Source of the DNA: Chloroflexota bacterium
Lineage (GTDB): Bacteria; Chloroflexota; Limnocylindria; Limnocylindrales; CSP1-4
NCBI GenBank assembly: GCA_027364875.1
Contig: DAHXON010000012.1
Span: 1-51,249, forward strand
Reading direction: 5' to 3'
Length of the DNA stretch: 51,249 bases
Shown piece by piece: positions 1 through 51,249 of the stretch. The notes beneath the pieces were generated by a model that was given only the letters and a program-made list of their open reading frames with translations, had not been told where the DNA came from and did not search any database. Every line of letters begins with the position of its first letter. The first letter of the stretch is position 1. The position numbers and the translations under genes are program-made.

Positions 1-44
1 GTGTGCCAAAGCGTTTCCTCCGGGGATCTCTCGTCTCCGCCTGG

Positions 45-60
45 TATACCGATCGGTATA
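45..60. promoter_or_regulatory. Palindromic operator, probable TetR-family binding site (copy 1)
   Basis: This is a perfect 16-bp palindrome, TATACC-GATC-GGTATA. It lies just beyond the 3' end of the TetR-type gene and near the window edge. The same half-sites recur at 676-691 in front of that gene, so the two are probably operators for the same regulator. This copy may control a neighbouring gene outside the window. The pairing is seen in the sequence; binding is inferred. Confidence 0.55.
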
Positions 61-99
61 TCCGGCGGGCAGACGAAACGGCCCGGCAACCTCCTCGCC

Positions 100-666
100 C
101 TACGAGAAGATGCCGTGCATGAATTGGTGGGTGGCGCGGTAGACGAGCTGGTCGTCCAGGGTGGCGTGGCCGTTGAGGGCCAGGCCGGCGTAGGTGTTGA
201 TCATTCCGAGGAACGTCGCCGCGTAGGCCTTCTGGCGGCCGCGCATGTTCCCGTGCTGTTTGGCCGCCGCCTCGAACAGCCGCTCCAGGGACTCGTGCTG
301 GGCCGCGTTTCGAGCGGCCACGGCCCGGTACTCGTCGCTGTCGGCCGGCGCGAACCAGAACGCCAGCAGCATCCGGTAGAGCGCGCTGTTCTCCCGGGCG
401 AATGCGAAGTAGCCGCGCACTATCGATTCGAGCGTGGCGACGAGGTCGCCGTTGTAGCTCGCTGCCGGCGCGAGGGCGTTGCGCAGATCTTCCGTGCGCT
501 CGTCGATGAGCGCGTCGAGCAGGCCGCGCTTGCTGCCGAAGTAGTGGTACATGGTCGGCTTGGTGATCCCGGCCGATTCCACGATCTCCTGCACGCCCAC
601 GGCGTCGTAGCCGCGCTGGCTCCACAGCTCGAGCGCGCGGCCCAGGATGATCTCGCGGTTGTCCAT
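100..666 (-). CDS. TetR/AcrR-family transcriptional regulator
   Basis: A 188-residue protein of normal length for a TetR-family repressor. Residues 5-50 form the family's DNA-binding helix-turn-helix, with the typical string SAGITKPTMYHYFGSKRGLL (about 31-50). The remaining helices form the ligand-binding and dimerisation domain, whose inducer cannot be read from sequence. The start is the ATG at 664-666, because a palindromic operator lies only about 10 bases upstream and would fall in the promoter. The gene therefore probably represses itself, and probably also a gene to the left that shares the operator at 45-60. Longer reading frames through this stretch on the same strand are not real. 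Confidence 0.93.
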   Translation of the reverse strand: MDNREIILGRALELWSQRGYDAVGVQEIVESAGITKPTMYHYFGSKRGLLDALIDERTEDLRNALAPAASYNGDLVATLESIVRGYFAFARENSALYRMLLAFWFAPADSDEYRAVAARNAAQHESLERLFEAAAKQHGNMRGRQKAYAATFLGMINTYAGLALNGHATLDDQLVYRATHQFMHGIFS

Positions 667-675
667 GCCGGCCAG

Positions 676-691
676 TATACCGAACGGTATA
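676..691. promoter_or_regulatory. Palindromic operator in the TetR gene promoter (copy 2)
   Basis: TATACC-GAAC-GGTATA has half-sites identical to the palindrome at 45-60. It lies about 10 bases upstream of the regulator's ATG, which suggests autorepression. Confidence 0.55.
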
Positions 692-692
692 G

Positions 693-800
693 CGCGGCGC
701 AAGTGGCGGCGCCGGCGGTGGGGTGGCGCGGGTGGCGAGGGCGACGCACGTGGCGGCGCCGGTGGCGAGGGGCGACGCAAGTGGCGGCGCCCGTGGCGAG
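693..800. repeat. Short GC-rich tandem repeats
   Basis: A 31-bp unit containing GTGGCGGCGCC-GTGGCGAG is present in two adjacent copies (about 742-772 and 773-800). A more diverged partial copy lies at 693-741. The stretch lies in the intergenic region upstream of the TetR gene. I see no convincing gene between 692 and 1376. Confidence 0.6.
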
Positions 801-985
801 TTCTCCGAGATACCGACCCGGGCGGTGTTGTCTGCGAACCCAGGAGGGCTCGCGCCTTCGGATGTGGCCGCGGACACACCGCTGAGTCTCCCGGAACACC
901 GCCGCCATCGGTAAGCCGGAGAAACACGAATTCCAGACTCGGCGACGAGCTCGTCAATCCTGGCGTTCGAGGCCGCGCCCGCGTT

Positions 986-1315
986 GTGCGTCGGCAAGTA
1001 CACGTCAGAGTGCTTGCAGCCGTCCGAGCCCGCACGCTCCCGGGGACTGTGCGAGCGCAGATACACGTCGGCAGCTTCCGGGCACGATTCCGATCGATTC
1101 GGCCGTCTCGGCCGGCCCGGACAGGCGTCTCAACCGGTCGTGCCCGCTCACAGTCCCCTTGGACGGGTCCCGGGCTCGCTGTCATGTGCTCCTCGACGCA
1201 CATTCGACTCCTGCGAGGACGCGCGGCGAACCCGGGCATCAGGACGTGTAGCTCGTGACGCACACGGGCGCAGGCTGGCGAGGCGAGGCCTGCCGACGTG
1301 TACTCGCCAACGCAC
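986..1315. repeat. Family of 21-bp repeats in both orientations in an intergenic region
   Basis: Four copies of a 21-bp motif (GACGTGTA-N8-CGCAC) occur in about 330 bp. The copies at 986-1006 and 1049-1069 are inverted; those at 1243-1263 and 1295-1315 are direct. A fifth, weaker direct copy (about 15 of 21 matches) lies at 1181-1201. Between the two groups, CGGGGACTGTG (about 1041-1051) pairs with CACAGTCCCC (about 1150), so the stretch is a broad, imperfect inverted repeat. No reading frame here looks protein-coding. It could be a small non-autonomous element, a structured RNA or a protein-binding array. Confidence 0.6.
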
Positions 1316-1376
1316 AAACGGGCCGGTTTCACGGCCGAGGCCGAGGGGCTAGAAGCCGAGGGCGCGGGCTCAGCAG

Positions 1377-2051
1377 CTAGAAGCCCAGGGCCAGCAGAAC
1401 CTTCCTCATGCGCCGGGCGGCTTTGCCGCGGTGCGAGATGCGGTTCTTGGCCTCGGCGGACCACTCGCCCAGGGTGCGGCCGCCGGGCGGCTCCGAGGCG
1501 GGCTCGAAGATCGGGTCGTAGCCGAAACCGCCCTCTCCCTTCGGCGCGACGGCGATCCGGCCCTCGCAGGTACCGCGCGCGAACCGCAGCGGCAGCCCGC
1601 CGCGCGGGCCCTTCGATTCCGGCAGGGCCAGCGCGAGAGCGCAACGGTATCGGGCGCCGCGCCGCTCCGCCGGTAGACCATCCAGCGCGCCGAGCAGCTT
1701 GGCGTTGTTCTCGGGGTCGGTGGCCTGCTCGCCGGCGTAGCGACGGGTTCGAACGCCCGGCCCGCCGCCCAGCGCATCCACCTCGATCCCGGAATCGTCC
1801 GCGAGGGTTGGCAGGCCGGAGAGTGCGCAGTAGAAGCGCGCCTTCTTCGACGCGTTCGATTCGAACGTCTCGCCGTCCTCGACCGCCTCGTCCGCTATCC
1901 CGACGTCGTCGAGATCCACGAGCTCGGCGTGGACGTCCAGCAGCTCGCGCAGCTCGCGGAGCTTGTGGGCCGAACGCGTGGCGACGAGCAGGCGCGCACG
2001 CTCGGCCCTCGGGCCGCCCGAACGCAGTCCCGGACCGCGCGAACCTGCCAC
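1377..2051 (-). CDS. rdgB: dITP/XTP pyrophosphatase (RdgB/HAM1 family)
   Basis: This enzyme hydrolyses non-canonical purine nucleoside triphosphates (dITP, XTP) to monophosphates, cleaning the nucleotide pool. The 224-residue protein carries the family's N-terminal ATRSAHKLRE motif (residues 24-33), the LADDSGIEV stretch, EGGFGYDPIFEP and the C-terminal ISHRGKAA. The start is the GTG at 2049-2051, giving about 20 residues ahead of the first strand; a start slightly further in is possible. It is the last gene of an operon with the upstream isomerase, mazG and rph, nine bases after the rph stop. MazG in the same operon also hydrolyses nucleoside triphosphates, so pairing it with RdgB makes sense. 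Confidence 0.95.
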   Translation of the reverse strand: MAGSRGPGLRSGGPRAERARLLVATRSAHKLRELRELLDVHAELVDLDDVGIADEAVEDGETFESNASKKARFYCALSGLPTLADDSGIEVDALGGGPGVRTRRYAGEQATDPENNAKLLGALDGLPAERRGARYRCALALALPESKGPRGGLPLRFARGTCEGRIAVAPKGEGGFGYDPIFEPASEPPGGRTLGEWSAEAKNRISHRGKAARRMRKVLLALGF

Positions 2052-2060
2052 CCCGCGGAG

Positions 2061-2795
2061 CTAGCGCTTGACCGAGGCGAACGCCTCGGCCTGCATCGCG
2101 AACAGCTTGTCGAGGCCGGTGCTCGCGAAATCGAGCATCCGATCCATGTCCGTGCGCTCGAAGGGCTTGCCCTCGGCCGTGCCCTGCAGCTCGACGTAGC
2201 GGCCGGCGTCGGTGGCGACCACGTTGAAGTCCACGTCCGCCTTGGAGTCCTCCGAGTAGTCGAGGTCCAGGCAGGTGATCCCGTTGACGATGCCCACGCT
2301 GACTGCGGCCACCTTCCCGATCAGGCAGCGCTCCATGCCGTACGTTCGGAGGGCCGCGGCGAGGGCCACCCAGCCGCCGGTGATCGAGGCCGTGCGGGTT
2401 CCACCGTCGGCGTTGAGCACGTCGCAGTCGATCGTGATCGTCCGCTCTCCGAGCTTGGCCATGTCCACGACGCCGCGCAGCGACCGGCCGACCAGGCGCT
2501 GGATCTCGTGGGTCCGGCCGCCCAGGCGGCCCTTGGCGGCCTCGCGGACGCTCCGCTCGCTCGTGGCGCGCGGAAGCATCGAATACTCGGCCGTCACCCA
2601 GCCCGTGCCCTTGCCGCGCAGGTGGGGCGGGATCTTGTCCTCGATCGTGGCCGCGCAGATGACTTCCGTGCCACCGACCTTGATCAGGCACGAGCCCTCG
2701 GCCCATTTCTGGACGCCCAGGGTGAGGGTCACGGGTCGCAGGTCTCCGGGCATGCGGCCATCCGCACGCTGGACCGGCTGAGCTCCGATGGTCAC
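2061..2795 (-). CDS. rph: Ribonuclease PH
   Basis: A phosphorolytic 3'-5' exoribonuclease that trims tRNA precursors, normally a hexamer of RNase PH folds in the cytoplasm. The 244-residue length is typical. Diagnostic stretches are RGKGTGWVTAEYSMLPRAT (substrate and phosphate binding), GGRTHEIQRLVGRSLR and DCDVLNADGGTRTASITGG. The GTG start at 2793-2795 overlaps the mazG stop by the GTGA arrangement, so the two are translationally coupled. Rph and RdgB are adjacent in many bacteria, which supports the operon reading. Confidence 0.96.
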   Translation of the reverse strand: MTIGAQPVQRADGRMPGDLRPVTLTLGVQKWAEGSCLIKVGGTEVICAATIEDKIPPHLRGKGTGWVTAEYSMLPRATSERSVREAAKGRLGGRTHEIQRLVGRSLRGVVDMAKLGERTITIDCDVLNADGGTRTASITGGWVALAAALRTYGMERCLIGKVAAVSVGIVNGITCLDLDYSEDSKADVDFNVVATDAGRYVELQGTAEGKPFERTDMDRMLDFASTGLDKLFAMQAEAFASVKR

Positions 2796-4063
2796 TTGGA
2801 AACCTCCCGCGTGGCGTCCTGGATCCGGGCTGGTGCGGCTCGGCTGGCCGCCTCCGCCCGGACTTCGGCCTTGGCAGCATCCCACAACTGGTCGAGTTCG
2901 GCGAAGGTCATCTCGCGCAGCTGTACGTTTCGTTCGCGGGCCATGCGCTCGACCCGCCGGAATCGGTCGCGGAACTTGTCCGCGGCGGCGCGAAGAGCAT
3001 CCTCGGCCTCCACGCCCTGGCGTCGGGCCAGGTTCGTCACCACGAGCAGTAGATCGCCGACCTCCTCGCGCCTCTCCTCGTCCGTCGTGGCCGCGGCCAG
3101 CTCGTCGAGCTCCTCCTGGACCTTGTCCAGGATGCCGACGATGTCCGGCCAGTCGTAGCCGAGATGAGCGGCCCGCTCTGACATCTCCTGGGTCGCGGCC
3201 AGGGCCGGCATGGAACGGGAGATGCCGTCGAGGGCGCTCTTGACCGCGGGTCTGGCCTCGTCGTCCGTGCCCTCGGCGGCCGCGGCGGCGGCGTCCGCTT
3301 CCCGCTCGGCTCGTTTGATTTGCTCCCACTGGCGGTTCACGTCGGACGCGGTGGCGGCCTTCGCTTCGCCGAAGACGTGCGGATGGCGGCGGACGATCTT
3401 GCGGCTGATCGCGTCGTAGACGTCCGTCATGTCGAAGACGCCTTCTTCGGCCGCGAGCTGGGCGTGCAGGACGATCTGGAGGTACAGGTCGCCAAGCTCG
3501 CCCGCGAGATCCGGGGTCGCGCCGCCGTCGAGAGCGTCGTAAACCTCGTAGGCCTCCTCGAGCAGGTGCTTCTTGAGCGAGTGGTGGGTCTGCTCTCGAT
3601 CCCACGGACAGCCGTCGGGCAGGCGCAGCCGGTAGGAGATCCAGGGCAGAGCCCAGGGGCTCGCCGACGCGAGCTCCGGATCCAGGGGTGGCAGGTAGAC
3701 CGGCCGGTCGAGCATTTCGCCGGTCAGCTCATCGAGCGCGACCGTCTCCGCCACGCCGATGCGTCCGACCACGTGGTCGCCGGGATACAGCCGCCGGAGC
3801 GTCTCGATCGGGCCGTCGCCGCGCGAGTGACGGCCGGGGATCGCCGCCGGAGCGTGCGGGTCGGTCTCGGCCGCGGCGGCTTCACCACGGGCGCTGCCGT
3901 CGGCCTTGCCTCCGGGCCCGAGCTTCGATCGAGGCACGATCAGCAGCGGTCGGGAGGGTTCCAGCGGGAAGACTCCCAGCCGGTCGGGCGCGACTATCTG
4001 AAGGCCCGCGGACGGGTCGAGTCCCCAGCGTATGCGAGCCTCGGCAACGAAGGCGTCGAGCAC
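2792..4063 (-). CDS. mazG: Nucleoside triphosphate pyrophosphohydrolase MazG
   Basis: MazG hydrolyses nucleoside triphosphates to monophosphate and pyrophosphate. The 423-residue protein has a tandem MazG arrangement. The first domain starts near residue 152 (CPWDREQTHHSL) and contains LLEEAYEVYDAL and GELGDLYLQIVLHAQLA. The second contains EELDELAA and EEVGDLLLVVTNLARRQ. Both keep the acidic metal-binding EExxE...ExxD pattern. The first 150 residues are not MazG; they resemble the worn-down tail of the tetrapyrrole-methylase-like domain often fused to MazG, which is an inference. An Ala-rich linker separates the two domains. The GTG at 4061-4063 follows the isomerase stop by 15 bases. Confidence 0.9.
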   Translation of the reverse strand: MLDAFVAEARIRWGLDPSAGLQIVAPDRLGVFPLEPSRPLLIVPRSKLGPGGKADGSARGEAAAAETDPHAPAAIPGRHSRGDGPIETLRRLYPGDHVVGRIGVAETVALDELTGEMLDRPVYLPPLDPELASASPWALPWISYRLRLPDGCPWDREQTHHSLKKHLLEEAYEVYDALDGGATPDLAGELGDLYLQIVLHAQLAAEEGVFDMTDVYDAISRKIVRRHPHVFGEAKAATASDVNRQWEQIKRAEREADAAAAAAEGTDDEARPAVKSALDGISRSMPALAATQEMSERAAHLGYDWPDIVGILDKVQEELDELAAATTDEERREEVGDLLLVVTNLARRQGVEAEDALRAAADKFRDRFRRVERMARERNVQLREMTFAELDQLWDAAKAEVRAEAASRAAPARIQDATREVSK

Positions 4064-4078
4064 GAGTCCCGCGCGATC

Positions 4079-5875
4079 CTAGGGCGTTGCCGACGCGAGG
4101 GCGGACACGATGGTGCCGTTGGTCCAGATCAGGGCCGACGACTGCAGGTCCGACAGCCAGCGGGCAAAGACGACGTCCTTGAGGCGGAGCTGCTCGGCAG
4201 GGTCCTGCACGCGCGTCTTCTCGTCGAGGACTTTGTAGATGTGGTAGCCGTTGTCCGTCACCATCGTGGATACACCGCCGATGGGGGTGGCGAAGATGGC
4301 GTCCTGCTCGTCCTGACTCAGCATGTAGGGCGAAACCCAGCCGAGTACCGCACCGTCGGCCGCGTTTGCCGCCTCTGACTGCTGGGCGGCGATCGTGGCG
4401 AAGTCCGCGCCGGAGGCGATCTCCAGCTGGGCGTCGGCGATGCGCTGGTCCGGAGCGGGCCGCCGGCCCTCGAACTGGACTACGACGTAGCCCTGGCTCG
4501 CCTCCAGGATGGGATCGAGGATCTGACCCGCAGTGAGGCCGCTGGCGAATACCGCCGCCTGGACGTTCGGAATGCCCAGGCCGGACTGACCTGACTGGGT
4601 GGTGTCCATGAAGAGGTCCGCCGGGATCCAGGGCACCAGGCCGCCGCTGGAGGCCCAGTACGGGTCGTCGTTGCGGCTGGCGCTGGTAGTGTCGCGGGCC
4701 ATCGCGTCGAACTTCGACGGGTCCGCACGCAGAGCGGCCACCGCGGCCTCGGCCCGGTTCTTCGCGTCGGTCCAGGCCGGGTCGGTGGTCGGGATCGTCG
4801 TTGCGTCCGAAACGGAGTGGTTCGGCGCGAAGGTCATCATCCGGATCTGGACTTCGTCACCGGAGCCGGGCTGGCCGTAGCCCTGGGCGATCGACAGCTC
4901 CAGAACGTTCCGCTGCTTCGTCTCGCCGCTGACGTACTTGGCCTCGATGACCTTCTGCACGGCCGCCTTGATGGCCTCGCCCTCGGCCTGCTGGCGATAG
5001 GCGCCGCCGTTGGATGCGTTGGCCACCGCCGTCTGCCAGCCCGTGTCCACGAACTTGGGCACGATCTCGGTCACTGTGGCGAAGCGGTAGATGCCGTCCG
5101 AGCCCTTGAAGATGGAGGTCACGTCGTTGACCTTGGGAAGGGCAAAGATGGCCGCCCGAAAGTCCGGGTCCAGGTTGGTGGCGGATTGCTGGATGAGACC
5201 GATGTCGCCGTTGGTGCCGGACGCCCCCACCTCGCTGGCGTGCGCCTCAGTGGAGACGTCAGCCCACTTCTTGCCGCCCTTGACCTCGTCCAGATATCCC
5301 TGGGCCTTTGTCTTGGCGGCCTGGTCTTCGGCCGCGGTGACCGTGAAGGCCGGTGGTGTGGGTTCCGGGGCGACGCCGATCACCATTACGTGGCGCAGCT
5401 CGTTGATGGTGCCGTCCGTGACGATCTGCTCGTCGACCTGCTGACTCGTGACGGAGACGTTGTTCTTGGCCGCCCACTGGCGCAGTGCCAGCTCGTTCTC
5501 CATCTCCGTCAGCGCGGCGCTCATGACGCCGGAGATGTTGTTCTGGATCGTGTTCTGGAAGTTGCTGAACTCGGCGCTGGTGATCTTGCCCTGGTTCCGG
5601 AGCGTGGTGTAGTCCGCGAGCTGGCGCTGATAGCGAGCCAGGTTGACCTTCGCCCGTGAGTACACGTCGTCCGTGCTGATGCCCTGGCCGTTGACTCCGG
5701 CGACGGGCGCCCAGTGGGCCGTGTAGTAGCTTGCGAAGAAGACGCCGCCGAGCATGGCGAGGGCGACTACGATCGCGAGCGAGAAAGTAAGAGTGACGTA
5801 GATCGCGCGTCGCGTGTCGCTGCGGCGCGTCCGCCGACGGGTTTGCTGAGGGGCCGTTCGGGTCCGGAAGGTCAT
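4079..5875 (-). CDS. Membrane-anchored parvulin-type peptidyl-prolyl isomerase (SurA/PpiC-like)
   Basis: A 598-residue foldase predicted to act outside the cytoplasmic membrane. After an Arg/Thr-rich cytoplasmic start there is one membrane helix (about 25-50). A SurA-N-like helical segment follows, with long helices around 70-150, and then parvulin-like modules at roughly 160-280, 330-470 and 480-560. The last contains GAVLGWVSPYML and a closing NGYHIYKVLDEK strand typical of PpiC domains. Three modules are more than usual, and the middle one is divergent, so catalysis there is uncertain. It is the first gene of the operon with mazG, rph and rdgB, which otherwise handle nucleotides and RNA. 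The start is the ATG at 5873-5875, with a 138-bp gap upstream. Confidence 0.85.
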   Translation of the reverse strand: MTFRTRTAPQQTRRRTRRSDTRRAIYVTLTFSLAIVVALAMLGGVFFASYYTAHWAPVAGVNGQGISTDDVYSRAKVNLARYQRQLADYTTLRNQGKITSAEFSNFQNTIQNNISGVMSAALTEMENELALRQWAAKNNVSVTSQQVDEQIVTDGTINELRHVMVIGVAPEPTPPAFTVTAAEDQAAKTKAQGYLDEVKGGKKWADVSTEAHASEVGASGTNGDIGLIQQSATNLDPDFRAAIFALPKVNDVTSIFKGSDGIYRFATVTEIVPKFVDTGWQTAVANASNGGAYRQQAEGEAIKAAVQKVIEAKYVSGETKQRNVLELSIAQGYGQPGSGDEVQIRMMTFAPNHSVSDATTIPTTDPAWTDAKNRAEAAVAALRADPSKFDAMARDTTSASRNDDPYWASSGGLVPWIPADLFMDTTQSGQSGLGIPNVQAAVFASGLTAGQILDPILEASQGYVVVQFEGRRPAPDQRIADAQLEIASGADFATIAAQQSEAANAADGAVLGWVSPYMLSQDEQDAIFATPIGGVSTMVTDNGYHIYKVLDEKTRVQDPAEQLRLKDVVFARWLSDLQSSALIWTNGTIVSALASATP

Positions 5876-5929
5876 CTGGGCGTCCTGGTAGGTATGGTCC
5901 GGCGAGCAGGCCGGGGGTAACGGAGCCGT

Positions 5930-5956
5930 ATGCTACCGCATTCCGCTCCCTGAAAA
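5930..5956 (-). promoter_or_regulatory. Possible promoter of the isomerase-mazG-rph-rdgB operon
   Basis: On the minus strand, TTTTCA (5951-5956) and TAGCAT (5930-5935) are 15 bases apart, about 55 bases upstream of the isomerase start. The spacing is short and the match weak. The 5876-6013 gap holds no gene. Confidence 0.3.
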
Positions 5957-6013
5957 GGCCGACGAGGGTGGCCGGCCAACGGACCGACACGTTCCGGCAG
6001 GCGAAGGATGGGC

Positions 6014-7225
6014 TCAGCGATCGCCTCGTCCGCCTCTCACCATGCGATCGACAACGGCAAGGTACGAGCGGGTCTGGCGCGACCAGCTCAGCTCGTCCAC
6101 CCGCCGGCCGGTGGCTTCGACCCGGGCATCGCGGCCGGCGGGGTCGTCCACGAGTCGGAGCACCGCCCGGGCGAGATCCGCAACGTTCCCGGGCTCGTAC
6201 GTGACCAGAGTGTCCGGCGCGAAGTAGCGTTCCACGGTCGGCAGCCGCGAGGCGACGACGGGCTTGCGCATGGCCGCGTACTCGAGGAGCTTGGTGGACA
6301 GGCTCATGCCGGTGAACGGGTCCAGGCGAGTCGGCGCCACTCCAAGGTCCGAGGCGGCGATGACCGCGGGCACTTCCTCGATGGGGATCCGGCCGGGGAA
6401 CGCGACGCGATCCGCGATCCCGAGCTCCGCCGCGAGCGCCTGGAGGCTCTCCGCCGCGTCGCCGCGGCCGTAGAACGTGGCATCGATCGGGAGGTCCGGC
6501 CGCTCGGCGACGATCGTGGCGATCGCCCGCAGAACCACGTCGAGCTCGTAGGTGGGGGTCAGCGCGCCGGTGTAGACGATGCGGAGCGTTCCGTCGGCCA
6601 TGAATGGGCGGACGAAATGCGCGTCCGCGTCGAAGAGGCCCAGGTCCGGGCTGTTGAGGATGACGGTGAGCCGGTCTCCGTCCACGCCGAGGCTCCGGAG
6701 GCGCTCGGCGAGCGGCTCGTTGACGGTCAGGACCTCGTTCGCGATCGCGATCGAGAGCTTCTCCTGGAGCAGGAGGAGCCGGTAGCTGATCGGGTTGGCG
6801 GCCTTCGGGAAGCGGGTCCGGAAGAACTCCGGCATGGCCTCGTGGAGGTCGAGCAGGACCGGGACGCCGGCGAGCTTGAGCGGCAGCCCGGCGAAGACGA
6901 GGTAGTCCGGCAGCGAATGGACCTCGAGGAGGTCGTAGCGGCGGTGCCGGTGGGCGCGGGTCGCGGCTAACATCGCCCGGACCAGGAATGCGCCGTACTC
7001 GGCGAGGTACACGGGCAATCCGGCACCCTGGTGGCGGCCGACGGGGAGGCGGTGGAGCGTGACGCAGGCGACCGTGGCGCGCGGCCCTTCGTCCGCCCTT
7101 CGCAGGCCGAAGACGTCCACTTCCCAGCCGTTGGCCACGAGCGTTTCCGCTTCGCGCCGAACCCGCGGATCCTCTTCGTAGTAGGCATGGACGATCATGC
7201 AGGCGCGGCGGGGGCGAGTACTCAT
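6014..7225 (-). CDS. Glycosyltransferase family 4 (GT-B fold)
   Basis: A 403-residue retaining-type glycosyltransferase. The N-terminal half has an acceptor-side Rossmann fold (ACMIVHAYYEEDPRVRREAE, then HSLPDYLVFAGLPLKLAG). The C-terminal half has donor-binding elements: IVYTGALTPTYELDVVLRAI, and a GT4-type loop around DPFTGMSLSTKLLEYAAMRK that binds the donor diphosphate. The ATG at 7223-7225 overlaps the upstream epimerase stop (ATGA). It is the last gene of the Wbp-like operon, so it may transfer the diacetamido-mannuronic acid sugar made by the preceding enzymes onto a cell-envelope glycan. Donor and acceptor are inferred from context only. Confidence 0.88.
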   Translation of the reverse strand: MSTRPRRACMIVHAYYEEDPRVRREAETLVANGWEVDVFGLRRADEGPRATVACVTLHRLPVGRHQGAGLPVYLAEYGAFLVRAMLAATRAHRHRRYDLLEVHSLPDYLVFAGLPLKLAGVPVLLDLHEAMPEFFRTRFPKAANPISYRLLLLQEKLSIAIANEVLTVNEPLAERLRSLGVDGDRLTVILNSPDLGLFDADAHFVRPFMADGTLRIVYTGALTPTYELDVVLRAIATIVAERPDLPIDATFYGRGDAAESLQALAAELGIADRVAFPGRIPIEEVPAVIAASDLGVAPTRLDPFTGMSLSTKLLEYAAMRKPVVASRLPTVERYFAPDTLVTYEPGNVADLARAVLRLVDDPAGRDARVEATGRRVDELSWSRQTRSYLAVVDRMVRGGRGDR

Positions 7226-8400
7226 CGCGTGGCCTTCGCGGGTGGTTGGCCCTGTGGTTGGCCCGGTCGGACCGCCGGTCGCTCCACCGCCCGAGCGCCC
7301 GAGAGCAACGCGACGATGCGTTCCGCGGCGCCCGAGCCTTGCAGACGGAGCCCGGCTGCCCGACGAACCGACTGGGCGGCCGACCGATCGGCCGGGGCGC
7401 GAGCCTCGATTTCGCGGACGGCGGCGTCTCGATCGAGGCCGACAAGGACCGCCGAGCTGCCCTCCGAGCCGACGGTCTCGACCCATTCCGTCGTGGAACG
7501 CAGAACCAGGCACGGAACGCCCAGCCAGGCCGACTCGCGCTGCACTCCGCCGGAGTCCGTCAGGACGGCCGCGGCATGGAGCTGGAGGGCCAGCGAGGTC
7601 CGATAGCCCTGCGGTTCGATCACGAGGATGCCGTCCGGCAGCTCCACGCCGGCCGCCCGAAGCGCCTCGCGCGTGCCCGGGTGGAGGGCGAGAACGACGG
7701 GACGGTCCGGCCCGGCGACGGCCCCGAGCAGCTCGGCCCAGGCGCGCATTGCCTTCGGCGTGCGGTTCTCGGCCCTGTGGATCGTGGCGAACAGGTAGTT
7801 GCCGGGCTTGAGCCAGAGCGACAGGCGGGCAGCGACCGAGGCCAGGGCGGCGGGATCGCGCACCTCCGCCGAGACTCGGGCCGCCAGATCGAGCATCAGA
7901 TCGCCGACCTCCGTGACCCCGGCGGTGATTCCCTCGGCAGCGAGGTTGGCCACGGCCGCGGGCGTCGGGGCGAAGAGCCAGCTCGAGAGATGATCCGCGA
8001 CGACGCGGTTGAGCTCCTCCGGCATCGACCGATCGAAGCTCCGCAGGCCCGCTTCCACGTGAGCTACCGGGACGCCCAGCTTGGCCGCGGCAAGGGCTCC
8101 GGCGAGCGTGGAGTTGGTGTCGCCGTAGACCAGGACCGCGTCCGGCCGCTCTTCACGTATGACCGGCTCCAGGCCGATCAGCATTCGACCGGTCTGATCT
8201 CCCTGGCCACCGCCGCCCACGCCGATGGAGTAGTCCGGCGCGGCCAGACCGAGCTCGGTGAAGAAGCTGCCGGCCATGGCTTCGTCGTAGTGCTGGCCCG
8301 TGTCCACGAACACTTCCTGATGCTCGCGGCGCAGGACCGGCTGGAGCGTGGCCGCCTTGATCAGCTGTGGCCGCGTGCCGACGACGCTGACGATCCGCAT
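7222..8400 (-). CDS. UDP-N-acetylglucosamine 2-epimerase family protein (WecB/WbpI-like)
   Basis: Non-hydrolysing epimerase that inverts C2 of a UDP-HexNAc-type sugar. The 392-residue protein shows the family landmarks GTRPQLIKAATLQPVL, DTGQHYDEAMAGSFF, VYGDTNSTLAGALAA, HVEAGLRSFDRSMPEELNR and LTDSGGVQRESAWLGVPCLV. In this operon, next to a 6-dehydrogenase, a Gfo/Idh oxidoreductase, an aminotransferase and an acetyltransferase, the best match is WbpI, which converts UDP-GlcNAc(3NAc)A to the manno isomer. Sequence alone does not separate WbpI from WecB. The extra Wbp genes favour WbpI. Confidence 0.9.
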   Translation of the reverse strand: MRIVSVVGTRPQLIKAATLQPVLRREHQEVFVDTGQHYDEAMAGSFFTELGLAAPDYSIGVGGGGQGDQTGRMLIGLEPVIREERPDAVLVYGDTNSTLAGALAAAKLGVPVAHVEAGLRSFDRSMPEELNRVVADHLSSWLFAPTPAAVANLAAEGITAGVTEVGDLMLDLAARVSAEVRDPAALASVAARLSLWLKPGNYLFATIHRAENRTPKAMRAWAELLGAVAGPDRPVVLALHPGTREALRAAGVELPDGILVIEPQGYRTSLALQLHAAAVLTDSGGVQRESAWLGVPCLVLRSTTEWVETVGSEGSSAVLVGLDRDAAVREIEARAPADRSAAQSVRRAAGLRLQGSGAAERIVALLSGARAVERPAVRPGQPQGQPPAKATR

Positions 8401-8412
8401 CGCCGGCCGCGC

Positions 8413-9867
8413 CTAGCGGGAAGCCGCGGGAGCGGCCCCGGGAGTCGCCTGAGCTCGCTGCCGCGTGCCGGCCTGGACGCCGATGCCCAGGTAGTCCACT
8501 CCGTCCGGCAGATCGACCGTCCGCAGGCTGTTGCGTCCGTCGAGGACCACCCGGAGCTCCGGGAAGAGCGAGAAGTCGAGAGTGGTCCAGAGCGCGTCGG
8601 CGGTCTGGGTGACGATGGCGCGGAACGGGCCCGGCTCTCCCCAGTGGTACGGAGTCGCGCAGCAGTGCTCGATTTCCGCGTCGTCGAGGAGCGGGTCGTA
8701 GGCGTGGACCTGGGCGCCGTGGAACGACAGCCGCTCGATGAGCGGCAGCGCCCGAGAGTAGGCGAGCTCCTTGACGTTCTCGCGGTAGGTCATGCCGAGC
8801 ACCAGGACGGGGACGTCGTCGAGACCGCCCAGAGCCGCCTCGAGCGCCTTGATCGCGTTTCCCACCTGGGCGTCGTTGGTCCGCCGCGAGATGGCGATTA
8901 CCTCGAGATCCGGAGCGCGGCTCAGGATCAGGTGCGGATAGACGGGGATGCAGTGGCCGCCCACGCCGATGCCCGGCTGGTGGATGTGGGAGTACGGCTG
9001 GCTGTTCGCGGCGTCGATGACTTCCTGGATGTCCACGCCGACGCGGTCGGCGTAGCGGGCGAAGTCGTTGGCAAGGGCGATGTTGACGTCGCGGTAGGTC
9101 GTGTCGGCGAGCTTGCTGAACTCGGCCGCCTCGGCGCAGCTCATGGCCACGACCTCGGCGTCCACTACCGAGTCGTAGAAAGCGGCGGCCCGGCGGCCGG
9201 ACTCGGGCCCGATGCCGCCGACGAGCTTGGGGTAGGTGGCGAGGTTGTCGAACACGGCGCCGGAGTAGAGCCGCTCCGGCGAGAACGCGACGAAGAAGTC
9301 GCGATCGCCCTTGAGGCCGCTGGCCGCCTCCATCCGCGGCGTGAACCTGCCCCGGGTGTCGCCCAGCGGCAGCGTCGTCTCGAAGATGACGGTCAGGCCC
9401 TCGTGGATGCCGGCGCCGATCGAATCTACGGCCGGATCCATGTACCGATAGCTCGGCTGGCTGCTGTCGTCGAGCATGACGGGGACGATGAGGACGGCGA
9501 CGTCCGCTTCGCGAGCGGCCGCGGCGGCGTCGGTGGTCGAGCGGAGCCGGCCGGCGGCGTGCGCCTCCGCGACTCCCTCGGCCAGGCCCGGCTCTTCGGC
9601 CACGTGCGAGCGGCCCTCGTTGATCGCGGCGACGACGGCCGGGTTGACGTCCACGGCAGTCACGTCCCAGCCGTGGCGAGCGAACTGGACGGCGAGCGGC
9701 AGGCCCATCTTGCCGGCGCCGACCACGATCACGCGGCCGGTCGTACCGGTCTCTCCGGTCCAGGGGTGGACGAACCGGGGCGAGGTGTGCGTGCAGGGGT
9801 TGATGGGCGGTTTGATCGAGCCCCCGAGCAGGCTGACGACTCGCGAGGGACGGTTGACGATGCTCAT
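8413..9867 (-). CDS. UDP-N-acetyl-hexosamine 6-dehydrogenase (WbpA/WecC-like)
   Basis: NAD-dependent four-electron oxidation of C6 of UDP-GlcNAc or UDP-ManNAc to the uronic acid. The 484-residue protein has an N-terminal extension of about 40 residues. The Rossmann fold follows (VIVVGAGKMGLPLAVQFARH). AFSPERLYSGAVFDN and the catalytic-cysteine motif GIGVGGHCIPVYP come next, then the C-terminal domain with LVLGMTYRENVKELAYSRA. The ATG at 9865-9867 overlaps the preceding stop (ATGA). A tighter start near the Rossmann strand is possible, but the overlap supports the chosen one. With the Wbp-type neighbours it probably makes UDP-GlcNAcA, the first step towards UDP-ManNAc3NAcA. Confidence 0.9.
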   Translation of the reverse strand: MSIVNRPSRVVSLLGGSIKPPINPCTHTSPRFVHPWTGETGTTGRVIVVGAGKMGLPLAVQFARHGWDVTAVDVNPAVVAAINEGRSHVAEEPGLAEGVAEAHAAGRLRSTTDAAAAAREADVAVLIVPVMLDDSSQPSYRYMDPAVDSIGAGIHEGLTVIFETTLPLGDTRGRFTPRMEAASGLKGDRDFFVAFSPERLYSGAVFDNLATYPKLVGGIGPESGRRAAAFYDSVVDAEVVAMSCAEAAEFSKLADTTYRDVNIALANDFARYADRVGVDIQEVIDAANSQPYSHIHQPGIGVGGHCIPVYPHLILSRAPDLEVIAISRRTNDAQVGNAIKALEAALGGLDDVPVLVLGMTYRENVKELAYSRALPLIERLSFHGAQVHAYDPLLDDAEIEHCCATPYHWGEPGPFRAIVTQTADALWTTLDFSLFPELRVVLDGRNSLRTVDLPDGVDYLGIGVQAGTRQRAQATPGAAPAASR

Positions 9868-10829
9868 TGCGCGGAGAGCCTCGATGGCATGTCGGACAGG
9901 TCGATGGGACGGCGTTCCGCCGCCGCGGTGAGGAGGGCGTGGGCGATGGCGACGGCCCACAGGCCGTCCTCGGCGTCGACGTAGGGTAGATCGCCGGTTC
10001 GGAGGACCCGGACGAATTCGTCGAGCTCGGAGCGCAGCGGCTCCACGTTTGCGATCGGGATCTCGGCGACGTCGCCGGTGAACGTCGTGGCGTAGCCGCC
10101 GATCATCTGCGGCCGCTCGACGTTGGATCGGGTGAAGGTGAGTCTCTGAGTCAGGTAGTCCAGCTCGAACATGCCCTCTTCGCCGATGGCAACCAGGCTG
10201 CGGCGCTTGGCCGGCGTGAGCCAGTCCACGTCGAGAAACCCGGTCGCGCCGGACGGGAAGTGCATCAGCCCGAAGGTCAGGTCTTCGTGGGTTGCGTGGA
10301 GCCGCTGGGCCGTCTCGGCGTAGACGCGCACGGGCCGCTCGCCGGCTATCCAGGAGAGCATGTCCACGTCGTGAGTACCCAGATCCACGGTCACGCCCAC
10401 ATCCCTGATGCGGGCGGGGAACGGGCCGGAGCGGCGGCTGGTGATGGCGTAGACGGTGGACAGCCAGCCGGCGCGGAGGAGGCGGCCCATCTCCAGAACC
10501 GCGGGGTTGTAGCGCTCCACGTGGCCAACCTGGACGCGGACGTTGCGGCGCCGGGCGGCGGCCACTATCGCGAGAGCCTCGTCCACGGTGCCGGCTAGGG
10601 GCTTCTCGACGAGTACCGGCAGGCCCCGCTCGATGGCGGCGAGGGCCAGGTCCAGATGAGCGGTCGTCGGCGCGGCCACGACGCCACCGTCGATGTCCGC
10701 GTTGCGGCCCATCGAGCCGAGCCCGGCGAGTCCCAGGCGCAGGAGGGCCGTCTTCGGGGCTCCTTCCGGCGCTTCCGGCGACGCCCAGGACTCCGAGGAC
10801 GCCGAGGACGCCGAGGACGGGCCAGTCAT
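9864..10829 (-). CDS. Gfo/Idh/MocA oxidoreductase, WbpB-like, with an internal deletion in the NAD-binding fold
   Basis: By position this should be the UDP-GlcNAcA 3-dehydrogenase (WbpB) that forms the 3-keto sugar for transamination. The C-terminal domain looks complete: VLVEKPLAGTVDEALAIV (the conserved EKP), VGHVERYNPAVLEMGRLL and DLGTHDVDMLSWIAGERPVR. The N-terminus does not. After GLAGLGSMGRN the protein jumps straight to ADIDGGVVAAPTTAHLDL. Relatives have about 45-55 residues between these points, including the second Rossmann strand that holds the NAD ribose. The frame is kept, so this is an in-frame deletion or an assembly error. Total length is 321 residues, padded by a Ser/Ala/Glu-rich head of about 28. 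Activity is doubtful. Confidence 0.8.
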   Translation of the reverse strand: MTGPSSASSASSESWASPEAPEGAPKTALLRLGLAGLGSMGRNADIDGGVVAAPTTAHLDLALAAIERGLPVLVEKPLAGTVDEALAIVAAARRRNVRVQVGHVERYNPAVLEMGRLLRAGWLSTVYAITSRRSGPFPARIRDVGVTVDLGTHDVDMLSWIAGERPVRVYAETAQRLHATHEDLTFGLMHFPSGATGFLDVDWLTPAKRRSLVAIGEEGMFELDYLTQRLTFTRSNVERPQMIGGYATTFTGDVAEIPIANVEPLRSELDEFVRVLRTGDLPYVDAEDGLWAVAIAHALLTAAAERRPIDLSDMPSRLSAQ

Positions 10830-11932
10830 CGGCCGGCGCCCGCTTCGACCACGTTGCGCCCGACCGCGACGCGAAGCGCCGCGATGACCTGGTCCTGCTC
10901 CGCCTGCGTGAGCCCGGGGAACATCGGCAGCGACATGCTTTCGGCGGCGGCCACGTCCGTGTTGGGCAGGTCGGCCTCGATGCCGAGCTCCTGGACGTAG
11001 GCGGCTTTGTGGCACGGGATGGGGTAGTAGATGCCGCAGCTGACGCCCGCGTCCTTCATTTCGGCCACGATCTGGTCGCGGCTGGCGCCGACCCCGATCG
11101 TGTACTGGTGGTAGACGTGCGTTCGGCCGTCCGGCCAGATCGGCAGCTTGATCGGCAGGTCGGCGAAGGCTTCGTCGTAGCGCCGCGCGATCGCCTGCCG
11201 GCGGGCCGTGTTCCGCTCGAGCTTGTCGAGCTGCACGAGGCCGATGGCCGCGGCGATGTCCGTCATCCGGAAGTTGTAGCCCAGGATGTCGTGGTGGTAG
11301 CGCTCCTTCATGCCCTGGTTCCGGTAGAGCCGGATCCACTCGGCCAGGCGGTCGTCGTTGGTGTTGACGAAGCCGCCCTCGCCCGTGGTCATGTTCTTGG
11401 TGCCGTAGAGGCTGAAGGCCGCGTAGCCGAAGCTGCCGGCGCGTCGGCCGCGGTAGAGGGCGCCGTGGGCCTGGCAGGCATCCTCGACCACGACAAGGCC
11501 GTGACGGTCCGCGATGGCCTGGATCGCGTCCATGTCCGCGACCATGCCGAAAAGGCTGACCGGGCAGATGGCCCGCGTTCGCGAGGTGATGGCGGCCTCG
11601 ATCCGGCCCGCGTCCATGAGGTATGTGTCCGGCTCGATGTCCACGAAGACCGGCGTCGCGCCGGTGAACAGGATCGCGCTGACCGTGGCGTTGAACGTGT
11701 GCGAGACGGTGATGACCTCGTCGCCCGCCTCGAGGCCCAGGCCGGCCCAGATGGCCATGAGGGCGACCGTCCCGTTGGACAGGGCGATGGCGTGCCTGGT
11801 GCCGCAGAAGTCCGCCCACCGCTGCTCGAGCTCCGCGACCTTGCGGCCCTGGGCGATCATGCCGCTCTGCAGGACTTCGGTGACGGCGGCGACCTCCTCG
11901 GGTCCGAGATCAGGGCGAGCTGGCGGGATCAT
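10826..11932 (-). CDS. DegT/DnrJ/EryC1 PLP-dependent sugar aminotransferase (WbpE-like)
   Basis: Transfers an amino group to a keto-sugar nucleotide. The 368-residue length is usual. PLP sites visible are SNGTVALMAIWAGLG, HTFNATVSAILFTGA, VVEDACQAHGA (Asp151) and SLYGTKNMTTGEGG, where Lys179 should form the Schiff base. The string RMTDIAAAIGLVQLDKLE is also characteristic. The ATG at 11930-11932 overlaps the acetyltransferase stop (ATGA). In the proposed pathway it aminates the 3-keto sugar made by the WbpB-like enzyme, giving the amine acetylated by the next enzyme. Confidence 0.92.
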   Translation of the reverse strand: MIPPARPDLGPEEVAAVTEVLQSGMIAQGRKVAELEQRWADFCGTRHAIALSNGTVALMAIWAGLGLEAGDEVITVSHTFNATVSAILFTGATPVFVDIEPDTYLMDAGRIEAAITSRTRAICPVSLFGMVADMDAIQAIADRHGLVVVEDACQAHGALYRGRRAGSFGYAAFSLYGTKNMTTGEGGFVNTNDDRLAEWIRLYRNQGMKERYHHDILGYNFRMTDIAAAIGLVQLDKLERNTARRQAIARRYDEAFADLPIKLPIWPDGRTHVYHQYTIGVGASRDQIVAEMKDAGVSCGIYYPIPCHKAAYVQELGIEADLPNTDVAAAESMSLPMFPGLTQAEQDQVIAALRVAVGRNVVEAGAGR

Positions 11933-12591
11933 TCTGCGACTCCTGTTGTCGACGCCGGGCGTTCGCTGAGCGATCCCTGCGCGGGGTTGAAGCGATAGCT
12001 GCGTCCGCATCGCGGGCAGGCGAGGGGAGCATCGGGCGCAGGGTCCGGTCCGGCGGCGGCGCCACCGGGGCCCGCGAGGCGACTCCCGCAGGCGCAAACC
12101 CAGCCCAGCCTTCGGGCCGGATTGCCGGCCACGAGGGCGTGATCCGGCACGTCGCGAGTCACCACCGAGCCGGCACCCACCGTTGCGAATCGACCGACAA
12201 CGGTTCCCGCGACGACCACTGCACCGGCGCCGATGGAGCAGCCGTCTCGCAGCTCGATCGGACTTACGGTCCAATCGTCGCCTCGCGCGAGCTCGCCGGT
12301 TGGAGTGATTGCGCGCGGAAACCTGTCGTTCGTGAGAATGGCTCCGGGTCCGATGAAGACCCCGTCCCCAACGGTGACACCGTGGTACACGAGGGCCCCG
12401 TTCTGGATCTTGACCCGATCGCCGATTTGGACGCCTTCGTCGATGAAGGCATCCCGGCCGACGATGCACTCGTCCCCGAGGTGCGCCCCGTTTCGAAGAA
12501 CGGCCCGGTTCCAGATGCTTGATCTGGCGCCGACGGTGACGTCGGCTTCGAGCTCGGCAGAGGCATGAACCCTCGCCGTGGGGTCGATCAC
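11929..12591 (-). CDS. Left-handed beta-helix N-acetyltransferase (WbpD-like) with a C-terminal zinc ribbon
   Basis: Residues 1-165 are hexapeptide repeats building a left-handed beta-helix (for example VTVGARSSIWNRAVLRNG and VKIQNGALVYHGVTVGDG). They end in GAGSVVTRDVPDHALVAGNPARRLGW, the usual acyltransferase close. WbpD-type enzymes of this shape acetylate the 3-amino group of UDP-GlcNAc3NA with acetyl-CoA. The last 55 residues carry CACGSRL and CPRCGRSYRF, four cysteines fit to bind one zinc, with an Ala/Pro/Gly linker. The first gene of the six-gene sugar operon, it starts at the ATG 12589-12591, with a TATAAT box about 70 bases upstream. Confidence 0.88.
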   Translation of the reverse strand: MIDPTARVHASAELEADVTVGARSSIWNRAVLRNGAHLGDECIVGRDAFIDEGVQIGDRVKIQNGALVYHGVTVGDGVFIGPGAILTNDRFPRAITPTGELARGDDWTVSPIELRDGCSIGAGAVVVAGTVVGRFATVGAGSVVTRDVPDHALVAGNPARRLGWVCACGSRLAGPGGAAAGPDPAPDAPLACPRCGRSYRFNPAQGSLSERPASTTGVAE

Positions 12592-12657
12592 TGAGGGCTC
12601 CTGTGGCGGGTCGGAGGCAAGCGGAGGTCCTTTCGGGACGTGCTGGCGCGGCTCCAG

Positions 12658-12663
12658 ATTATA
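12658..12663 (-). promoter_or_regulatory. Probable -10 box of the Wbp-like sugar operon
   Basis: A perfect TATAAT on the minus strand, 67 bases upstream of the acetyltransferase ATG, in an otherwise very GC-rich 117-bp gap. No clear -35 hexamer is seen. Confidence 0.45.
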
Positions 12664-12708
12664 CCGGACACCCTTCGGGAGACGGCTCGGGCCTCCCGGC
12701 GGCGGACG

Positions 12709-13401
12709 TCAGCCCTTCTTCGGCCGCCTGCCGCTCCTGGCCGCGCCTCGTGCCGTGAGGCCCACCAGAAGCCCGAAAGCGGCGCCGAAAGCGAGCGCGC
12801 CGCGCCAATCGAGGACGGTCCGGACCTCGCCCTCGACCCTTCGGGCGAGGACCATGAAGGCCCCGCTCCGTGGCCCGAAGGTCGCGTTCGCGGCGATCAC
12901 GGTCTGGGCTCCGCCCTGCTCGATCCGGACGTCGCGGGCCAGGACGGCCCGGGTGAAACCCTGCCGGATGGCGACACCTCCGCCGACGGCCAGGCCCACC
13001 GCCCCGAGCTCCACCGAAACGCGCTCGCCTCGAGCCACTCCGATGGCGCCCATTCGGACGGCGATGTCGTCGGCCTGGGCCCGGGCGATGCCGCCCATGG
13101 TCACGGTGATGTCTTCCGCGGACGCGGCGCCGATGCCGCCCTGAGTCAGCGTGATCGTGTCGGCTTCCACTTCCGCTGCGCCGCCCTGGGTGATCGTCAC
13201 GTTCTTTGCCTCGACCCGAGCCGGGAACACCTCGCCGGCCGGCGAGGTAGCCGGCGCGGCCGGCTGGGGGGCGGCCTCAGCAGCGTGCCGGCGGCCGGTC
13301 GCGGGCGCGGCCTCGGCGTGTTCGGCCGCCTTGCGGGTGGATCGGCGGGCCGGCCGGTCTCCGGCTTTCTTCGTACCGCTGGCCTGCGGATCGTCGCTCA
13401 T
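12709..13401 (-). CDS. Predicted beta-solenoid repeat protein with C-terminal membrane anchor
   Basis: I do not recognise the family. The 230-residue protein begins with a charged, Ala/Pro-rich disordered head (1-60). It then has about seven imperfect repeats of 15-18 residues (60-170), such as DTITLTQGGIGAASAE, DITVTMGGIARAQAD and DIAVRMGAIGVARGE. Each alternates short strands with Gly turns, as expected for a solenoid of stacked coils. A membrane helix (GALAFGAAFGLLVGLTARGAA) and a basic tail end it, so it is probably tail-anchored with the solenoid in the cytoplasm. It lies between the rhamnose operon and the Wbp-like operon; a polysaccharide role is possible but not shown. Confidence 0.75.
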   Translation of the reverse strand: MSDDPQASGTKKAGDRPARRSTRKAAEHAEAAPATGRRHAAEAAPQPAAPATSPAGEVFPARVEAKNVTITQGGAAEVEADTITLTQGGIGAASAEDITVTMGGIARAQADDIAVRMGAIGVARGERVSVELGAVGLAVGGGVAIRQGFTRAVLARDVRIEQGGAQTVIAANATFGPRSGAFMVLARRVEGEVRTVLDWRGALAFGAAFGLLVGLTARGAARSGRRPKKG

Positions 13402-13544
13402 TCGATCCTCCTCCCCGGCGCTGGGCCGTTCTCCGCTCGCTCGTGCCGCATGCGCGGACTGAATGCTCAGCCTACAGCGCCCGGCCGCGAATCGCGACTC
13501 CGGGCATACGAAGACCCGAGGGTCAGTCGCTGAGATCCCGAAGG

Positions 13545-14144
13545 TCAGTCGCGCAGGCTCGCGACGAGCTCGACCAGTGTTGGGTTGGACGAGTCGCGCC
13601 CGGAGAGGATCGGCCGACCGTCGGTCGTTCCTTCCACCTCGGGCCAGGGCACGCCCACCGCCGGATCGTCCCAGGCGAAGCCGAGCTCATCGCTGCCGTC
13701 GTACTCGTTCGTGACCAGGTACAGCAGCTCGAGCGGCTCGATGGCCAGGAAGCCGTGGGCAACGCCCGTCGGGATGGTGACGTTCTCGCCTGCCTCGAGC
13801 AACCGCGTCTCCACGACGGCCCGGGCGTGCGGATCGGCGGTCACGGGTCGCACGTCGACGAGCGCCACGAACGCCTTGCCGCTGATCACCGTCCAGTAGT
13901 CGAGCTGGCGGCGGTGGTAGTGGAGGCCTCGCAGGACGCCCTTCGCGGACCGCGAGAGATTGGCCTGGACGAAGCGTGCGTCGGGCAGGCCGGCCGCGGC
14001 AACGTCCAGCGGCCCGAACGCCGAAGCGCGCCAGATCTCCGAGAACGAGCCGCGCGAATCGGCGAAGGTGGTCAGGCGCCCGTAGCTGACCCCGGGCAGC
14101 GCCGACGGCGCGACTGCTTCTTGAGTGGTCGAGGGGGTGGTCAC
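13545..14144 (-). CDS. rfbC: dTDP-4-dehydrorhamnose 3,5-epimerase
   Basis: RmlC-type cupin that epimerises dTDP-4-keto-6-deoxyglucose at C3 and C5, third step to dTDP-L-rhamnose. In 199 residues it shows DSRGSFSEIWR, NLSRSAKGVLRGLHYH with the catalytic His, and IPTGVAHGFLAIEPLELLYL. The GTG at 14142-14144 overlaps the rfbD stop (GTGA), and a Thr/Ser-rich head of about 18 residues precedes the cupin. It is the last gene of the rfbA-rfbB-rfbD-rfbC operon. Confidence 0.94.
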   Translation of the reverse strand: MTTPSTTQEAVAPSALPGVSYGRLTTFADSRGSFSEIWRASAFGPLDVAAAGLPDARFVQANLSRSAKGVLRGLHYHRRQLDYWTVISGKAFVALVDVRPVTADPHARAVVETRLLEAGENVTIPTGVAHGFLAIEPLELLYLVTNEYDGSDELGFAWDDPAVGVPWPEVEGTTDGRPILSGRDSSNPTLVELVASLRD

Positions 14145-15064
14145 GCTTCGCTCCTTGCCAGCAGCATGGGTGCGTATTCGGCCATCGCGTCGGTCCAGAC
14201 GCGGAGCGGGCCGGTGGGCAGCGCCGTCGGCTCGAGCACTCCCCATCGCGGCGGGGTGGATGGTCTTGGCCAGGTCGTGCTCGGGACCTCTTCCACTTCC
14301 ACATCGAGCTGGGCGCGGCCGATGATGTACATCGCCCACTGAGACCGGGTGGCGAACATGCCGTTGACCACGTGGTGTGTTCCGGCGAACCGGCCCGACT
14401 CGAGCAGCCCCACGACAGCGCGGGCCAGATCCACGGTGTAGGTGGGCGTGCCCCATTCGTCGCCGACCACCTTGAGAGGCTCGCCGGCCTGGGCGGCGCG
14501 GCGCGCGGCGGCGAGGATCTTCGTGGGGAAATCGGGCGCGCCCGGCCCGAACAGCCAGGCCGTCCGAACGATGCCCAGCTGGGGCTCGACACCGCGGGAG
14601 TCCGTCGCACCGCGCGCCGCCGCGGCTTCCGCGAACGCCCGCCTGGCCGCCTGCTCGCCGGCGAGCTTGCTGGCGCCGTACGGGTTGATCGGATGTGGCT
14701 CGTCGTCGGGCCCGTAGCCCGCGCCGTCCTTCCGCGTTCCGTCGAATACCTCGTTGGTCGAGATCACGATCAGCCCGGCGCCCGTCAGGGCGCACGCCGC
14801 GGCGAGCTCGCCCGTGGCGACGCCGTTGCGCCGCATCGCCAGCTCCGGGTCGCGGGCGCAGCCGTCTACGTCCGTCCACGCGGCGGCATGGACGACCATG
14901 TCCGGCCGGTCGCGCCGGACGAGCCGTTCCGCGGATGCCGGGTCGTCCAGGTCGTGCTCGGGGATGTCCCAGGCGAGGATGGCATCCACGAATGGACGGC
15001 CCACCAGCTCGCTTCGAAGGCTTGTCCCGAGTCTGCCTCCCGCGCCGGTCACGGCGATGCGCAT
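14141..15064 (-). CDS. rfbD: dTDP-4-dehydrorhamnose reductase
   Basis: Short-chain-type reductase making dTDP-L-rhamnose with NAD(P)H. The 307-residue protein begins MRIAVTGAGGRLGTSL (the nucleotide-binding glycine motif) and has VVHAAAWTDVDGCARDPE, VISTNEVFDGTR, the catalytic NPYGASKLAGEQ (Tyr-x3-Lys) and VRTAWLFGPGAPDFPTKIL. An insert after GEQ, rich in Ala, is longer than usual. The ATG at 15062-15064 shares its A with the rfbB stop, so translation is coupled. Confidence 0.94.
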   Translation of the reverse strand: MRIAVTGAGGRLGTSLRSELVGRPFVDAILAWDIPEHDLDDPASAERLVRRDRPDMVVHAAAWTDVDGCARDPELAMRRNGVATGELAAACALTGAGLIVISTNEVFDGTRKDGAGYGPDDEPHPINPYGASKLAGEQAARRAFAEAAAARGATDSRGVEPQLGIVRTAWLFGPGAPDFPTKILAAARRAAQAGEPLKVVGDEWGTPTYTVDLARAVVGLLESGRFAGTHHVVNGMFATRSQWAMYIIGRAQLDVEVEEVPSTTWPRPSTPPRWGVLEPTALPTGPLRVWTDAMAEYAPMLLARSEA

Positions 15065-16227
15065 CAGGCGCCTTCTCCGCTCGAGCCTGGGGAAGCCGGG
15101 CGGGGAGTGGGTACGGCTGGAGCCGGTACGCCGGGACCCGCGTCGGCCGTCGATCCGGCCAGCCGGGCCCGATACTGGCGATCGTAGTAGTCGTTCCATT
15201 CGCCGGATTTGATCGGCCGCCACCAGGCCTCGTTGTCGCGGAACCAGTCCACCGTCTCCGCGAGGCCGGCCTCGAAAGTGGTCCTGTTCCGCCAGCCCAG
15301 CGCCGCGAGGCGGGAGCCGTCCATGGCGTAACGGCGGTCGTGGCCCGGCCGATCCTGGACCCTGCGGACCAGCGACCAGGGTTTGCCCAGCCGCTCGAGG
15401 AGGGCCGCGACGACCGTCCGATTCGTTCGTTCGTTGCCGCCGGGGACGTTGTAGATCTCCCCGGAGACGCCGTGCTCCAGAACGTGGCCGATGGCACCGG
15501 CATGGTCGGCGACGTAGAGCCAGTCCCGGCGCTGCAGCCCGTCGCCGTAGAGCGGCAGGGGCTGGTCGTCGATGGCATTTGTCAGGAAGAGCGGGATCAG
15601 TTTCTCCGGGTGGTGATACGGGCCGTACGTGTTGGAGCCGCGCGTGATGACGACGTCAAGACCATAGGTGACGAAGTACGAGCGGGCCAGCAGCTCGCCG
15701 GCCGCCTTCGCCGACGAGTACGGCGAACGGGGCTCGAGTCGGTCGTCCTCGCGGCTCTCGCCGGTCTCGACCGAGCCGTAGACCTCGTCCGTGGAAACCT
15801 GGAGGAAGCGCGGCGCCGCCTCGCGCTCGCCGCGGCGGGCTCGCTCCTGTTCCAGCCGGCAGGCTTCGAGCAGCACGTGGACGCCCAGCACGTCCGTCCG
15901 CAGGAAAGCCTCGGGGTCCAGGATGGAGCGGTCCACGTGCGACTCGGCCGCGAAGTTGACCACTGCGTCCGAACGAGCGACCAGCGGCCCCACGACTGCG
16001 GCGTCGGCGATGTCGCCGACCACGAACTCGAGCCGGGCGGCTTGCTCCGGATCGGCATAGACGGGGGCGAGATTGGCCCGGTTGCCTGCGTAGGTCAGCT
16101 TGTCGAGAACGACGACCCTCGAGCCGTCGCGGCGGGCGAGAAGGTCTCGGACGAAGCACGAGCCGATGAAGCCCGCCCCGCCCGTGACCAGCAGGCGCTG
16201 GTGGCGAGGAGTTGTGCGTTCCGTCAC
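15064..16227 (-). CDS. rfbB: dTDP-glucose 4,6-dehydratase
   Basis: Converts dTDP-glucose to dTDP-4-keto-6-deoxyglucose with bound NAD. The 387-residue extended SDR protein has LLVTGGAGFIGSCFVRDLL, VNFAAESHVDRSI, VSTDEVYGSV (Thr-Asp-Glu of the active site), YSSAKAAGELLARSY (Tyr-x3-Lys) and RGSNTYGPYHHPEKLIP. A Pro/Ala-rich tail of about 35 residues is added at the C-terminus. The GTG at 16225-16227 overlaps the rfbA stop (GTGA). Confidence 0.95.
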   Translation of the reverse strand: MTERTTPRHQRLLVTGGAGFIGSCFVRDLLARRDGSRVVVLDKLTYAGNRANLAPVYADPEQAARLEFVVGDIADAAVVGPLVARSDAVVNFAAESHVDRSILDPEAFLRTDVLGVHVLLEACRLEQERARRGEREAAPRFLQVSTDEVYGSVETGESREDDRLEPRSPYSSAKAAGELLARSYFVTYGLDVVITRGSNTYGPYHHPEKLIPLFLTNAIDDQPLPLYGDGLQRRDWLYVADHAGAIGHVLEHGVSGEIYNVPGGNERTNRTVVAALLERLGKPWSLVRRVQDRPGHDRRYAMDGSRLAALGWRNRTTFEAGLAETVDWFRDNEAWWRPIKSGEWNDYYDRQYRARLAGSTADAGPGVPAPAVPTPRPASPGSSGEGA

Positions 16228-16982
16228 GGGGCCGGCCTCGTGGGAGGCTCGGCGAGGCGGCCCGCCTGCGACTCCTGCTCCGCCAGCTCGGCCGCGCGGA
16301 TCAGCGAAGTCACCGTCCCCGCGTCGGTCCAGATGCCCTCGAACTTGCGGGAGAACAACTTGCCGGGCAGGTAGTGGTTCAGAACGTCCGTGATCTCGAA
16401 TTCGCCGCGCAGCGAGGGGACGAGCTGGTCGACCACGCCGAAGGCGTCCGGCCGGAGGAAGTACACGCCGATCGGGATGAGGTTGCTCTTCGGCTTTGTG
16501 GGCTTCTCCTCGAAACCGACGACGTTGCCCGAGGCGTCGAGCTCGGCGACGCCGAAACGCTCGGGATCCGCAACCTCATAGAGGAGAGTGCCGGCGCCCC
16601 AGGGGCCGTTCTCGAACTCGCGGGCCACGTGCGCCAGTGGCGGCCCCAGGAGAACGTTGTCGCCAAGGACGACGCAGAAGCAATCGTCGCCCACGAACTC
16701 TCGAACGAGGCCGATTGCGTGCGCGATACCCAGGGCTCCGCGCTGGTAGCGGTACGTCAGGTCCAGCCCGAAGTGCTTGCCGTCGGCGAGGAGCTCCACC
16801 ACGTCCCCGACGCTCTTGCCGCCCACGATGACCATCACCTCGGTGATGCCCATGTCCGCCAGAGTAGCGATCGGGTAGTAGATCATCGGCCGGTCGTAGA
16901 TCGGCAGCAGATGCTTGTTCGTGACGATTGTCAGCGGGAACAGCCGTGTGGCGGTGCCGCCCGCGAGTACGACTCCCTTCAC
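16224..16982 (-). CDS. rfbA: Glucose-1-phosphate thymidylyltransferase (short form)
   Basis: Makes dTDP-glucose from dTTP and glucose 1-phosphate, the entry step of rhamnose synthesis. The 252-residue protein starts MKGVVLAGGTATRLFPLT, the nucleotidyltransferase G-rich motif. It also shows NKHLLPIYDRPMIYYPI, VVLGDNVLLG with a metal-binding Asp, and FEEKPTKPKSNL. It is shorter than the about 290-residue E. coli enzyme, ending soon after the sugar-binding WTDAGT. It is the first gene of the rhamnose operon, with an 82-bp gap to mreC. No clear promoter could be fixed in that gap. Confidence 0.92.
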   Translation of the reverse strand: MKGVVLAGGTATRLFPLTIVTNKHLLPIYDRPMIYYPIATLADMGITEVMVIVGGKSVGDVVELLADGKHFGLDLTYRYQRGALGIAHAIGLVREFVGDDCFCVVLGDNVLLGPPLAHVAREFENGPWGAGTLLYEVADPERFGVAELDASGNVVGFEEKPTKPKSNLIPIGVYFLRPDAFGVVDQLVPSLRGEFEITDVLNHYLPGKLFSRKFEGIWTDAGTVTSLIRAAELAEQESQAGRLAEPPTRPAP

Positions 16983-17064
16983 TGGGCCTCCATTGGAGTG
17001 GGGTCACTAGAGCCTAGCAGGTTCGTTGGGCCTCTTCACCTGCGCTCGGGACAGGAGCTGTGGC

Positions 17065-18147
17065 CTAGTAGCCGGAAGTAGGAGTCGGCGCGGGCGTGGG
17101 AGTGGGTTTCGGCGTAGGAGTGGGTTTCGGCGTGGGTTTGGGCGTGGCCTTCGGCGCCCCCGAAGCCGCGGATCCCGACGGAGCGGGTGTGACCGGCACG
17201 AACGGCGTCGCGCCCGGGGCCGGCGAGGCGAAGCCACCCTGGTAGTCCAGGATCACGAGGACGAATGTCGCGTCCGCAAGATGGGCTGCCGGCTTGACCG
17301 TGGCGCTCTGGACGACGGCGTTGGGGTCTTGCTTGACGGACGTGATCGTCCCGATGAGAAGGCCCGGCGGGTACGGGGAGCGGCCGATCGGGTTTATCGA
17401 GGTGTCCACGCCACTCGCCTGCGCGGAGGGCTGCGCCGAGGGCTGCCCGGGATTCGGCAGCGCTTCGCCCGCGGTCACCACGGCCTGCCCGTTGGTCAGC
17501 GGCGTGCTGGCGTCCACGTACTGCATTGAGAGGTCGCCGCTGATCGAGCCGCGGATCGTGCCGGTGGCTCCGGACTTGGCCTCCTCGCCGACCACGATCG
17601 CGTTGGGGTCGTTGACGAGCAGGACGACCGAGACGTTCCCGTAGACGGAGTCGAGCCGCCCCACGAGGGCGCCGCCGGCGTCCACCACGCACTCACCCAC
17701 CTGGAGGCCGTCCTGGCTGCCCTTGTTGATGATGATGGTCTTTCGGCTGACGTCCGAGACGTCGCGAACGATCACCCGCGCCGCGGTCGTCTGGTAGGGG
17801 ATGGCCTGCTGGGCGGCCGTGATCGCGGTCCAGTCCGTGCTCAGCTGCGAGATCGCCGGCTGGCGGAGGAGCTGCTCCTGGAGAGTCTGATTCTCCAGCT
17901 GGAGCCGCTGGTTTTCGGTACGCAGGTGATCGAGCTGGATCAGCGCCGACCAATACGAATCGACCGTGTCCGCGATGCTGTTCATGGTCGTCTCGATAGG
18001 CGACATGGCCGTGTTGACGGCCGATTGGAGTCGCTGCACGGGTTGAGTGTCGGAAACTCCCATCAAGCCGACGCTGATGATCAGCAGGGTTCCGAACCAG
18101 GTCCACTCCCGACGAATGGTTCGTCGGGTCGCGGAGATCGCATTCAT
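17065..18147 (-). CDS. mreC: Cell-shape protein MreC
   Basis: Membrane-anchored part of the rod-shape elongation complex, bridging MreB and wall-synthesis enzymes. In 360 residues there is one membrane helix (about 17-35), a coiled coil (about 66-100, containing LDHLRTENQRLQLENQTLQ) and two beta domains (about 120-290) with RDVSDVSRKTIIINKGSQDG and VGRLDSVYGNVSVVLLVNDP. A low-complexity tail of Pro-Thr-Lys repeats (about 325-360) closes it. The tail is unusual for MreC in general. mreC follows mreB by 42 bases; no mreD comes after it, the next gene being rfbA. Confidence 0.93.
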   Translation of the reverse strand: MNAISATRRTIRREWTWFGTLLIISVGLMGVSDTQPVQRLQSAVNTAMSPIETTMNSIADTVDSYWSALIQLDHLRTENQRLQLENQTLQEQLLRQPAISQLSTDWTAITAAQQAIPYQTTAARVIVRDVSDVSRKTIIINKGSQDGLQVGECVVDAGGALVGRLDSVYGNVSVVLLVNDPNAIVVGEEAKSGATGTIRGSISGDLSMQYVDASTPLTNGQAVVTAGEALPNPGQPSAQPSAQASGVDTSINPIGRSPYPPGLLIGTITSVKQDPNAVVQSATVKPAAHLADATFVLVILDYQGGFASPAPGATPFVPVTPAPSGSAASGAPKATPKPTPKPTPTPKPTPTPAPTPTSGY

Positions 18148-18189
18148 CTGGCCTCCTCGGCTGTCGGGCGCAGCGGCGAAGCCGGCCTT

Positions 18190-19245
18190 CTAGCGCGGGC
18201 GAACGTAAGTGTCCGCCACCAGCACTTCTTCCATCAGATCTAGCTCTTCGAGCACGACGCCCGTTCCGCGGGCCACGCAGGTCAGCGGGTCATTGGCGAC
18301 GTGGACGGGCATCTGGGTAGCTTCGGCGATCCGGCGATCCAGCCCGGGCATGAGCGCTCCGCCGCCCGCCAGGACTATGCCCTGGTCCATGATGTCCGCC
18401 ACCAGCTCCGGCGGCGTCTCTTCGATGGTGTCCTTCACGGTGTCCACGATGAGCTGCAGCGAGGCGTCGATCGCCTCGCGGATCTGCTCGCCGCCGACTT
18501 CCACCGCACGCGGCAGGCCGGTCAGCAGGTCGCGGCCGCGGAGAGTGACGCGCTGGGCGTCCCATTCGCCCGGGCTCGCCGAACCGATCGCGATCTTGAT
18601 GTCCTCGGCCGTCCGCTCGCCCAGAAACAGGTTGTACTCCCGGCGGGCGTAGGCGACGATGTCGGCGTCGAGCTCGTCGCCGCCGATGCGGATGCTGCGG
18701 CTGACGACGATGCCGCCCAGGCTGATGACGGCCACTTCCGTGGTGCCGCCGCCGATGTCGACGATGAGGCTGCCCGTGGGCTCGTTGATGGGCAGGCCGG
18801 CGCCGATCGCGGCGGCCATCGGCTCCTCGATCAGGCCCGCCCAGCGGGCGCCGGCGTTCATGGCCGCGTCCCGGACCGCACGCTTCTCCACTTCGGTGAC
18901 GCCCGACGGGATGCCGAGCAGCATTCGAGGCCGCGGCACCATGCCGATCCGGTCGTGAACCTTGCGAACGAAGTAGGCGATCATCTGCTGGGTCACGTCG
19001 AAGTCGCTGATGACTCCGTCCCGAAGAGGGCGCACGGCGATGATGCTGGCCGGGGTGCGGCCGACCATTCGCTTGGCCTCGGCACCGACGGCGACGACCT
19101 TCCTGGTCTTGGCCTCGAGGGCCACGACGCTTGGCTCGCTGATGACGATGCCACGATCGCGAACGTGGACGAGGGTGTTCGCCGTGCCCAGGTCGATCCC
19201 GATGTCGCGCGAGAACAGCCCGAGCAGTGTGTGCAGGCCGAACAT
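18190..19245 (-). CDS. mreB: Rod-shape actin homologue MreB
   Basis: Filament-forming ATPase that guides lateral wall growth. The 351-residue protein carries the actin-fold phosphate loops DIGIDLGTANTLVHVRDRG and VDIGGGTTEVAVISLGG, and the adenosine motif VLAGGGALMPGLDRRIAE. RMLLGIPSGVTEVEKRAV is also typical. In relatives radC is often directly upstream, and here too the radC remnant lies about 200 bases upstream. The intact ancestral order was therefore radC-mreB-mreC, now split by the island. A TATACT on the minus strand (19413-19418) is a possible -10 box. Confidence 0.97.
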   Translation of the reverse strand: MFGLHTLLGLFSRDIGIDLGTANTLVHVRDRGIVISEPSVVALEAKTRKVVAVGAEAKRMVGRTPASIIAVRPLRDGVISDFDVTQQMIAYFVRKVHDRIGMVPRPRMLLGIPSGVTEVEKRAVRDAAMNAGARWAGLIEEPMAAAIGAGLPINEPTGSLIVDIGGGTTEVAVISLGGIVVSRSIRIGGDELDADIVAYARREYNLFLGERTAEDIKIAIGSASPGEWDAQRVTLRGRDLLTGLPRAVEVGGEQIREAIDASLQLIVDTVKDTIEETPPELVADIMDQGIVLAGGGALMPGLDRRIAEATQMPVHVANDPLTCVARGTGVVLEELDLMEEVLVADTYVRPR

Positions 19246-19448
19246 GATGCGAGGCGTTTCCTTCTTCGGTTGCCGGCATCGGTGACGGTGGGGAGCGTTG
19301 TGTCGCCGGCGGGATATTCGACAGGTCTGTGGCCGGGTTGGCCCTATCGAGGTGGCCGCTGCCGTCCAGTCGGGTGGCAGACCGTCCCATCTCGATGTCG
19401 AAAAGCTTCAGCAGTATACCTGCCCCGCCACCGCCGTCTCGGAGACGG

Positions 19449-19604
19449 TCAGCTCGACCGGTCGAAAGCGACTCCGCGATCGCGCAGGGACGTGAATCCG
19501 TCGCCGGCCACGATCAGGTGATCGAGGACCGCGATGTCGAGCAGGCGGCCGGCGGCGAGGGCCTCGGCCGTCAGCCGCAGGTCGTCCGGGCTTGGCGTTG
19601 GATC
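19449..19604 (-). pseudogene. radC: 3' fragment of radC (C-terminal 51 codons)
   Basis: Read on the minus strand from the island edge, this stretch encodes DPT followed by PSPDDLRLTAEALAAGRLLD, then IAVLDHLIVAGDGFTSLRDR and a TGA at 19449-19451. This is the end of RadC, including the Ser-x2-Asp half of the JAMM zinc motif. It is in the same frame as the 5' fragment at 40569-41173. The two are separated by the 20,964-bp element at the GAT-CCA-AC of the codons for Asp-Pro-Thr. There is no start codon of its own, so it is dead unless the element leaves. A CCGTC/GACGG hairpin (19434-19448) just after the stop may be the old terminator. Confidence 0.92.
19597..19604. repeat. Target-site duplication, left copy
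   Basis: GTTGGATC, identical to 40569-40576. Both copies touch the outer end of a terminal inverted repeat, and one copy completes the radC frame. Confidence 0.92.
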
Positions 19605-19633
19605 CGCCCCGTGCTGAATCCCTGGGAAAAGTC
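19605..19633. repeat. Left terminal inverted repeat
   Basis: 29 bp starting CGCCCCGTGCTGAATCCC. It is the inverse of 40540-40568 except at position 19 (T here, G there when both are read inward). Confidence 0.92.
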
Positions 19634-19965
19634 CGAGCCGGTTTTATGCATCTATTCACGGCCGGCGGGTGGTTTGGGGTGAATCTGGGCTGGTTCGCGC
19701 CCGGACCGGTCGTCGCACGGCACCTGGCTCATTGACATCCATCGTGCGATATCGGCGTGGGTTGAGTCGCAGATAAGCGGCAGATAATCCAACATCGCTA
19801 ACTTTGAGTAGGCCGGGCTCCGGTCTGCGGCCAGGCCGACGCGGACGACGCAGAGCGAGCCGACGAGGGAGTCGCCACAGCCGACCCGGCCCTCAGGCAA
19901 GCCGGGTTGCTCCCGAGATCGGGGCGAGTGGCGCTATCCGACTTGTCAGGGCTCTTTGAAGCCGG
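19634..19965. other. Left subterminal non-coding region
   Basis: About 330 bp inside the left terminus with no convincing gene. It is visibly richer in A+T than its surroundings. It contains two GCAGATAA direct repeats 11 bases apart (19769-19776 and 19780-19787). Such repeats could be extra transposase contacts. A frame of 82 codons on the minus strand (19652-19900) lacks any recognisable feature and was not called. Confidence 0.5.
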
Positions 19966-21252
19966 CTACCAGTTCATCGCATCTGGCCCGAAGGGCGCAG
20001 TGCCCCAGGTGGGATCCTTGCCTGGGAAGCCCTGGGGTGGCTCTGGACCGTCGTAGAGCCATTGATCGGGCGGTGCTTTGGCCGCGCCGATGGCGAAGCA
20101 GTAGCCGCTGATCGTCCTTCGCCACGCGTACCAGGAGTGCCGATTCTTCGCGACAGTCAGGTGGATCCCGTGGTCCGCTGGCAGGCGCTTGAGCGACGAG
20201 TCGGGGGTCAGGATCTTCATCAGATCTGGTTTGTACTGGCCGCCGAGCGTGCGGAACCAGCCCATCTGGCAAGTCGCAATCCACTGCAGCGCGTTCCGCG
20301 TATCCGCGAACTCGCGCTGGTCGAGCTGCCTGCCGTCCTCGTCGGTCCCCTTCACGCCGGCGTTGTCGACCAATCGCTGGGCGGCTCGCCGTTCGTCGGA
20401 CTCCTTGTTCCGCAGCGATCGCCGATGGTCGCCGACAATCTGAAGGCCCTCCCGGATCGACTTCGCGCGCGAGAGCTTCCAGTCGTAGGCCCAGCCTGGG
20501 GAGTTCATATCGCGCAGATGGAGCCGGAAGCCGAGAACCAGAGCGAGCTTCACTCTCCACCCGGCCTTACGTCCTTCGGCTATCGAGTCCAAGTGGTTCA
20601 AGGCCTGCTGGTACCTGAACAACACACTCAGGACGAAGACGAACGGCAGAGCCAAGGCGGTCAGCCAGACTGGCAACAAGAGCGACAGGGCGATCGAGCC
20701 CGGATCCAGAGTCCTCCAGTTCGAGATCAGCCACAGGGCTACGAAGGCGACCATGGCGAGGCCGATGACGGCCTGGAGCCGACGGCCAAAGCGTGTGACG
20801 ACGGCGTACTGCGCCTTGCCGGAGCCGAAGGCCACGACGAAGGTGGTGCAGGCGATTACCAGCTGGAGAACGATCTCGCCCGGTATCGACAGTGCTGTCC
20901 AGTTCAGATAGATGCCCAGCGCAACGCCGACAAGTCCGATCCTTCGAATCTGCAGCCAGTAGAAGGCTGGTTCGGTCGCATCGTTCACCCTGAACACCAT
21001 GAGGAGCCCGGCGGTCGCTACCCAGATCACCGTGTCCTTGAGCAGGTCCGCGTTCCAGAGCCCTAGCTGATAGGCCCCGGCGATTACCAGGGTCATCCAG
21101 GTCGTGTATAGCGCGACGAAGCTGAGGAAGAACCGGCTCCAGACCACGCCAAGAAGGTCGCGGACGATCGACCTCGTCGGCGGCCAGGCGACGGCTGCCG
21201 CCAGTACAACCCCTATCAAGATGAGCGATGCGATGTCGCGATTCGTGATCAT
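19966..21252 (-). CDS. Polytopic membrane protein of unknown function
   Basis: No family recognised. In the 428-residue protein the first 215 residues hold about six to seven membrane helices (for example ASLILIGVVLAAAVAWP, FFLSFVALYTTWMTLVIAGA and IALSLLLPVWLTALALPFVF). The last 210 residues are soluble, with a charged helical stretch and Trp/Pro-rich strands near the end (WLYDGPEPPQGFPGKDP). The ATG is at 21250-21252. It lies next to the left terminus of the element. The next gene, at 21474, runs the opposite way and is also membrane-anchored. The membrane-plus-cytosolic layout is seen in some membrane-acting defence effectors, but nothing specific supports that here. Confidence 0.8.
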   Translation of the reverse strand: MITNRDIASLILIGVVLAAAVAWPPTRSIVRDLLGVVWSRFFLSFVALYTTWMTLVIAGAYQLGLWNADLLKDTVIWVATAGLLMVFRVNDATEPAFYWLQIRRIGLVGVALGIYLNWTALSIPGEIVLQLVIACTTFVVAFGSGKAQYAVVTRFGRRLQAVIGLAMVAFVALWLISNWRTLDPGSIALSLLLPVWLTALALPFVFVLSVLFRYQQALNHLDSIAEGRKAGWRVKLALVLGFRLHLRDMNSPGWAYDWKLSRAKSIREGLQIVGDHRRSLRNKESDERRAAQRLVDNAGVKGTDEDGRQLDQREFADTRNALQWIATCQMGWFRTLGGQYKPDLMKILTPDSSLKRLPADHGIHLTVAKNRHSWYAWRRTISGYCFAIGAAKAPPDQWLYDGPEPPQGFPGKDPTWGTAPFGPDAMNW

Positions 21253-21473
21253 CAGATAGCCACGCCAACGAGTTTGGCTTCCCGGACGGTCATCAAAGAC
21301 TACAAACCGTCAAGCCAATCTACTCGCTCGGGAATCCCTCTCCGGTCACTTCTTCGGTCGTCGCCGAGCCAGGAGTCATCGAAGCTTGACTCGGACGCGA
21401 CCTCGACGAGGCTCCTGCGTCCGACCTGCGGCGTGTCGTCGTGGTGCCGAGGCGATCGTGCAGAGGGGTGCTT

Positions 21474-21974
21474 ATGAATGCCAGCGGTAGGCTCACCAAA
21501 GTCGTGGTGGTGGTCTGGGTTCTCGTCATTGGAGTCGTAGCCTTCAACGCCGTCTCCCCGATGCTCGACCGAGCGCTCGCTCCTAGGCCCCCTCTGCCAA
21601 CCGCCCGGGCAATGGCGGACAAGGTTCAGGCGCAAGGTTTCGTGCTCAATGGCAACCTCGCGGACGGCTACGACATCTTCATCAACGAGTCCGGTCCGGC
21701 CAAGGTCGCGGAGCCCAGGGTGGATATCCATGCCAGCGAGATCGCTCTCAACTCCACTGGCCTGGCCGCAGCTCGTTACGTTTTGTCTCTGTACCCGCCA
21801 CAAGTTCTAGCTGATTTCGACCTCGCGGTTCCCACGATCGAGGATTCGTTTGGCCAGAGGTTGGGCAGAATTCCCTACCACCTCAGCCCACCCGAGACGA
21901 TCGACTACAACTGGGGCGAGATGATCCTCAATCTGGAAGGCCCGGTTCTCCGGGTTGAGGTGATCCCTTCCTAA
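21474..21974 (+). CDS. Small membrane-anchored extracytoplasmic protein, unknown function
   Basis: 166 residues with an N-terminal membrane helix (KVVVVVWVLVIGVVAFNAV, about 9-27). A soluble part follows, predicted mainly beta, and probably outside the membrane. The start is the ATG at 21474-21476, preceded by a good ribosome site (AGAGGGG); an upstream in-frame codon at 21441 lacks one. No family recognised. It is divergent from the polytopic membrane protein (222-bp gap) and convergent with the restriction-modification gene. Confidence 0.75.
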   Translation: MNASGRLTKVVVVVWVLVIGVVAFNAVSPMLDRALAPRPPLPTARAMADKVQAQGFVLNGNLADGYDIFINESGPAKVAEPRVDIHASEIALNSTGLAAARYVLSLYPPQVLADFDLAVPTIEDSFGQRLGRIPYHLSPPETIDYNWGEMILNLEGPVLRVEVIPS

Positions 21975-22039
21975 AGGTCGCCATGGTCCCTGGAGGCTGC
22001 CAGGCTCCCAGATAGGTCGGCTGCTTGCCAGCTCGAGGC

Positions 22040-25000
22040 TTACAGCGGCGGGATCATGTCCCCGTCGAGGATCTCGCTCACGACCGGGTTGATTTCCGCC
22101 ATGACCCGGCAAGCGTCGTCCAAGGATCCGGCGATGCGGGCGAGCTCGGCGATGTTGGCACGCGAGAGCGTCCGTCCCTCTCGGTTCTCGAGCCAGAGAC
22201 TCAACGGCTGGTAGTTGCCCACACAGGTCGCCCACACCGTCGCCGAGACCGGCGTGAGGTACTGGCTGTCGTTGATGTAGAGCCGGTTGCCGGCAGAATG
22301 GTGGGGTTTGACGACACGAAGGTCGCCGGTGCCCTCGAGCTTCGGGGTGGTCGTCGGGGCCAGCTTCGCTTGATGGTGGCCTATGAGCGTGGCCCCCTTG
22401 CCCGCCAGTAACTCGAACAGAGCCGGATCTGCGGTGAGAGGGATTTTCGGGAAGTCCTCTGTGAGGGCTGCGCCGTGACTCTCGCGATAGGCGTCCGAAG
22501 CGATGACGGCGTACAGGTAGGCGGCGAAGGCCTCTGGCGTGAAGCGGTCGCCATAAGTTGTTCGCATCGCTTCGAGCCAACTGGGTTCGATGTTCGGGCT
22601 GGCAGCTTGCTCATCTTCCTGGAGTGGCAGCAGGTGTTCGTCGGGCGCGATCGTGCGGACGGCCGCGGTGTAGAGCGGGAAGTAGACCGCAGCGCCGAGG
22701 GTCCTCGAGGACAAGAGCGCCTGCATCCCCGGGATCGCGGTCACGAAGGCGTACGAGCTCTCTTCTGATGCGGACCGGGCAGAGACGATGGCGAGGTTGT
22801 TCTCAACCCGCTCGAGGTGTCCGCGGAGCACCTCCCGCCGGTCGCCGACGACATTGACATCGTCGTAGATCACCCGCTTGTCGAACGGGCGGTAGAGGAG
22901 GGAGCGAACCTTGCCCGGATCAGCGTGGCCGGCCAAGGCCGCCCGACGCCTGTGAAGGTTCCAGCGATCGTTGCTGTCGAGCCCCGATCGCCTGGGATAG
23001 GCGTCGTGGATCTCGCGATCGTCGATCGAGATGTCTGCGAACCGACCCATCTTGGCCAGGACATCGGCGGCATCGAAACCGATCGAGAGAGGATCCCTGT
23101 GAGAAATCACGCCCGGGGACTTGTATGGCATTAGTTTCTCAAGGGACGGCCAGCTCTCGTAATGCGCATGGAGTTCCCGAGGAATGAACGAGAAGCCGGG
23201 CGCGGCCGGGCTCGCTTCGGCCCAGCCGGCATCGTCTAGGGAAGCGCCGGCGAGGTATTGGAACTTGTCGGCCACGGTGCCACGAGTCTCGCGGTAGAAA
23301 ACCTTGGCGGGGCCTGCGTGCTCCGGCGTTCGGCGGATGAACAGCGTGATAGCGATACCCACCTTGACGGCCGCAAAGACATTGAAGTCCGGGCGGCCCG
23401 GCATCACGTCGCGTCGGTTGCCGTGGAGGTCGAGCGTCCAAATCTCGTCGAAGTGGTCGAGCATGAACTTGCGAACGCCCCTGGTCACGGAACGCGACAG
23501 GAAGGCCGAGTTCGTCACCATTGCGATCACGCCACGCCTCGGCGCGCCGTCCTGCTCGAGCAGCTTCCAAACCGACCAGCGGAGGAAGCGCAAGTAGTCG
23601 TCGTCGAGCGGACGCATGTTTCTTTCGCGCAGCGGCTGGCCGTCGACGGTGAAAAGCTCTGCCATGAGCTCGCCGATGTGCTCCTTGTTATGAGACGACT
23701 CCGAGTAGGGCGGGTTGCCGATGATGACCAGGAGCGGGACCCCCGCCTTCACCAGGTCAGCGCTACGGGTCTCGGTAACCAAGGCCCCGATGGCGGGCAG
23801 CACGCCGCCGGTTGGCGTTATTGGATCCGCGAGTGTGTTGGTCAGAAAGACGTTCGCGCGCTCATCGGGCCGGAGGGGGCGGCCGTTCTGCTCGTAGAAA
23901 GAGCCGAGTTTGAGATGGCAGATCGCGTACGGAGCGGGCAGCAACTCGAAGCCGTAGAGATGGGGCAGCAAATGCTGTTCGATCAAGGCCGGGATGACAG
24001 CCCCTCCCTCGCGCTCCCGGACCCGCGATATGGCGCGCTGCGCGGCACCGACAAGGAAGGTTCCTGTCCCGGCTGCTGGATCGAGGAGGCGAACGCGTGT
24101 GTCGGCCAGGCCGTCGAGGTCAAACCGCGTGATCAGTGCATCGTCAGTCGCTCGGACGGCGTACTCAACCAGGGGCGGATATGTGTAGAAGATGCCGCGG
24201 TCGATGCGCTCACCGGCGTCGTAGGCGGCCAGGAACGACTCATAGAAGTGAATCACCGCGTCGCTTTCGGCTGCCTTGACCGTTCCTGCCTGGCGGACGA
24301 GTGCGTCGGCCGAGGCACGGAGGATCGCCACAATATCGTCGATGATCCAGGACAGGCCCGCGGGTACCGTGTCTTCGTCTAGAAGGAAGCGGGTCGCACT
24401 TCTCAGGAACGCCGTCGACGTCGGGATGGCCAGGATCGCGCTCGTGCGGTTGAAGGTCGCCGCGGTCAGGTGATAGCGGCCGACGAACAAGCCATAGGCA
24501 ACGGTCTGGGCAAAGGCGTCGGCGAACTTGTCCTCGTCCATATCGGACATGAGGTTCTCGCGGTAGAACTTCGCGAGTGACCGCAGCGGGCCATCGCCGT
24601 GGCCATGGACGGCCTCCTCGGCTTCCTTGCGGAGCTCGGCACGAATGCCATCGCGCAGCCAGGCCGCGCGGCGAGCAAGCTCGATCGCCAAGCGTTCGGA
24701 CGAGGTGATCTGCGCCGGCTCCGCAGACAGCCACGCCTCGAGAATGTCGGTCGCCGCGTCGCGATCGGCGCGAGTGAGGTGGCCGGCGTCGAGATCAGCC
24801 GAGTTGATCAGGGTGCCGCGCCGGACTTCTACGCCGTCCCGCAGCAGGATGAAGTGCAGATAGTCCGTCAGCAGCAAGTTGGGCAATCGTCGGTAGGCGG
24901 CGAGCTGGGGCGTGTCGAGGACCGCTTCGAGTTGGCGGATCGTGCCCGGGGCCTTGGTCTCCCCGTAGCCCACAACGAGCGAGCCCCGCTTGACGATGAC

Positions 25001-25171
25001 ATCGGGCTGCCCCTCAACCGACGCGGCTTCGCCAAAGATCGTCGTGCCGGCCGGGGCAAGGTCGGTCATGAGCGTCACGAGCGGGTGGCGCAGCGATAGC
25101 TCGGGAGTAGCCTCGGGCTGTTCGCGGATGTGCCGAAGCTCGTGCAGGTAGACCCCGAAGTCAGCCGTCAT
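22040..25171 (-). CDS. Single-chain restriction-modification enzyme (type ISP/IIG-like)
   Basis: A 1043-residue protein that should both methylate adenine and cut DNA. Residues 45-75 show a PD-(D/E)XK nuclease core (Asp57 in QPDVIVKRGS, then GYGETKA with Glu71 and Lys73). A helical linker follows. Then comes a gamma-type N6-adenine methyltransferase with the SAM loop DPAAGTGTFLVGAAQ (about 360-375) and the catalytic NPPY in IIGNPPYSES (about 485). The last 100 residues (YINDSQYLTPVSATVWATCV) resemble the specificity domain of type ISP enzymes. Unlike true type ISP proteins there is no helicase, so type IIG is an alternative label. The ATG at 25169-25171 faces the DUF4209 gene across 209 bp. 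Confidence 0.9.
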   Translation of the reverse strand: MTADFGVYLHELRHIREQPEATPELSLRHPLVTLMTDLAPAGTTIFGEAASVEGQPDVIVKRGSLVVGYGETKAPGTIRQLEAVLDTPQLAAYRRLPNLLLTDYLHFILLRDGVEVRRGTLINSADLDAGHLTRADRDAATDILEAWLSAEPAQITSSERLAIELARRAAWLRDGIRAELRKEAEEAVHGHGDGPLRSLAKFYRENLMSDMDEDKFADAFAQTVAYGLFVGRYHLTAATFNRTSAILAIPTSTAFLRSATRFLLDEDTVPAGLSWIIDDIVAILRASADALVRQAGTVKAAESDAVIHFYESFLAAYDAGERIDRGIFYTYPPLVEYAVRATDDALITRFDLDGLADTRVRLLDPAAGTGTFLVGAAQRAISRVREREGGAVIPALIEQHLLPHLYGFELLPAPYAICHLKLGSFYEQNGRPLRPDERANVFLTNTLADPITPTGGVLPAIGALVTETRSADLVKAGVPLLVIIGNPPYSESSHNKEHIGELMAELFTVDGQPLRERNMRPLDDDYLRFLRWSVWKLLEQDGAPRRGVIAMVTNSAFLSRSVTRGVRKFMLDHFDEIWTLDLHGNRRDVMPGRPDFNVFAAVKVGIAITLFIRRTPEHAGPAKVFYRETRGTVADKFQYLAGASLDDAGWAEASPAAPGFSFIPRELHAHYESWPSLEKLMPYKSPGVISHRDPLSIGFDAADVLAKMGRFADISIDDREIHDAYPRRSGLDSNDRWNLHRRRAALAGHADPGKVRSLLYRPFDKRVIYDDVNVVGDRREVLRGHLERVENNLAIVSARSASEESSYAFVTAIPGMQALLSSRTLGAAVYFPLYTAAVRTIAPDEHLLPLQEDEQAASPNIEPSWLEAMRTTYGDRFTPEAFAAYLYAVIASDAYRESHGAALTEDFPKIPLTADPALFELLAGKGATLIGHHQAKLAPTTTPKLEGTGDLRVVKPHHSAGNRLYINDSQYLTPVSATVWATCVGNYQPLSLWLENREGRTLSRANIAELARIAGSLDDACRVMAEINPVVSEILDGDMIPPL

Positions 25172-25321
25172 CTTGCCCTCAGATGTTCATGGCGAAATCG
25201 CGCGTACGCTCAAGCTATCAGGCTGCGGCTTGCGATGTGGGTTTCTCCGCCCAAGAAGATCTCATCCTGAAGTGTCTCGGGCTCCGTCTATGAGCAGGAA
25301 CTCAAGAAACATAGGCAACGC

Positions 25322-25349
25322 TTGTCACCCGCCCGAGGTGCCCCATAGT
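25322..25349 (+). promoter_or_regulatory. Possible promoter of the first DUF4209 gene
   Basis: TTGTCA (25322-25327) and CATAGT (25344-25349) are 16 bases apart, 31 bases upstream of the ATG. A strong ribosome site (GAGGGGAC) sits between promoter and start. The rest of the 25172-25380 gap shows nothing else. Confidence 0.4.
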
Positions 25350-25380
25350 GGGAGGTAACTGAAGAAACGCGAGGGGACAC

Positions 25381-27162
25381 ATGATCGATCAGCTGAACCG
25401 CGAATATACCGACGCCGACACAGCCCGTGCCGTTGAGATGGCCGCTTCACTCGAGACCGAAGACTCGCTCGACGCCATCATCGCGGCGCTCGGAGCAAAG
25501 GCAGAGGAGCTGAGCGGGACCGATCCGAGGGTCGCCGAGTTGATCGCCGCCGATGTTTGGGTGTGCCAGATGCAAATCGCCAGCGAGGCGCGTGAGGCCA
25601 AGGGCGACTCGCCCCTGGTCCCAAAGGTCACTTTCACGGACGGGAGCGCCCTCCCTCCCCCTGTTCGCGAGTGGCCAGATACGGTGCGTCCTTACTTCGT
25701 TGCCAGAGCCACAGGCACCACGCTCGAGCAGACTCGGGCCCGGTACAACGATTTTGTCTGGGCCCGATGGGGTCTCCATCCAAACGCGCGTGCGGCTCGC
25801 GACGCTTATCTCTCGATCGCGCGCGGTCGGGGCTTCCAGGCCGGAGGAAAGGCTGCAAGGACGATCCTTGAGCTCGGTCGCGCCGTCACGCTTGCCCAGA
25901 CCCTGGACATCGAGCGCGCTGAGACGGGCGCGATCATCGCCGACGAGATCGAAGGCGCTCTCGCCGAAGAGTCTTTACTCGGTGCTCGTCTGGTCACGCC
26001 AAACGCGGCCCGCCTCCTGGCGCTTGACGCAGCCCGAGCCACGGCACTCGTTGGTGCGCTGATGGCAGCCGCTCAGAATCATGAAGACCCGTACTGGGCG
26101 CGTGAGATCTACGGAACGGCGGGACTCCTCGCATCCGAGCTTAAGAGCGCGGCCGGCGTTGCCGCCGCTCGGTCTGCGATCGCGAGCTCGTGGGAAGACC
26201 AAGCTGCCAACGCCACCGATCCGATGACCCGTTTGCACTTCCTTCGTGGAGCTCTTGTGGCCTATCAGGCCATTCCAGGCAACCGCGAAGCTGTCCAGCG
26301 GCTGAGGGGGCAACTCGCAGAGGCCTCGGCCGACACTGCGCAGAACCTGCCTATGCATAAGTTCGAGTTCAAGATCTCGAACGAGCACTTCGACGCGGAT
26401 GTCAAGGAGTTGCGCGCTTTCCTGGCCCGTGATCAGTTCGGGCTTCTCAAGCTCCCGATTTGGCTGGGCGTGTTGCCTGACTGGGACAAGCTTCAGGCCT
26501 CGTTCGACGAGCTCCGGACGGAATACCCCCTTCAGTATCTGTTTCCTCGCGTCTCTGTAGAACGCGACGGTCGGATGCGGGCGGAGCCGGCCGACGAAGC
26601 CGAAAGGGAAGAGGCCCTGGTTCTCGGGCATTTCGCCCAGCAGGAACAACTCGGCGCGATCATCGCACTCAACTTCGTCGTCGCCATCCGCGAGTCGGGG
26701 GAATGGTCTGCAGGAAAGCTCATCGAGATGCTTGAGGGACTCGACCCCGACATGGCCTCGGCGTGCAGCTCAGGCATCGAAGCGTTTGAGGCGGGCGACT
26801 TCTGGACCGCAGTCCATGTCCTGATGCCTCAAGCAGAACGTGGCCTGCGCAATGTTGCTGTCGAGATCGACGGCAATGTGCATCGGCTCATAGGTACCGA
26901 CGAGGTTCGGGTCGCGACCCTCGACAAGATCCTCGAGGATCCAGCATTCGAGGCGAAGTTCGGCGCGAACACCGTGAAGAGCCTGCGTGGCCTCCTGACG
27001 GACCCCCGCGGCATGAACCTACGCAACCTCACGGCTCACGGACTGCTCGATCCTGCTGGGCAACACGCTCCGGCCGCCTTCGTGGCGCTGATGTGTGTTC
27101 TGATCGCCGTCTGGCTTCGGGCCTCAGTTGTCGCCGAGAAGGCACAGGCGTCCGCGTCTTAG
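25381..27162 (+). CDS. DUF4209-family protein with HEPN-like RNxxxHG motif (copy A)
   Basis: 593 residues, mostly helical. Near the C-terminus is RNLTAHG (Arg548, His553), the RNxxxHG signature described for DUF4209. It fits the R-x4-H active site of HEPN ribonucleases with a polar residue after Arg. A helix about 80 residues before it (FEAGDFWTAVHVLMPQAERG) matches the first HEPN helix. The same layout recurs in the copy at 34053-35729, with clear similarity along most of the length, for example RARYNDFVWARWG against RARYHEAIWTRWQ. RNA cleavage is inferred. The start is the ATG after GAGGGGACAC. Confidence 0.85.
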   Translation: MIDQLNREYTDADTARAVEMAASLETEDSLDAIIAALGAKAEELSGTDPRVAELIAADVWVCQMQIASEAREAKGDSPLVPKVTFTDGSALPPPVREWPDTVRPYFVARATGTTLEQTRARYNDFVWARWGLHPNARAARDAYLSIARGRGFQAGGKAARTILELGRAVTLAQTLDIERAETGAIIADEIEGALAEESLLGARLVTPNAARLLALDAARATALVGALMAAAQNHEDPYWAREIYGTAGLLASELKSAAGVAAARSAIASSWEDQAANATDPMTRLHFLRGALVAYQAIPGNREAVQRLRGQLAEASADTAQNLPMHKFEFKISNEHFDADVKELRAFLARDQFGLLKLPIWLGVLPDWDKLQASFDELRTEYPLQYLFPRVSVERDGRMRAEPADEAEREEALVLGHFAQQEQLGAIIALNFVVAIRESGEWSAGKLIEMLEGLDPDMASACSSGIEAFEAGDFWTAVHVLMPQAERGLRNVAVEIDGNVHRLIGTDEVRVATLDKILEDPAFEAKFGANTVKSLRGLLTDPRGMNLRNLTAHGLLDPAGQHAPAAFVALMCVLIAVWLRASVVAEKAQASAS

Positions 27163-27223
27163 CCCTGTCTCTTGCCCAAGGCGGCTAGACAAGTCCATTG
27201 CCAGGAAGCGCGATCGTGATCGT

Positions 27224-27601
27224 TTAGTCGACCAGTTCCCGCTTGGTCCATTGCCAGCCGTACCGGCCAGAACTCAGTTTGTGGGACTTTCCATCCTTCG
27301 GATCGGGCCACGGGCCCGGGTCGAAGGTAAAGACGAGATCGAGCAAGAAGCTCGTGGTCTCTTCCGGCAGGGACGCGTCGGTGTGAAAGTAGTGGCCGCA
27401 AGCGCCGCACTCGGCCTCGATCGCGTTGATTTGATCGCCGTCTTTGTCGCCCTGCTCGGGCTCCAAGCACAGCCCCTCCGGATAGACCCGACGCCACTGT
27501 TGGGCCTCCCAAAAAGCGCGGACCATCCAGTACGGGGGCACCACTCCGCATTCTGGACAGGCGGGCAGATCGGCTGCGTATGGCGTATAGGCGGCAGGCA
27601 T
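27224..27601 (-). CDS. Small zinc-binding protein, unknown function
   Basis: 125 residues. Two CxxC knuckles (Cys15/Cys18 in CPECG and Cys65/Cys68 in CGACGH) should hold one zinc. An acidic, Gln-rich spacer lies between them, and a Trp/Lys-rich end follows. No family is recognised. It lies between the 3' end of DUF4209 copy A and the HTH gene, on the opposite strand from copy A. Confidence 0.65.
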   Translation of the reverse strand: MPAAYTPYAADLPACPECGVVPPYWMVRAFWEAQQWRRVYPEGLCLEPEQGDKDGDQINAIEAECGACGHYFHTDASLPEETTSFLLDLVFTFDPGPWPDPKDGKSHKLSSGRYGWQWTKRELVD

Positions 27602-27730
27602 GGCAGCTCCTGGGGATCGATGAGTCGTTCGAGAGAGGGATCGGAGACGACGGCCCGTCGGTGGAGTGCACCCGATAACCGCGCGAAGCCGTCCTTGGGT
27701 TCGCCTGCGGGCAGTAAGGCGTCCCTCTGG

Positions 27731-28225
27731 CTAGACCGCTTTCATGAGCACGAGGACATCGGCGACGCGGCCATGGAGCAGGGCCGATCTGGGGGTAAGT
27801 CCGTCGAGGTCAGGGGTCTCGATCTCCACCCAGCGCGACAGGGCCACCAGCGAGCCTGGGAAGCCGGCAAGCATGTCGCGGAGACCCGCAAGGGTGCCGG
27901 TCGCAGACTCTGGGTCGAACTGCCAGCGGGGTAACCGCCACTCCCGGCCGACCTTGAGGCCAGCGAGATCCCCGCGACCGATCATCGCGCTCACCGCCTG
28001 AGCACTGACGCCGAGGATCTCGGCCGCGTCCTCGCGGGTGATCGATTGCTCGATCAGGGCCCGCCGGCGCTCGACGCCGACCGCGACATTCCAGGCCGCA
28101 GCTTCTTCGATGGCCGCGGGAGTGGGCTCGGGACCATACGCCGACAGCAGCTCAAGAACGGCGGCGACCGCTTCATCAGTGGCATGTTCAAGGGCCGCGA
28201 CCGCCTGGACCCGCTGGCTCGTCAT
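27731..28225 (-). CDS. HTH DNA-binding regulator, possibly MbcA/ParS/Xre-antitoxin-like
   Basis: 164 residues. Residues 62-100 form an excisionase-like helix-turn-helix with a wing (ITREDAAEILGVSAQAVSAM, then LKVGREWRLPRWQF). The C-terminus (GLTPRSALLHGRVADVLVLM) recalls the last helix-turn of DUF2384 antitoxins, but the RES toxin normally paired with those is absent. The 128-bp divergent region towards the metallopeptidase gene contains repeats that could be its operators. It therefore probably regulates itself and that gene. The antitoxin likeness is tentative. Confidence 0.75.
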   Translation of the reverse strand: MTSQRVQAVAALEHATDEAVAAVLELLSAYGPEPTPAAIEEAAAWNVAVGVERRRALIEQSITREDAAEILGVSAQAVSAMIGRGDLAGLKVGREWRLPRWQFDPESATGTLAGLRDMLAGFPGSLVALSRWVEIETPDLDGLTPRSALLHGRVADVLVLMKAV

Positions 28226-28353
28226 GGCCGTAGCCTACGCAATCTGCGCAACTCACGCAATCCAAGCCAATTAGAACATGCGTGTCATTCTAGCTGTCAC
28301 AGACCGGTCCCATAGTCCACGTCCACGAATCCAAGCCAAGAGGGACAACGGTC
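28226..28353. promoter_or_regulatory. Divergent control region with short direct repeats
   Basis: CGCAAT, CGCAAC and CGCAAT recur with close spacing at about 28238-28261, right in front of the HTH gene. The 12-mer AATCCAAGCCAA occurs at 28259-28270 and again at 28328-28339, just before the metallopeptidase ribosome site (AGAGGGAC). Binding by the HTH protein is inferred. Confidence 0.5.
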
Positions 28354-29034
28354 ATGAACGAGTTGCAGCTTCACGTCTCATCCGAGGTTGGACCTCCCGA
28401 CGAACACGGTCGGGTCTCGGCCTCCCTGACTCCTGCGGCGGTCCAAGTACTGCTCGGGTGGCAGTCTGATCAGCAGATCAAGAGCGTTCATGAAGCCTCG
28501 CATGCCGTGGCGAGCGCAGTGCTGCGAGGGGCCAAGAGCGTCAAGACGATCGACATCAAGAACAAGTTCGGCGGCTGTTCGATCCTCGACGCAGACGATG
28601 ACGAGCAGCCCTCGATCGTGCGCGCCTCGACCTATCTGGACCTGATCGTGATCGCCCTCGCCGGCAGAGAAGGCGAGATCCTGATCCTCGGCGAGCCGAC
28701 GAACGGCAACGCGAGTGACATCAGCGAGGCCACGAAGCGGGCAAAGCAGTACTTCGAGGCCGGCATGGACGTCTCGGCCCTGGCCGGAGGGATCGATTGC
28801 GATTACTTCAACCCCGTTCCTACTGCTCTGGCAGAGGCGCTCCTGTCGTCGATGATCGAGACCATGACCACGGCGCGGGAGCGGGCTCGAGTCCTGGTTA
28901 CCGGGCACCGCGACCAGATCATCGCCCTCGCGCGGATCGTCTACGACGCCCGCCGCTTGTCCGACGACGCCCTTGCCGCGGCCTTTCGCGAGATCGGGCT
29001 TGATCCCGACAAGGAAGGCGCGAAGGCGAACTAG
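28354..29034 (+). CDS. Stand-alone M41-type (FtsH peptidase-like) zinc metallopeptidase
   Basis: The 226-residue protein resembles only the protease half of FtsH. HEASHAVASAVLRG (residues 46-59) supplies the HExxH zinc site. LAGREGEILILGEPTNGNAS followed by DISEATKRAK matches the M41 segment that supplies the third zinc ligand (Asp after the Ala-Ser) and the helix after it. YDARRLSDDALAAAFREIGL resembles the FtsH end. There is no AAA ATPase and no membrane helix, so it is soluble and cannot unfold substrates itself. It is divergent from the HTH gene. By analogy with ImmR-ImmA pairs it might cleave that regulator to induce the element, which is an inference. Confidence 0.82.
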   Translation: MNELQLHVSSEVGPPDEHGRVSASLTPAAVQVLLGWQSDQQIKSVHEASHAVASAVLRGAKSVKTIDIKNKFGGCSILDADDDEQPSIVRASTYLDLIVIALAGREGEILILGEPTNGNASDISEATKRAKQYFEAGMDVSALAGGIDCDYFNPVPTALAEALLSSMIETMTTARERARVLVTGHRDQIIALARIVYDARRLSDDALAAAFREIGLDPDKEGAKAN

Positions 29035-29171
29035 ACCGTCCGACCGCCATGGTCAAATCGCCCGCTCGGAGCGTCTACGGCGGAGACAGTAGACCGTCGC
29101 AGACACAACGGGTGGTCAGGTTTTGACCGGGCGGGCCATGTTCACCAAGGCCGCCTCGACCAAGATCCCGA

Positions 29172-29255
29172 ATGCCCGAACACCAGCCGCCTCAGCCAAA
29201 GAAGACCCCGCGCCAGCGGCTCGCCGATAGATCGGATCGGCAGCCATGGCTGTAG
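29172..29255 (+). CDS. Possible 27-codon leader ORF overlapping the transposase start
   Basis: An ATG at 29172 opens a 27-residue, Gln/Pro/Arg-rich frame whose stop (29253-29255) lies just inside the transposase gene. The overlap would couple translation and keep transposase levels low. There is no strong ribosome site and no homology can be judged. Upstream, GGTCA-N5-TGACC (29114-29128) is a possible operator. Confidence 0.3.
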   Translation: MPEHQPPQPKKTPRQRLADRSDRQPWL

Positions 29256-31750
29256 CGTTCGGACAGGCCCCAAAGCCAAAGAAGCGACGCGCTCCAGCGA
29301 AGATCGGCCGCCCGCGCCTGATCGTCACGCCACCGCACTGCCCGGAGCACCCCAGTTCGACTGTCTATCTGTCGGGCGTCGATCCGCAATGGACCACCTT
29401 CTACGAAGGGCGAAGCTGGCGCTGCTATCCCCAGGGGAAGGGCAAAGGGCTGCCGTCACATCGGTTCCATGTCGGAGACGAGCGGTTTCGCCGCCCTACC
29501 AAGTTCCTGCCGGTGTCAGGCGATGAATGCGTGCGGTGCGAGAAGATCTACGCCATCGACGAGGGTCAGAAGGTCGGCAAAGGCTTCACGTTCATCGCGG
29601 ATGAGGCAACGACGCTTCTCTTGAGCGTCAGCGAGGGCAACACCCTCCGAGGCTCCGCACGGAAGGCCCGTGAAGAAGCCAAGCGCTATAAGTTCGACCC
29701 GTCTCAGAACGAGTGGGAACGCGACGCGAACGGGCGCATTGTGCGGCTCATGGATACTGGGACTGGGCGCAAGCGGGAGGAAGAGGTCTACAGCAGACAG
29801 GGCAACCTTGCCCTCGAGTACCTCGACATCTTTGGCCCGCCGATCATCGGGAAACTCGCCGAGCGCGCCTGGCCACCGGTCATCGTGATCGACCTCCAGC
29901 CGCTGCGAAAGCGGCGCTTCGCGCCTGGGCAGCACACCTCGGGCGGCGAGGAGGCGGGTGTCTTGGTCGCGATCGCCGACCGCACGAACCGCACAAGCAC
30001 ACACCTGCTCGCGTTGCAGCTCGTCGGCGGTCGCAACACCGCGGAGATGATCCGGGTCTTCACGCGGCCCGACTTTGACCCTGATACCGCGCCGATGTGG
30101 GTCGTCTGCGACAAGGAACCTGCCATCGAGGCCGCCGTGCGGACGGTCTGGCCAAACGCAACTTTCTTCAACTGTGAGCAGCACCTCCGGATGAACGCCG
30201 GAGAGCTTGCGGTTGCCGATGGCATCCCTACATGGACACGCATGCCCGGAGCGCCGCTCGATTCGGTTGTTGTCGTCGGCGCGGAGCCGGAGGGCAACCC
30301 CGACCGCGACCTCCACCATAAGCCAATCGATCTTTCGACCAAGAACTATGTCCGGCACCCGCTCCACCAAGCGATTCACAACATGTTCGACTCGCTGATG
30401 GCCTGGGACAACTTCAAGGCTCGAGTCGAAGAGATCGTGCCGGCCGACAAGCTCGAGCTTCGTGGCTGGATCACCAAGAACGAGCCGTTGGTCCTGCATC
30501 AGCTCGAGCTCGCGATCAAGAACCGCGGCTTTCCGGTCTCAAATGGCGGCGTGGAAGACGACCTGACCTGGGCGAAGGAAAAGCTCGCCTGGCGAGCCAA
30601 GTTCTTTGGCAATGCCCGCCGGCTGCAGATCGTGCTTGATCTCATGGTGCTGCAGAGAGCGGGGCGCGCCTCGCCCCTGCGCTTCACGCGGATCATCCGG
30701 GAGGCGATGCTCAACCAGGGCGGTGGCTCTGGCTACACCCGCCGGGATCGAGAGCAATTCTGGGACCGCGGCGACATGAGCTCGATCGACGCCATGATCG
30801 CCCGCTCGGACCACGAATCCGGAGCAGACCGCAGCAAGGCGCAGAACGAGTCCAAGGACGAGCGCATCGCCGAGCAGGCAGCCGAAGAAGAGGCTGCGCG
30901 CCTCGCCGCGAACCAGCGGCCCGCTCGAGGTCGCAAGCGACGGCCCGCGCCACCGATCAAGACCCCATCGCGGGCCAAGCGGATGATCTCTGACTACCCC
31001 GACCTCGCGACCCAATGGGATTACGAGGCCAACGGGGATCGCCGGCCTGAGACCACCCGGGCGATCAACACTGATGCTGTCTCTTGGGTTTGCCACGCCC
31101 ATGAGAAGGAGCGCGAATCTCACCTTCATCGTTGGACAGCGCAGCCGTTGAGTCGAACACAAAAGGGCGGGACCGGCTGTCCGTATTGCATGAACCGCGA
31201 GGTCTGTCCGTCGAACTGCCTGGGCGCAGTCCATACCAAGACCCGGCGCGAATGGGATTACGAGGCCAACGGCGAGATGACGCCCGAAACGATCCTGCCC
31301 GGGCACGACGGCTACGCGATGTGGAAGTGCCTCCGACCCCACACGAACCACCCGTCCTACCGCCAGGAGGTCGGAGCCCACATCAAGCAGTTCCAGGGCT
31401 GTCCTCTGTGCGGTCCGATCGTCTCTGCGGAGAAGCGCCGCAAGAAGGCCGAGCGCCTGCAGGCCAGGGCACTGGCAGGGTTCGCGGCGACGCGCAAGCG
31501 AATCGAAGAGGCCGAGGCGAAAGAAGTCGAGGAAGCGGCCAAGAGCCGACAGTACCTCGAGATGGTCGGCGGCTCAAAGACCGAGCAGAAGACCGTGATT
31601 GTGCCCAACCCGCTCAACAATGTGGTCGGCCTTGATGGTCGTCCGCTCTCTGAGCTAACCGAGGCGGAGATCGAGGCGCTGCCGGTCGAGATCACTCCTG
31701 TCGATCGGGTACTTACACCAGAGCAAGTGGAAGAGGATCTGCCGTTCTAG
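29246..31750 (+). CDS. Large DDE transposase of the IS256/Mutator type with tandem C-terminal zinc ribbons
   Basis: 834 residues, about twice the length of IS256 transposase. An N-terminal Cys/His-rich part (CPEH, then ECVRCEK) probably binds zinc and DNA. The catalytic core has VIVIDLQPLRK (first Asp, about 215), VVCDKEPAIEAAVRTVWPNA (second Asp, about 288) and NCEQHL, the C-x2-H mark of this superfamily (about 310). SNGGVEDDLTWAKEKLAWRA provides the Glu (about 436). Two repeats of about 70 residues at 580-722 (EWDYEANG...CPYC and CPLC) match the probable zinc-ribbon domain DUF4379. A charged coiled tail follows. It is the only recombinase in the element and should recognise the 29-bp ends. 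The ATG is fixed by an in-frame stop six codons upstream. Confidence 0.85.
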   Translation: MAVAFGQAPKPKKRRAPAKIGRPRLIVTPPHCPEHPSSTVYLSGVDPQWTTFYEGRSWRCYPQGKGKGLPSHRFHVGDERFRRPTKFLPVSGDECVRCEKIYAIDEGQKVGKGFTFIADEATTLLLSVSEGNTLRGSARKAREEAKRYKFDPSQNEWERDANGRIVRLMDTGTGRKREEEVYSRQGNLALEYLDIFGPPIIGKLAERAWPPVIVIDLQPLRKRRFAPGQHTSGGEEAGVLVAIADRTNRTSTHLLALQLVGGRNTAEMIRVFTRPDFDPDTAPMWVVCDKEPAIEAAVRTVWPNATFFNCEQHLRMNAGELAVADGIPTWTRMPGAPLDSVVVVGAEPEGNPDRDLHHKPIDLSTKNYVRHPLHQAIHNMFDSLMAWDNFKARVEEIVPADKLELRGWITKNEPLVLHQLELAIKNRGFPVSNGGVEDDLTWAKEKLAWRAKFFGNARRLQIVLDLMVLQRAGRASPLRFTRIIREAMLNQGGGSGYTRRDREQFWDRGDMSSIDAMIARSDHESGADRSKAQNESKDERIAEQAAEEEAARLAANQRPARGRKRRPAPPIKTPSRAKRMISDYPDLATQWDYEANGDRRPETTRAINTDAVSWVCHAHEKERESHLHRWTAQPLSRTQKGGTGCPYCMNREVCPSNCLGAVHTKTRREWDYEANGEMTPETILPGHDGYAMWKCLRPHTNHPSYRQEVGAHIKQFQGCPLCGPIVSAEKRRKKAERLQARALAGFAATRKRIEEAEAKEVEEAAKSRQYLEMVGGSKTEQKTVIVPNPLNNVVGLDGRPLSELTEAEIEALPVEITPVDRVLTPEQVEEDLPF

Positions 31751-31758
31751 GGTTGCCG

Positions 31759-32733
31759 TTACAACTCAGTTGATGCCCAGGGATCTGTGTAATCGGAACT
31801 GATGTTGATCTGACCAGCTCTAACCCTCGCCGCGACCTCCGGCGAGAAGATCCCAAAGTCAAACGAGCGTCCTCCGCGGCCCGCTGTACCAATCCCCCGG
31901 ACCTTCGCCCCCGTCCAATAGTCTGCAATTGGGCCCAAGCCGGGGAGATCTAGAGCGAGCCGCCGGTAAAGAATCTGGAGCATGTCATAGAGCGGATTCG
32001 GAGTCGGAGAGCCCTTTCTTAGTAGCTCTTGCGGTGTCATGTACAGGACCTGAACCCCGCCTTCAGCCGGGAGTTTGAGCGTCTCGCGCAGCTTCTCCCA
32101 AGAGCGGGGCGCGGTGGCCGGATTCACCAGGTTCTTCATGTTCGCCCAAGTTCCGAGACTGGCGATCGTCAGAAAGTCGAGAGACTCGCGCGGGTGGGCG
32201 ATTTGCGCCAGCCCCTCGTCGAGGGTCTTGAGTATCGCCTCGACACTCAGCCGTTGGCTCTGATGCGCCAAGAGTCCGTACAGAATCGGCGGCACCAGTT
32301 CATCACGGAGGTTCTCGCCCTTACGCGGGCCGACGAGCGCCCGGAGGCTACGACCGCGTTCCACGGCATCGGCGATGTGGGACTTTCGAAGGGTGAGTTT
32401 GCATTCAAAGACGGCGAGGACGCCGCCCGCGAGGTAAATCTTCTTCTTGGCCAAGTGGGGCGGGTAAGTGTCTCGCAAGACGATCACATCGAGTTGCTGG
32501 CTCAGGCGACCGTCTAGGGCGGCAATCCGGCCCTTGGTCACGACTTGAACAGAGGCCGGCAACCACTGCCGCAACAGCTCGGCCCATGTCGCCTCGGACT
32601 GATCCCCGGCGGTGCCCGGATCTGAGCTGGCCGACTTGCGAATCCGGGCGTAGTCAAGCTTCAGCCCGGATGCAACCTCATCGAGGAAGCTCTCGAGGTC
32701 GTGGGGCGCATCAGCTACGGGTTCAGTGCTCAT
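31759..32733 (-). CDS. DUF6602-like protein with PD-(D/E)XK nuclease-type core
   Basis: 324 residues. QLDVIVLRD (Asp82) followed by VLAVFECKLTL (Glu110, Lys112) is a restriction-endonuclease-like core. The layout, with a helical head and LRQWLPASVQVVTKG just before the core, resembles the DUF6602 family; I am fairly but not fully sure of the name. The C-terminal 200 residues are alpha/beta with no recognised motif. Its start overlaps the upstream nuclease-like gene by 11 bases, so the two form an operon. It is convergent with the transposase gene, only 8 bases apart. Confidence 0.75.
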   Translation of the reverse strand: MSTEPVADAPHDLESFLDEVASGLKLDYARIRKSASSDPGTAGDQSEATWAELLRQWLPASVQVVTKGRIAALDGRLSQQLDVIVLRDTYPPHLAKKKIYLAGGVLAVFECKLTLRKSHIADAVERGRSLRALVGPRKGENLRDELVPPILYGLLAHQSQRLSVEAILKTLDEGLAQIAHPRESLDFLTIASLGTWANMKNLVNPATAPRSWEKLRETLKLPAEGGVQVLYMTPQELLRKGSPTPNPLYDMLQILYRRLALDLPGLGPIADYWTGAKVRGIGTAGRGGRSFDFGIFSPEVAARVRAGQINISSDYTDPWASTEL

Positions 32734-33445
32734 GCTGCTCAGCGGTCACCCGTTCCAGCACGACGCGTTCGGCCTCAAGGTCGAGGTTGGTGGCTCGCCA
32801 CCCGACATCCTTGATGGCACGAACGACGGCGCTGCCCTTGTAGCCGCTCCAGTGCGACGCCCACTCACGAGACGAGGGCGGAAGCGGGAACCCGAGGACC
32901 TCCTCGATCTCATCGAAGGACACCTCGATCCGATCGCGCTTCTCGCCTACAAGCCAGTTCGACAGCGCTGCGTACTTCCTGCCGCTGACCTCGTTCGTCT
33001 CGGGTTGGGTCGTCTCGACGGAAAGCCCATCAAACAGGTCTCGCAACTCTGTGCCTCCGACCCGGAGCGTCTCGACCTGGGCCTCATCCCAGATCGCAAC
33101 CCGCGCGCCGTGCCGTTCGACCAGCAGTCGAGCGAATGACCTGGTCGACTCCACCTCCGGCCCATCGCCGGCGAGCACGATGACGCCGAGCGCAGGCTGC
33201 AGGTCCATAAGGTTCATGAGGTCGCCCTTGAGGTGCTTCCGGGACCGCCGGCTCGACTCGATCTCGAAGCCGACGAGCGGGAGCCTTACCGGAAATCGCT
33301 CCGGGTCCTCCCAGAACCAGACAACATCTAGACGCCCGCCCGGAACTGGATACTCGCGCCTCGTGCTCAGACCGAGTGCCTGGCCTGCGTCCAGAAGGGC
33401 CACCGTTAGCCGTTCGTTTCGTTCTCGTGCCGGCTCCTCGTCCAT
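32723..33445 (-). CDS. Nuclease-like protein (variant PD-(D/E)XK core), unknown function
   Basis: Counting from the ATG at 33443-33445 the protein has 240 residues. GGRLDVVWFW (Asp40) and LVGFEIESSRRSRKHLKGDL (Glu61, Glu63) form a restriction-fold core with E-x-E in place of E-x-K. NLMDLQPALGVIVLAGDG continues as the next strand, seen in many such nucleases. The 80 residues at the C-terminus contain LGFPLPPSSREWASHWSGYK, similar to a small DNA-binding module in other nuclease-like proteins. A frame up to 33544 remains open upstream but looks less protein-like. It is the first gene of the pair with 31759-32733. Confidence 0.65.
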   Translation of the reverse strand: MDEEPARERNERLTVALLDAGQALGLSTRREYPVPGGRLDVVWFWEDPERFPVRLPLVGFEIESSRRSRKHLKGDLMNLMDLQPALGVIVLAGDGPEVESTRSFARLLVERHGARVAIWDEAQVETLRVGGTELRDLFDGLSVETTQPETNEVSGRKYAALSNWLVGEKRDRIEVSFDEIEEVLGFPLPPSSREWASHWSGYKGSAVVRAIKDVGWRATNLDLEAERVVLERVTAEQHEH

Positions 33446-33659
33446 GGGTCGAACGATACGCCGCAACGATCGCTTCGAGAACGCACTCTCCGCGCTTGAC
33501 AAGGCCGTCGCGCCGTTACCGACTTCCTGATCGTTGCCGCACAACTGCGACGGGCGGCCCCTGGATCAGCATTTCGGCCTCGTTCTTGACACCGGCATAC
33601 GAGCGCCAAAAGTCCCCTGATGCCATCCGGCACCGACCAAGGATCCGTGAGGGGACATC

Positions 33660-33851
33660 GTGGAAATCGTCATCGCCGCTCTTCTACTCGCCTACATGGC
33701 CGTGTCGGCACTCGTCTGCCAGGGCATCGCCAAACACAAGAACCGTGGAACCGATGAGTGGTTCGTCTGCGGCGTGATCTTCGGCATCTTCGCCATCGTG
33801 GTCGTCGGTCTGCTGTGGGCGCTTCCGGCCCCGGTCGAGGTTGTTGAGTAG
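33660..33851 (+). CDS. Small membrane protein, unknown function
   Basis: 63 residues with two membrane helices (IVIAALLLAYMAVSALVCQG and FVCGVIFGIFAIVVVGLLWA) joined by a short polar loop (KHKNRGTDE). The GTG start at 33660 follows a strong ribosome site (GAGGGGAC). A TTGACA at 33586-33591 with AAAAGT 16 bases later may be its promoter. Hairpin-like small membrane proteins are common in defence and toxin loci, but nothing more can be said. Confidence 0.6.
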   Translation: MEIVIAALLLAYMAVSALVCQGIAKHKNRGTDEWFVCGVIFGIFAIVVVGLLWALPAPVEVVE

Positions 33852-34052
33852 ACCCGCGCGTCACGGCTGCGCCGCCGGAAGGGTGGCCTGGATCTGCTCG
33901 GAGCACCCTGTCCCGGCACCCTCGGCTGTCCCGACAGGGCTGCCGGGATGCCAGAATGAGCGTGACACGAGGGGGATGAGATCAACCAACCCGATTTCGG
34001 TCCAGACGAAATAGCCGCGGCGCTGGCGGCTGCTCAGGAAGCCGAGACCTCA

Positions 34053-35729
34053 ATGGTGTTTGCCGACCTCGGCAGCTTTGCCGCGGGTCTGCGGCAGGTC
34101 TCGGAGGCATGTCCGTCCGGGGCGCGCGAACTCTTGCAGCTCGACGCATCCCTATGCTCGCTCTGGCTCGTCGGACCATCCGGGAGAGCCTTCGCGGGGA
34201 TCTACCCATTGGAAGGTTTCGAGCCCGGAGCCTACCCAGACTCGACGAAGCCGTACTTCGAGCAGCGGGCGGACATGACCGCCAATCCATTCGCGCGTGC
34301 CCGCTACCACGAGGCGATTTGGACGAGGTGGCAGGACCACACGCATGCGTGGGCCGCTCAGGCTGACTACCTGGAGATTGCCCAGGCTACAGATCTCGAG
34401 GCCGATGATCTCGTCGATGTGTTTGACATGCCCGCCAGAGCGGCCCAACTAGCACTCCACCTCAAGCACGACCGGGAGGCTACTGGCGCTGTCCTCCGGT
34501 CGGAGATCCGACGGAGTGTCGGTCTCAGCACTATTGGCTACCCCTGCGCGGTGGCCGAACATGGAGGGCAGCTCATTGCCCTTGACCCGACGGATGCCCG
34601 AGGACTGATCGCGGAGATTGACGCAGAGGCCAAATCCAGCCGCGAGGCGGGCGACTTCCTTCGAGAGCGGGGGCTCCTCGACGCGTGCGCCGAGATCGCC
34701 GAGGGCTTGAACGACAAGCCTCTCGCTCGCGAGTTCCGGGTGCGCCACGCCCGGAGCCTAGAGGCTCAAGGGCACGAGGACGAGAGCGGAACAGGAGCCC
34801 TCTTCGTCCTTACGGAAGCAGCCGAGGAATACAAGAACCTGGGTCTCGGCGACGATGCTCAACGGCTCAAAGCCCACCTCATCGAAGCCAGCCTTAAGTC
34901 CGAGGCCGAGATGGTGACGATCAGTGGCCAGGTTGAAATCCCGATTGCGGAGTTCGAGGCGACCGCGCGGAAGCTTCGAGCCTGGGACGGAGAGGGCCCT
35001 GGTCCAATCTTGTCTCTACCCTTTGAGCTCGGCGTCTGGCGGCCGATGGCCCAACTCGTAGCCGGGCAGAAGAAGGAGGAGGGCGGCCACGGGGTCGTCC
35101 TGTCGCTGTTTCGGCACATTCAAATCGCGCACGACGGCCGCAACCAACCTGAACCCGAAGATGAAGGGCCTGCACGGCTCGACTCCTACATCTCGAGGAC
35201 CATCTGCGGCGACGCGAGCCTTTCCCAGGCCTACCTGAGATGCCTCCGCGGGCACGGCAGTTGGACGGTGTTGCGCGTCGCTGCAGCCCTTCACGGGGTC
35301 GATGCAGAGCTCGCCGGTGCGATGCTGCCGGGACTCCGAGCCTTCGAGGCTGGCGACCACTGGACCGCGCTCCACTTGTTCATCCCCCAGCTCGAGCGCC
35401 TCGTCCGCGAGCTCGGGCGAACGGTTGGGGCGACGATCTCGAGCTACACCAAAGAGAACGGTCTGCGATGGGCAGACATGTCCGAGGTGTTGGCCCAAGA
35501 CCAAGTCAGAACGGCCATGACCGAGGACCTGGCGAAGGAACTCGAGGCCATCTTCTTGAGCCGGTTTGGAGCGAACCTGCGGAACAACTTCGCTCACGGA
35601 GCGCTCGAGCGGGCCAACATCGGCAACTCCCAATCGACGGTCACCTTGTACGCGATCTTCGCCGTCGGGCTGTACCTGATGATCGCCCGGGGTCAGGCTA
35701 AGTTCGAAGACGCCCCGGCTGGGCGCTAG
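34053..35729 (+). CDS. DUF4209-family protein with HEPN-like RNxxxHG motif (copy B); 5' end looks frameshifted
   Basis: 558 residues from the first in-frame ATG. It is paralogous to copy A (25381-27162). Both share PYF-x-R, the RARY-x5-W-x-RW segment, FEAGDHWTALHLFIPQLERL and the C-terminal RNNFAHG (Arg510, His515). Homology continues upstream of the ATG: the codons from 33981 read INQPDFGPDEIAAALAAAQE, matching the IDQLNREYTDADTARAVEMA start of copy A. The ATG that should precede them (33976-33978) follows a good ribosome site but is two bases out of frame (ATGAGATC, where ATGATC is expected). This is either a frameshift, a sequencing error, or use of the internal ATG. The next gene starts 9 bases after the stop. 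Confidence 0.83.
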   Translation: MVFADLGSFAAGLRQVSEACPSGARELLQLDASLCSLWLVGPSGRAFAGIYPLEGFEPGAYPDSTKPYFEQRADMTANPFARARYHEAIWTRWQDHTHAWAAQADYLEIAQATDLEADDLVDVFDMPARAAQLALHLKHDREATGAVLRSEIRRSVGLSTIGYPCAVAEHGGQLIALDPTDARGLIAEIDAEAKSSREAGDFLRERGLLDACAEIAEGLNDKPLAREFRVRHARSLEAQGHEDESGTGALFVLTEAAEEYKNLGLGDDAQRLKAHLIEASLKSEAEMVTISGQVEIPIAEFEATARKLRAWDGEGPGPILSLPFELGVWRPMAQLVAGQKKEEGGHGVVLSLFRHIQIAHDGRNQPEPEDEGPARLDSYISRTICGDASLSQAYLRCLRGHGSWTVLRVAAALHGVDAELAGAMLPGLRAFEAGDHWTALHLFIPQLERLVRELGRTVGATISSYTKENGLRWADMSEVLAQDQVRTAMTEDLAKELEAIFLSRFGANLRNNFAHGALERANIGNSQSTVTLYAIFAVGLYLMIARGQAKFEDAPAGR

Positions 35730-35738
35730 CCATCCGAC

Positions 35739-38700
35739 ATGGACGACCTACCCGGACGGCTCAACCAAGAGCGGCACAGAACCCAAGCCAAGCGAGACTC
35801 GGCCTCTCGCCGGTTCGCAGAACTTATCTCTGGCTATGACCCCGCCCTTCTCTCGGCCGCTCTGGCTGCATTGACCATTCGCCCAGAGAATGCCGACTTC
35901 CAATTCCGGCTCGAGTCGATGATCGATGTAGCCTCGTCGCGGCCTTCTGAGGCGCGACTGGTTCCAACGGTCAAGAAGATCCGCGGCTTATGCACAGGCA
36001 GCCTCTCGCATCAGTTAGTTGCGCCCCTCGAGGACCCCGCGGAATGCCCCACGACACAGATCCTTCTGTTCGACGATCACGCCTACACCGCGTTTTCAGG
36101 CCAGCAGCCTGAGCTCGTCTTCAGTTGCGAAATCCTGTTCGGGGCACTCATCGGTCTGGCCGCCGATCGACCCGATCTCCCGCTGACGCCCACGCTGGAC
36201 CTCATCCGAGCCGTCCTGACGCTGGGGGAATCGGTCGCCAAACGTTCGAGCATCGATCCTGACGCACCCGCGCTTCACCAGAGCCAGATCTTGGTACCAG
36301 AGACGGGCCTCGAAGAGCTGATTGGGCCCGTCCGATGGTCCCGCGCAGAGGTCGAGTCCTTGTTGGTCGCGGCAGGACTCCCGGTCGCAGTGTTCGACCC
36401 CCTCTGCCGGCCCTATGGAGAGTCATCCGGGGAGCGTTTCGTCCCGTTGCTGAGGAATGGAGACACGGTCATCGTCCGGCCTGGTCGACTGCTCTTTGGG
36501 CTAGCCAGGGCGGTGCTGCGATTGGCCGAAAAGGAAGGCTTCCTGCCGCTCGTAGCCGAACGCTATGGCCGAGAAGTCCATGGGCAAATGGCGGCATCGA
36601 TCCTGGTCATGGACGCTCGGCCGATACAGCTTCCGTTCGACGATGTCGGCGGTCAGCCCACGGTCTCGGAAGCAATGTTCGAACTGGACCATGACGCGGT
36701 GATGCTCTTGGTCACGATTACCGACGGGATTGATAGGCTCGATCTTCCCGACGGAGAGGACCGCATCTTTCCCTCTGACGCCTTGAAGACGGCGCTTCTG
36801 GAGCGGTTCCGCGATCTGGTCGGGGCAGTCCAGAAGCAGGCCGCGGATCGCGAGATCCTCATCTGTGTGTGTCGGGCGGTACTCCCAGGCATTGAATACT
36901 GGCTCCGCGAGTTCGACTTCGGTGGTGGTGCTGATCTCCTGTTCGTGACACCGGAAGCGCTCAGGGTCATCAGTCACCATGAACACGATCCCTTGACCCT
37001 GCTGCGCTTCGCCCAGGCGTTGAAGAGTCTCTACGAGGGCTCACGCGTCTTCTCGTGGAGCGCCCTCGATGAGTTCGCCGTCTATCGCGGGCATGGCTAC
37101 TCGTTCCACTTGAACGAGGAAGGCGTGCCGCCAGCGGTCTCGATCGTGCCCGGCATCGGGCTTCCTCTCCACCAGCAGATGCTCGACGACCTTCAACGAC
37201 AGTCGGCATTTGCGCCGAACGGGGCCGGCGAGATGGAGCTGGTGTGCGCGTCGTATCCCGGCGTCCCGATCTTCGTGCCGACGATCTCACGAGGCCAGGC
37301 CACACGAGTCGTGCGCCTGCCCAACCTGGATATCTGGATCGCGGGCGAACCGTACGAGGAACTGCCCGACGGTATGACTGGGTTCTCAGAAGGTCTGATT
37401 GATGCCGTGGCGTACTGGGCTTGGATGGCCGGATCGGCCATTCAGGACGACGCCCCGCCCGTAGGCTCAGCGCGATCAGTGGCCATCGGCATTGGGCTGG
37501 GCGAGCACAAGGGCGAGGGTTGGGTCCTCAACCGGCTGCCGGCGATCGGTTCCGAGGATGGAATTCTGGGCCGACTTGATCGCGTCGGCGATAGGGTCAT
37601 CTTGTGGCTACCGCCCGGATTGCTTCGGACGATGGCCAGCCCGGGCAACGAAGGAGAGGCGCATCTGGCCAGGGCGATTACGGGCAGCCTTCTCCAGCTG
37701 CTCGGTTTGGGCGAGGAGCATCTGGACGAGATCGCAAGCCAGATAGCCCCAGCCGGCGAACGCCGGATGATACTCGTCACCAACAGCGATACAGCATCGA
37801 TGCTCGGCCCCGACGACGGCCTGCCTAACTGGCGCAAGGTCTCGCAATGGGATCTACATCGGATCCGCGACGAGCTGGCCGAGGGGTTCCGTACCCGAGG
37901 ATTTGCCCCTGGACCAGCCGGTTCCAAGGCCGATCAAACCTCGCTCCTCAACTTCGCCGTGGAGTTCTGTTATGAGCGGCTCGTTGCGGAAGTGGCAGAA
38001 CTCGCGCCTGATGGCCTGCTCGAGGACCTTCTCCGGCGCAATGAGGGGCTGCTCCTCGCACGCGAGAAGCTGCGGATGCTCGGAGTCACCCGTCGCGCTT
38101 GCTTCGGTGATCGGCGCGAAATCCTCGAGCCTCTCGTCCGTGAGGATCTCGAGTGGTCCGATGCGGACGCGAGCCATCGCTTCCTGATCGAATATGTCGC
38201 TGCTCGGCCCCCGAGCGGGTCACGAACTCTGTCGCTGGCTCGCTACGATCGGATCATCGCGCTCGCGTGTCTGATCATCCAGCTTGGGATGCAGAGTGAC
38301 ATCATCAAGAACGAGCTCGACGACATCGAGGCCAGAATCGCCCCGAGCGGACGGTTGTATTTGTCTCCGGGCAAGTACTCGGCCGCGGTTGTCCGCTGGT
38401 TCTCCGGGGTCTCGCGACGAAAGCTCGAGATCGCAAAGGAACAGTTCCCCGAGCATTGGGAACCCGCCCGCGAAGGTCCGATACAAGCGCCTGCCGCGTT
38501 CGAGGCGGCGTTCCTGGCCGAATACGGCTTCTCCGCGACGGACTACGGGAGCGTCCTCTATGTGCTCCGCGATCTGGCCGCGGACGGACAGGCTTCACTG
38601 GCGGTCTTGCCTCGAGCCGTGGTTTTGGCCGAGTGCACCCGACTGCGCGGAGTGACGGCCGACGCAGCGGATCTGATTCTGTCCTCCATGACCCTCGAGC

Positions 38701-39461
38701 AGCGGGATGACTTCCTTTCGCCTCCGCCTCCATTCAGCCAACTCGATGTCCGTCCGTGGCGCTTTGGCCGAGGCTTATCTCTGCTTGCGCGGCCTCTTGT
38801 TCGCCGTAGCGATGATCTCGTCTGGGGTCGGCGCGCCGTCAATATGTCAGCTGAGTACCTCCAGATGCAGCTCGGGAGTGGCCGTTTGAAGGCCAGGTCC
38901 AAGGCGCTGCAGAAGATGCGTTCGGATATCTCGACAGCCGCAGGCAAAGCCTTCGAGGCAGAGACGGCTGAACGCGTCAGGGAACTTGGCTTCCTCGTCA
39001 AGCCGAACACCGCCGAGGTGGGTGGAGTTCCAATCAGCGATGCGAGAGGGACCTTGGGCGATGTCGATGTCCTCGCCGCAGATACGAGGACCAAGAGGAT
39101 TTGGGCCATCGAGTGCAAGGCCTTCGCGATGGCGCGGACGCCTTGGGAGATCAGCCGCGAACTCCTCAAGTTCACTGACCCGTCGCATGGTGTGGCAGCT
39201 CATCACACCCGGAGGATCGAGTGGCTTCGCGCGCACCTAAACGACACTCTGCAAGAGTTCGATATCGCTGACCAGAAGGGTTGGAGAATTGAGCCGCTAA
39301 TCGTCCTCGAAGTCGATCTGGCCGCGGCGCACCTGCACGACAGCCCCATGCCGATCACGGATCTGGTGGGATTGCCGGCCGTTCTCCGGCCCGCTAAGAG
39401 GCCTTCTGTGTCAGAACCTTCTGCTTCGCGATCACGCGCGCGTGGATCTGGTCGAGCATGA
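35739..39461 (+). CDS. Very large protein with C-terminal PD-(D/E)XK nuclease domain, unknown function
   Basis: 1240 residues. Only the last 170 are recognisable: GKAFEAETAERVRELGFLV, GDVDVLAADTRTKRIWAIEC and the following Lys, with Asp1110, Glu1125 and Lys1127 as a restriction-type active site (NERD/Mrr-like). The long N-terminal part is mixed alpha/beta with many Leu-rich helices and no Walker motif that I can find. The ATG lies 9 bases after the DUF4209 copy B stop, so the two are co-transcribed and are likely to work together. Its last 68 bases overlap the 3' end of the next gene on the other strand. Confidence 0.8.
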   Translation: MDDLPGRLNQERHRTQAKRDSASRRFAELISGYDPALLSAALAALTIRPENADFQFRLESMIDVASSRPSEARLVPTVKKIRGLCTGSLSHQLVAPLEDPAECPTTQILLFDDHAYTAFSGQQPELVFSCEILFGALIGLAADRPDLPLTPTLDLIRAVLTLGESVAKRSSIDPDAPALHQSQILVPETGLEELIGPVRWSRAEVESLLVAAGLPVAVFDPLCRPYGESSGERFVPLLRNGDTVIVRPGRLLFGLARAVLRLAEKEGFLPLVAERYGREVHGQMAASILVMDARPIQLPFDDVGGQPTVSEAMFELDHDAVMLLVTITDGIDRLDLPDGEDRIFPSDALKTALLERFRDLVGAVQKQAADREILICVCRAVLPGIEYWLREFDFGGGADLLFVTPEALRVISHHEHDPLTLLRFAQALKSLYEGSRVFSWSALDEFAVYRGHGYSFHLNEEGVPPAVSIVPGIGLPLHQQMLDDLQRQSAFAPNGAGEMELVCASYPGVPIFVPTISRGQATRVVRLPNLDIWIAGEPYEELPDGMTGFSEGLIDAVAYWAWMAGSAIQDDAPPVGSARSVAIGIGLGEHKGEGWVLNRLPAIGSEDGILGRLDRVGDRVILWLPPGLLRTMASPGNEGEAHLARAITGSLLQLLGLGEEHLDEIASQIAPAGERRMILVTNSDTASMLGPDDGLPNWRKVSQWDLHRIRDELAEGFRTRGFAPGPAGSKADQTSLLNFAVEFCYERLVAEVAELAPDGLLEDLLRRNEGLLLAREKLRMLGVTRRACFGDRREILEPLVREDLEWSDADASHRFLIEYVAARPPSGSRTLSLARYDRIIALACLIIQLGMQSDIIKNELDDIEARIAPSGRLYLSPGKYSAAVVRWFSGVSRRKLEIAKEQFPEHWEPAREGPIQAPAAFEAAFLAEYGFSATDYGSVLYVLRDLAADGQASLAVLPRAVVLAECTRLRGVTADAADLILSSMTLEQRDDFLSPPPPFSQLDVRPWRFGRGLSLLARPLVRRSDDLVWGRRAVNMSAEYLQMQLGSGRLKARSKALQKMRSDISTAAGKAFEAETAERVRELGFLVKPNTAEVGGVPISDARGTLGDVDVLAADTRTKRIWAIECKAFAMARTPWEISRELLKFTDPSHGVAAHHTRRIEWLRAHLNDTLQEFDIADQKGWRIEPLIVLEVDLAAAHLHDSPMPITDLVGLPAVLRPAKRPSVSEPSASRSRARGSGRA

Positions 39462-40347
39462 AGAGCACCCTCGCCGAGTTGTACTCCGTGCCGTAGCCGG
39501 TCGAACGGCCGTGAAGAACAAAATGACGGTTGAGCTCGCGGCTCGTTGGCTGCACGGTCGAGAAGTCGATGTTTCCGTATAGGTGGATCGCGACATCCAC
39601 GATCACGGTATCGATGTCGATCGCGCTGGCGATGGCCAGAGCGTCTTTGGGGTTGGCATCCGTGCTTTTGGGCTTGAACTCCTCGATGGCGATCCCTTCG
39701 ATCAGCGGGAGGAGCGTGGGAATGCTTACGCGGTAGCGGCCGTCCCGGTGATCCTTGATGCCATCGAGGATGAAGCGCCGACGATTCTTGAAGCTCTCCG
39801 CGTCCATCCAGCTCTCGCCCAGATCGCGCAGCAGTGGTCCTCGAGCGAGCTTGGTCATTTCCTGCCGAACGGACAGACGCTTGCGTTCCACGGCGAGCTG
39901 TCCGATCCGAAGGAAATCTTCGTGGTACATCGCTCGCGGAAACCACCAGCCCATGTCGGCTAGAGCCGCGTCGTGCTTCCGAGCAGTCTCGCGCAGTGAT
40001 CTCGCGCGCACGCCGAATTCGACGGCCGATGCGGCGGCGATCGGCTCGACCATCTTGGCGATCCAAGCTCGGAACGAGTCGGCCATCGTTTCGTAGGGCG
40101 CGGTCACCTCTGCGATGGCCTTCTGGATCTGAAGCAGCTGCAGTCGAAGCGGCTCGGTGTAGGCGTTCATCGCGGCCTGAAAATCGGCCGCCCAAGAGAC
40201 CATGTCTGGAATCCGATACGCCGCGAGGAGGTTGAGCCCGGGATTGACCAGGACCTGCCTCTGCAGATCTTGGAGCTGACGCACGGACGCAATCGTGTCG
40301 GCGAAGCCAGGCGGGATCAATCGAGCAGGAGCAATTCCCTCATCCAC
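39394..40347 (-). CDS. HEPN-like helical protein (R-x4-H motif), unknown function
   Basis: 317 residues, largely helical. Near the end is LNRHFVLHG (Arg274, His279), an R-x4-H pair with a polar residue after the Arg as in HEPN ribonucleases. YGTEYNSARVLFMLDQI, which usually follows in such proteins, comes next. Residues 202-225 (DGRYRVSIPTLLPLIEGIAI) would be the first helix of that domain. It is the third R-x4-H protein in the element. It overlaps the 1240-residue gene tail to tail by 68 bases. The ATG is at 40345-40347, 190 bp from the right terminus. Confidence 0.75.
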   Translation of the reverse strand: MDEGIAPARLIPPGFADTIASVRQLQDLQRQVLVNPGLNLLAAYRIPDMVSWAADFQAAMNAYTEPLRLQLLQIQKAIAEVTAPYETMADSFRAWIAKMVEPIAAASAVEFGVRARSLRETARKHDAALADMGWWFPRAMYHEDFLRIGQLAVERKRLSVRQEMTKLARGPLLRDLGESWMDAESFKNRRRFILDGIKDHRDGRYRVSIPTLLPLIEGIAIEEFKPKSTDANPKDALAIASAIDIDTVIVDVAIHLYGNIDFSTVQPTSRELNRHFVLHGRSTGYGTEYNSARVLFMLDQIHARVIAKQKVLTQKAS

Positions 40348-40494
40348 CTCGCCAGCTTACGCTCGGGTTTCGACCGGTGTTTGGCCGCTGCTCACTTCGG
40401 ATCAACACCTCCAGGTCGAGGCTCCAGCACATTGGCCTGCCATCTATGCTTCTGTCTACTGGTGGCGGATCGGCCTAGCGAGGCCCTGCCCGGT

Positions 40495-40514
40495 GCATAG
40501 TCTCGCTTCTATGC
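40495..40514. repeat. Short inverted repeat near the right terminus
   Basis: GCATAG and CTATGC, 8 bases apart, 26 bases inside the right terminal repeat. It is a possible accessory transposase site or small hairpin. The rest of 40348-40539 shows nothing else. Confidence 0.4.
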
Positions 40515-40539
40515 GCGACCTATCCAGCCCCTTCTGCGC

Positions 40540-40568
40540 GACTTTTCCCCGGGATTCAGCACGGGGCG
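40540..40568. repeat. Right terminal inverted repeat
   Basis: 29 bp; the inverse reads CGCCCCGTGCTGAATCCC and onward, matching the left end at 28 of 29. It supplies the stop (TGA) that now ends the radC 5' fragment. Confidence 0.92.
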
Positions 40569-40576
40569 GTTGGATC
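40569..40576. repeat. Target-site duplication, right copy
   Basis: GTTGGATC, identical to 19597-19604; it carries the Asp-Pro-Thr codons of the radC 5' fragment. Confidence 0.92.
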
Positions 40577-41173
40577 GCCGGAGGGATGGTTGTGGACGAG
40601 GATGATGCCGCTCGCGCTGAGCCGGACGGCGTCGCGGAAGAGCTCCGCGATCCTAACCAGGCTCGATGACACGTTGCCCTGGTAGACGGTGAGGAGTCTG
40701 AGCACGGTGTTGCGAGTATTGAGAAGCACGACCCGCAGCTCCTCCCGTTCCAGGTAGCCCATCTGAGGCACGAGCCGATCGCCCACGTCCCGGGGCGCCC
40801 GCACCGTCCAGCGGCCCTGCGGCCAATCCGCCACGACACGTCTTCCGAGCTCGAAGGCCGCAACCAGCTGGGCCGCTCTCGCGGGGCCAACGCCCAGCAC
40901 AGATTCGAGCTCCGCGTCCGACGCCCGGGCCAGCCCCACGAGTCCTTCGTGCTGCCGTAGAGCATCCGCCGCGGCGTCCAGCGCGCTCTTACCGCGCGTC
41001 CCCGAGCCCCACAGCACGCCGATCAGCTCCGCCGAGCTGAGCGCCCCGGCACCGTGGGCCGCCAGCCGTTCGCGCGGTCGTTCCCCAGGGAGAAGGCCTC
41101 CGAGACCGCTCTCCGCGGTGCGCTTCTGTCCCGAGCTCGAATATGTCCGTTCCGCGACACGTCGCCCAGCCAT
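40569..41173 (-). pseudogene. radC: 5' fragment of radC, interrupted by the transposon
   Basis: The gene begins at the ATG 41171-41173 and encodes helix-hairpin-helix repeats (LESVLGVGPARAAQLVAAFE) and most of a JAMM-fold domain: EELRVVLLNTRN with the catalytic Glu, and IILVHNHPSGDPT with both zinc His. The frame then runs into the transposon end and stops after A-P-C at 40556. The Ser-x2-Asp half of the zinc motif is 21 kb away at 19449-19604, so the fragment cannot have a complete zinc site. RadC-family proteins have no settled function despite the name. Loss seems tolerated here. The 228 bp upstream (41174-41401) hold nothing clear. Confidence 0.93.
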
Positions 41174-41401
41174 GCGGACCCTCTCGGCGACGACCTGCGG
41201 GTCTCGCGTGGGTTGGCACCGCGAGCGCTCCTGGAGCCGGCGGCGAGAGCCCGCCGATTCCCCCCGCCACCAGCTCCGGGAACGAGGGGAGACTACCGGC
41301 GGCCGATTGGCGGCGACCCAACCGCGGCTTACGCGGGCCTTTCGCCGGCCTTATCGGCGGCGTCGGCGGCGCCGCGGCCGGCCCCTCGAGCCGGGCGAGG
41401 C

Positions 41402-43333
41402 TCAGAAGGTCAGGAGCACGATGAGGCCGTTGAACAGCCCGTGGAGTGATATCGACGCGACCAGAGAACGGCGCCGCATGTAGATCCAGCACAGCGCCAG
41501 CGCAACCGGGATGCGGGCACCGAAGTTGAAGGCGGCGGCCCTGAGCGCGGTCCAGACGTCCGCGTTGTCCGTGTTCACGACGTGGACGAAGGCGAAGAAG
41601 AGGCCCGCGCGCAGCAGGGCAGAGTTCCAGCTGAGAGATCGAGCCCACGCGTTGGTGACGTAGCCGCGGAAGAAGACCTCTTCCCCGATGGGAATGCAGA
41701 TGGCCACGGCCACGAAGACGATCACGTTGTCCACGATCGTCCGGGCCATGGGGACTTCCGATTGCAGATCCGTCTGGTGGAGGCCAAGGACCGTCAGCAG
41801 CGTGAAGTTGGTGATCCCCGACGCCATCGTCACGGGGATCAGGAAACAGGCCGCGAGGAGGAAGTCGCCCAGGCTGCCACGCATCCAGCGGCGGAGTCTC
41901 GAGATCTGAGGCTGCCACGCCGACCGGGCCGGCAGGCTGGCCGCGGTCCACTCCGTCGGATCGGGTGCCAGTCGGCGGGGATGGATGATGTCGCGCCAGG
42001 TCATCGCGCCGGGACGGACTCCCAGCAAGTGGACCAGGCCGAAATAGGTCAGCAGGTACACGGGCACGACCGCCGCGAGCCCTGCGGCGGAATCCGTGGT
42101 GATGTTCGCCGAGCGGAGCAGCGCGGCCACGGGCAATCCCACGGCAAAGACCGAAGCCTGCTGGGCGGCGAGGAGCAGGAACGGCGACGGGCCCGCGAAG
42201 TCACGCCAGCCGTCAGCCCGGCGCTGCTCTGTCTGGGCCATGGCCGCGGCGATGAGGCCCAGGGCGGCAACGAGGCTCACGAGCTCGAGCAGCACCGTGG
42301 GCGCGATGCTCGTGGACCCGAACCGGAATCCGCTGCTGGACGCGACGTCGTAGGCGAGCAGCGCGAGGCCCGCGGGGAGGCCCAGCGCGAGGCCCATGAG
42401 ATACCGCCGCGGCGATGCGCGGCCGGCGATCGAGAGGATCGGCCGGACAAGGCTGCGCGGATGCAATCGACCGGGTGGCTCCAGCACGATCGGGACCGGC
42501 GGAGACTTGGAGAAGCCCCACGGCACCACGCCGAGCGGCCAGGTATCCGGGCTACCGGCCGCTGCCGCCGCGATGCCGGCACGCCAGATGGGGCCTTCGA
42601 CGCCCTTCACTGGGGCGGGCGTGTCGCCGCCGAACGTGCTCCTGGCGGCCCAGCTGCCAGCGGCCGCACCGGCCCAGGGTGCGGGCGGCGGCCAGGCGAC
42701 AGGGGCGGCCGCGCCGGCCCAGGGCGCGGGTGGCGGCCACGAAGGCGGAGCCGGCGGCCACGAGGGCGGAGCCGGCGGTCCCAAGGCGTATGACGTCGGA
42801 GGCCAGGACTGCCCGGGCGGCGGGCCCGGCCACTGCGCCCACTGCTGCGGGCCAGGCCGCTGCTGCGGGTTCGGCCACTGCTGCCACGGCGCGGGACCCT
42901 GCGCCCACGGCGAGGGCCACTGCGCCCACTGCTGCGGGCCCGGCCACTGCTGCCACGGAGCGGGCCACTGCGGCCGCTGACCTCCGGGCCAGTTGGCGGG
43001 CTGAGGCCACGGGGAAGGGCCGGGAGTCGCGGACCGAGGCGGGGCTGCGTGCTCGTTGGCCCACCTCAGGCCCGGACGCGCCGCAAGCCCTTCCCTGGAG
43101 CGATCGGGGAAGGCAGGGGGAGGCGCGAGTCGGGGGTCAGACGCGTGCTCGAGAGGAGTCTCGCCCCGCTCGGGTGAACCATCGCCCGGCGCGGACGTCG
43201 CAGCCGAAGTCTCTCCCGGCCGCTCGGCCGGCGTCGCGGGTCGCTCTCCCGCTGTCTCGGAGACGGGCTGCGGGCCTGGCAGCTCCGGCCCAGCCGCGGC
43301 CCCACCCTCGTTGTCGTGCCGATCTTCGGCCAT
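41402..43333 (-). CDS. CPBP/CAAX-type intramembrane metalloprotease with long Pro/Trp/Gln-rich head
   Basis: 643 residues. The C-terminal 340 are multi-pass and contain the CPBP motifs: GEEVFFRGYV (EExxxR, about 551), FFAFVHVV (FxxxH, about 585) and SLHGLFNGL (about 630). These imply a zinc-dependent protease in the membrane. The first 300 residues are low complexity. About 100-235 is built of Trp-Pro-Ala/Gln-Pro-Gly units (PAPWQQWPGPQQWAQWPSPW and relatives), with two near-copies of PPPAPWAGAA. That head should be disordered and cytoplasmic. Substrate unknown; bacterial members act in signal processing or bacteriocin immunity. Confidence 0.85.
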   Translation of the reverse strand: MAEDRHDNEGGAAAGPELPGPQPVSETAGERPATPAERPGETSAATSAPGDGSPERGETPLEHASDPRLAPPPAFPDRSREGLAARPGLRWANEHAAPPRSATPGPSPWPQPANWPGGQRPQWPAPWQQWPGPQQWAQWPSPWAQGPAPWQQWPNPQQRPGPQQWAQWPGPPPGQSWPPTSYALGPPAPPSWPPAPPSWPPPAPWAGAAAPVAWPPPAPWAGAAAGSWAARSTFGGDTPAPVKGVEGPIWRAGIAAAAAGSPDTWPLGVVPWGFSKSPPVPIVLEPPGRLHPRSLVRPILSIAGRASPRRYLMGLALGLPAGLALLAYDVASSSGFRFGSTSIAPTVLLELVSLVAALGLIAAAMAQTEQRRADGWRDFAGPSPFLLLAAQQASVFAVGLPVAALLRSANITTDSAAGLAAVVPVYLLTYFGLVHLLGVRPGAMTWRDIIHPRRLAPDPTEWTAASLPARSAWQPQISRLRRWMRGSLGDFLLAACFLIPVTMASGITNFTLLTVLGLHQTDLQSEVPMARTIVDNVIVFVAVAICIPIGEEVFFRGYVTNAWARSLSWNSALLRAGLFFAFVHVVNTDNADVWTALRAAAFNFGARIPVALALCWIYMRRRSLVASISLHGLFNGLIVLLTF

Positions 43334-43362
43334 GAGGCGAGCGGGAGCCTACGCTTCGAAGC

Positions 43363-43968
43363 TCAGCCTCCGATGGCCGGCTTGCTATCTGAGATCCTAC
43401 TGCTCGCGGCCCGCGCGGGAGTCGCCGCCATCCCGGCCTGGGCGGCCGCTTGCGGGACGGGCGCCCGGACCTGGCGCTCGGCCGCGGCCCGCTCGAAGTC
43501 CTTGCCGCACCAGGCGCAGATCGTCCAGTCGAGACCGACCAGACGCTCACAGTTGGGGCAGACGCGGTTCAGCCGCATCCGGCACCAGGGGCAGATGATC
43601 CATTCGGGATCTACGCGCTTGTCGCAGCCTGGGCACGTCTTGATCGCCTCGACCTCGGCGAGCAGCGCCTCCTCGGCCAGGTTTCGCTCGTAGACCTCAC
43701 CCAGACGCTCCGATGGCCTTACCACCCGGTAGACGATCACTCCCAGATAGAAGAGGAAGGGCGTGAACAGGATGATCAGCGTGGAGGCGAGGTAGGGCAG
43801 GACCGGGTTTTCGGTCCGTTCGTGCATGTCGCGAAAGGCCCAGAAGGCCGCCGCGAGCCAGACGACGAAGAGGTAGAAGACCAGCGCGGTAAGGAACATC
43901 TGGACGACGGCGCTGGACACGAACGCATCGAAGGCGCTGCCGAGCTGGCCCCCGAGATCGTTAGGCAT
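43363..43968 (-). CDS. Two-TM protein with double zinc ribbon
   Basis: 201 residues. Two membrane helices (MFLTALVFYLFVVWLAAAFW and LASTLIILFTPFLFYLGVIV) are followed by a cytoplasmic part. That part has CPGCDKR with CPWCRMR, then CPNCERL with CAWCGKD, eight cysteines for two zinc ribbons (about 112-160). An Ala-rich tail ends it. The same fold of membrane anchor plus ribbons is frequent in high-GC bacteria but has no settled role. It follows the CPBP protease in the same direction; the gap is 29 bases. Confidence 0.8.
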   Translation of the reverse strand: MPNDLGGQLGSAFDAFVSSAVVQMFLTALVFYLFVVWLAAAFWAFRDMHERTENPVLPYLASTLIILFTPFLFYLGVIVYRVVRPSERLGEVYERNLAEEALLAEVEAIKTCPGCDKRVDPEWIICPWCRMRLNRVCPNCERLVGLDWTICAWCGKDFERAAAERQVRAPVPQAAAQAGMAATPARAASSRISDSKPAIGG

Positions 43969-44122
43969 CGACTCCCTGACTTGCCATGACGGCCTGCCTG
44001 CGGAGGAGCGCCACGGGAGGCGCTTCTCGATATGCGGAGTTTACCAGTGAAGATTGGCCGCTTCGACCGCTAGGTTGCCGCGGAGACCTGCCGAAGCGTC
44101 GCCGGCCCGTCGGACGAGCCGA

Positions 44123-45247
44123 CTAAAGGCCGGCGTTGTGACGCGGCGAAGTGCCGGTCGGTGACGCCTCCGGCGCCGGCGTCCTCGTCGGGCCCGGCGA
44201 CCGGGATCGGCCGCAGGCAGATGCCGTCTCAGCGGTCCACGCGGCGCTTCGCCATGCCGAGGTTATGCCCGCGATCGCCATCGCCGCGACCCAGATCGCG
44301 CCGAGCACCAGGGCCGCGGCCGCGAACACGAGAGGCCGGAAGTCGCGGTTCGTGGCCAGCGGGCCGATGGAGATGCTCAGGGTTACGGGGTTCGGGAGGC
44401 GGGCGGCTATCAGACACGAGTCGAAGGCGAACGCCGTCGCCAGCATGCCGAGGGCCAGGCCGACCACGCTGATCACCATCGTGCCGGCGACGGTGACGAA
44501 GGAAGTCAGCGGCCTCTCGACGAGCTGGCGGACCGCTCCGAAGAGTGAGGCCCAGATCCCCTCGCCGGCCATGACCAGCCGGCGGATCGCCACGCCGGCC
44601 ACGGTCTCGCAGGCCAGCCAGGTGAGGGCGATCGCTGCGAGCGGCAGCGCCGCCCGCACGACCACCCGGTAGAGGAGGGGTTCGGTGAGGTTCGTCGGGA
44701 GCGTCAGCTCACCGTAAACGGCGTCGTAGAGTGGCGACGCGGCGACCGCGATCGCGATCCCGAGCGGAAACATGCAGGCCAGCCGTACAGCCGCCATCTC
44801 CAGCAACAGCCCCAGGTCCGGGAATGGCTGCGGCCGACGAACCGCCCGCGCGTCGTCCTCCAGGGCGGCCCGGATCAGCCACACGTCTACCGCCGAGCCG
44901 ACCAGAGTACCGACGGCCAGGGCCAAGGCGGCCGCGGCCACCGCCACCGCGACGATAGAGAACAGGAAGGCCGTTGGCCGCCCGTCGATTCCGAAGGAGT
45001 TGACACCGAAAACGGCCGCGAGACCGAGCAGCGAGGGCAGCATGGCGCTCGGAAGTGTCAGAAGGACCACGCCGCCGCGCACGAGGAACCCGGACAGGGC
45101 AACGATTGCGGCGTCGGTATCACCCAGGCCGAACCTGAACGTCCGGCGCGCCCGGCCGAGCCAGTGCCGATCGTACGGCAGGGCCAGGTCAGCCTCCGTC
45201 TCGAATGCCGGGGTCTGTTGAGATAGAGGTTCTGTTGCGGCTTCCAA
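44123..45247 (-). CDS. Polytopic membrane protein of unknown function
   Basis: 374 residues with about six membrane helices (for example FLFSIVAVAVAAAALALAVG, VVVRAALPLAAIALTWLACE and FVTVAGTMVISVVGLALGML). A Ser/Pro/Thr-rich cytoplasmic tail follows. No family is recognised. Its start follows the UPF0182 gene by 12 bases, so the two are probably co-transcribed. A 154-bp gap (43969-44122) downstream holds nothing obvious. Confidence 0.75.
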   Translation of the reverse strand: MEAATEPLSQQTPAFETEADLALPYDRHWLGRARRTFRFGLGDTDAAIVALSGFLVRGGVVLLTLPSAMLPSLLGLAAVFGVNSFGIDGRPTAFLFSIVAVAVAAAALALAVGTLVGSAVDVWLIRAALEDDARAVRRPQPFPDLGLLLEMAAVRLACMFPLGIAIAVAASPLYDAVYGELTLPTNLTEPLLYRVVVRAALPLAAIALTWLACETVAGVAIRRLVMAGEGIWASLFGAVRQLVERPLTSFVTVAGTMVISVVGLALGMLATAFAFDSCLIAARLPNPVTLSISIGPLATNRDFRPLVFAAAALVLGAIWVAAMAIAGITSAWRSAAWTAETASACGRSRSPGPTRTPAPEASPTGTSPRHNAGL

Positions 45248-45259
45248 GTCCTGCTTGCT

Positions 45260-48200
45260 CTACGGCGCCGGCGAGCCCGAAGTCGAGGGCGCGGGCGTGC
45301 CGACGACCTGCTGCAGCTGCGCGACGATCTGCCCGACGATCTCCATCTCGCTCTGATACTTGCCGAGATCGCCGGCCTTCAGGGCCGCCAGGGCGGCCTG
45401 GTAGTGGGCGTTGGCTTCGGCGATCAGCTGTTGCGGCGTGCCGGTCAGGTTCACGCTCGGAAGCGGCCCAGGGGCTGTTGGAACCGGCGTCGGGGTCGCC
45501 GCACCCGGCGAAGCCGACGGTCCCGGTGTTGGGGTGCCGCCTCCTCCCGGGATCGTGGCGCCTTGACCCGCATAAATCTGATTCAGGGCATCGTCGAGCG
45601 ACGTGCCCCAGACGATCTGCGTTGGCGAGCCAACAACCACCCTTTCGAAGACCGGGAGCGGGCTGTTCGCGGATTTCAGATACACAGGCTCGACGTACAT
45701 CAAGGTGTCCTGGAGAGGAATGACGAGCAGATTCCCAAGGACCACCTGGCTGCCGGCCTGATCCCACAGAGTTATCTGCTGGCTTATCTGTGGGTTCTGT
45801 TGGATGAGCGACTGCATCTGGACCGGGCCGAACACGTTGGAGCTCTGCGGGAAGTCGAAGACGCTGACCTGCCCGTAGGTCTTCGGGTAGTCGTTGTATG
45901 CCGCTACCCACGAGATCATGTTAGTGCGGTTCTGGAGGACCATCGGCTGGAGCAGCATGAAGTCGTCGGAGGTCTTGCCCGGCACTCGCATCTCGACGTA
46001 GAAGGACTCGAGAGGGAGCTGCTCGGGACCGCTGCTCGTGGCCGCGGCCTGGGGGACTTGCCAGAACTGGGCCTTCTGGTAGAAGACGTTTGGATCGGTC
46101 ACGTGGTACTTGCCGAACTGGGTGGTCTGCGCCGAGAACATGTCTTGCGGGTAGCGGATGTGATTTTGCAGGTCGGACGGCATTTCCGAGATGGGCTTGA
46201 AGAGGCCGGGGAAGACGCCCTCCCAGGCCTTGATGATCGGGTCGTCCGGGTAGGCTACGTAGAACGTCATCGAGCCGTCGTAGGCGTTCATGACGACCTT
46301 GACGCTGTTGCGGATGTAGTTGAACGGATCACCGGCCAGGCCGTTGGCGCTCGGGTTGGAGCCCGGGTCGAACGGCTGCGCATCCGGGAAGGCTGCGCTC
46401 GTGGTGTAGGCATCGAGCATGTAGTCGAGCTGCCCGTCGTTGGTCACGACCAGGTAGGGATCCTTGTCGTACCGCAGGAACGGCGCGATGGCCTGGACTC
46501 GGTCCATGATCGAACGGTTGTAGAGAAGCTGGCTGCTGCCCGTTATCTGGTTACTGATCAGAAGGTTGAGATCGCCGAACTTGGCGGCGTAGAGCAGCCG
46601 CAGTAGAGGCGTGTCGAGCTTGATCCCGGTCGTGCCCGTCCAGCGGTAGTACTGGTCGCCGCTCTGCGCCGGATAGTCGAACTCCTGGCTGGCGGCATCG
46701 ACTATTACGAAGTTGCTCTCCTGCAGGCCGAAGTAGATCCGCGGCTGAGAGATCGTTGGTGTGCCGGCGACCGAGGTGGGCGGGAGGTTCTGGATGAGCA
46801 GGTTCGGCTGGCCGCCGTTGCCGACTTCGTTGACGGGCACCATTGCCAACCCGGTCCCGTGGGTATAGGTGATGTGCTCGTTGACCCAGCTCTGGTCGGA
46901 CAGCTTGGTGGGATCGACCTCGCGACCCGACAGCATCACCTGGCGCACGCATGGCGTCGGCGCCGGCGAGCAGCTGGCCGGGTCGTTGAAGGTGTAGCGG
47001 TCGGTGTTGACGTTGGAGAACGTGTAGTAGCTGCGGATGATCTGGACCTGGTCCAGGGTCTGCTGCAGCGGGCTCGCGTCCCATAGTCGAACGTTCTGGA
47101 TCGTGCCGGGCTCGGCCGCCACCGCCTGCCGCGTGATGGTCGGCGCCGGTGTGTAGCCCGATCCCGACCAGCCGTCCAGGTTGAAGGCCAGGCGGGTCAT
47201 CTCGATGTTGTTGTTGATGTACGGCGACTCCTGGGCCTGCTGGTTCGGGACCACGGTCAGGCGCTGAACGGCGAAGGGGTAGCCCACTTCGAGCACGAAG
47301 TAGGCGCCCAGCCAGGCGACCACTACCAGGGTCAGGGGCGTGGCCGATTTCGCATAGGCGAGATAGGCAACCATGGCGCCGATCAGCAGGACGATGCCGG
47401 TCATGACGTTGAGAGCCAGCGCCCGCGCGTTCGCGTCCGTGAAGCTGACGCCCTGGAAGATGCCGCTCGTGTTGCTGTAGACGAGCTCGTAGCGGTCGAG
47501 CTGATAGCCGATCGCAATCGACCAGAGATAGAGGAGCGCAAGCAAGCCCAGGTGGACCCGGGCCGGCGTCGGCATCGACGCTCCTGAAACCACGGCGAGC
47601 AGATACCGGGCTCCGGTGAGGATGACGGCGAGGAAGAGCAGCGAGTTGGCGTAGGTCTGGAACAGCCGGAAGAACGGCAGCTCGAAGAGGAAGAAGCCGA
47701 TGTCCATGCCGTACGTCGGATCGGTCTGGCCGAACGGCGCACGATGGATGAAGAGCTGGATCGTGGTCCAGTTGCTCGCGAGGAGGCCGCCCAGGCCCAA
47801 CGCGGTGAAGGCTGCGATGGCGACGAGCACCCAGAACAGCGGCCGTCCGAGATTCGGGACGGCGACATCTTCGTGTGTCCTGACGCGCCGGGCGGGCGGA
47901 GTTCCGAACGGGCCGCCCCCGAAGCCTCCGCCACCGACGTACCGGTCGACGTTAAATCGATCCATGAGGTCGTCCAGCGAGAAGCGGCGAAGCTGGCCCT
48001 TGGGGATCAAGCGGCCCGCGAGCCAGAGGTTGAGCCAGACTAAGAGGAACGCCACCAGCGTTCCGCCGACGAACGAGGCGACCTGGGCGCCGATCCGGGT
48101 CCAGAAGACGTTGCCGAAGCCGACGCTGTTGAACCAGATCGCGTCCGTGATCAGCCCGACTGACAGCGAGAACAGGCCCGCGAGGATCAGGAGCGCGACG

Positions 48201-48556
48201 AACGCGACCCCAAGAACGATCCAGCCCCGGCTGATGTGCAATTCGGGCGGCTCATCGAAAGGCCCCCGCTGCCAGCCACCGCTGCCCCGGCCGCCGCCGA
48301 CCCCCGTCGGACGCCGGAATGTGGGTTCCTCGTCCGTGTCCCCCGAGAGATCGTCGTTCTCGGAACTCGACCCCGTCGACGTCACGTCCGCCTCCTCTTC
48401 GCTTTCCGTGTCCGGCTTCTTGTCCTCGGCTTCGGCGCTCTGGTCGCCCGCCTCGGTCTGATCCGCGTCCGCAGCCGGATGCTCCTTGCCCTTGGCCTCC
48501 AGCTCGGCCTGGCGTCGGCGCAGCTCCTGCATGAACTCGTCGAACATGTCGCGCAT
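45260..48556 (-). CDS. UPF0182 family large membrane protein
   Basis: 1098 residues, matching the conserved UPF0182/COG1615 family, whose function is not known. An acidic, charged head (1-95) precedes seven membrane helices in residues 100-460 (ISRGWIVLGVAFVALLILAG and onward). A large extracytoplasmic domain follows (about 480-1000) with the family strings YTHGTGLAMVPVNEVGN and WVAAYNDYPKTYGQVSVFDF. The end is a Pro/Thr/Gly-rich linker and a short helix (1020-1098). This family occurs mainly in Actinobacteria, Cyanobacteria, Chloroflexota and some Firmicutes, which bears on taxonomy. The ATG is at 48554-48556. Confidence 0.93.
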   Translation of the reverse strand: MRDMFDEFMQELRRRQAELEAKGKEHPAADADQTEAGDQSAEAEDKKPDTESEEEADVTSTGSSSENDDLSGDTDEEPTFRRPTGVGGGRGSGGWQRGPFDEPPELHISRGWIVLGVAFVALLILAGLFSLSVGLITDAIWFNSVGFGNVFWTRIGAQVASFVGGTLVAFLLVWLNLWLAGRLIPKGQLRRFSLDDLMDRFNVDRYVGGGGFGGGPFGTPPARRVRTHEDVAVPNLGRPLFWVLVAIAAFTALGLGGLLASNWTTIQLFIHRAPFGQTDPTYGMDIGFFLFELPFFRLFQTYANSLLFLAVILTGARYLLAVVSGASMPTPARVHLGLLALLYLWSIAIGYQLDRYELVYSNTSGIFQGVSFTDANARALALNVMTGIVLLIGAMVAYLAYAKSATPLTLVVVAWLGAYFVLEVGYPFAVQRLTVVPNQQAQESPYINNNIEMTRLAFNLDGWSGSGYTPAPTITRQAVAAEPGTIQNVRLWDASPLQQTLDQVQIIRSYYTFSNVNTDRYTFNDPASCSPAPTPCVRQVMLSGREVDPTKLSDQSWVNEHITYTHGTGLAMVPVNEVGNGGQPNLLIQNLPPTSVAGTPTISQPRIYFGLQESNFVIVDAASQEFDYPAQSGDQYYRWTGTTGIKLDTPLLRLLYAAKFGDLNLLISNQITGSSQLLYNRSIMDRVQAIAPFLRYDKDPYLVVTNDGQLDYMLDAYTTSAAFPDAQPFDPGSNPSANGLAGDPFNYIRNSVKVVMNAYDGSMTFYVAYPDDPIIKAWEGVFPGLFKPISEMPSDLQNHIRYPQDMFSAQTTQFGKYHVTDPNVFYQKAQFWQVPQAAATSSGPEQLPLESFYVEMRVPGKTSDDFMLLQPMVLQNRTNMISWVAAYNDYPKTYGQVSVFDFPQSSNVFGPVQMQSLIQQNPQISQQITLWDQAGSQVVLGNLLVIPLQDTLMYVEPVYLKSANSPLPVFERVVVGSPTQIVWGTSLDDALNQIYAGQGATIPGGGGTPTPGPSASPGAATPTPVPTAPGPLPSVNLTGTPQQLIAEANAHYQAALAALKAGDLGKYQSEMEIVGQIVAQLQQVVGTPAPSTSGSPAP

Positions 48557-48609
48557 GCGAAGAGTCTAGCCACCGGCCGCGATTTGGGGCAGCCGGCTCC
48601 ACGCAGTTG

Positions 48610-49065
48610 TCAGTAGGACAACCTCAGGACGGCGTCTCGGAAGGCCTTCAGGACCGTCTGGGCCGCTTCGTTGTCGCGCATCGTGAGCAGTCTCGCCGGC
48701 TCGAATCGAAGCCCCAGGACCACAACGAGGGGCGAGTGCCACGGCTCGTTCTCGTTCCGGGGCGCCTGGCCAAGCCGGAGGCGGAGCTGCTGGCGGCCGT
48801 TCTCTTCCATGATGAGGCCGGACAGCGATCCCGAGATCCCGGGGCCGAGGCGCAGCAGCGGCGAGCCCGGCGGAATCCCGTACTCGGGAGCGAGGTCGGC
48901 GAACTCGACCAGGGCACCGGCGCGCTCACACCAGAGCATCGCAACCCACCACTCTTCAAGAGTCTGGGGCTGTGACATGCCCACGACGCGGTCGTCGCCC
49001 GGCCTGAGCGGGATTTCGCGGATGTACGACGGTCCCGGCGACGGAAGCCCGGGCCGGTCGGTCAT
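48610..49065 (-). CDS. Conserved small soluble protein, unknown function
   Basis: 151 residues with no recognised domain. It is mixed alpha/beta, with a Trp-rich helix (LEEWWVAMLWCERAGALVEF) and a strand pair near VVVLGLRFEP. No membrane segment or metal motif is seen. The ATG at 49063-49065 overlaps the preceding stop (ATGA). It therefore forms a unit with the zinc-ribbon protein 49062-49637, and perhaps with guaA. Confidence 0.65.
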   Translation of the reverse strand: MTDRPGLPSPGPSYIREIPLRPGDDRVVGMSQPQTLEEWWVAMLWCERAGALVEFADLAPEYGIPPGSPLLRLGPGISGSLSGLIMEENGRQQLRLRLGQAPRNENEPWHSPLVVVLGLRFEPARLLTMRDNEAAQTVLKAFRDAVLRLSY

Positions 49066-49637
49066 CGTCGGGCGGTCTCGTCCGCCCCTGCGTTCGGCTG
49101 GGCCGCGGCGTCGCCCTGGCCGTCCTTCTTGGGCTTTGTTGCCAGCCTCTCCCTGGCGGCCCGGGCCACCTCGTCCTCGTCCAGAAGGCTGATCAGCATG
49201 TCCACGATCTTCTGCGGCTTCTGGGCTTTGGGCGCATAGGCGAGGAGGCTCGGATCGATTTCCGTCACGCCGGGGATGCCGACTGCCTGGGCGTCGGGAT
49301 GGGCGACCAGGGCGGCCTGGCAGGTCGGGCATTTCTCCGAGCCCGGGGGTGTGGGGCTCGAACACCAGGGGCAGCGCGGCCAGTCGACGGCATCGGGCGG
49401 AAATGACGACGTCACGGCCTCGATCGAGGCGGCGGCCTGGCCCGGCGCGGCCGGTGCGGGCTCGCCGGGCGCGGCTGGTACTGGTGACGGCGCCTCCGCG
49501 AGAGCCTCCGCAGTCGACGGCTCGCCGGCGCTCGGTGGCGCGGCTGCGGCCGACGGTTCGGGCGCGGTCGAGGCCTCAGGTTCGGTCGATCGCGTCGCCT
49601 CGGTCGTTTCCTCGGCTTCGATCGATCGCTCGGTCAT
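49062..49637 (-). CDS. Zinc-ribbon protein with disordered Ala/Pro/Glu-rich head
   Basis: 191 residues. The first 75 are low complexity (Ala, Pro, Glu, Ser). RCPWCSSPTPPGSEKCPTCQ (about 88-107) supplies four cysteines for one zinc. A predicted helix (VDMLISLLDEDEVARAAR) and a Lys-rich tail follow. It resembles the ribbons of the 43363-43968 protein but lacks membrane helices. Function unknown. It lies 15 bases after guaA in the same direction. Confidence 0.65.
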   Translation of the reverse strand: MTERSIEAEETTEATRSTEPEASTAPEPSAAAAPPSAGEPSTAEALAEAPSPVPAAPGEPAPAAPGQAAASIEAVTSSFPPDAVDWPRCPWCSSPTPPGSEKCPTCQAALVAHPDAQAVGIPGVTEIDPSLLAYAPKAQKPQKIVDMLISLLDEDEVARAARERLATKPKKDGQGDAAAQPNAGADETARR

Positions 49638-49652
49638 GAGTCGCCTGCCTCT

Positions 49653-51249
49653 CTACTCCCACTCGATCGTAGCGGGGGGCTTGGAGCTGATGTCGTAGAC
49701 CACCCGGTTGACTCCCTGGACCTCGTTCACGATGCGCGAACTGATCCGGCCGAGAAGCTCGTACGGGAGCTTGGCCCAGTCTGCCGTCATCGCGTCCTCG
49801 GACGTCACCGCCCGAATGGCTACCACGTTGGCGTACGTTCGGCCATCGCCCATTACGCCGACGGAACGAAGGGGCGTGAGGATGGCGAAGCTCTGCCAGA
49901 TGTGGTCGTAGAGTCCGGCCGACTTGATCTCGTCCATGACGATCCAGTCGGCTTCTCGGAGGGTGTCCAGGCGCTCCTGCGTGATCTCGCCGATGATCCG
50001 GATGCCGAGGCCGGGCCCGGGGAACGGCTGACGCCCCACCATCGAGTCCGGGAGGCCCAGTTCCGTGCCGACGGCCCGGACTTCGTCCTTGAAGAGATAC
50101 CGGAGCGGCTCGATGAGCTGGAAGCGGATGTCTTCGGGCAGGCCGCCGACATTGTGGTGGGTCTTGATCTTGACCGCGGTCTTCTCCCTGACGGACGTGG
50201 CAGACTCGATCACGTCCGGGTAGAGCGTGCCCTGGGTCAAGAAGTCGATCTGGCCCAGCCTGGCCGCCTCTTCCTCGAAGACCCGGATGAACTCGTTGCC
50301 GATGATGTGGCGCTTTCGCTCCGGGTCGGTGACGCCTTCGAGTTTGGCCAGGAAGCGGTCGCGGGCGTTGACCACGATCACGTTGACGCCGAGCTGCTCG
50401 AACGCGGACTGGAGCAGCTCCGTCTCGTTCATGCGCATCATCCCGTGGTCCACGTGGACGCAGATCAGGCGGTCGCCCACGGCGCGGTGGACCAGGGTCG
50501 CGGCCACCGCGCTGTCCACGCCGCCGGACAGGGCGCACAGGACGCGGCCGTCCGTGCCCGTGGCCTTGCTGTGGGCGTCGACCCGCTCGCGGATCTCCTC
50601 GACGGTGGAGGCGATGAAGTTGGCCGCGGTCCAGCTCGGTTTCGCGCCGGCGACGTCGAGGACGAAGTTGCGGAGCACCCGCTTGCCGTTCTGCGTGTGT
50701 ACGACCTCGGGGTGGAACTGGATCCCGAAGAAGCGGCGGGTGGGGTCCGCGACGGCGGCGAAGGGCGTCGACGGAGTGCTCGCGGTCGCGTGGAACCCGG
50801 CCGGCAGCGTCTCGATGGAGTCGCCGTGGCTCATCCAGACCTGCTGCTCGCGCTCGAGCCCGGAGAAGAGGCCGTCGACGTCGGCTCTGTCGACCTCCAC
50901 CGTCGCGGGCCCGAACTCCTTACGGGAGAAGTTGAGGACTCTGCCGCCGAGGTGGTGGGCCATCAGGTGCATGCCGTAGCAGATGCCCAGGATTGGGATG
51001 CCGCCGGTCCAGATCGCGGGGTCCGGGTGGGGCGAGCCTTCCTCGTAGACGCTCGACGGGCCGCCGGAGAGGATCAGGGCCTTCGGTCGCCTCGCCGCGA
51101 TCTGGGCCCATGGCGTGTCGAACGGGAGCAGCTCCGAGTAGACACTGAGCTCTCGGACGCGGCGGGCGATCAGCTGCGCGGTCTGGCTGCCGAAGTCCAG
51201 GACGATGACCTCGTCCGCGGCGGCGACGAGCTCTGGCAGGTCCGCCGCG
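49653..51249 (-). CDS. guaA: GMP synthase (glutamine-hydrolysing), 5' end beyond the window
   Basis: Converts XMP to GMP with ATP and glutamine. The visible part begins inside the class I amidotransferase domain: [20 protein letters not shown], the nucleophile in [11 protein letters not shown], and [13 protein letters not shown] with the catalytic His and Glu. The ATP-pyrophosphatase domain follows ([20 protein letters not shown], the SGGVDS loop). The C-terminal dimerisation domain contains [14 protein letters not shown] and ends in PPATIEWE. About 531 codons are visible and only a short N-terminal piece is missing. The frame is open to the right edge. Confidence 0.97.

Follow-up and report, generated by a model that had tools for sequence, protein, structure and literature searches.

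A probable 21-kb Mutator/IS256-type transposon with a putative defence island at a conserved site of radC

The window analysed here, a stretch of 51,249 nucleotides from a Chloroflexota bacterium, raises the question of what has split its radC gene and by which enzyme the intervening DNA was moved. The insert (19605-40568, 20,964 bp) is bounded by terminal inverted repeats at 19605..19633 (plus strand) and 40540..40568 (minus strand), in which 28 of 29 bases match with the mismatch at position 19. It is flanked by a perfect 8-bp duplication, GTTGGATC, whose left copy (19597..19604) covers the radC codons D-P-T on the minus strand and equals the right copy at 40569..40576. In a scan of the window for 7-10-bp duplications adjoining 25-bp inverted ends, this pair scored 24/25 and the only other listed pair 18/25, compared to a maximum of 19/25 when the window was resampled forty times under a first-order Markov model, where 8-bp duplications only were considered. 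Within its own genome, a draft of 208 contigs, the first 96 bases of the insert match at its two ends only, and a 22-base end pattern with 2 mismatches allowed also matches two other contigs, which were treated as background. The G+C content is 62-65% within the insert compared to mostly 67-72% outside, where it dips to 64-65% at about 45-48.5 kb.

The interrupted gene was identified as radC by its UPF0758_N and RadC domains in a domain search. Its 5' part (40569..41173, minus strand) ends with ...HNHPSGD/PT at the element (the slash marking the point of insertion), into which the open reading frame 40556-41173 extends, and the severed 3' part (19449..19604, minus strand) runs from PTPSPDD... 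to the stop. Joined by script, the flanks yield a single radC, which can be aligned over its full length with those of 19 relatives. The empty sites that the earlier note had proposed to look for were found in every further genome of the genus, where radC is uninterrupted and matches up to the break point (20/20). Since the neighbours of radC are conserved on both sides, with mreB adjoining it in 19/19 of the relatives that were fetched and its opposite neighbour retained in 16/19, the two flanks of the insert belong together. The bounds originally proposed, consisting of 29-bp inverted ends, a perfect duplication and a host gene that is whole without the insert, have been confirmed.

The only recognised recombinase of the insert is an 834-residue Mutator/IS256-type DDE transposase with C-terminal DUF4379 zinc-domain repeats (29246..31750, plus strand; proposed residues D216, D289, C310/H313 and E437). 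As initially claimed, it stands alone in this role, scans of cargo proteins with Pfam, PADLOC and NCBIfam having recognised neither an integrase nor another recombinase family. The protein has a weak MULE domain (E 0.0022, 18.8 bits versus a cut-off of 27.6) and scores far under the curated cut-offs of the IS256 and IS1249 models (11.6 bits versus 150 for IS256, 14.5 versus 300 for IS1249); members of its own family match the IS256 (best 1.1e-5) and IS1249 (best 4e-6) models. In the core of an AlphaFold2 model, whose mean pLDDT as a whole is only 65.7, D216 lies in the first strand and E437 in a helix, with D289 directly following a strand, and all five PDB matches obtained with Foldseek at E<=0.001 are to the transposase of ISCth4, a member of the IS256 family (best 4.6e-6). 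The model thus predicts the RNase H-fold DDE core that characterises the prokaryotic Mutator/IS256 superfamily (p-MULT), in which the second D lies in or directly past beta-4 and the E in a helix that follows an alpha-helical insert. A C310-E-Q-H313 motif is present, with 20 residues separating it from D289, a longer spacing than the published 11-19. Both the 8-bp duplication and the ends, which fall within 18-39 bp and carry a terminal C, conform to the superfamily. According to the available text of PMC3942029, p-MULT elements (IS256, TnGBS and Mycoplasma ICEs) share an RNase H-fold DDE core, a C(2)H motif, ends of 18-39 bp with a terminal C and 8-9-bp duplications, and they include large members (to 52 kb) and others that prefer sites upstream of sigma-A promoters.

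Relatives of the transposase reside mostly in insertion sequences of 2.1-3.7 kb, and 9 of 28 further loci of the transposase family that were scanned are small elements of this size with 8-bp duplications. As radC is absent from the tested flanks of these small elements, radC specificity is not a trait of the whole family. In the phylum, 12 of 400 genomes (own included) contain a transposase match at E<=1e-15, and 8 of those 12 belong to the family of the window genome; the place of the window transposase in the tree is without support. The earlier note had assumed movement by 'cut-and-paste', a view that finds no support since the enzyme with the closest solved structure, the ISCth4 transposase, proceeds by copy-out/paste-in through a circle (available text of PMC7780238) and published prokaryotic Mutator-type elements also use circles (available text of PMC3942029). 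By analogy, the element probably moves in the same copy-out/paste-in manner through a circle.

A check for similar ends in other genomes, also suggested at the outset, has revealed a second large element and one end of a third. The second (G053:C27:50368-70784, 20.4 kb) has ends that match at 30/31 bases, the duplication GACGCAAC and a transposase relic inside, whose gene contains in-frame stops. The third, in G032, is represented by its left end, located in radC at GD/PT, with the first 28 bases identical to the left end in G053; its contig stops 3.2 kb into the element, thus placing the other end and the second copy of the duplication outside, and no transposase match was obtained in searches of this genome, one of which scored only two candidates per genome. 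The left end of the window element shares 13 of its first 16 bases with both, as judged by eye. All three insertions are found in the same codons, HNHPxGD/PT, of radC or a radC-like stretch, which is the most conserved region of the gene. In G053, it is a radC-like stretch rather than radC itself that adjoins the element, an intact radC being located elsewhere in the genome, and the likeness is restricted to the 5' side, where it spans about 38 bp, with identity dropping to chance level upstream of these. A degenerate pattern of the 3'-side junction, which was written from the three insertions themselves, fits exactly only in these three among 177 genomes of the class and detects no other of the 177 at one mismatch; the 5'-side pattern was found in G053 only, in genome_contigs, a contig database from which the window's own or near records may be absent. 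In both complete large elements, the transposase gene is directed toward the radC 5' side, as judged from coordinates, and it is the only gene clearly in common, with the two proteins being only 26% identical and not united in a supported clade. This shared site in radC, which had been overlooked in the earlier note, constitutes the most unusual feature of the element.

The related elements in two other genomes occupy the same site with different, partly defence-like cargo and we thus propose, with a probability of roughly three in four, that the insert represents a prokaryotic transposon from the Mutator/IS256 superfamily and belongs to a lineage of radC-homing Mutator-type transposons carrying defence islands. 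The sequence itself demonstrates the ends and the duplication, the empty sites and the common target, together with a transposase whose motifs and predicted fold fit. In the proposed mechanism, the single transposase would bind the 29-bp ends and put in the whole unit with an 8-bp duplication at one radC site, in the codons that immediately follow the conserved motif HNHPxG. The enzyme would move the entire 21 kb, and the approximately 38 bp of radC that lie 5' of the insertion point may be read by either the transposase or a bound host factor.

It is improbable that radC instead is a general hot spot, which would attract insertions by its open or conserved DNA and not as a target read by the transposase. 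Such a property would be in line with the use of a conserved radC site by the unrelated Tn554 family (available text of PMC3788773) and with the duplicated radC 3' ends of other origin in G162 and G090, whereas it would not account for a base-exact position in three elements with alike ends, for the stretch of about 38 bp that lies beside the element in G053 without remaining radC and for the location of the inspected small family elements away from radC. We attribute a similarly low likelihood to movement by an enzyme that acts in trans or is hidden unrecognised in the cargo, with the Mutator-type gene being cargo itself. The broken transposase of G053, the large distance between the window and G053 enzymes despite their alike ends, the lack of a transposase match in G032 and a 4.3-kb unit in G072 with alike ends and no transposase would be in line with this reading; however, the transposase is the one gene clearly common to both complete large elements, its relatives occupy small elements whose ends are of the same style and whose duplications are likewise 8 bp long, no nested inverted ends surround the gene in the stretches searched of either element, and the scanned cargo proteins contain no other recombinase family. 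A chimeric assembly, or an integrase island of the ordinary kind with wrong bounds, for which the 208 contigs of the draft might be invoked, is highly improbable in light of the perfect duplication, the read-through host gene obtained from the joined flanks, the neighbours conserved on both sides, the recurrence of site and ends in other assemblies and the absence of an integrase among the scanned cargo proteins.

Besides the transposase, the transposon contains 12 likely cargo genes, a lower count than the about 15 proposed initially, although their description as rich in nuclease, HEPN-type and modification genes holds. On the left of the transposase, these encode a 428-residue protein without family match that reads as a membrane protein in its sequence (19966..21252, minus), a 177-residue protein without family match (21441..21974, plus), a type ISP/IIG restriction-modification enzyme (22040..25171, minus; Type_ISP_C 7e-52, PADLOC REase_MTase_IIG 9e-150), a DUF4209 protein with the HEPN-type motif RNLTAH at 548 that matches the defence candidate PDC-S39 (25381..27162, plus), a 125-residue zinc-ribbon-like protein with a weak match below cut-off and none in PADLOC (27224..27601, minus), an HTH_17 DNA-binding protein, a regulator (27731..28225, minus; HTH_17 8.5e-8, mad1 2e-5), and an M41/FtsH-like peptidase assigned by family matches (28354..29034, plus). 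On its right follow a DUF6602/NucC-like nuclease with family matches and an ECK motif at 110 (31759..32733, minus), a DUF7662 protein with a family match (32723..33544, minus), a second DUF4209 protein with family matches and the HEPN-type motif RNNFAH at 510 (34053..35729, plus), an Upx-like protein with an ECK motif at 1125 (35739..39461, plus; Upx 1.1e-24, NF042954 1.3e-33 with 115 bits versus a cut-off of 1900) and a 317-residue protein without convincing family match (39394..40347, minus). PADLOC models match 5 of the 12 cargo proteins at 1e-20 or better and none of 10 proteins of the window flanks at 1e-5. In G053, 4 of 8 cargo proteins match at 1e-3 (3 of these at 1e-5), with many of the matches being to general helicase models, and in the G072 unit and the G032 end taken together 2 of 4 proteins match at 0.01, one of these at 1e-5. 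With its defence-like genes and its location at the same spot as similar elements in relatives, the insert looks like a mobile defence island aiming at one address, whose cargo may protect against phages, and exchangeable defence cargo in radC-inserting Mutator-type transposons is our best reading.

Tn7-like transposons resemble the proposed lineage in that they home site-specifically and in one orientation to a conserved coding sequence and carry accessory cargo, but they need TnsABC plus TnsD/TniQ and give 5-bp duplications; neither TnsA/B/C nor TniQ was detected in Pfam, PADLOC or NCBIfam scans of the cargo. The Tn554 family has radC as target in common with the window element, as compared at the level of the gene rather than to the base, and its three transposase genes tnpABC, which code for tyrosine recombinases and a helper, are unrelated to the DDE enzyme and were not recognised among the scanned cargo proteins. 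Its members (Tn554, Tn558, Tn559, Tn5406, Tn6188) insert, according to the available text of PMC3788773 and PMC9616846, mostly in one orientation at a radC site that is highly conserved, preceded by sequence that is conserved as well, and carry exchangeable cargo; Tn6188 is given there as 5117 bp, compared to the 20,964 bp of the window element. The 8-bp duplication of the latter concerns a property on which sources disagree for Tn554-like elements, as a cited title states that Tn554 gives none and the available text of PMC9616846 that a hexamer is duplicated. Large Mutator-type elements such as TnGBS and Mycoplasma ICEs are known, and elements of up to 52 kb, including ICEs, were described in 2014 (available text of PMC3942029). 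The claim of the earlier note of not being aware of a described family was thus overstated, although none has the present cargo or target. The window element is distinguished from p-MULT relatives by its radC-codon target, where TnGBS instead inserts upstream of sigma-A promoters, by the zinc repeats of its transposase and by its defence cargo, and the scanned cargo proteins contain no relaxase or secretion gene of the conjugation machinery found in TnGBS and Mycoplasma ICEs. Insertion in the superfamily has so far been described, in the available text of PMC3942029, as random, upstream of promoters or in AT-rich motifs. Searches of the open-access literature retrieved neither DUF4379 together with a transposase nor the combination of defence island, transposon, Mutator and cargo, and no Mutator-type case in connection with radC and transposons, islands or Tn7-like elements. 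The combination of Mutator-type enzyme, radC site and defence cargo appears to be new, based on three insertions in draft genomes.

At somewhat less than even odds, we envisage a one-protein version of Tn7-like homing, where the transposase, perhaps via its DUF4379 repeats, would recognise about 38 bp within the active-site codons of radC and deposit exchangeable defence islands there time and again, with tandem stacking as in G053, having converged on the gene used by the Tn554 family. If true, the Mutator superfamily would gain homing to a coding sequence as a further mode of insertion, and whole defence islands would be movable by one DDE transposase in the absence of integrase or conjugation genes. 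Should one protein read a short radC segment, it would offer a simple model for the targeted insertion of large cargo. The lineage also raises the question why unrelated transposon families pick conserved radC codons.

Other origins of the insert were considered and rejected. Against a plasmid or phage origin, tblastn searches with the transposase gave matches in 35 of the 72,556 plasmid records and in 2 of the 50,697 phage records. Those listed, 20 of the 35 plasmid records and both phages, cover the DUF4379 part only, and no record reaches 80% coverage; viral contigs contain neither a match to the end pattern nor a relative of the transposase. The cargo scans identified no integrase that would mark an integrase island, and the stretches searched around the transposase gene contained no inverted ends, at a threshold of 15/18, that would indicate a nested insertion sequence. 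The end pattern (<=2 mismatches) matches in 40 of 107 genomes of the family, from which G053, G032 and a possible pair of ends in G072, bounding its 4.3-kb unit, were retained. Matches in G015, G065 and G160 were fetched and dropped, as visual inspection of the junctions revealed no radC and no bounded element emerged, and the remaining ones, including one-mismatch matches in G008 and G031, were assessed from the listing alone. A radC fragment in G076 was not counted, as it starts at a contig end a few bases beyond the site. In G162 and G090, the 3' ends of radC have been duplicated by some other process.

The insert at 19605-40568 (20,964 bp) is bounded by inverted ends of 29 bp with one mismatch and flanked by a perfect 8-bp target duplication, GTTGGATC. 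In a scan for duplications beside 25-bp inverted ends, this pair matches at 24/25 positions and the sole other pair listed in the window at 18/25; in 40 Markov resamples, scanned in the same way for 8-bp duplications only, the highest score was 19/25. The description in the earlier note of an insert with inverted ends and an 8-bp duplication in a host gene is confirmed. Matches to the first 96 bases of the element in its own genome are confined to both ends, and two further matches to a shorter end pattern, with 2 mismatches, were taken as background. On either side the insert is flanked by a part of radC. The search for empty sites proposed in the earlier note found that each of the other 20 genomes in the genus has a radC whose match extends as far as the break point, and after joining of the flanks the window gene can be aligned over its full length with that of 19 fetched relatives, which have kept mreB (19/19) and the gene on the other side (16/19) as neighbors. 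Since no second radC is found in the element's own draft genome, which is about 90% complete, RadC was probably lost.

The main interest of the element lies in its shared radC target. Its duplication spans the codons D-P-T of HNHPSGD|PT, where the bar marks the insertion point just after the conserved HNHPxG motif, and the GATGTA hexamer known from radC in the context of Tn554-type transposons (see below) presumably falls on the same codons (G-D-V). The search of other genomes for paired ends around transposase homologues, also suggested previously, revealed a second complete large element of 20.4 kb in Chloroflexi bacterium UBA5189 (DHWF01000001.1; G053:C27:50368-70784), with ends matching at 30/31 positions, the duplication GACGCAAC and a transposase gene interrupted by in-frame stops. 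Its left flank reads HNHPWGDAT, with a radC-like stretch of only about 38 bp (by eye): of the last 48 bases, 29-37 positions match the window and 24 relatives, and of the preceding 72 bases 15-24, which is chance level; the intact radC of this genome is located elsewhere. The end of a third element (G032), whose first 28 bases equal the left end of the G053 element, is found at GD|PT of radC on a contig that covers 3.2 kb of the element before ending. The searches of relatives, family genomes and phylum genomes reported no transposase for this genome. Among 177 class genomes, a pattern of the 3'-side junction, written from the same three insertions, fits exactly only in these three genomes and with one mismatch in none, and two-mismatch matches were taken as background. 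The 5'-side pattern is exact only in the window's genome and G053, the rest showing 2-3 mismatches, and in genome_contigs, which is described as covering 84,980 species genomes and from which the window's genome was possibly left out, it was found in G053 alone. The claim of a shared target is carried by three insertions in draft genomes and should be treated with corresponding caution.

In both complete large elements the transposase gene is oriented toward the 5' side of radC. Because it is the only gene that they have in common (queries being window ORFs of at least 60 aa; an antisense-ORF match of 25 residues, E 0.004, was taken as chance), the target is probably chosen by the transposase or by a host factor that binds it. 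The simple view of the transposase as selector is weakened by the 26% identity of the two proteins, which form no supported clade together in the tree, and by the absence of radC from the flanks of the six small elements examined, which are five of the nine counted below and the one in L041, which lacks the transposase inside.

These small elements reflect the common form of the family. Counting its own genome, the transposase gene is present in 16/151 relatives, 23/107 genomes of the window's family and 12/400 phylum genomes. Ends and an 8-bp duplication surround it in 6/13 loci of a first set excluding the window (5 small, 1 large), in 3/14 further loci of a second (16 loci, two being repeats; L093 is not judgeable due to runs of N), and in one small element from a separate scan, amounting among 28 loci to 9 small elements (2.1-3.7 kb), two with weak ends (L081, 20/25; L004, 21/25), and one of 20.4 kb. 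Many loci without a bounded element end near the transposase gene or hold a fragment. L041 was left out of the count, its bounded element excluding the transposase gene: this 2.6-kb element (L041:3174-5793), whose ends are of a different type and whose duplication measures 9 bp, is located beside a transposase of the family.

The 834-aa transposase of the window element (29246..31750, + strand) shows a weak match to the MULE domain (E 0.0022, below cut-off) and a good match to DUF4379 (3.5e-19). At E up to 1, the IS1249 model is matched by 6/8 family members (best 4e-6) and the IS256 model by 4/8 (best 1.1e-5), the window protein being far under the cut-offs of both. An AlphaFold2 model contains a core at about residues 190-490 (pLDDT 64-92; poor at 221-240 and 331-370) with strands and helices in DDE order, and at E<=0.001 the model matches only five PDB chains, all belonging to the IS256-family transposase of ISCth4. 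Based on model and alignment, we propose D216 in the first strand, D289 just past a later strand, and E437, conserved in 7/8 aligned proteins, in the helix that follows a helical insert, as catalytic residues. DUF4379 zinc repeats like those of the transposase tail also occur in 35 plasmid records (18 from Piscirickettsia) and two phage records; the DDE core is absent in the listed rows.

Two studies describe copy-out/paste-in via a circular intermediate for IS256-type enzymes (PMC7780238; PMC3942029), and by analogy this would be the likely route of the window element; the cut-and-paste movement proposed previously finds no support of its own, and the earlier interpretation as a whole is supported in part. 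Large Mutator-type elements such as TnGBS and Mycoplasma ICEs are already known (PMC3942029), and a conserved radC insertion site with conserved upstream sequence is described for Tn554, Tn558, Tn559, Tn5406 and Tn6188 (PMC3788773), as is a GATGTA hexamer in radC (PMC9616846). The window element resembles the former in size and enzyme type and Tn554-type transposons in the use of radC as address. What appears to be new is the use of this address by a Mutator-type enzyme that has zinc repeats and is accompanied by defense cargo; our searches of an open-access library listed no such case, without implying its absence from print.

Five of 12 cargo proteins of the window have PADLOC matches at 1e-20 or below: a type IIG/ISP restriction-modification protein, an Upx-like protein, a NucC/DUF6602-like nuclease and two DUF4209 proteins that contain HEPN-type RNxxxH motifs. 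A sixth, an HTH protein, matches at 2e-5; at 1e-5 there were no matches among 10 flanking proteins. In the G053 element, 4/8 cargo proteins match at 1e-3, one of them a helicase protein of 1994 aa with matches that are in part general, and the G032 element contains an HTH-Panacea antitoxin-like gene. From these similarities, the cargo would act in defense. A 4.3-kb unit without transposase (G072:C203:4562-8863; L128), with similar inverted ends of about 38 bp (by eye) and no target duplication, encodes a caspase and DEAD-helicase protein and a 256-aa protein.

In G053 the large element is part of a tandem pair. Directly after its duplication follows a 2.5-kb unit (C27:70793-73297; L038/L133) with similar ends. 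This unit lacks a matching duplication on the right, and its 635-aa protein shares 76% identity with the product of the gene that comes first in the G032 element, both genes being located at nearly equal distance from the element end. The direct succession of right end, 8 bp and left-like end resembles a circle junction and may instead reflect simple tandem insertion. Before the radC-like stretch, at about 49020-50140, we noted a serine recombinase (Pfam) and, by eye, a sequence resembling the 3' end of a tRNA, where ARAGORN finds no tRNA, and after the array, at about 73380-74900, a terminase-like ORF (by eye); the array may be located inside a prophage or island. Second partial radC matches, to the C-terminal half of the query, are found besides the main gene in G020:C28, G057:C122 and G072:C8. 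In G162:C24:7749-10698 (L182) radC is followed by one and in G090:C108:69306-74335 (L183) by two additional copies of its 3' end, spaced at 1-3 kb, with intervening genes viewed by eye only, which might be the trace of some other radC-directed process.
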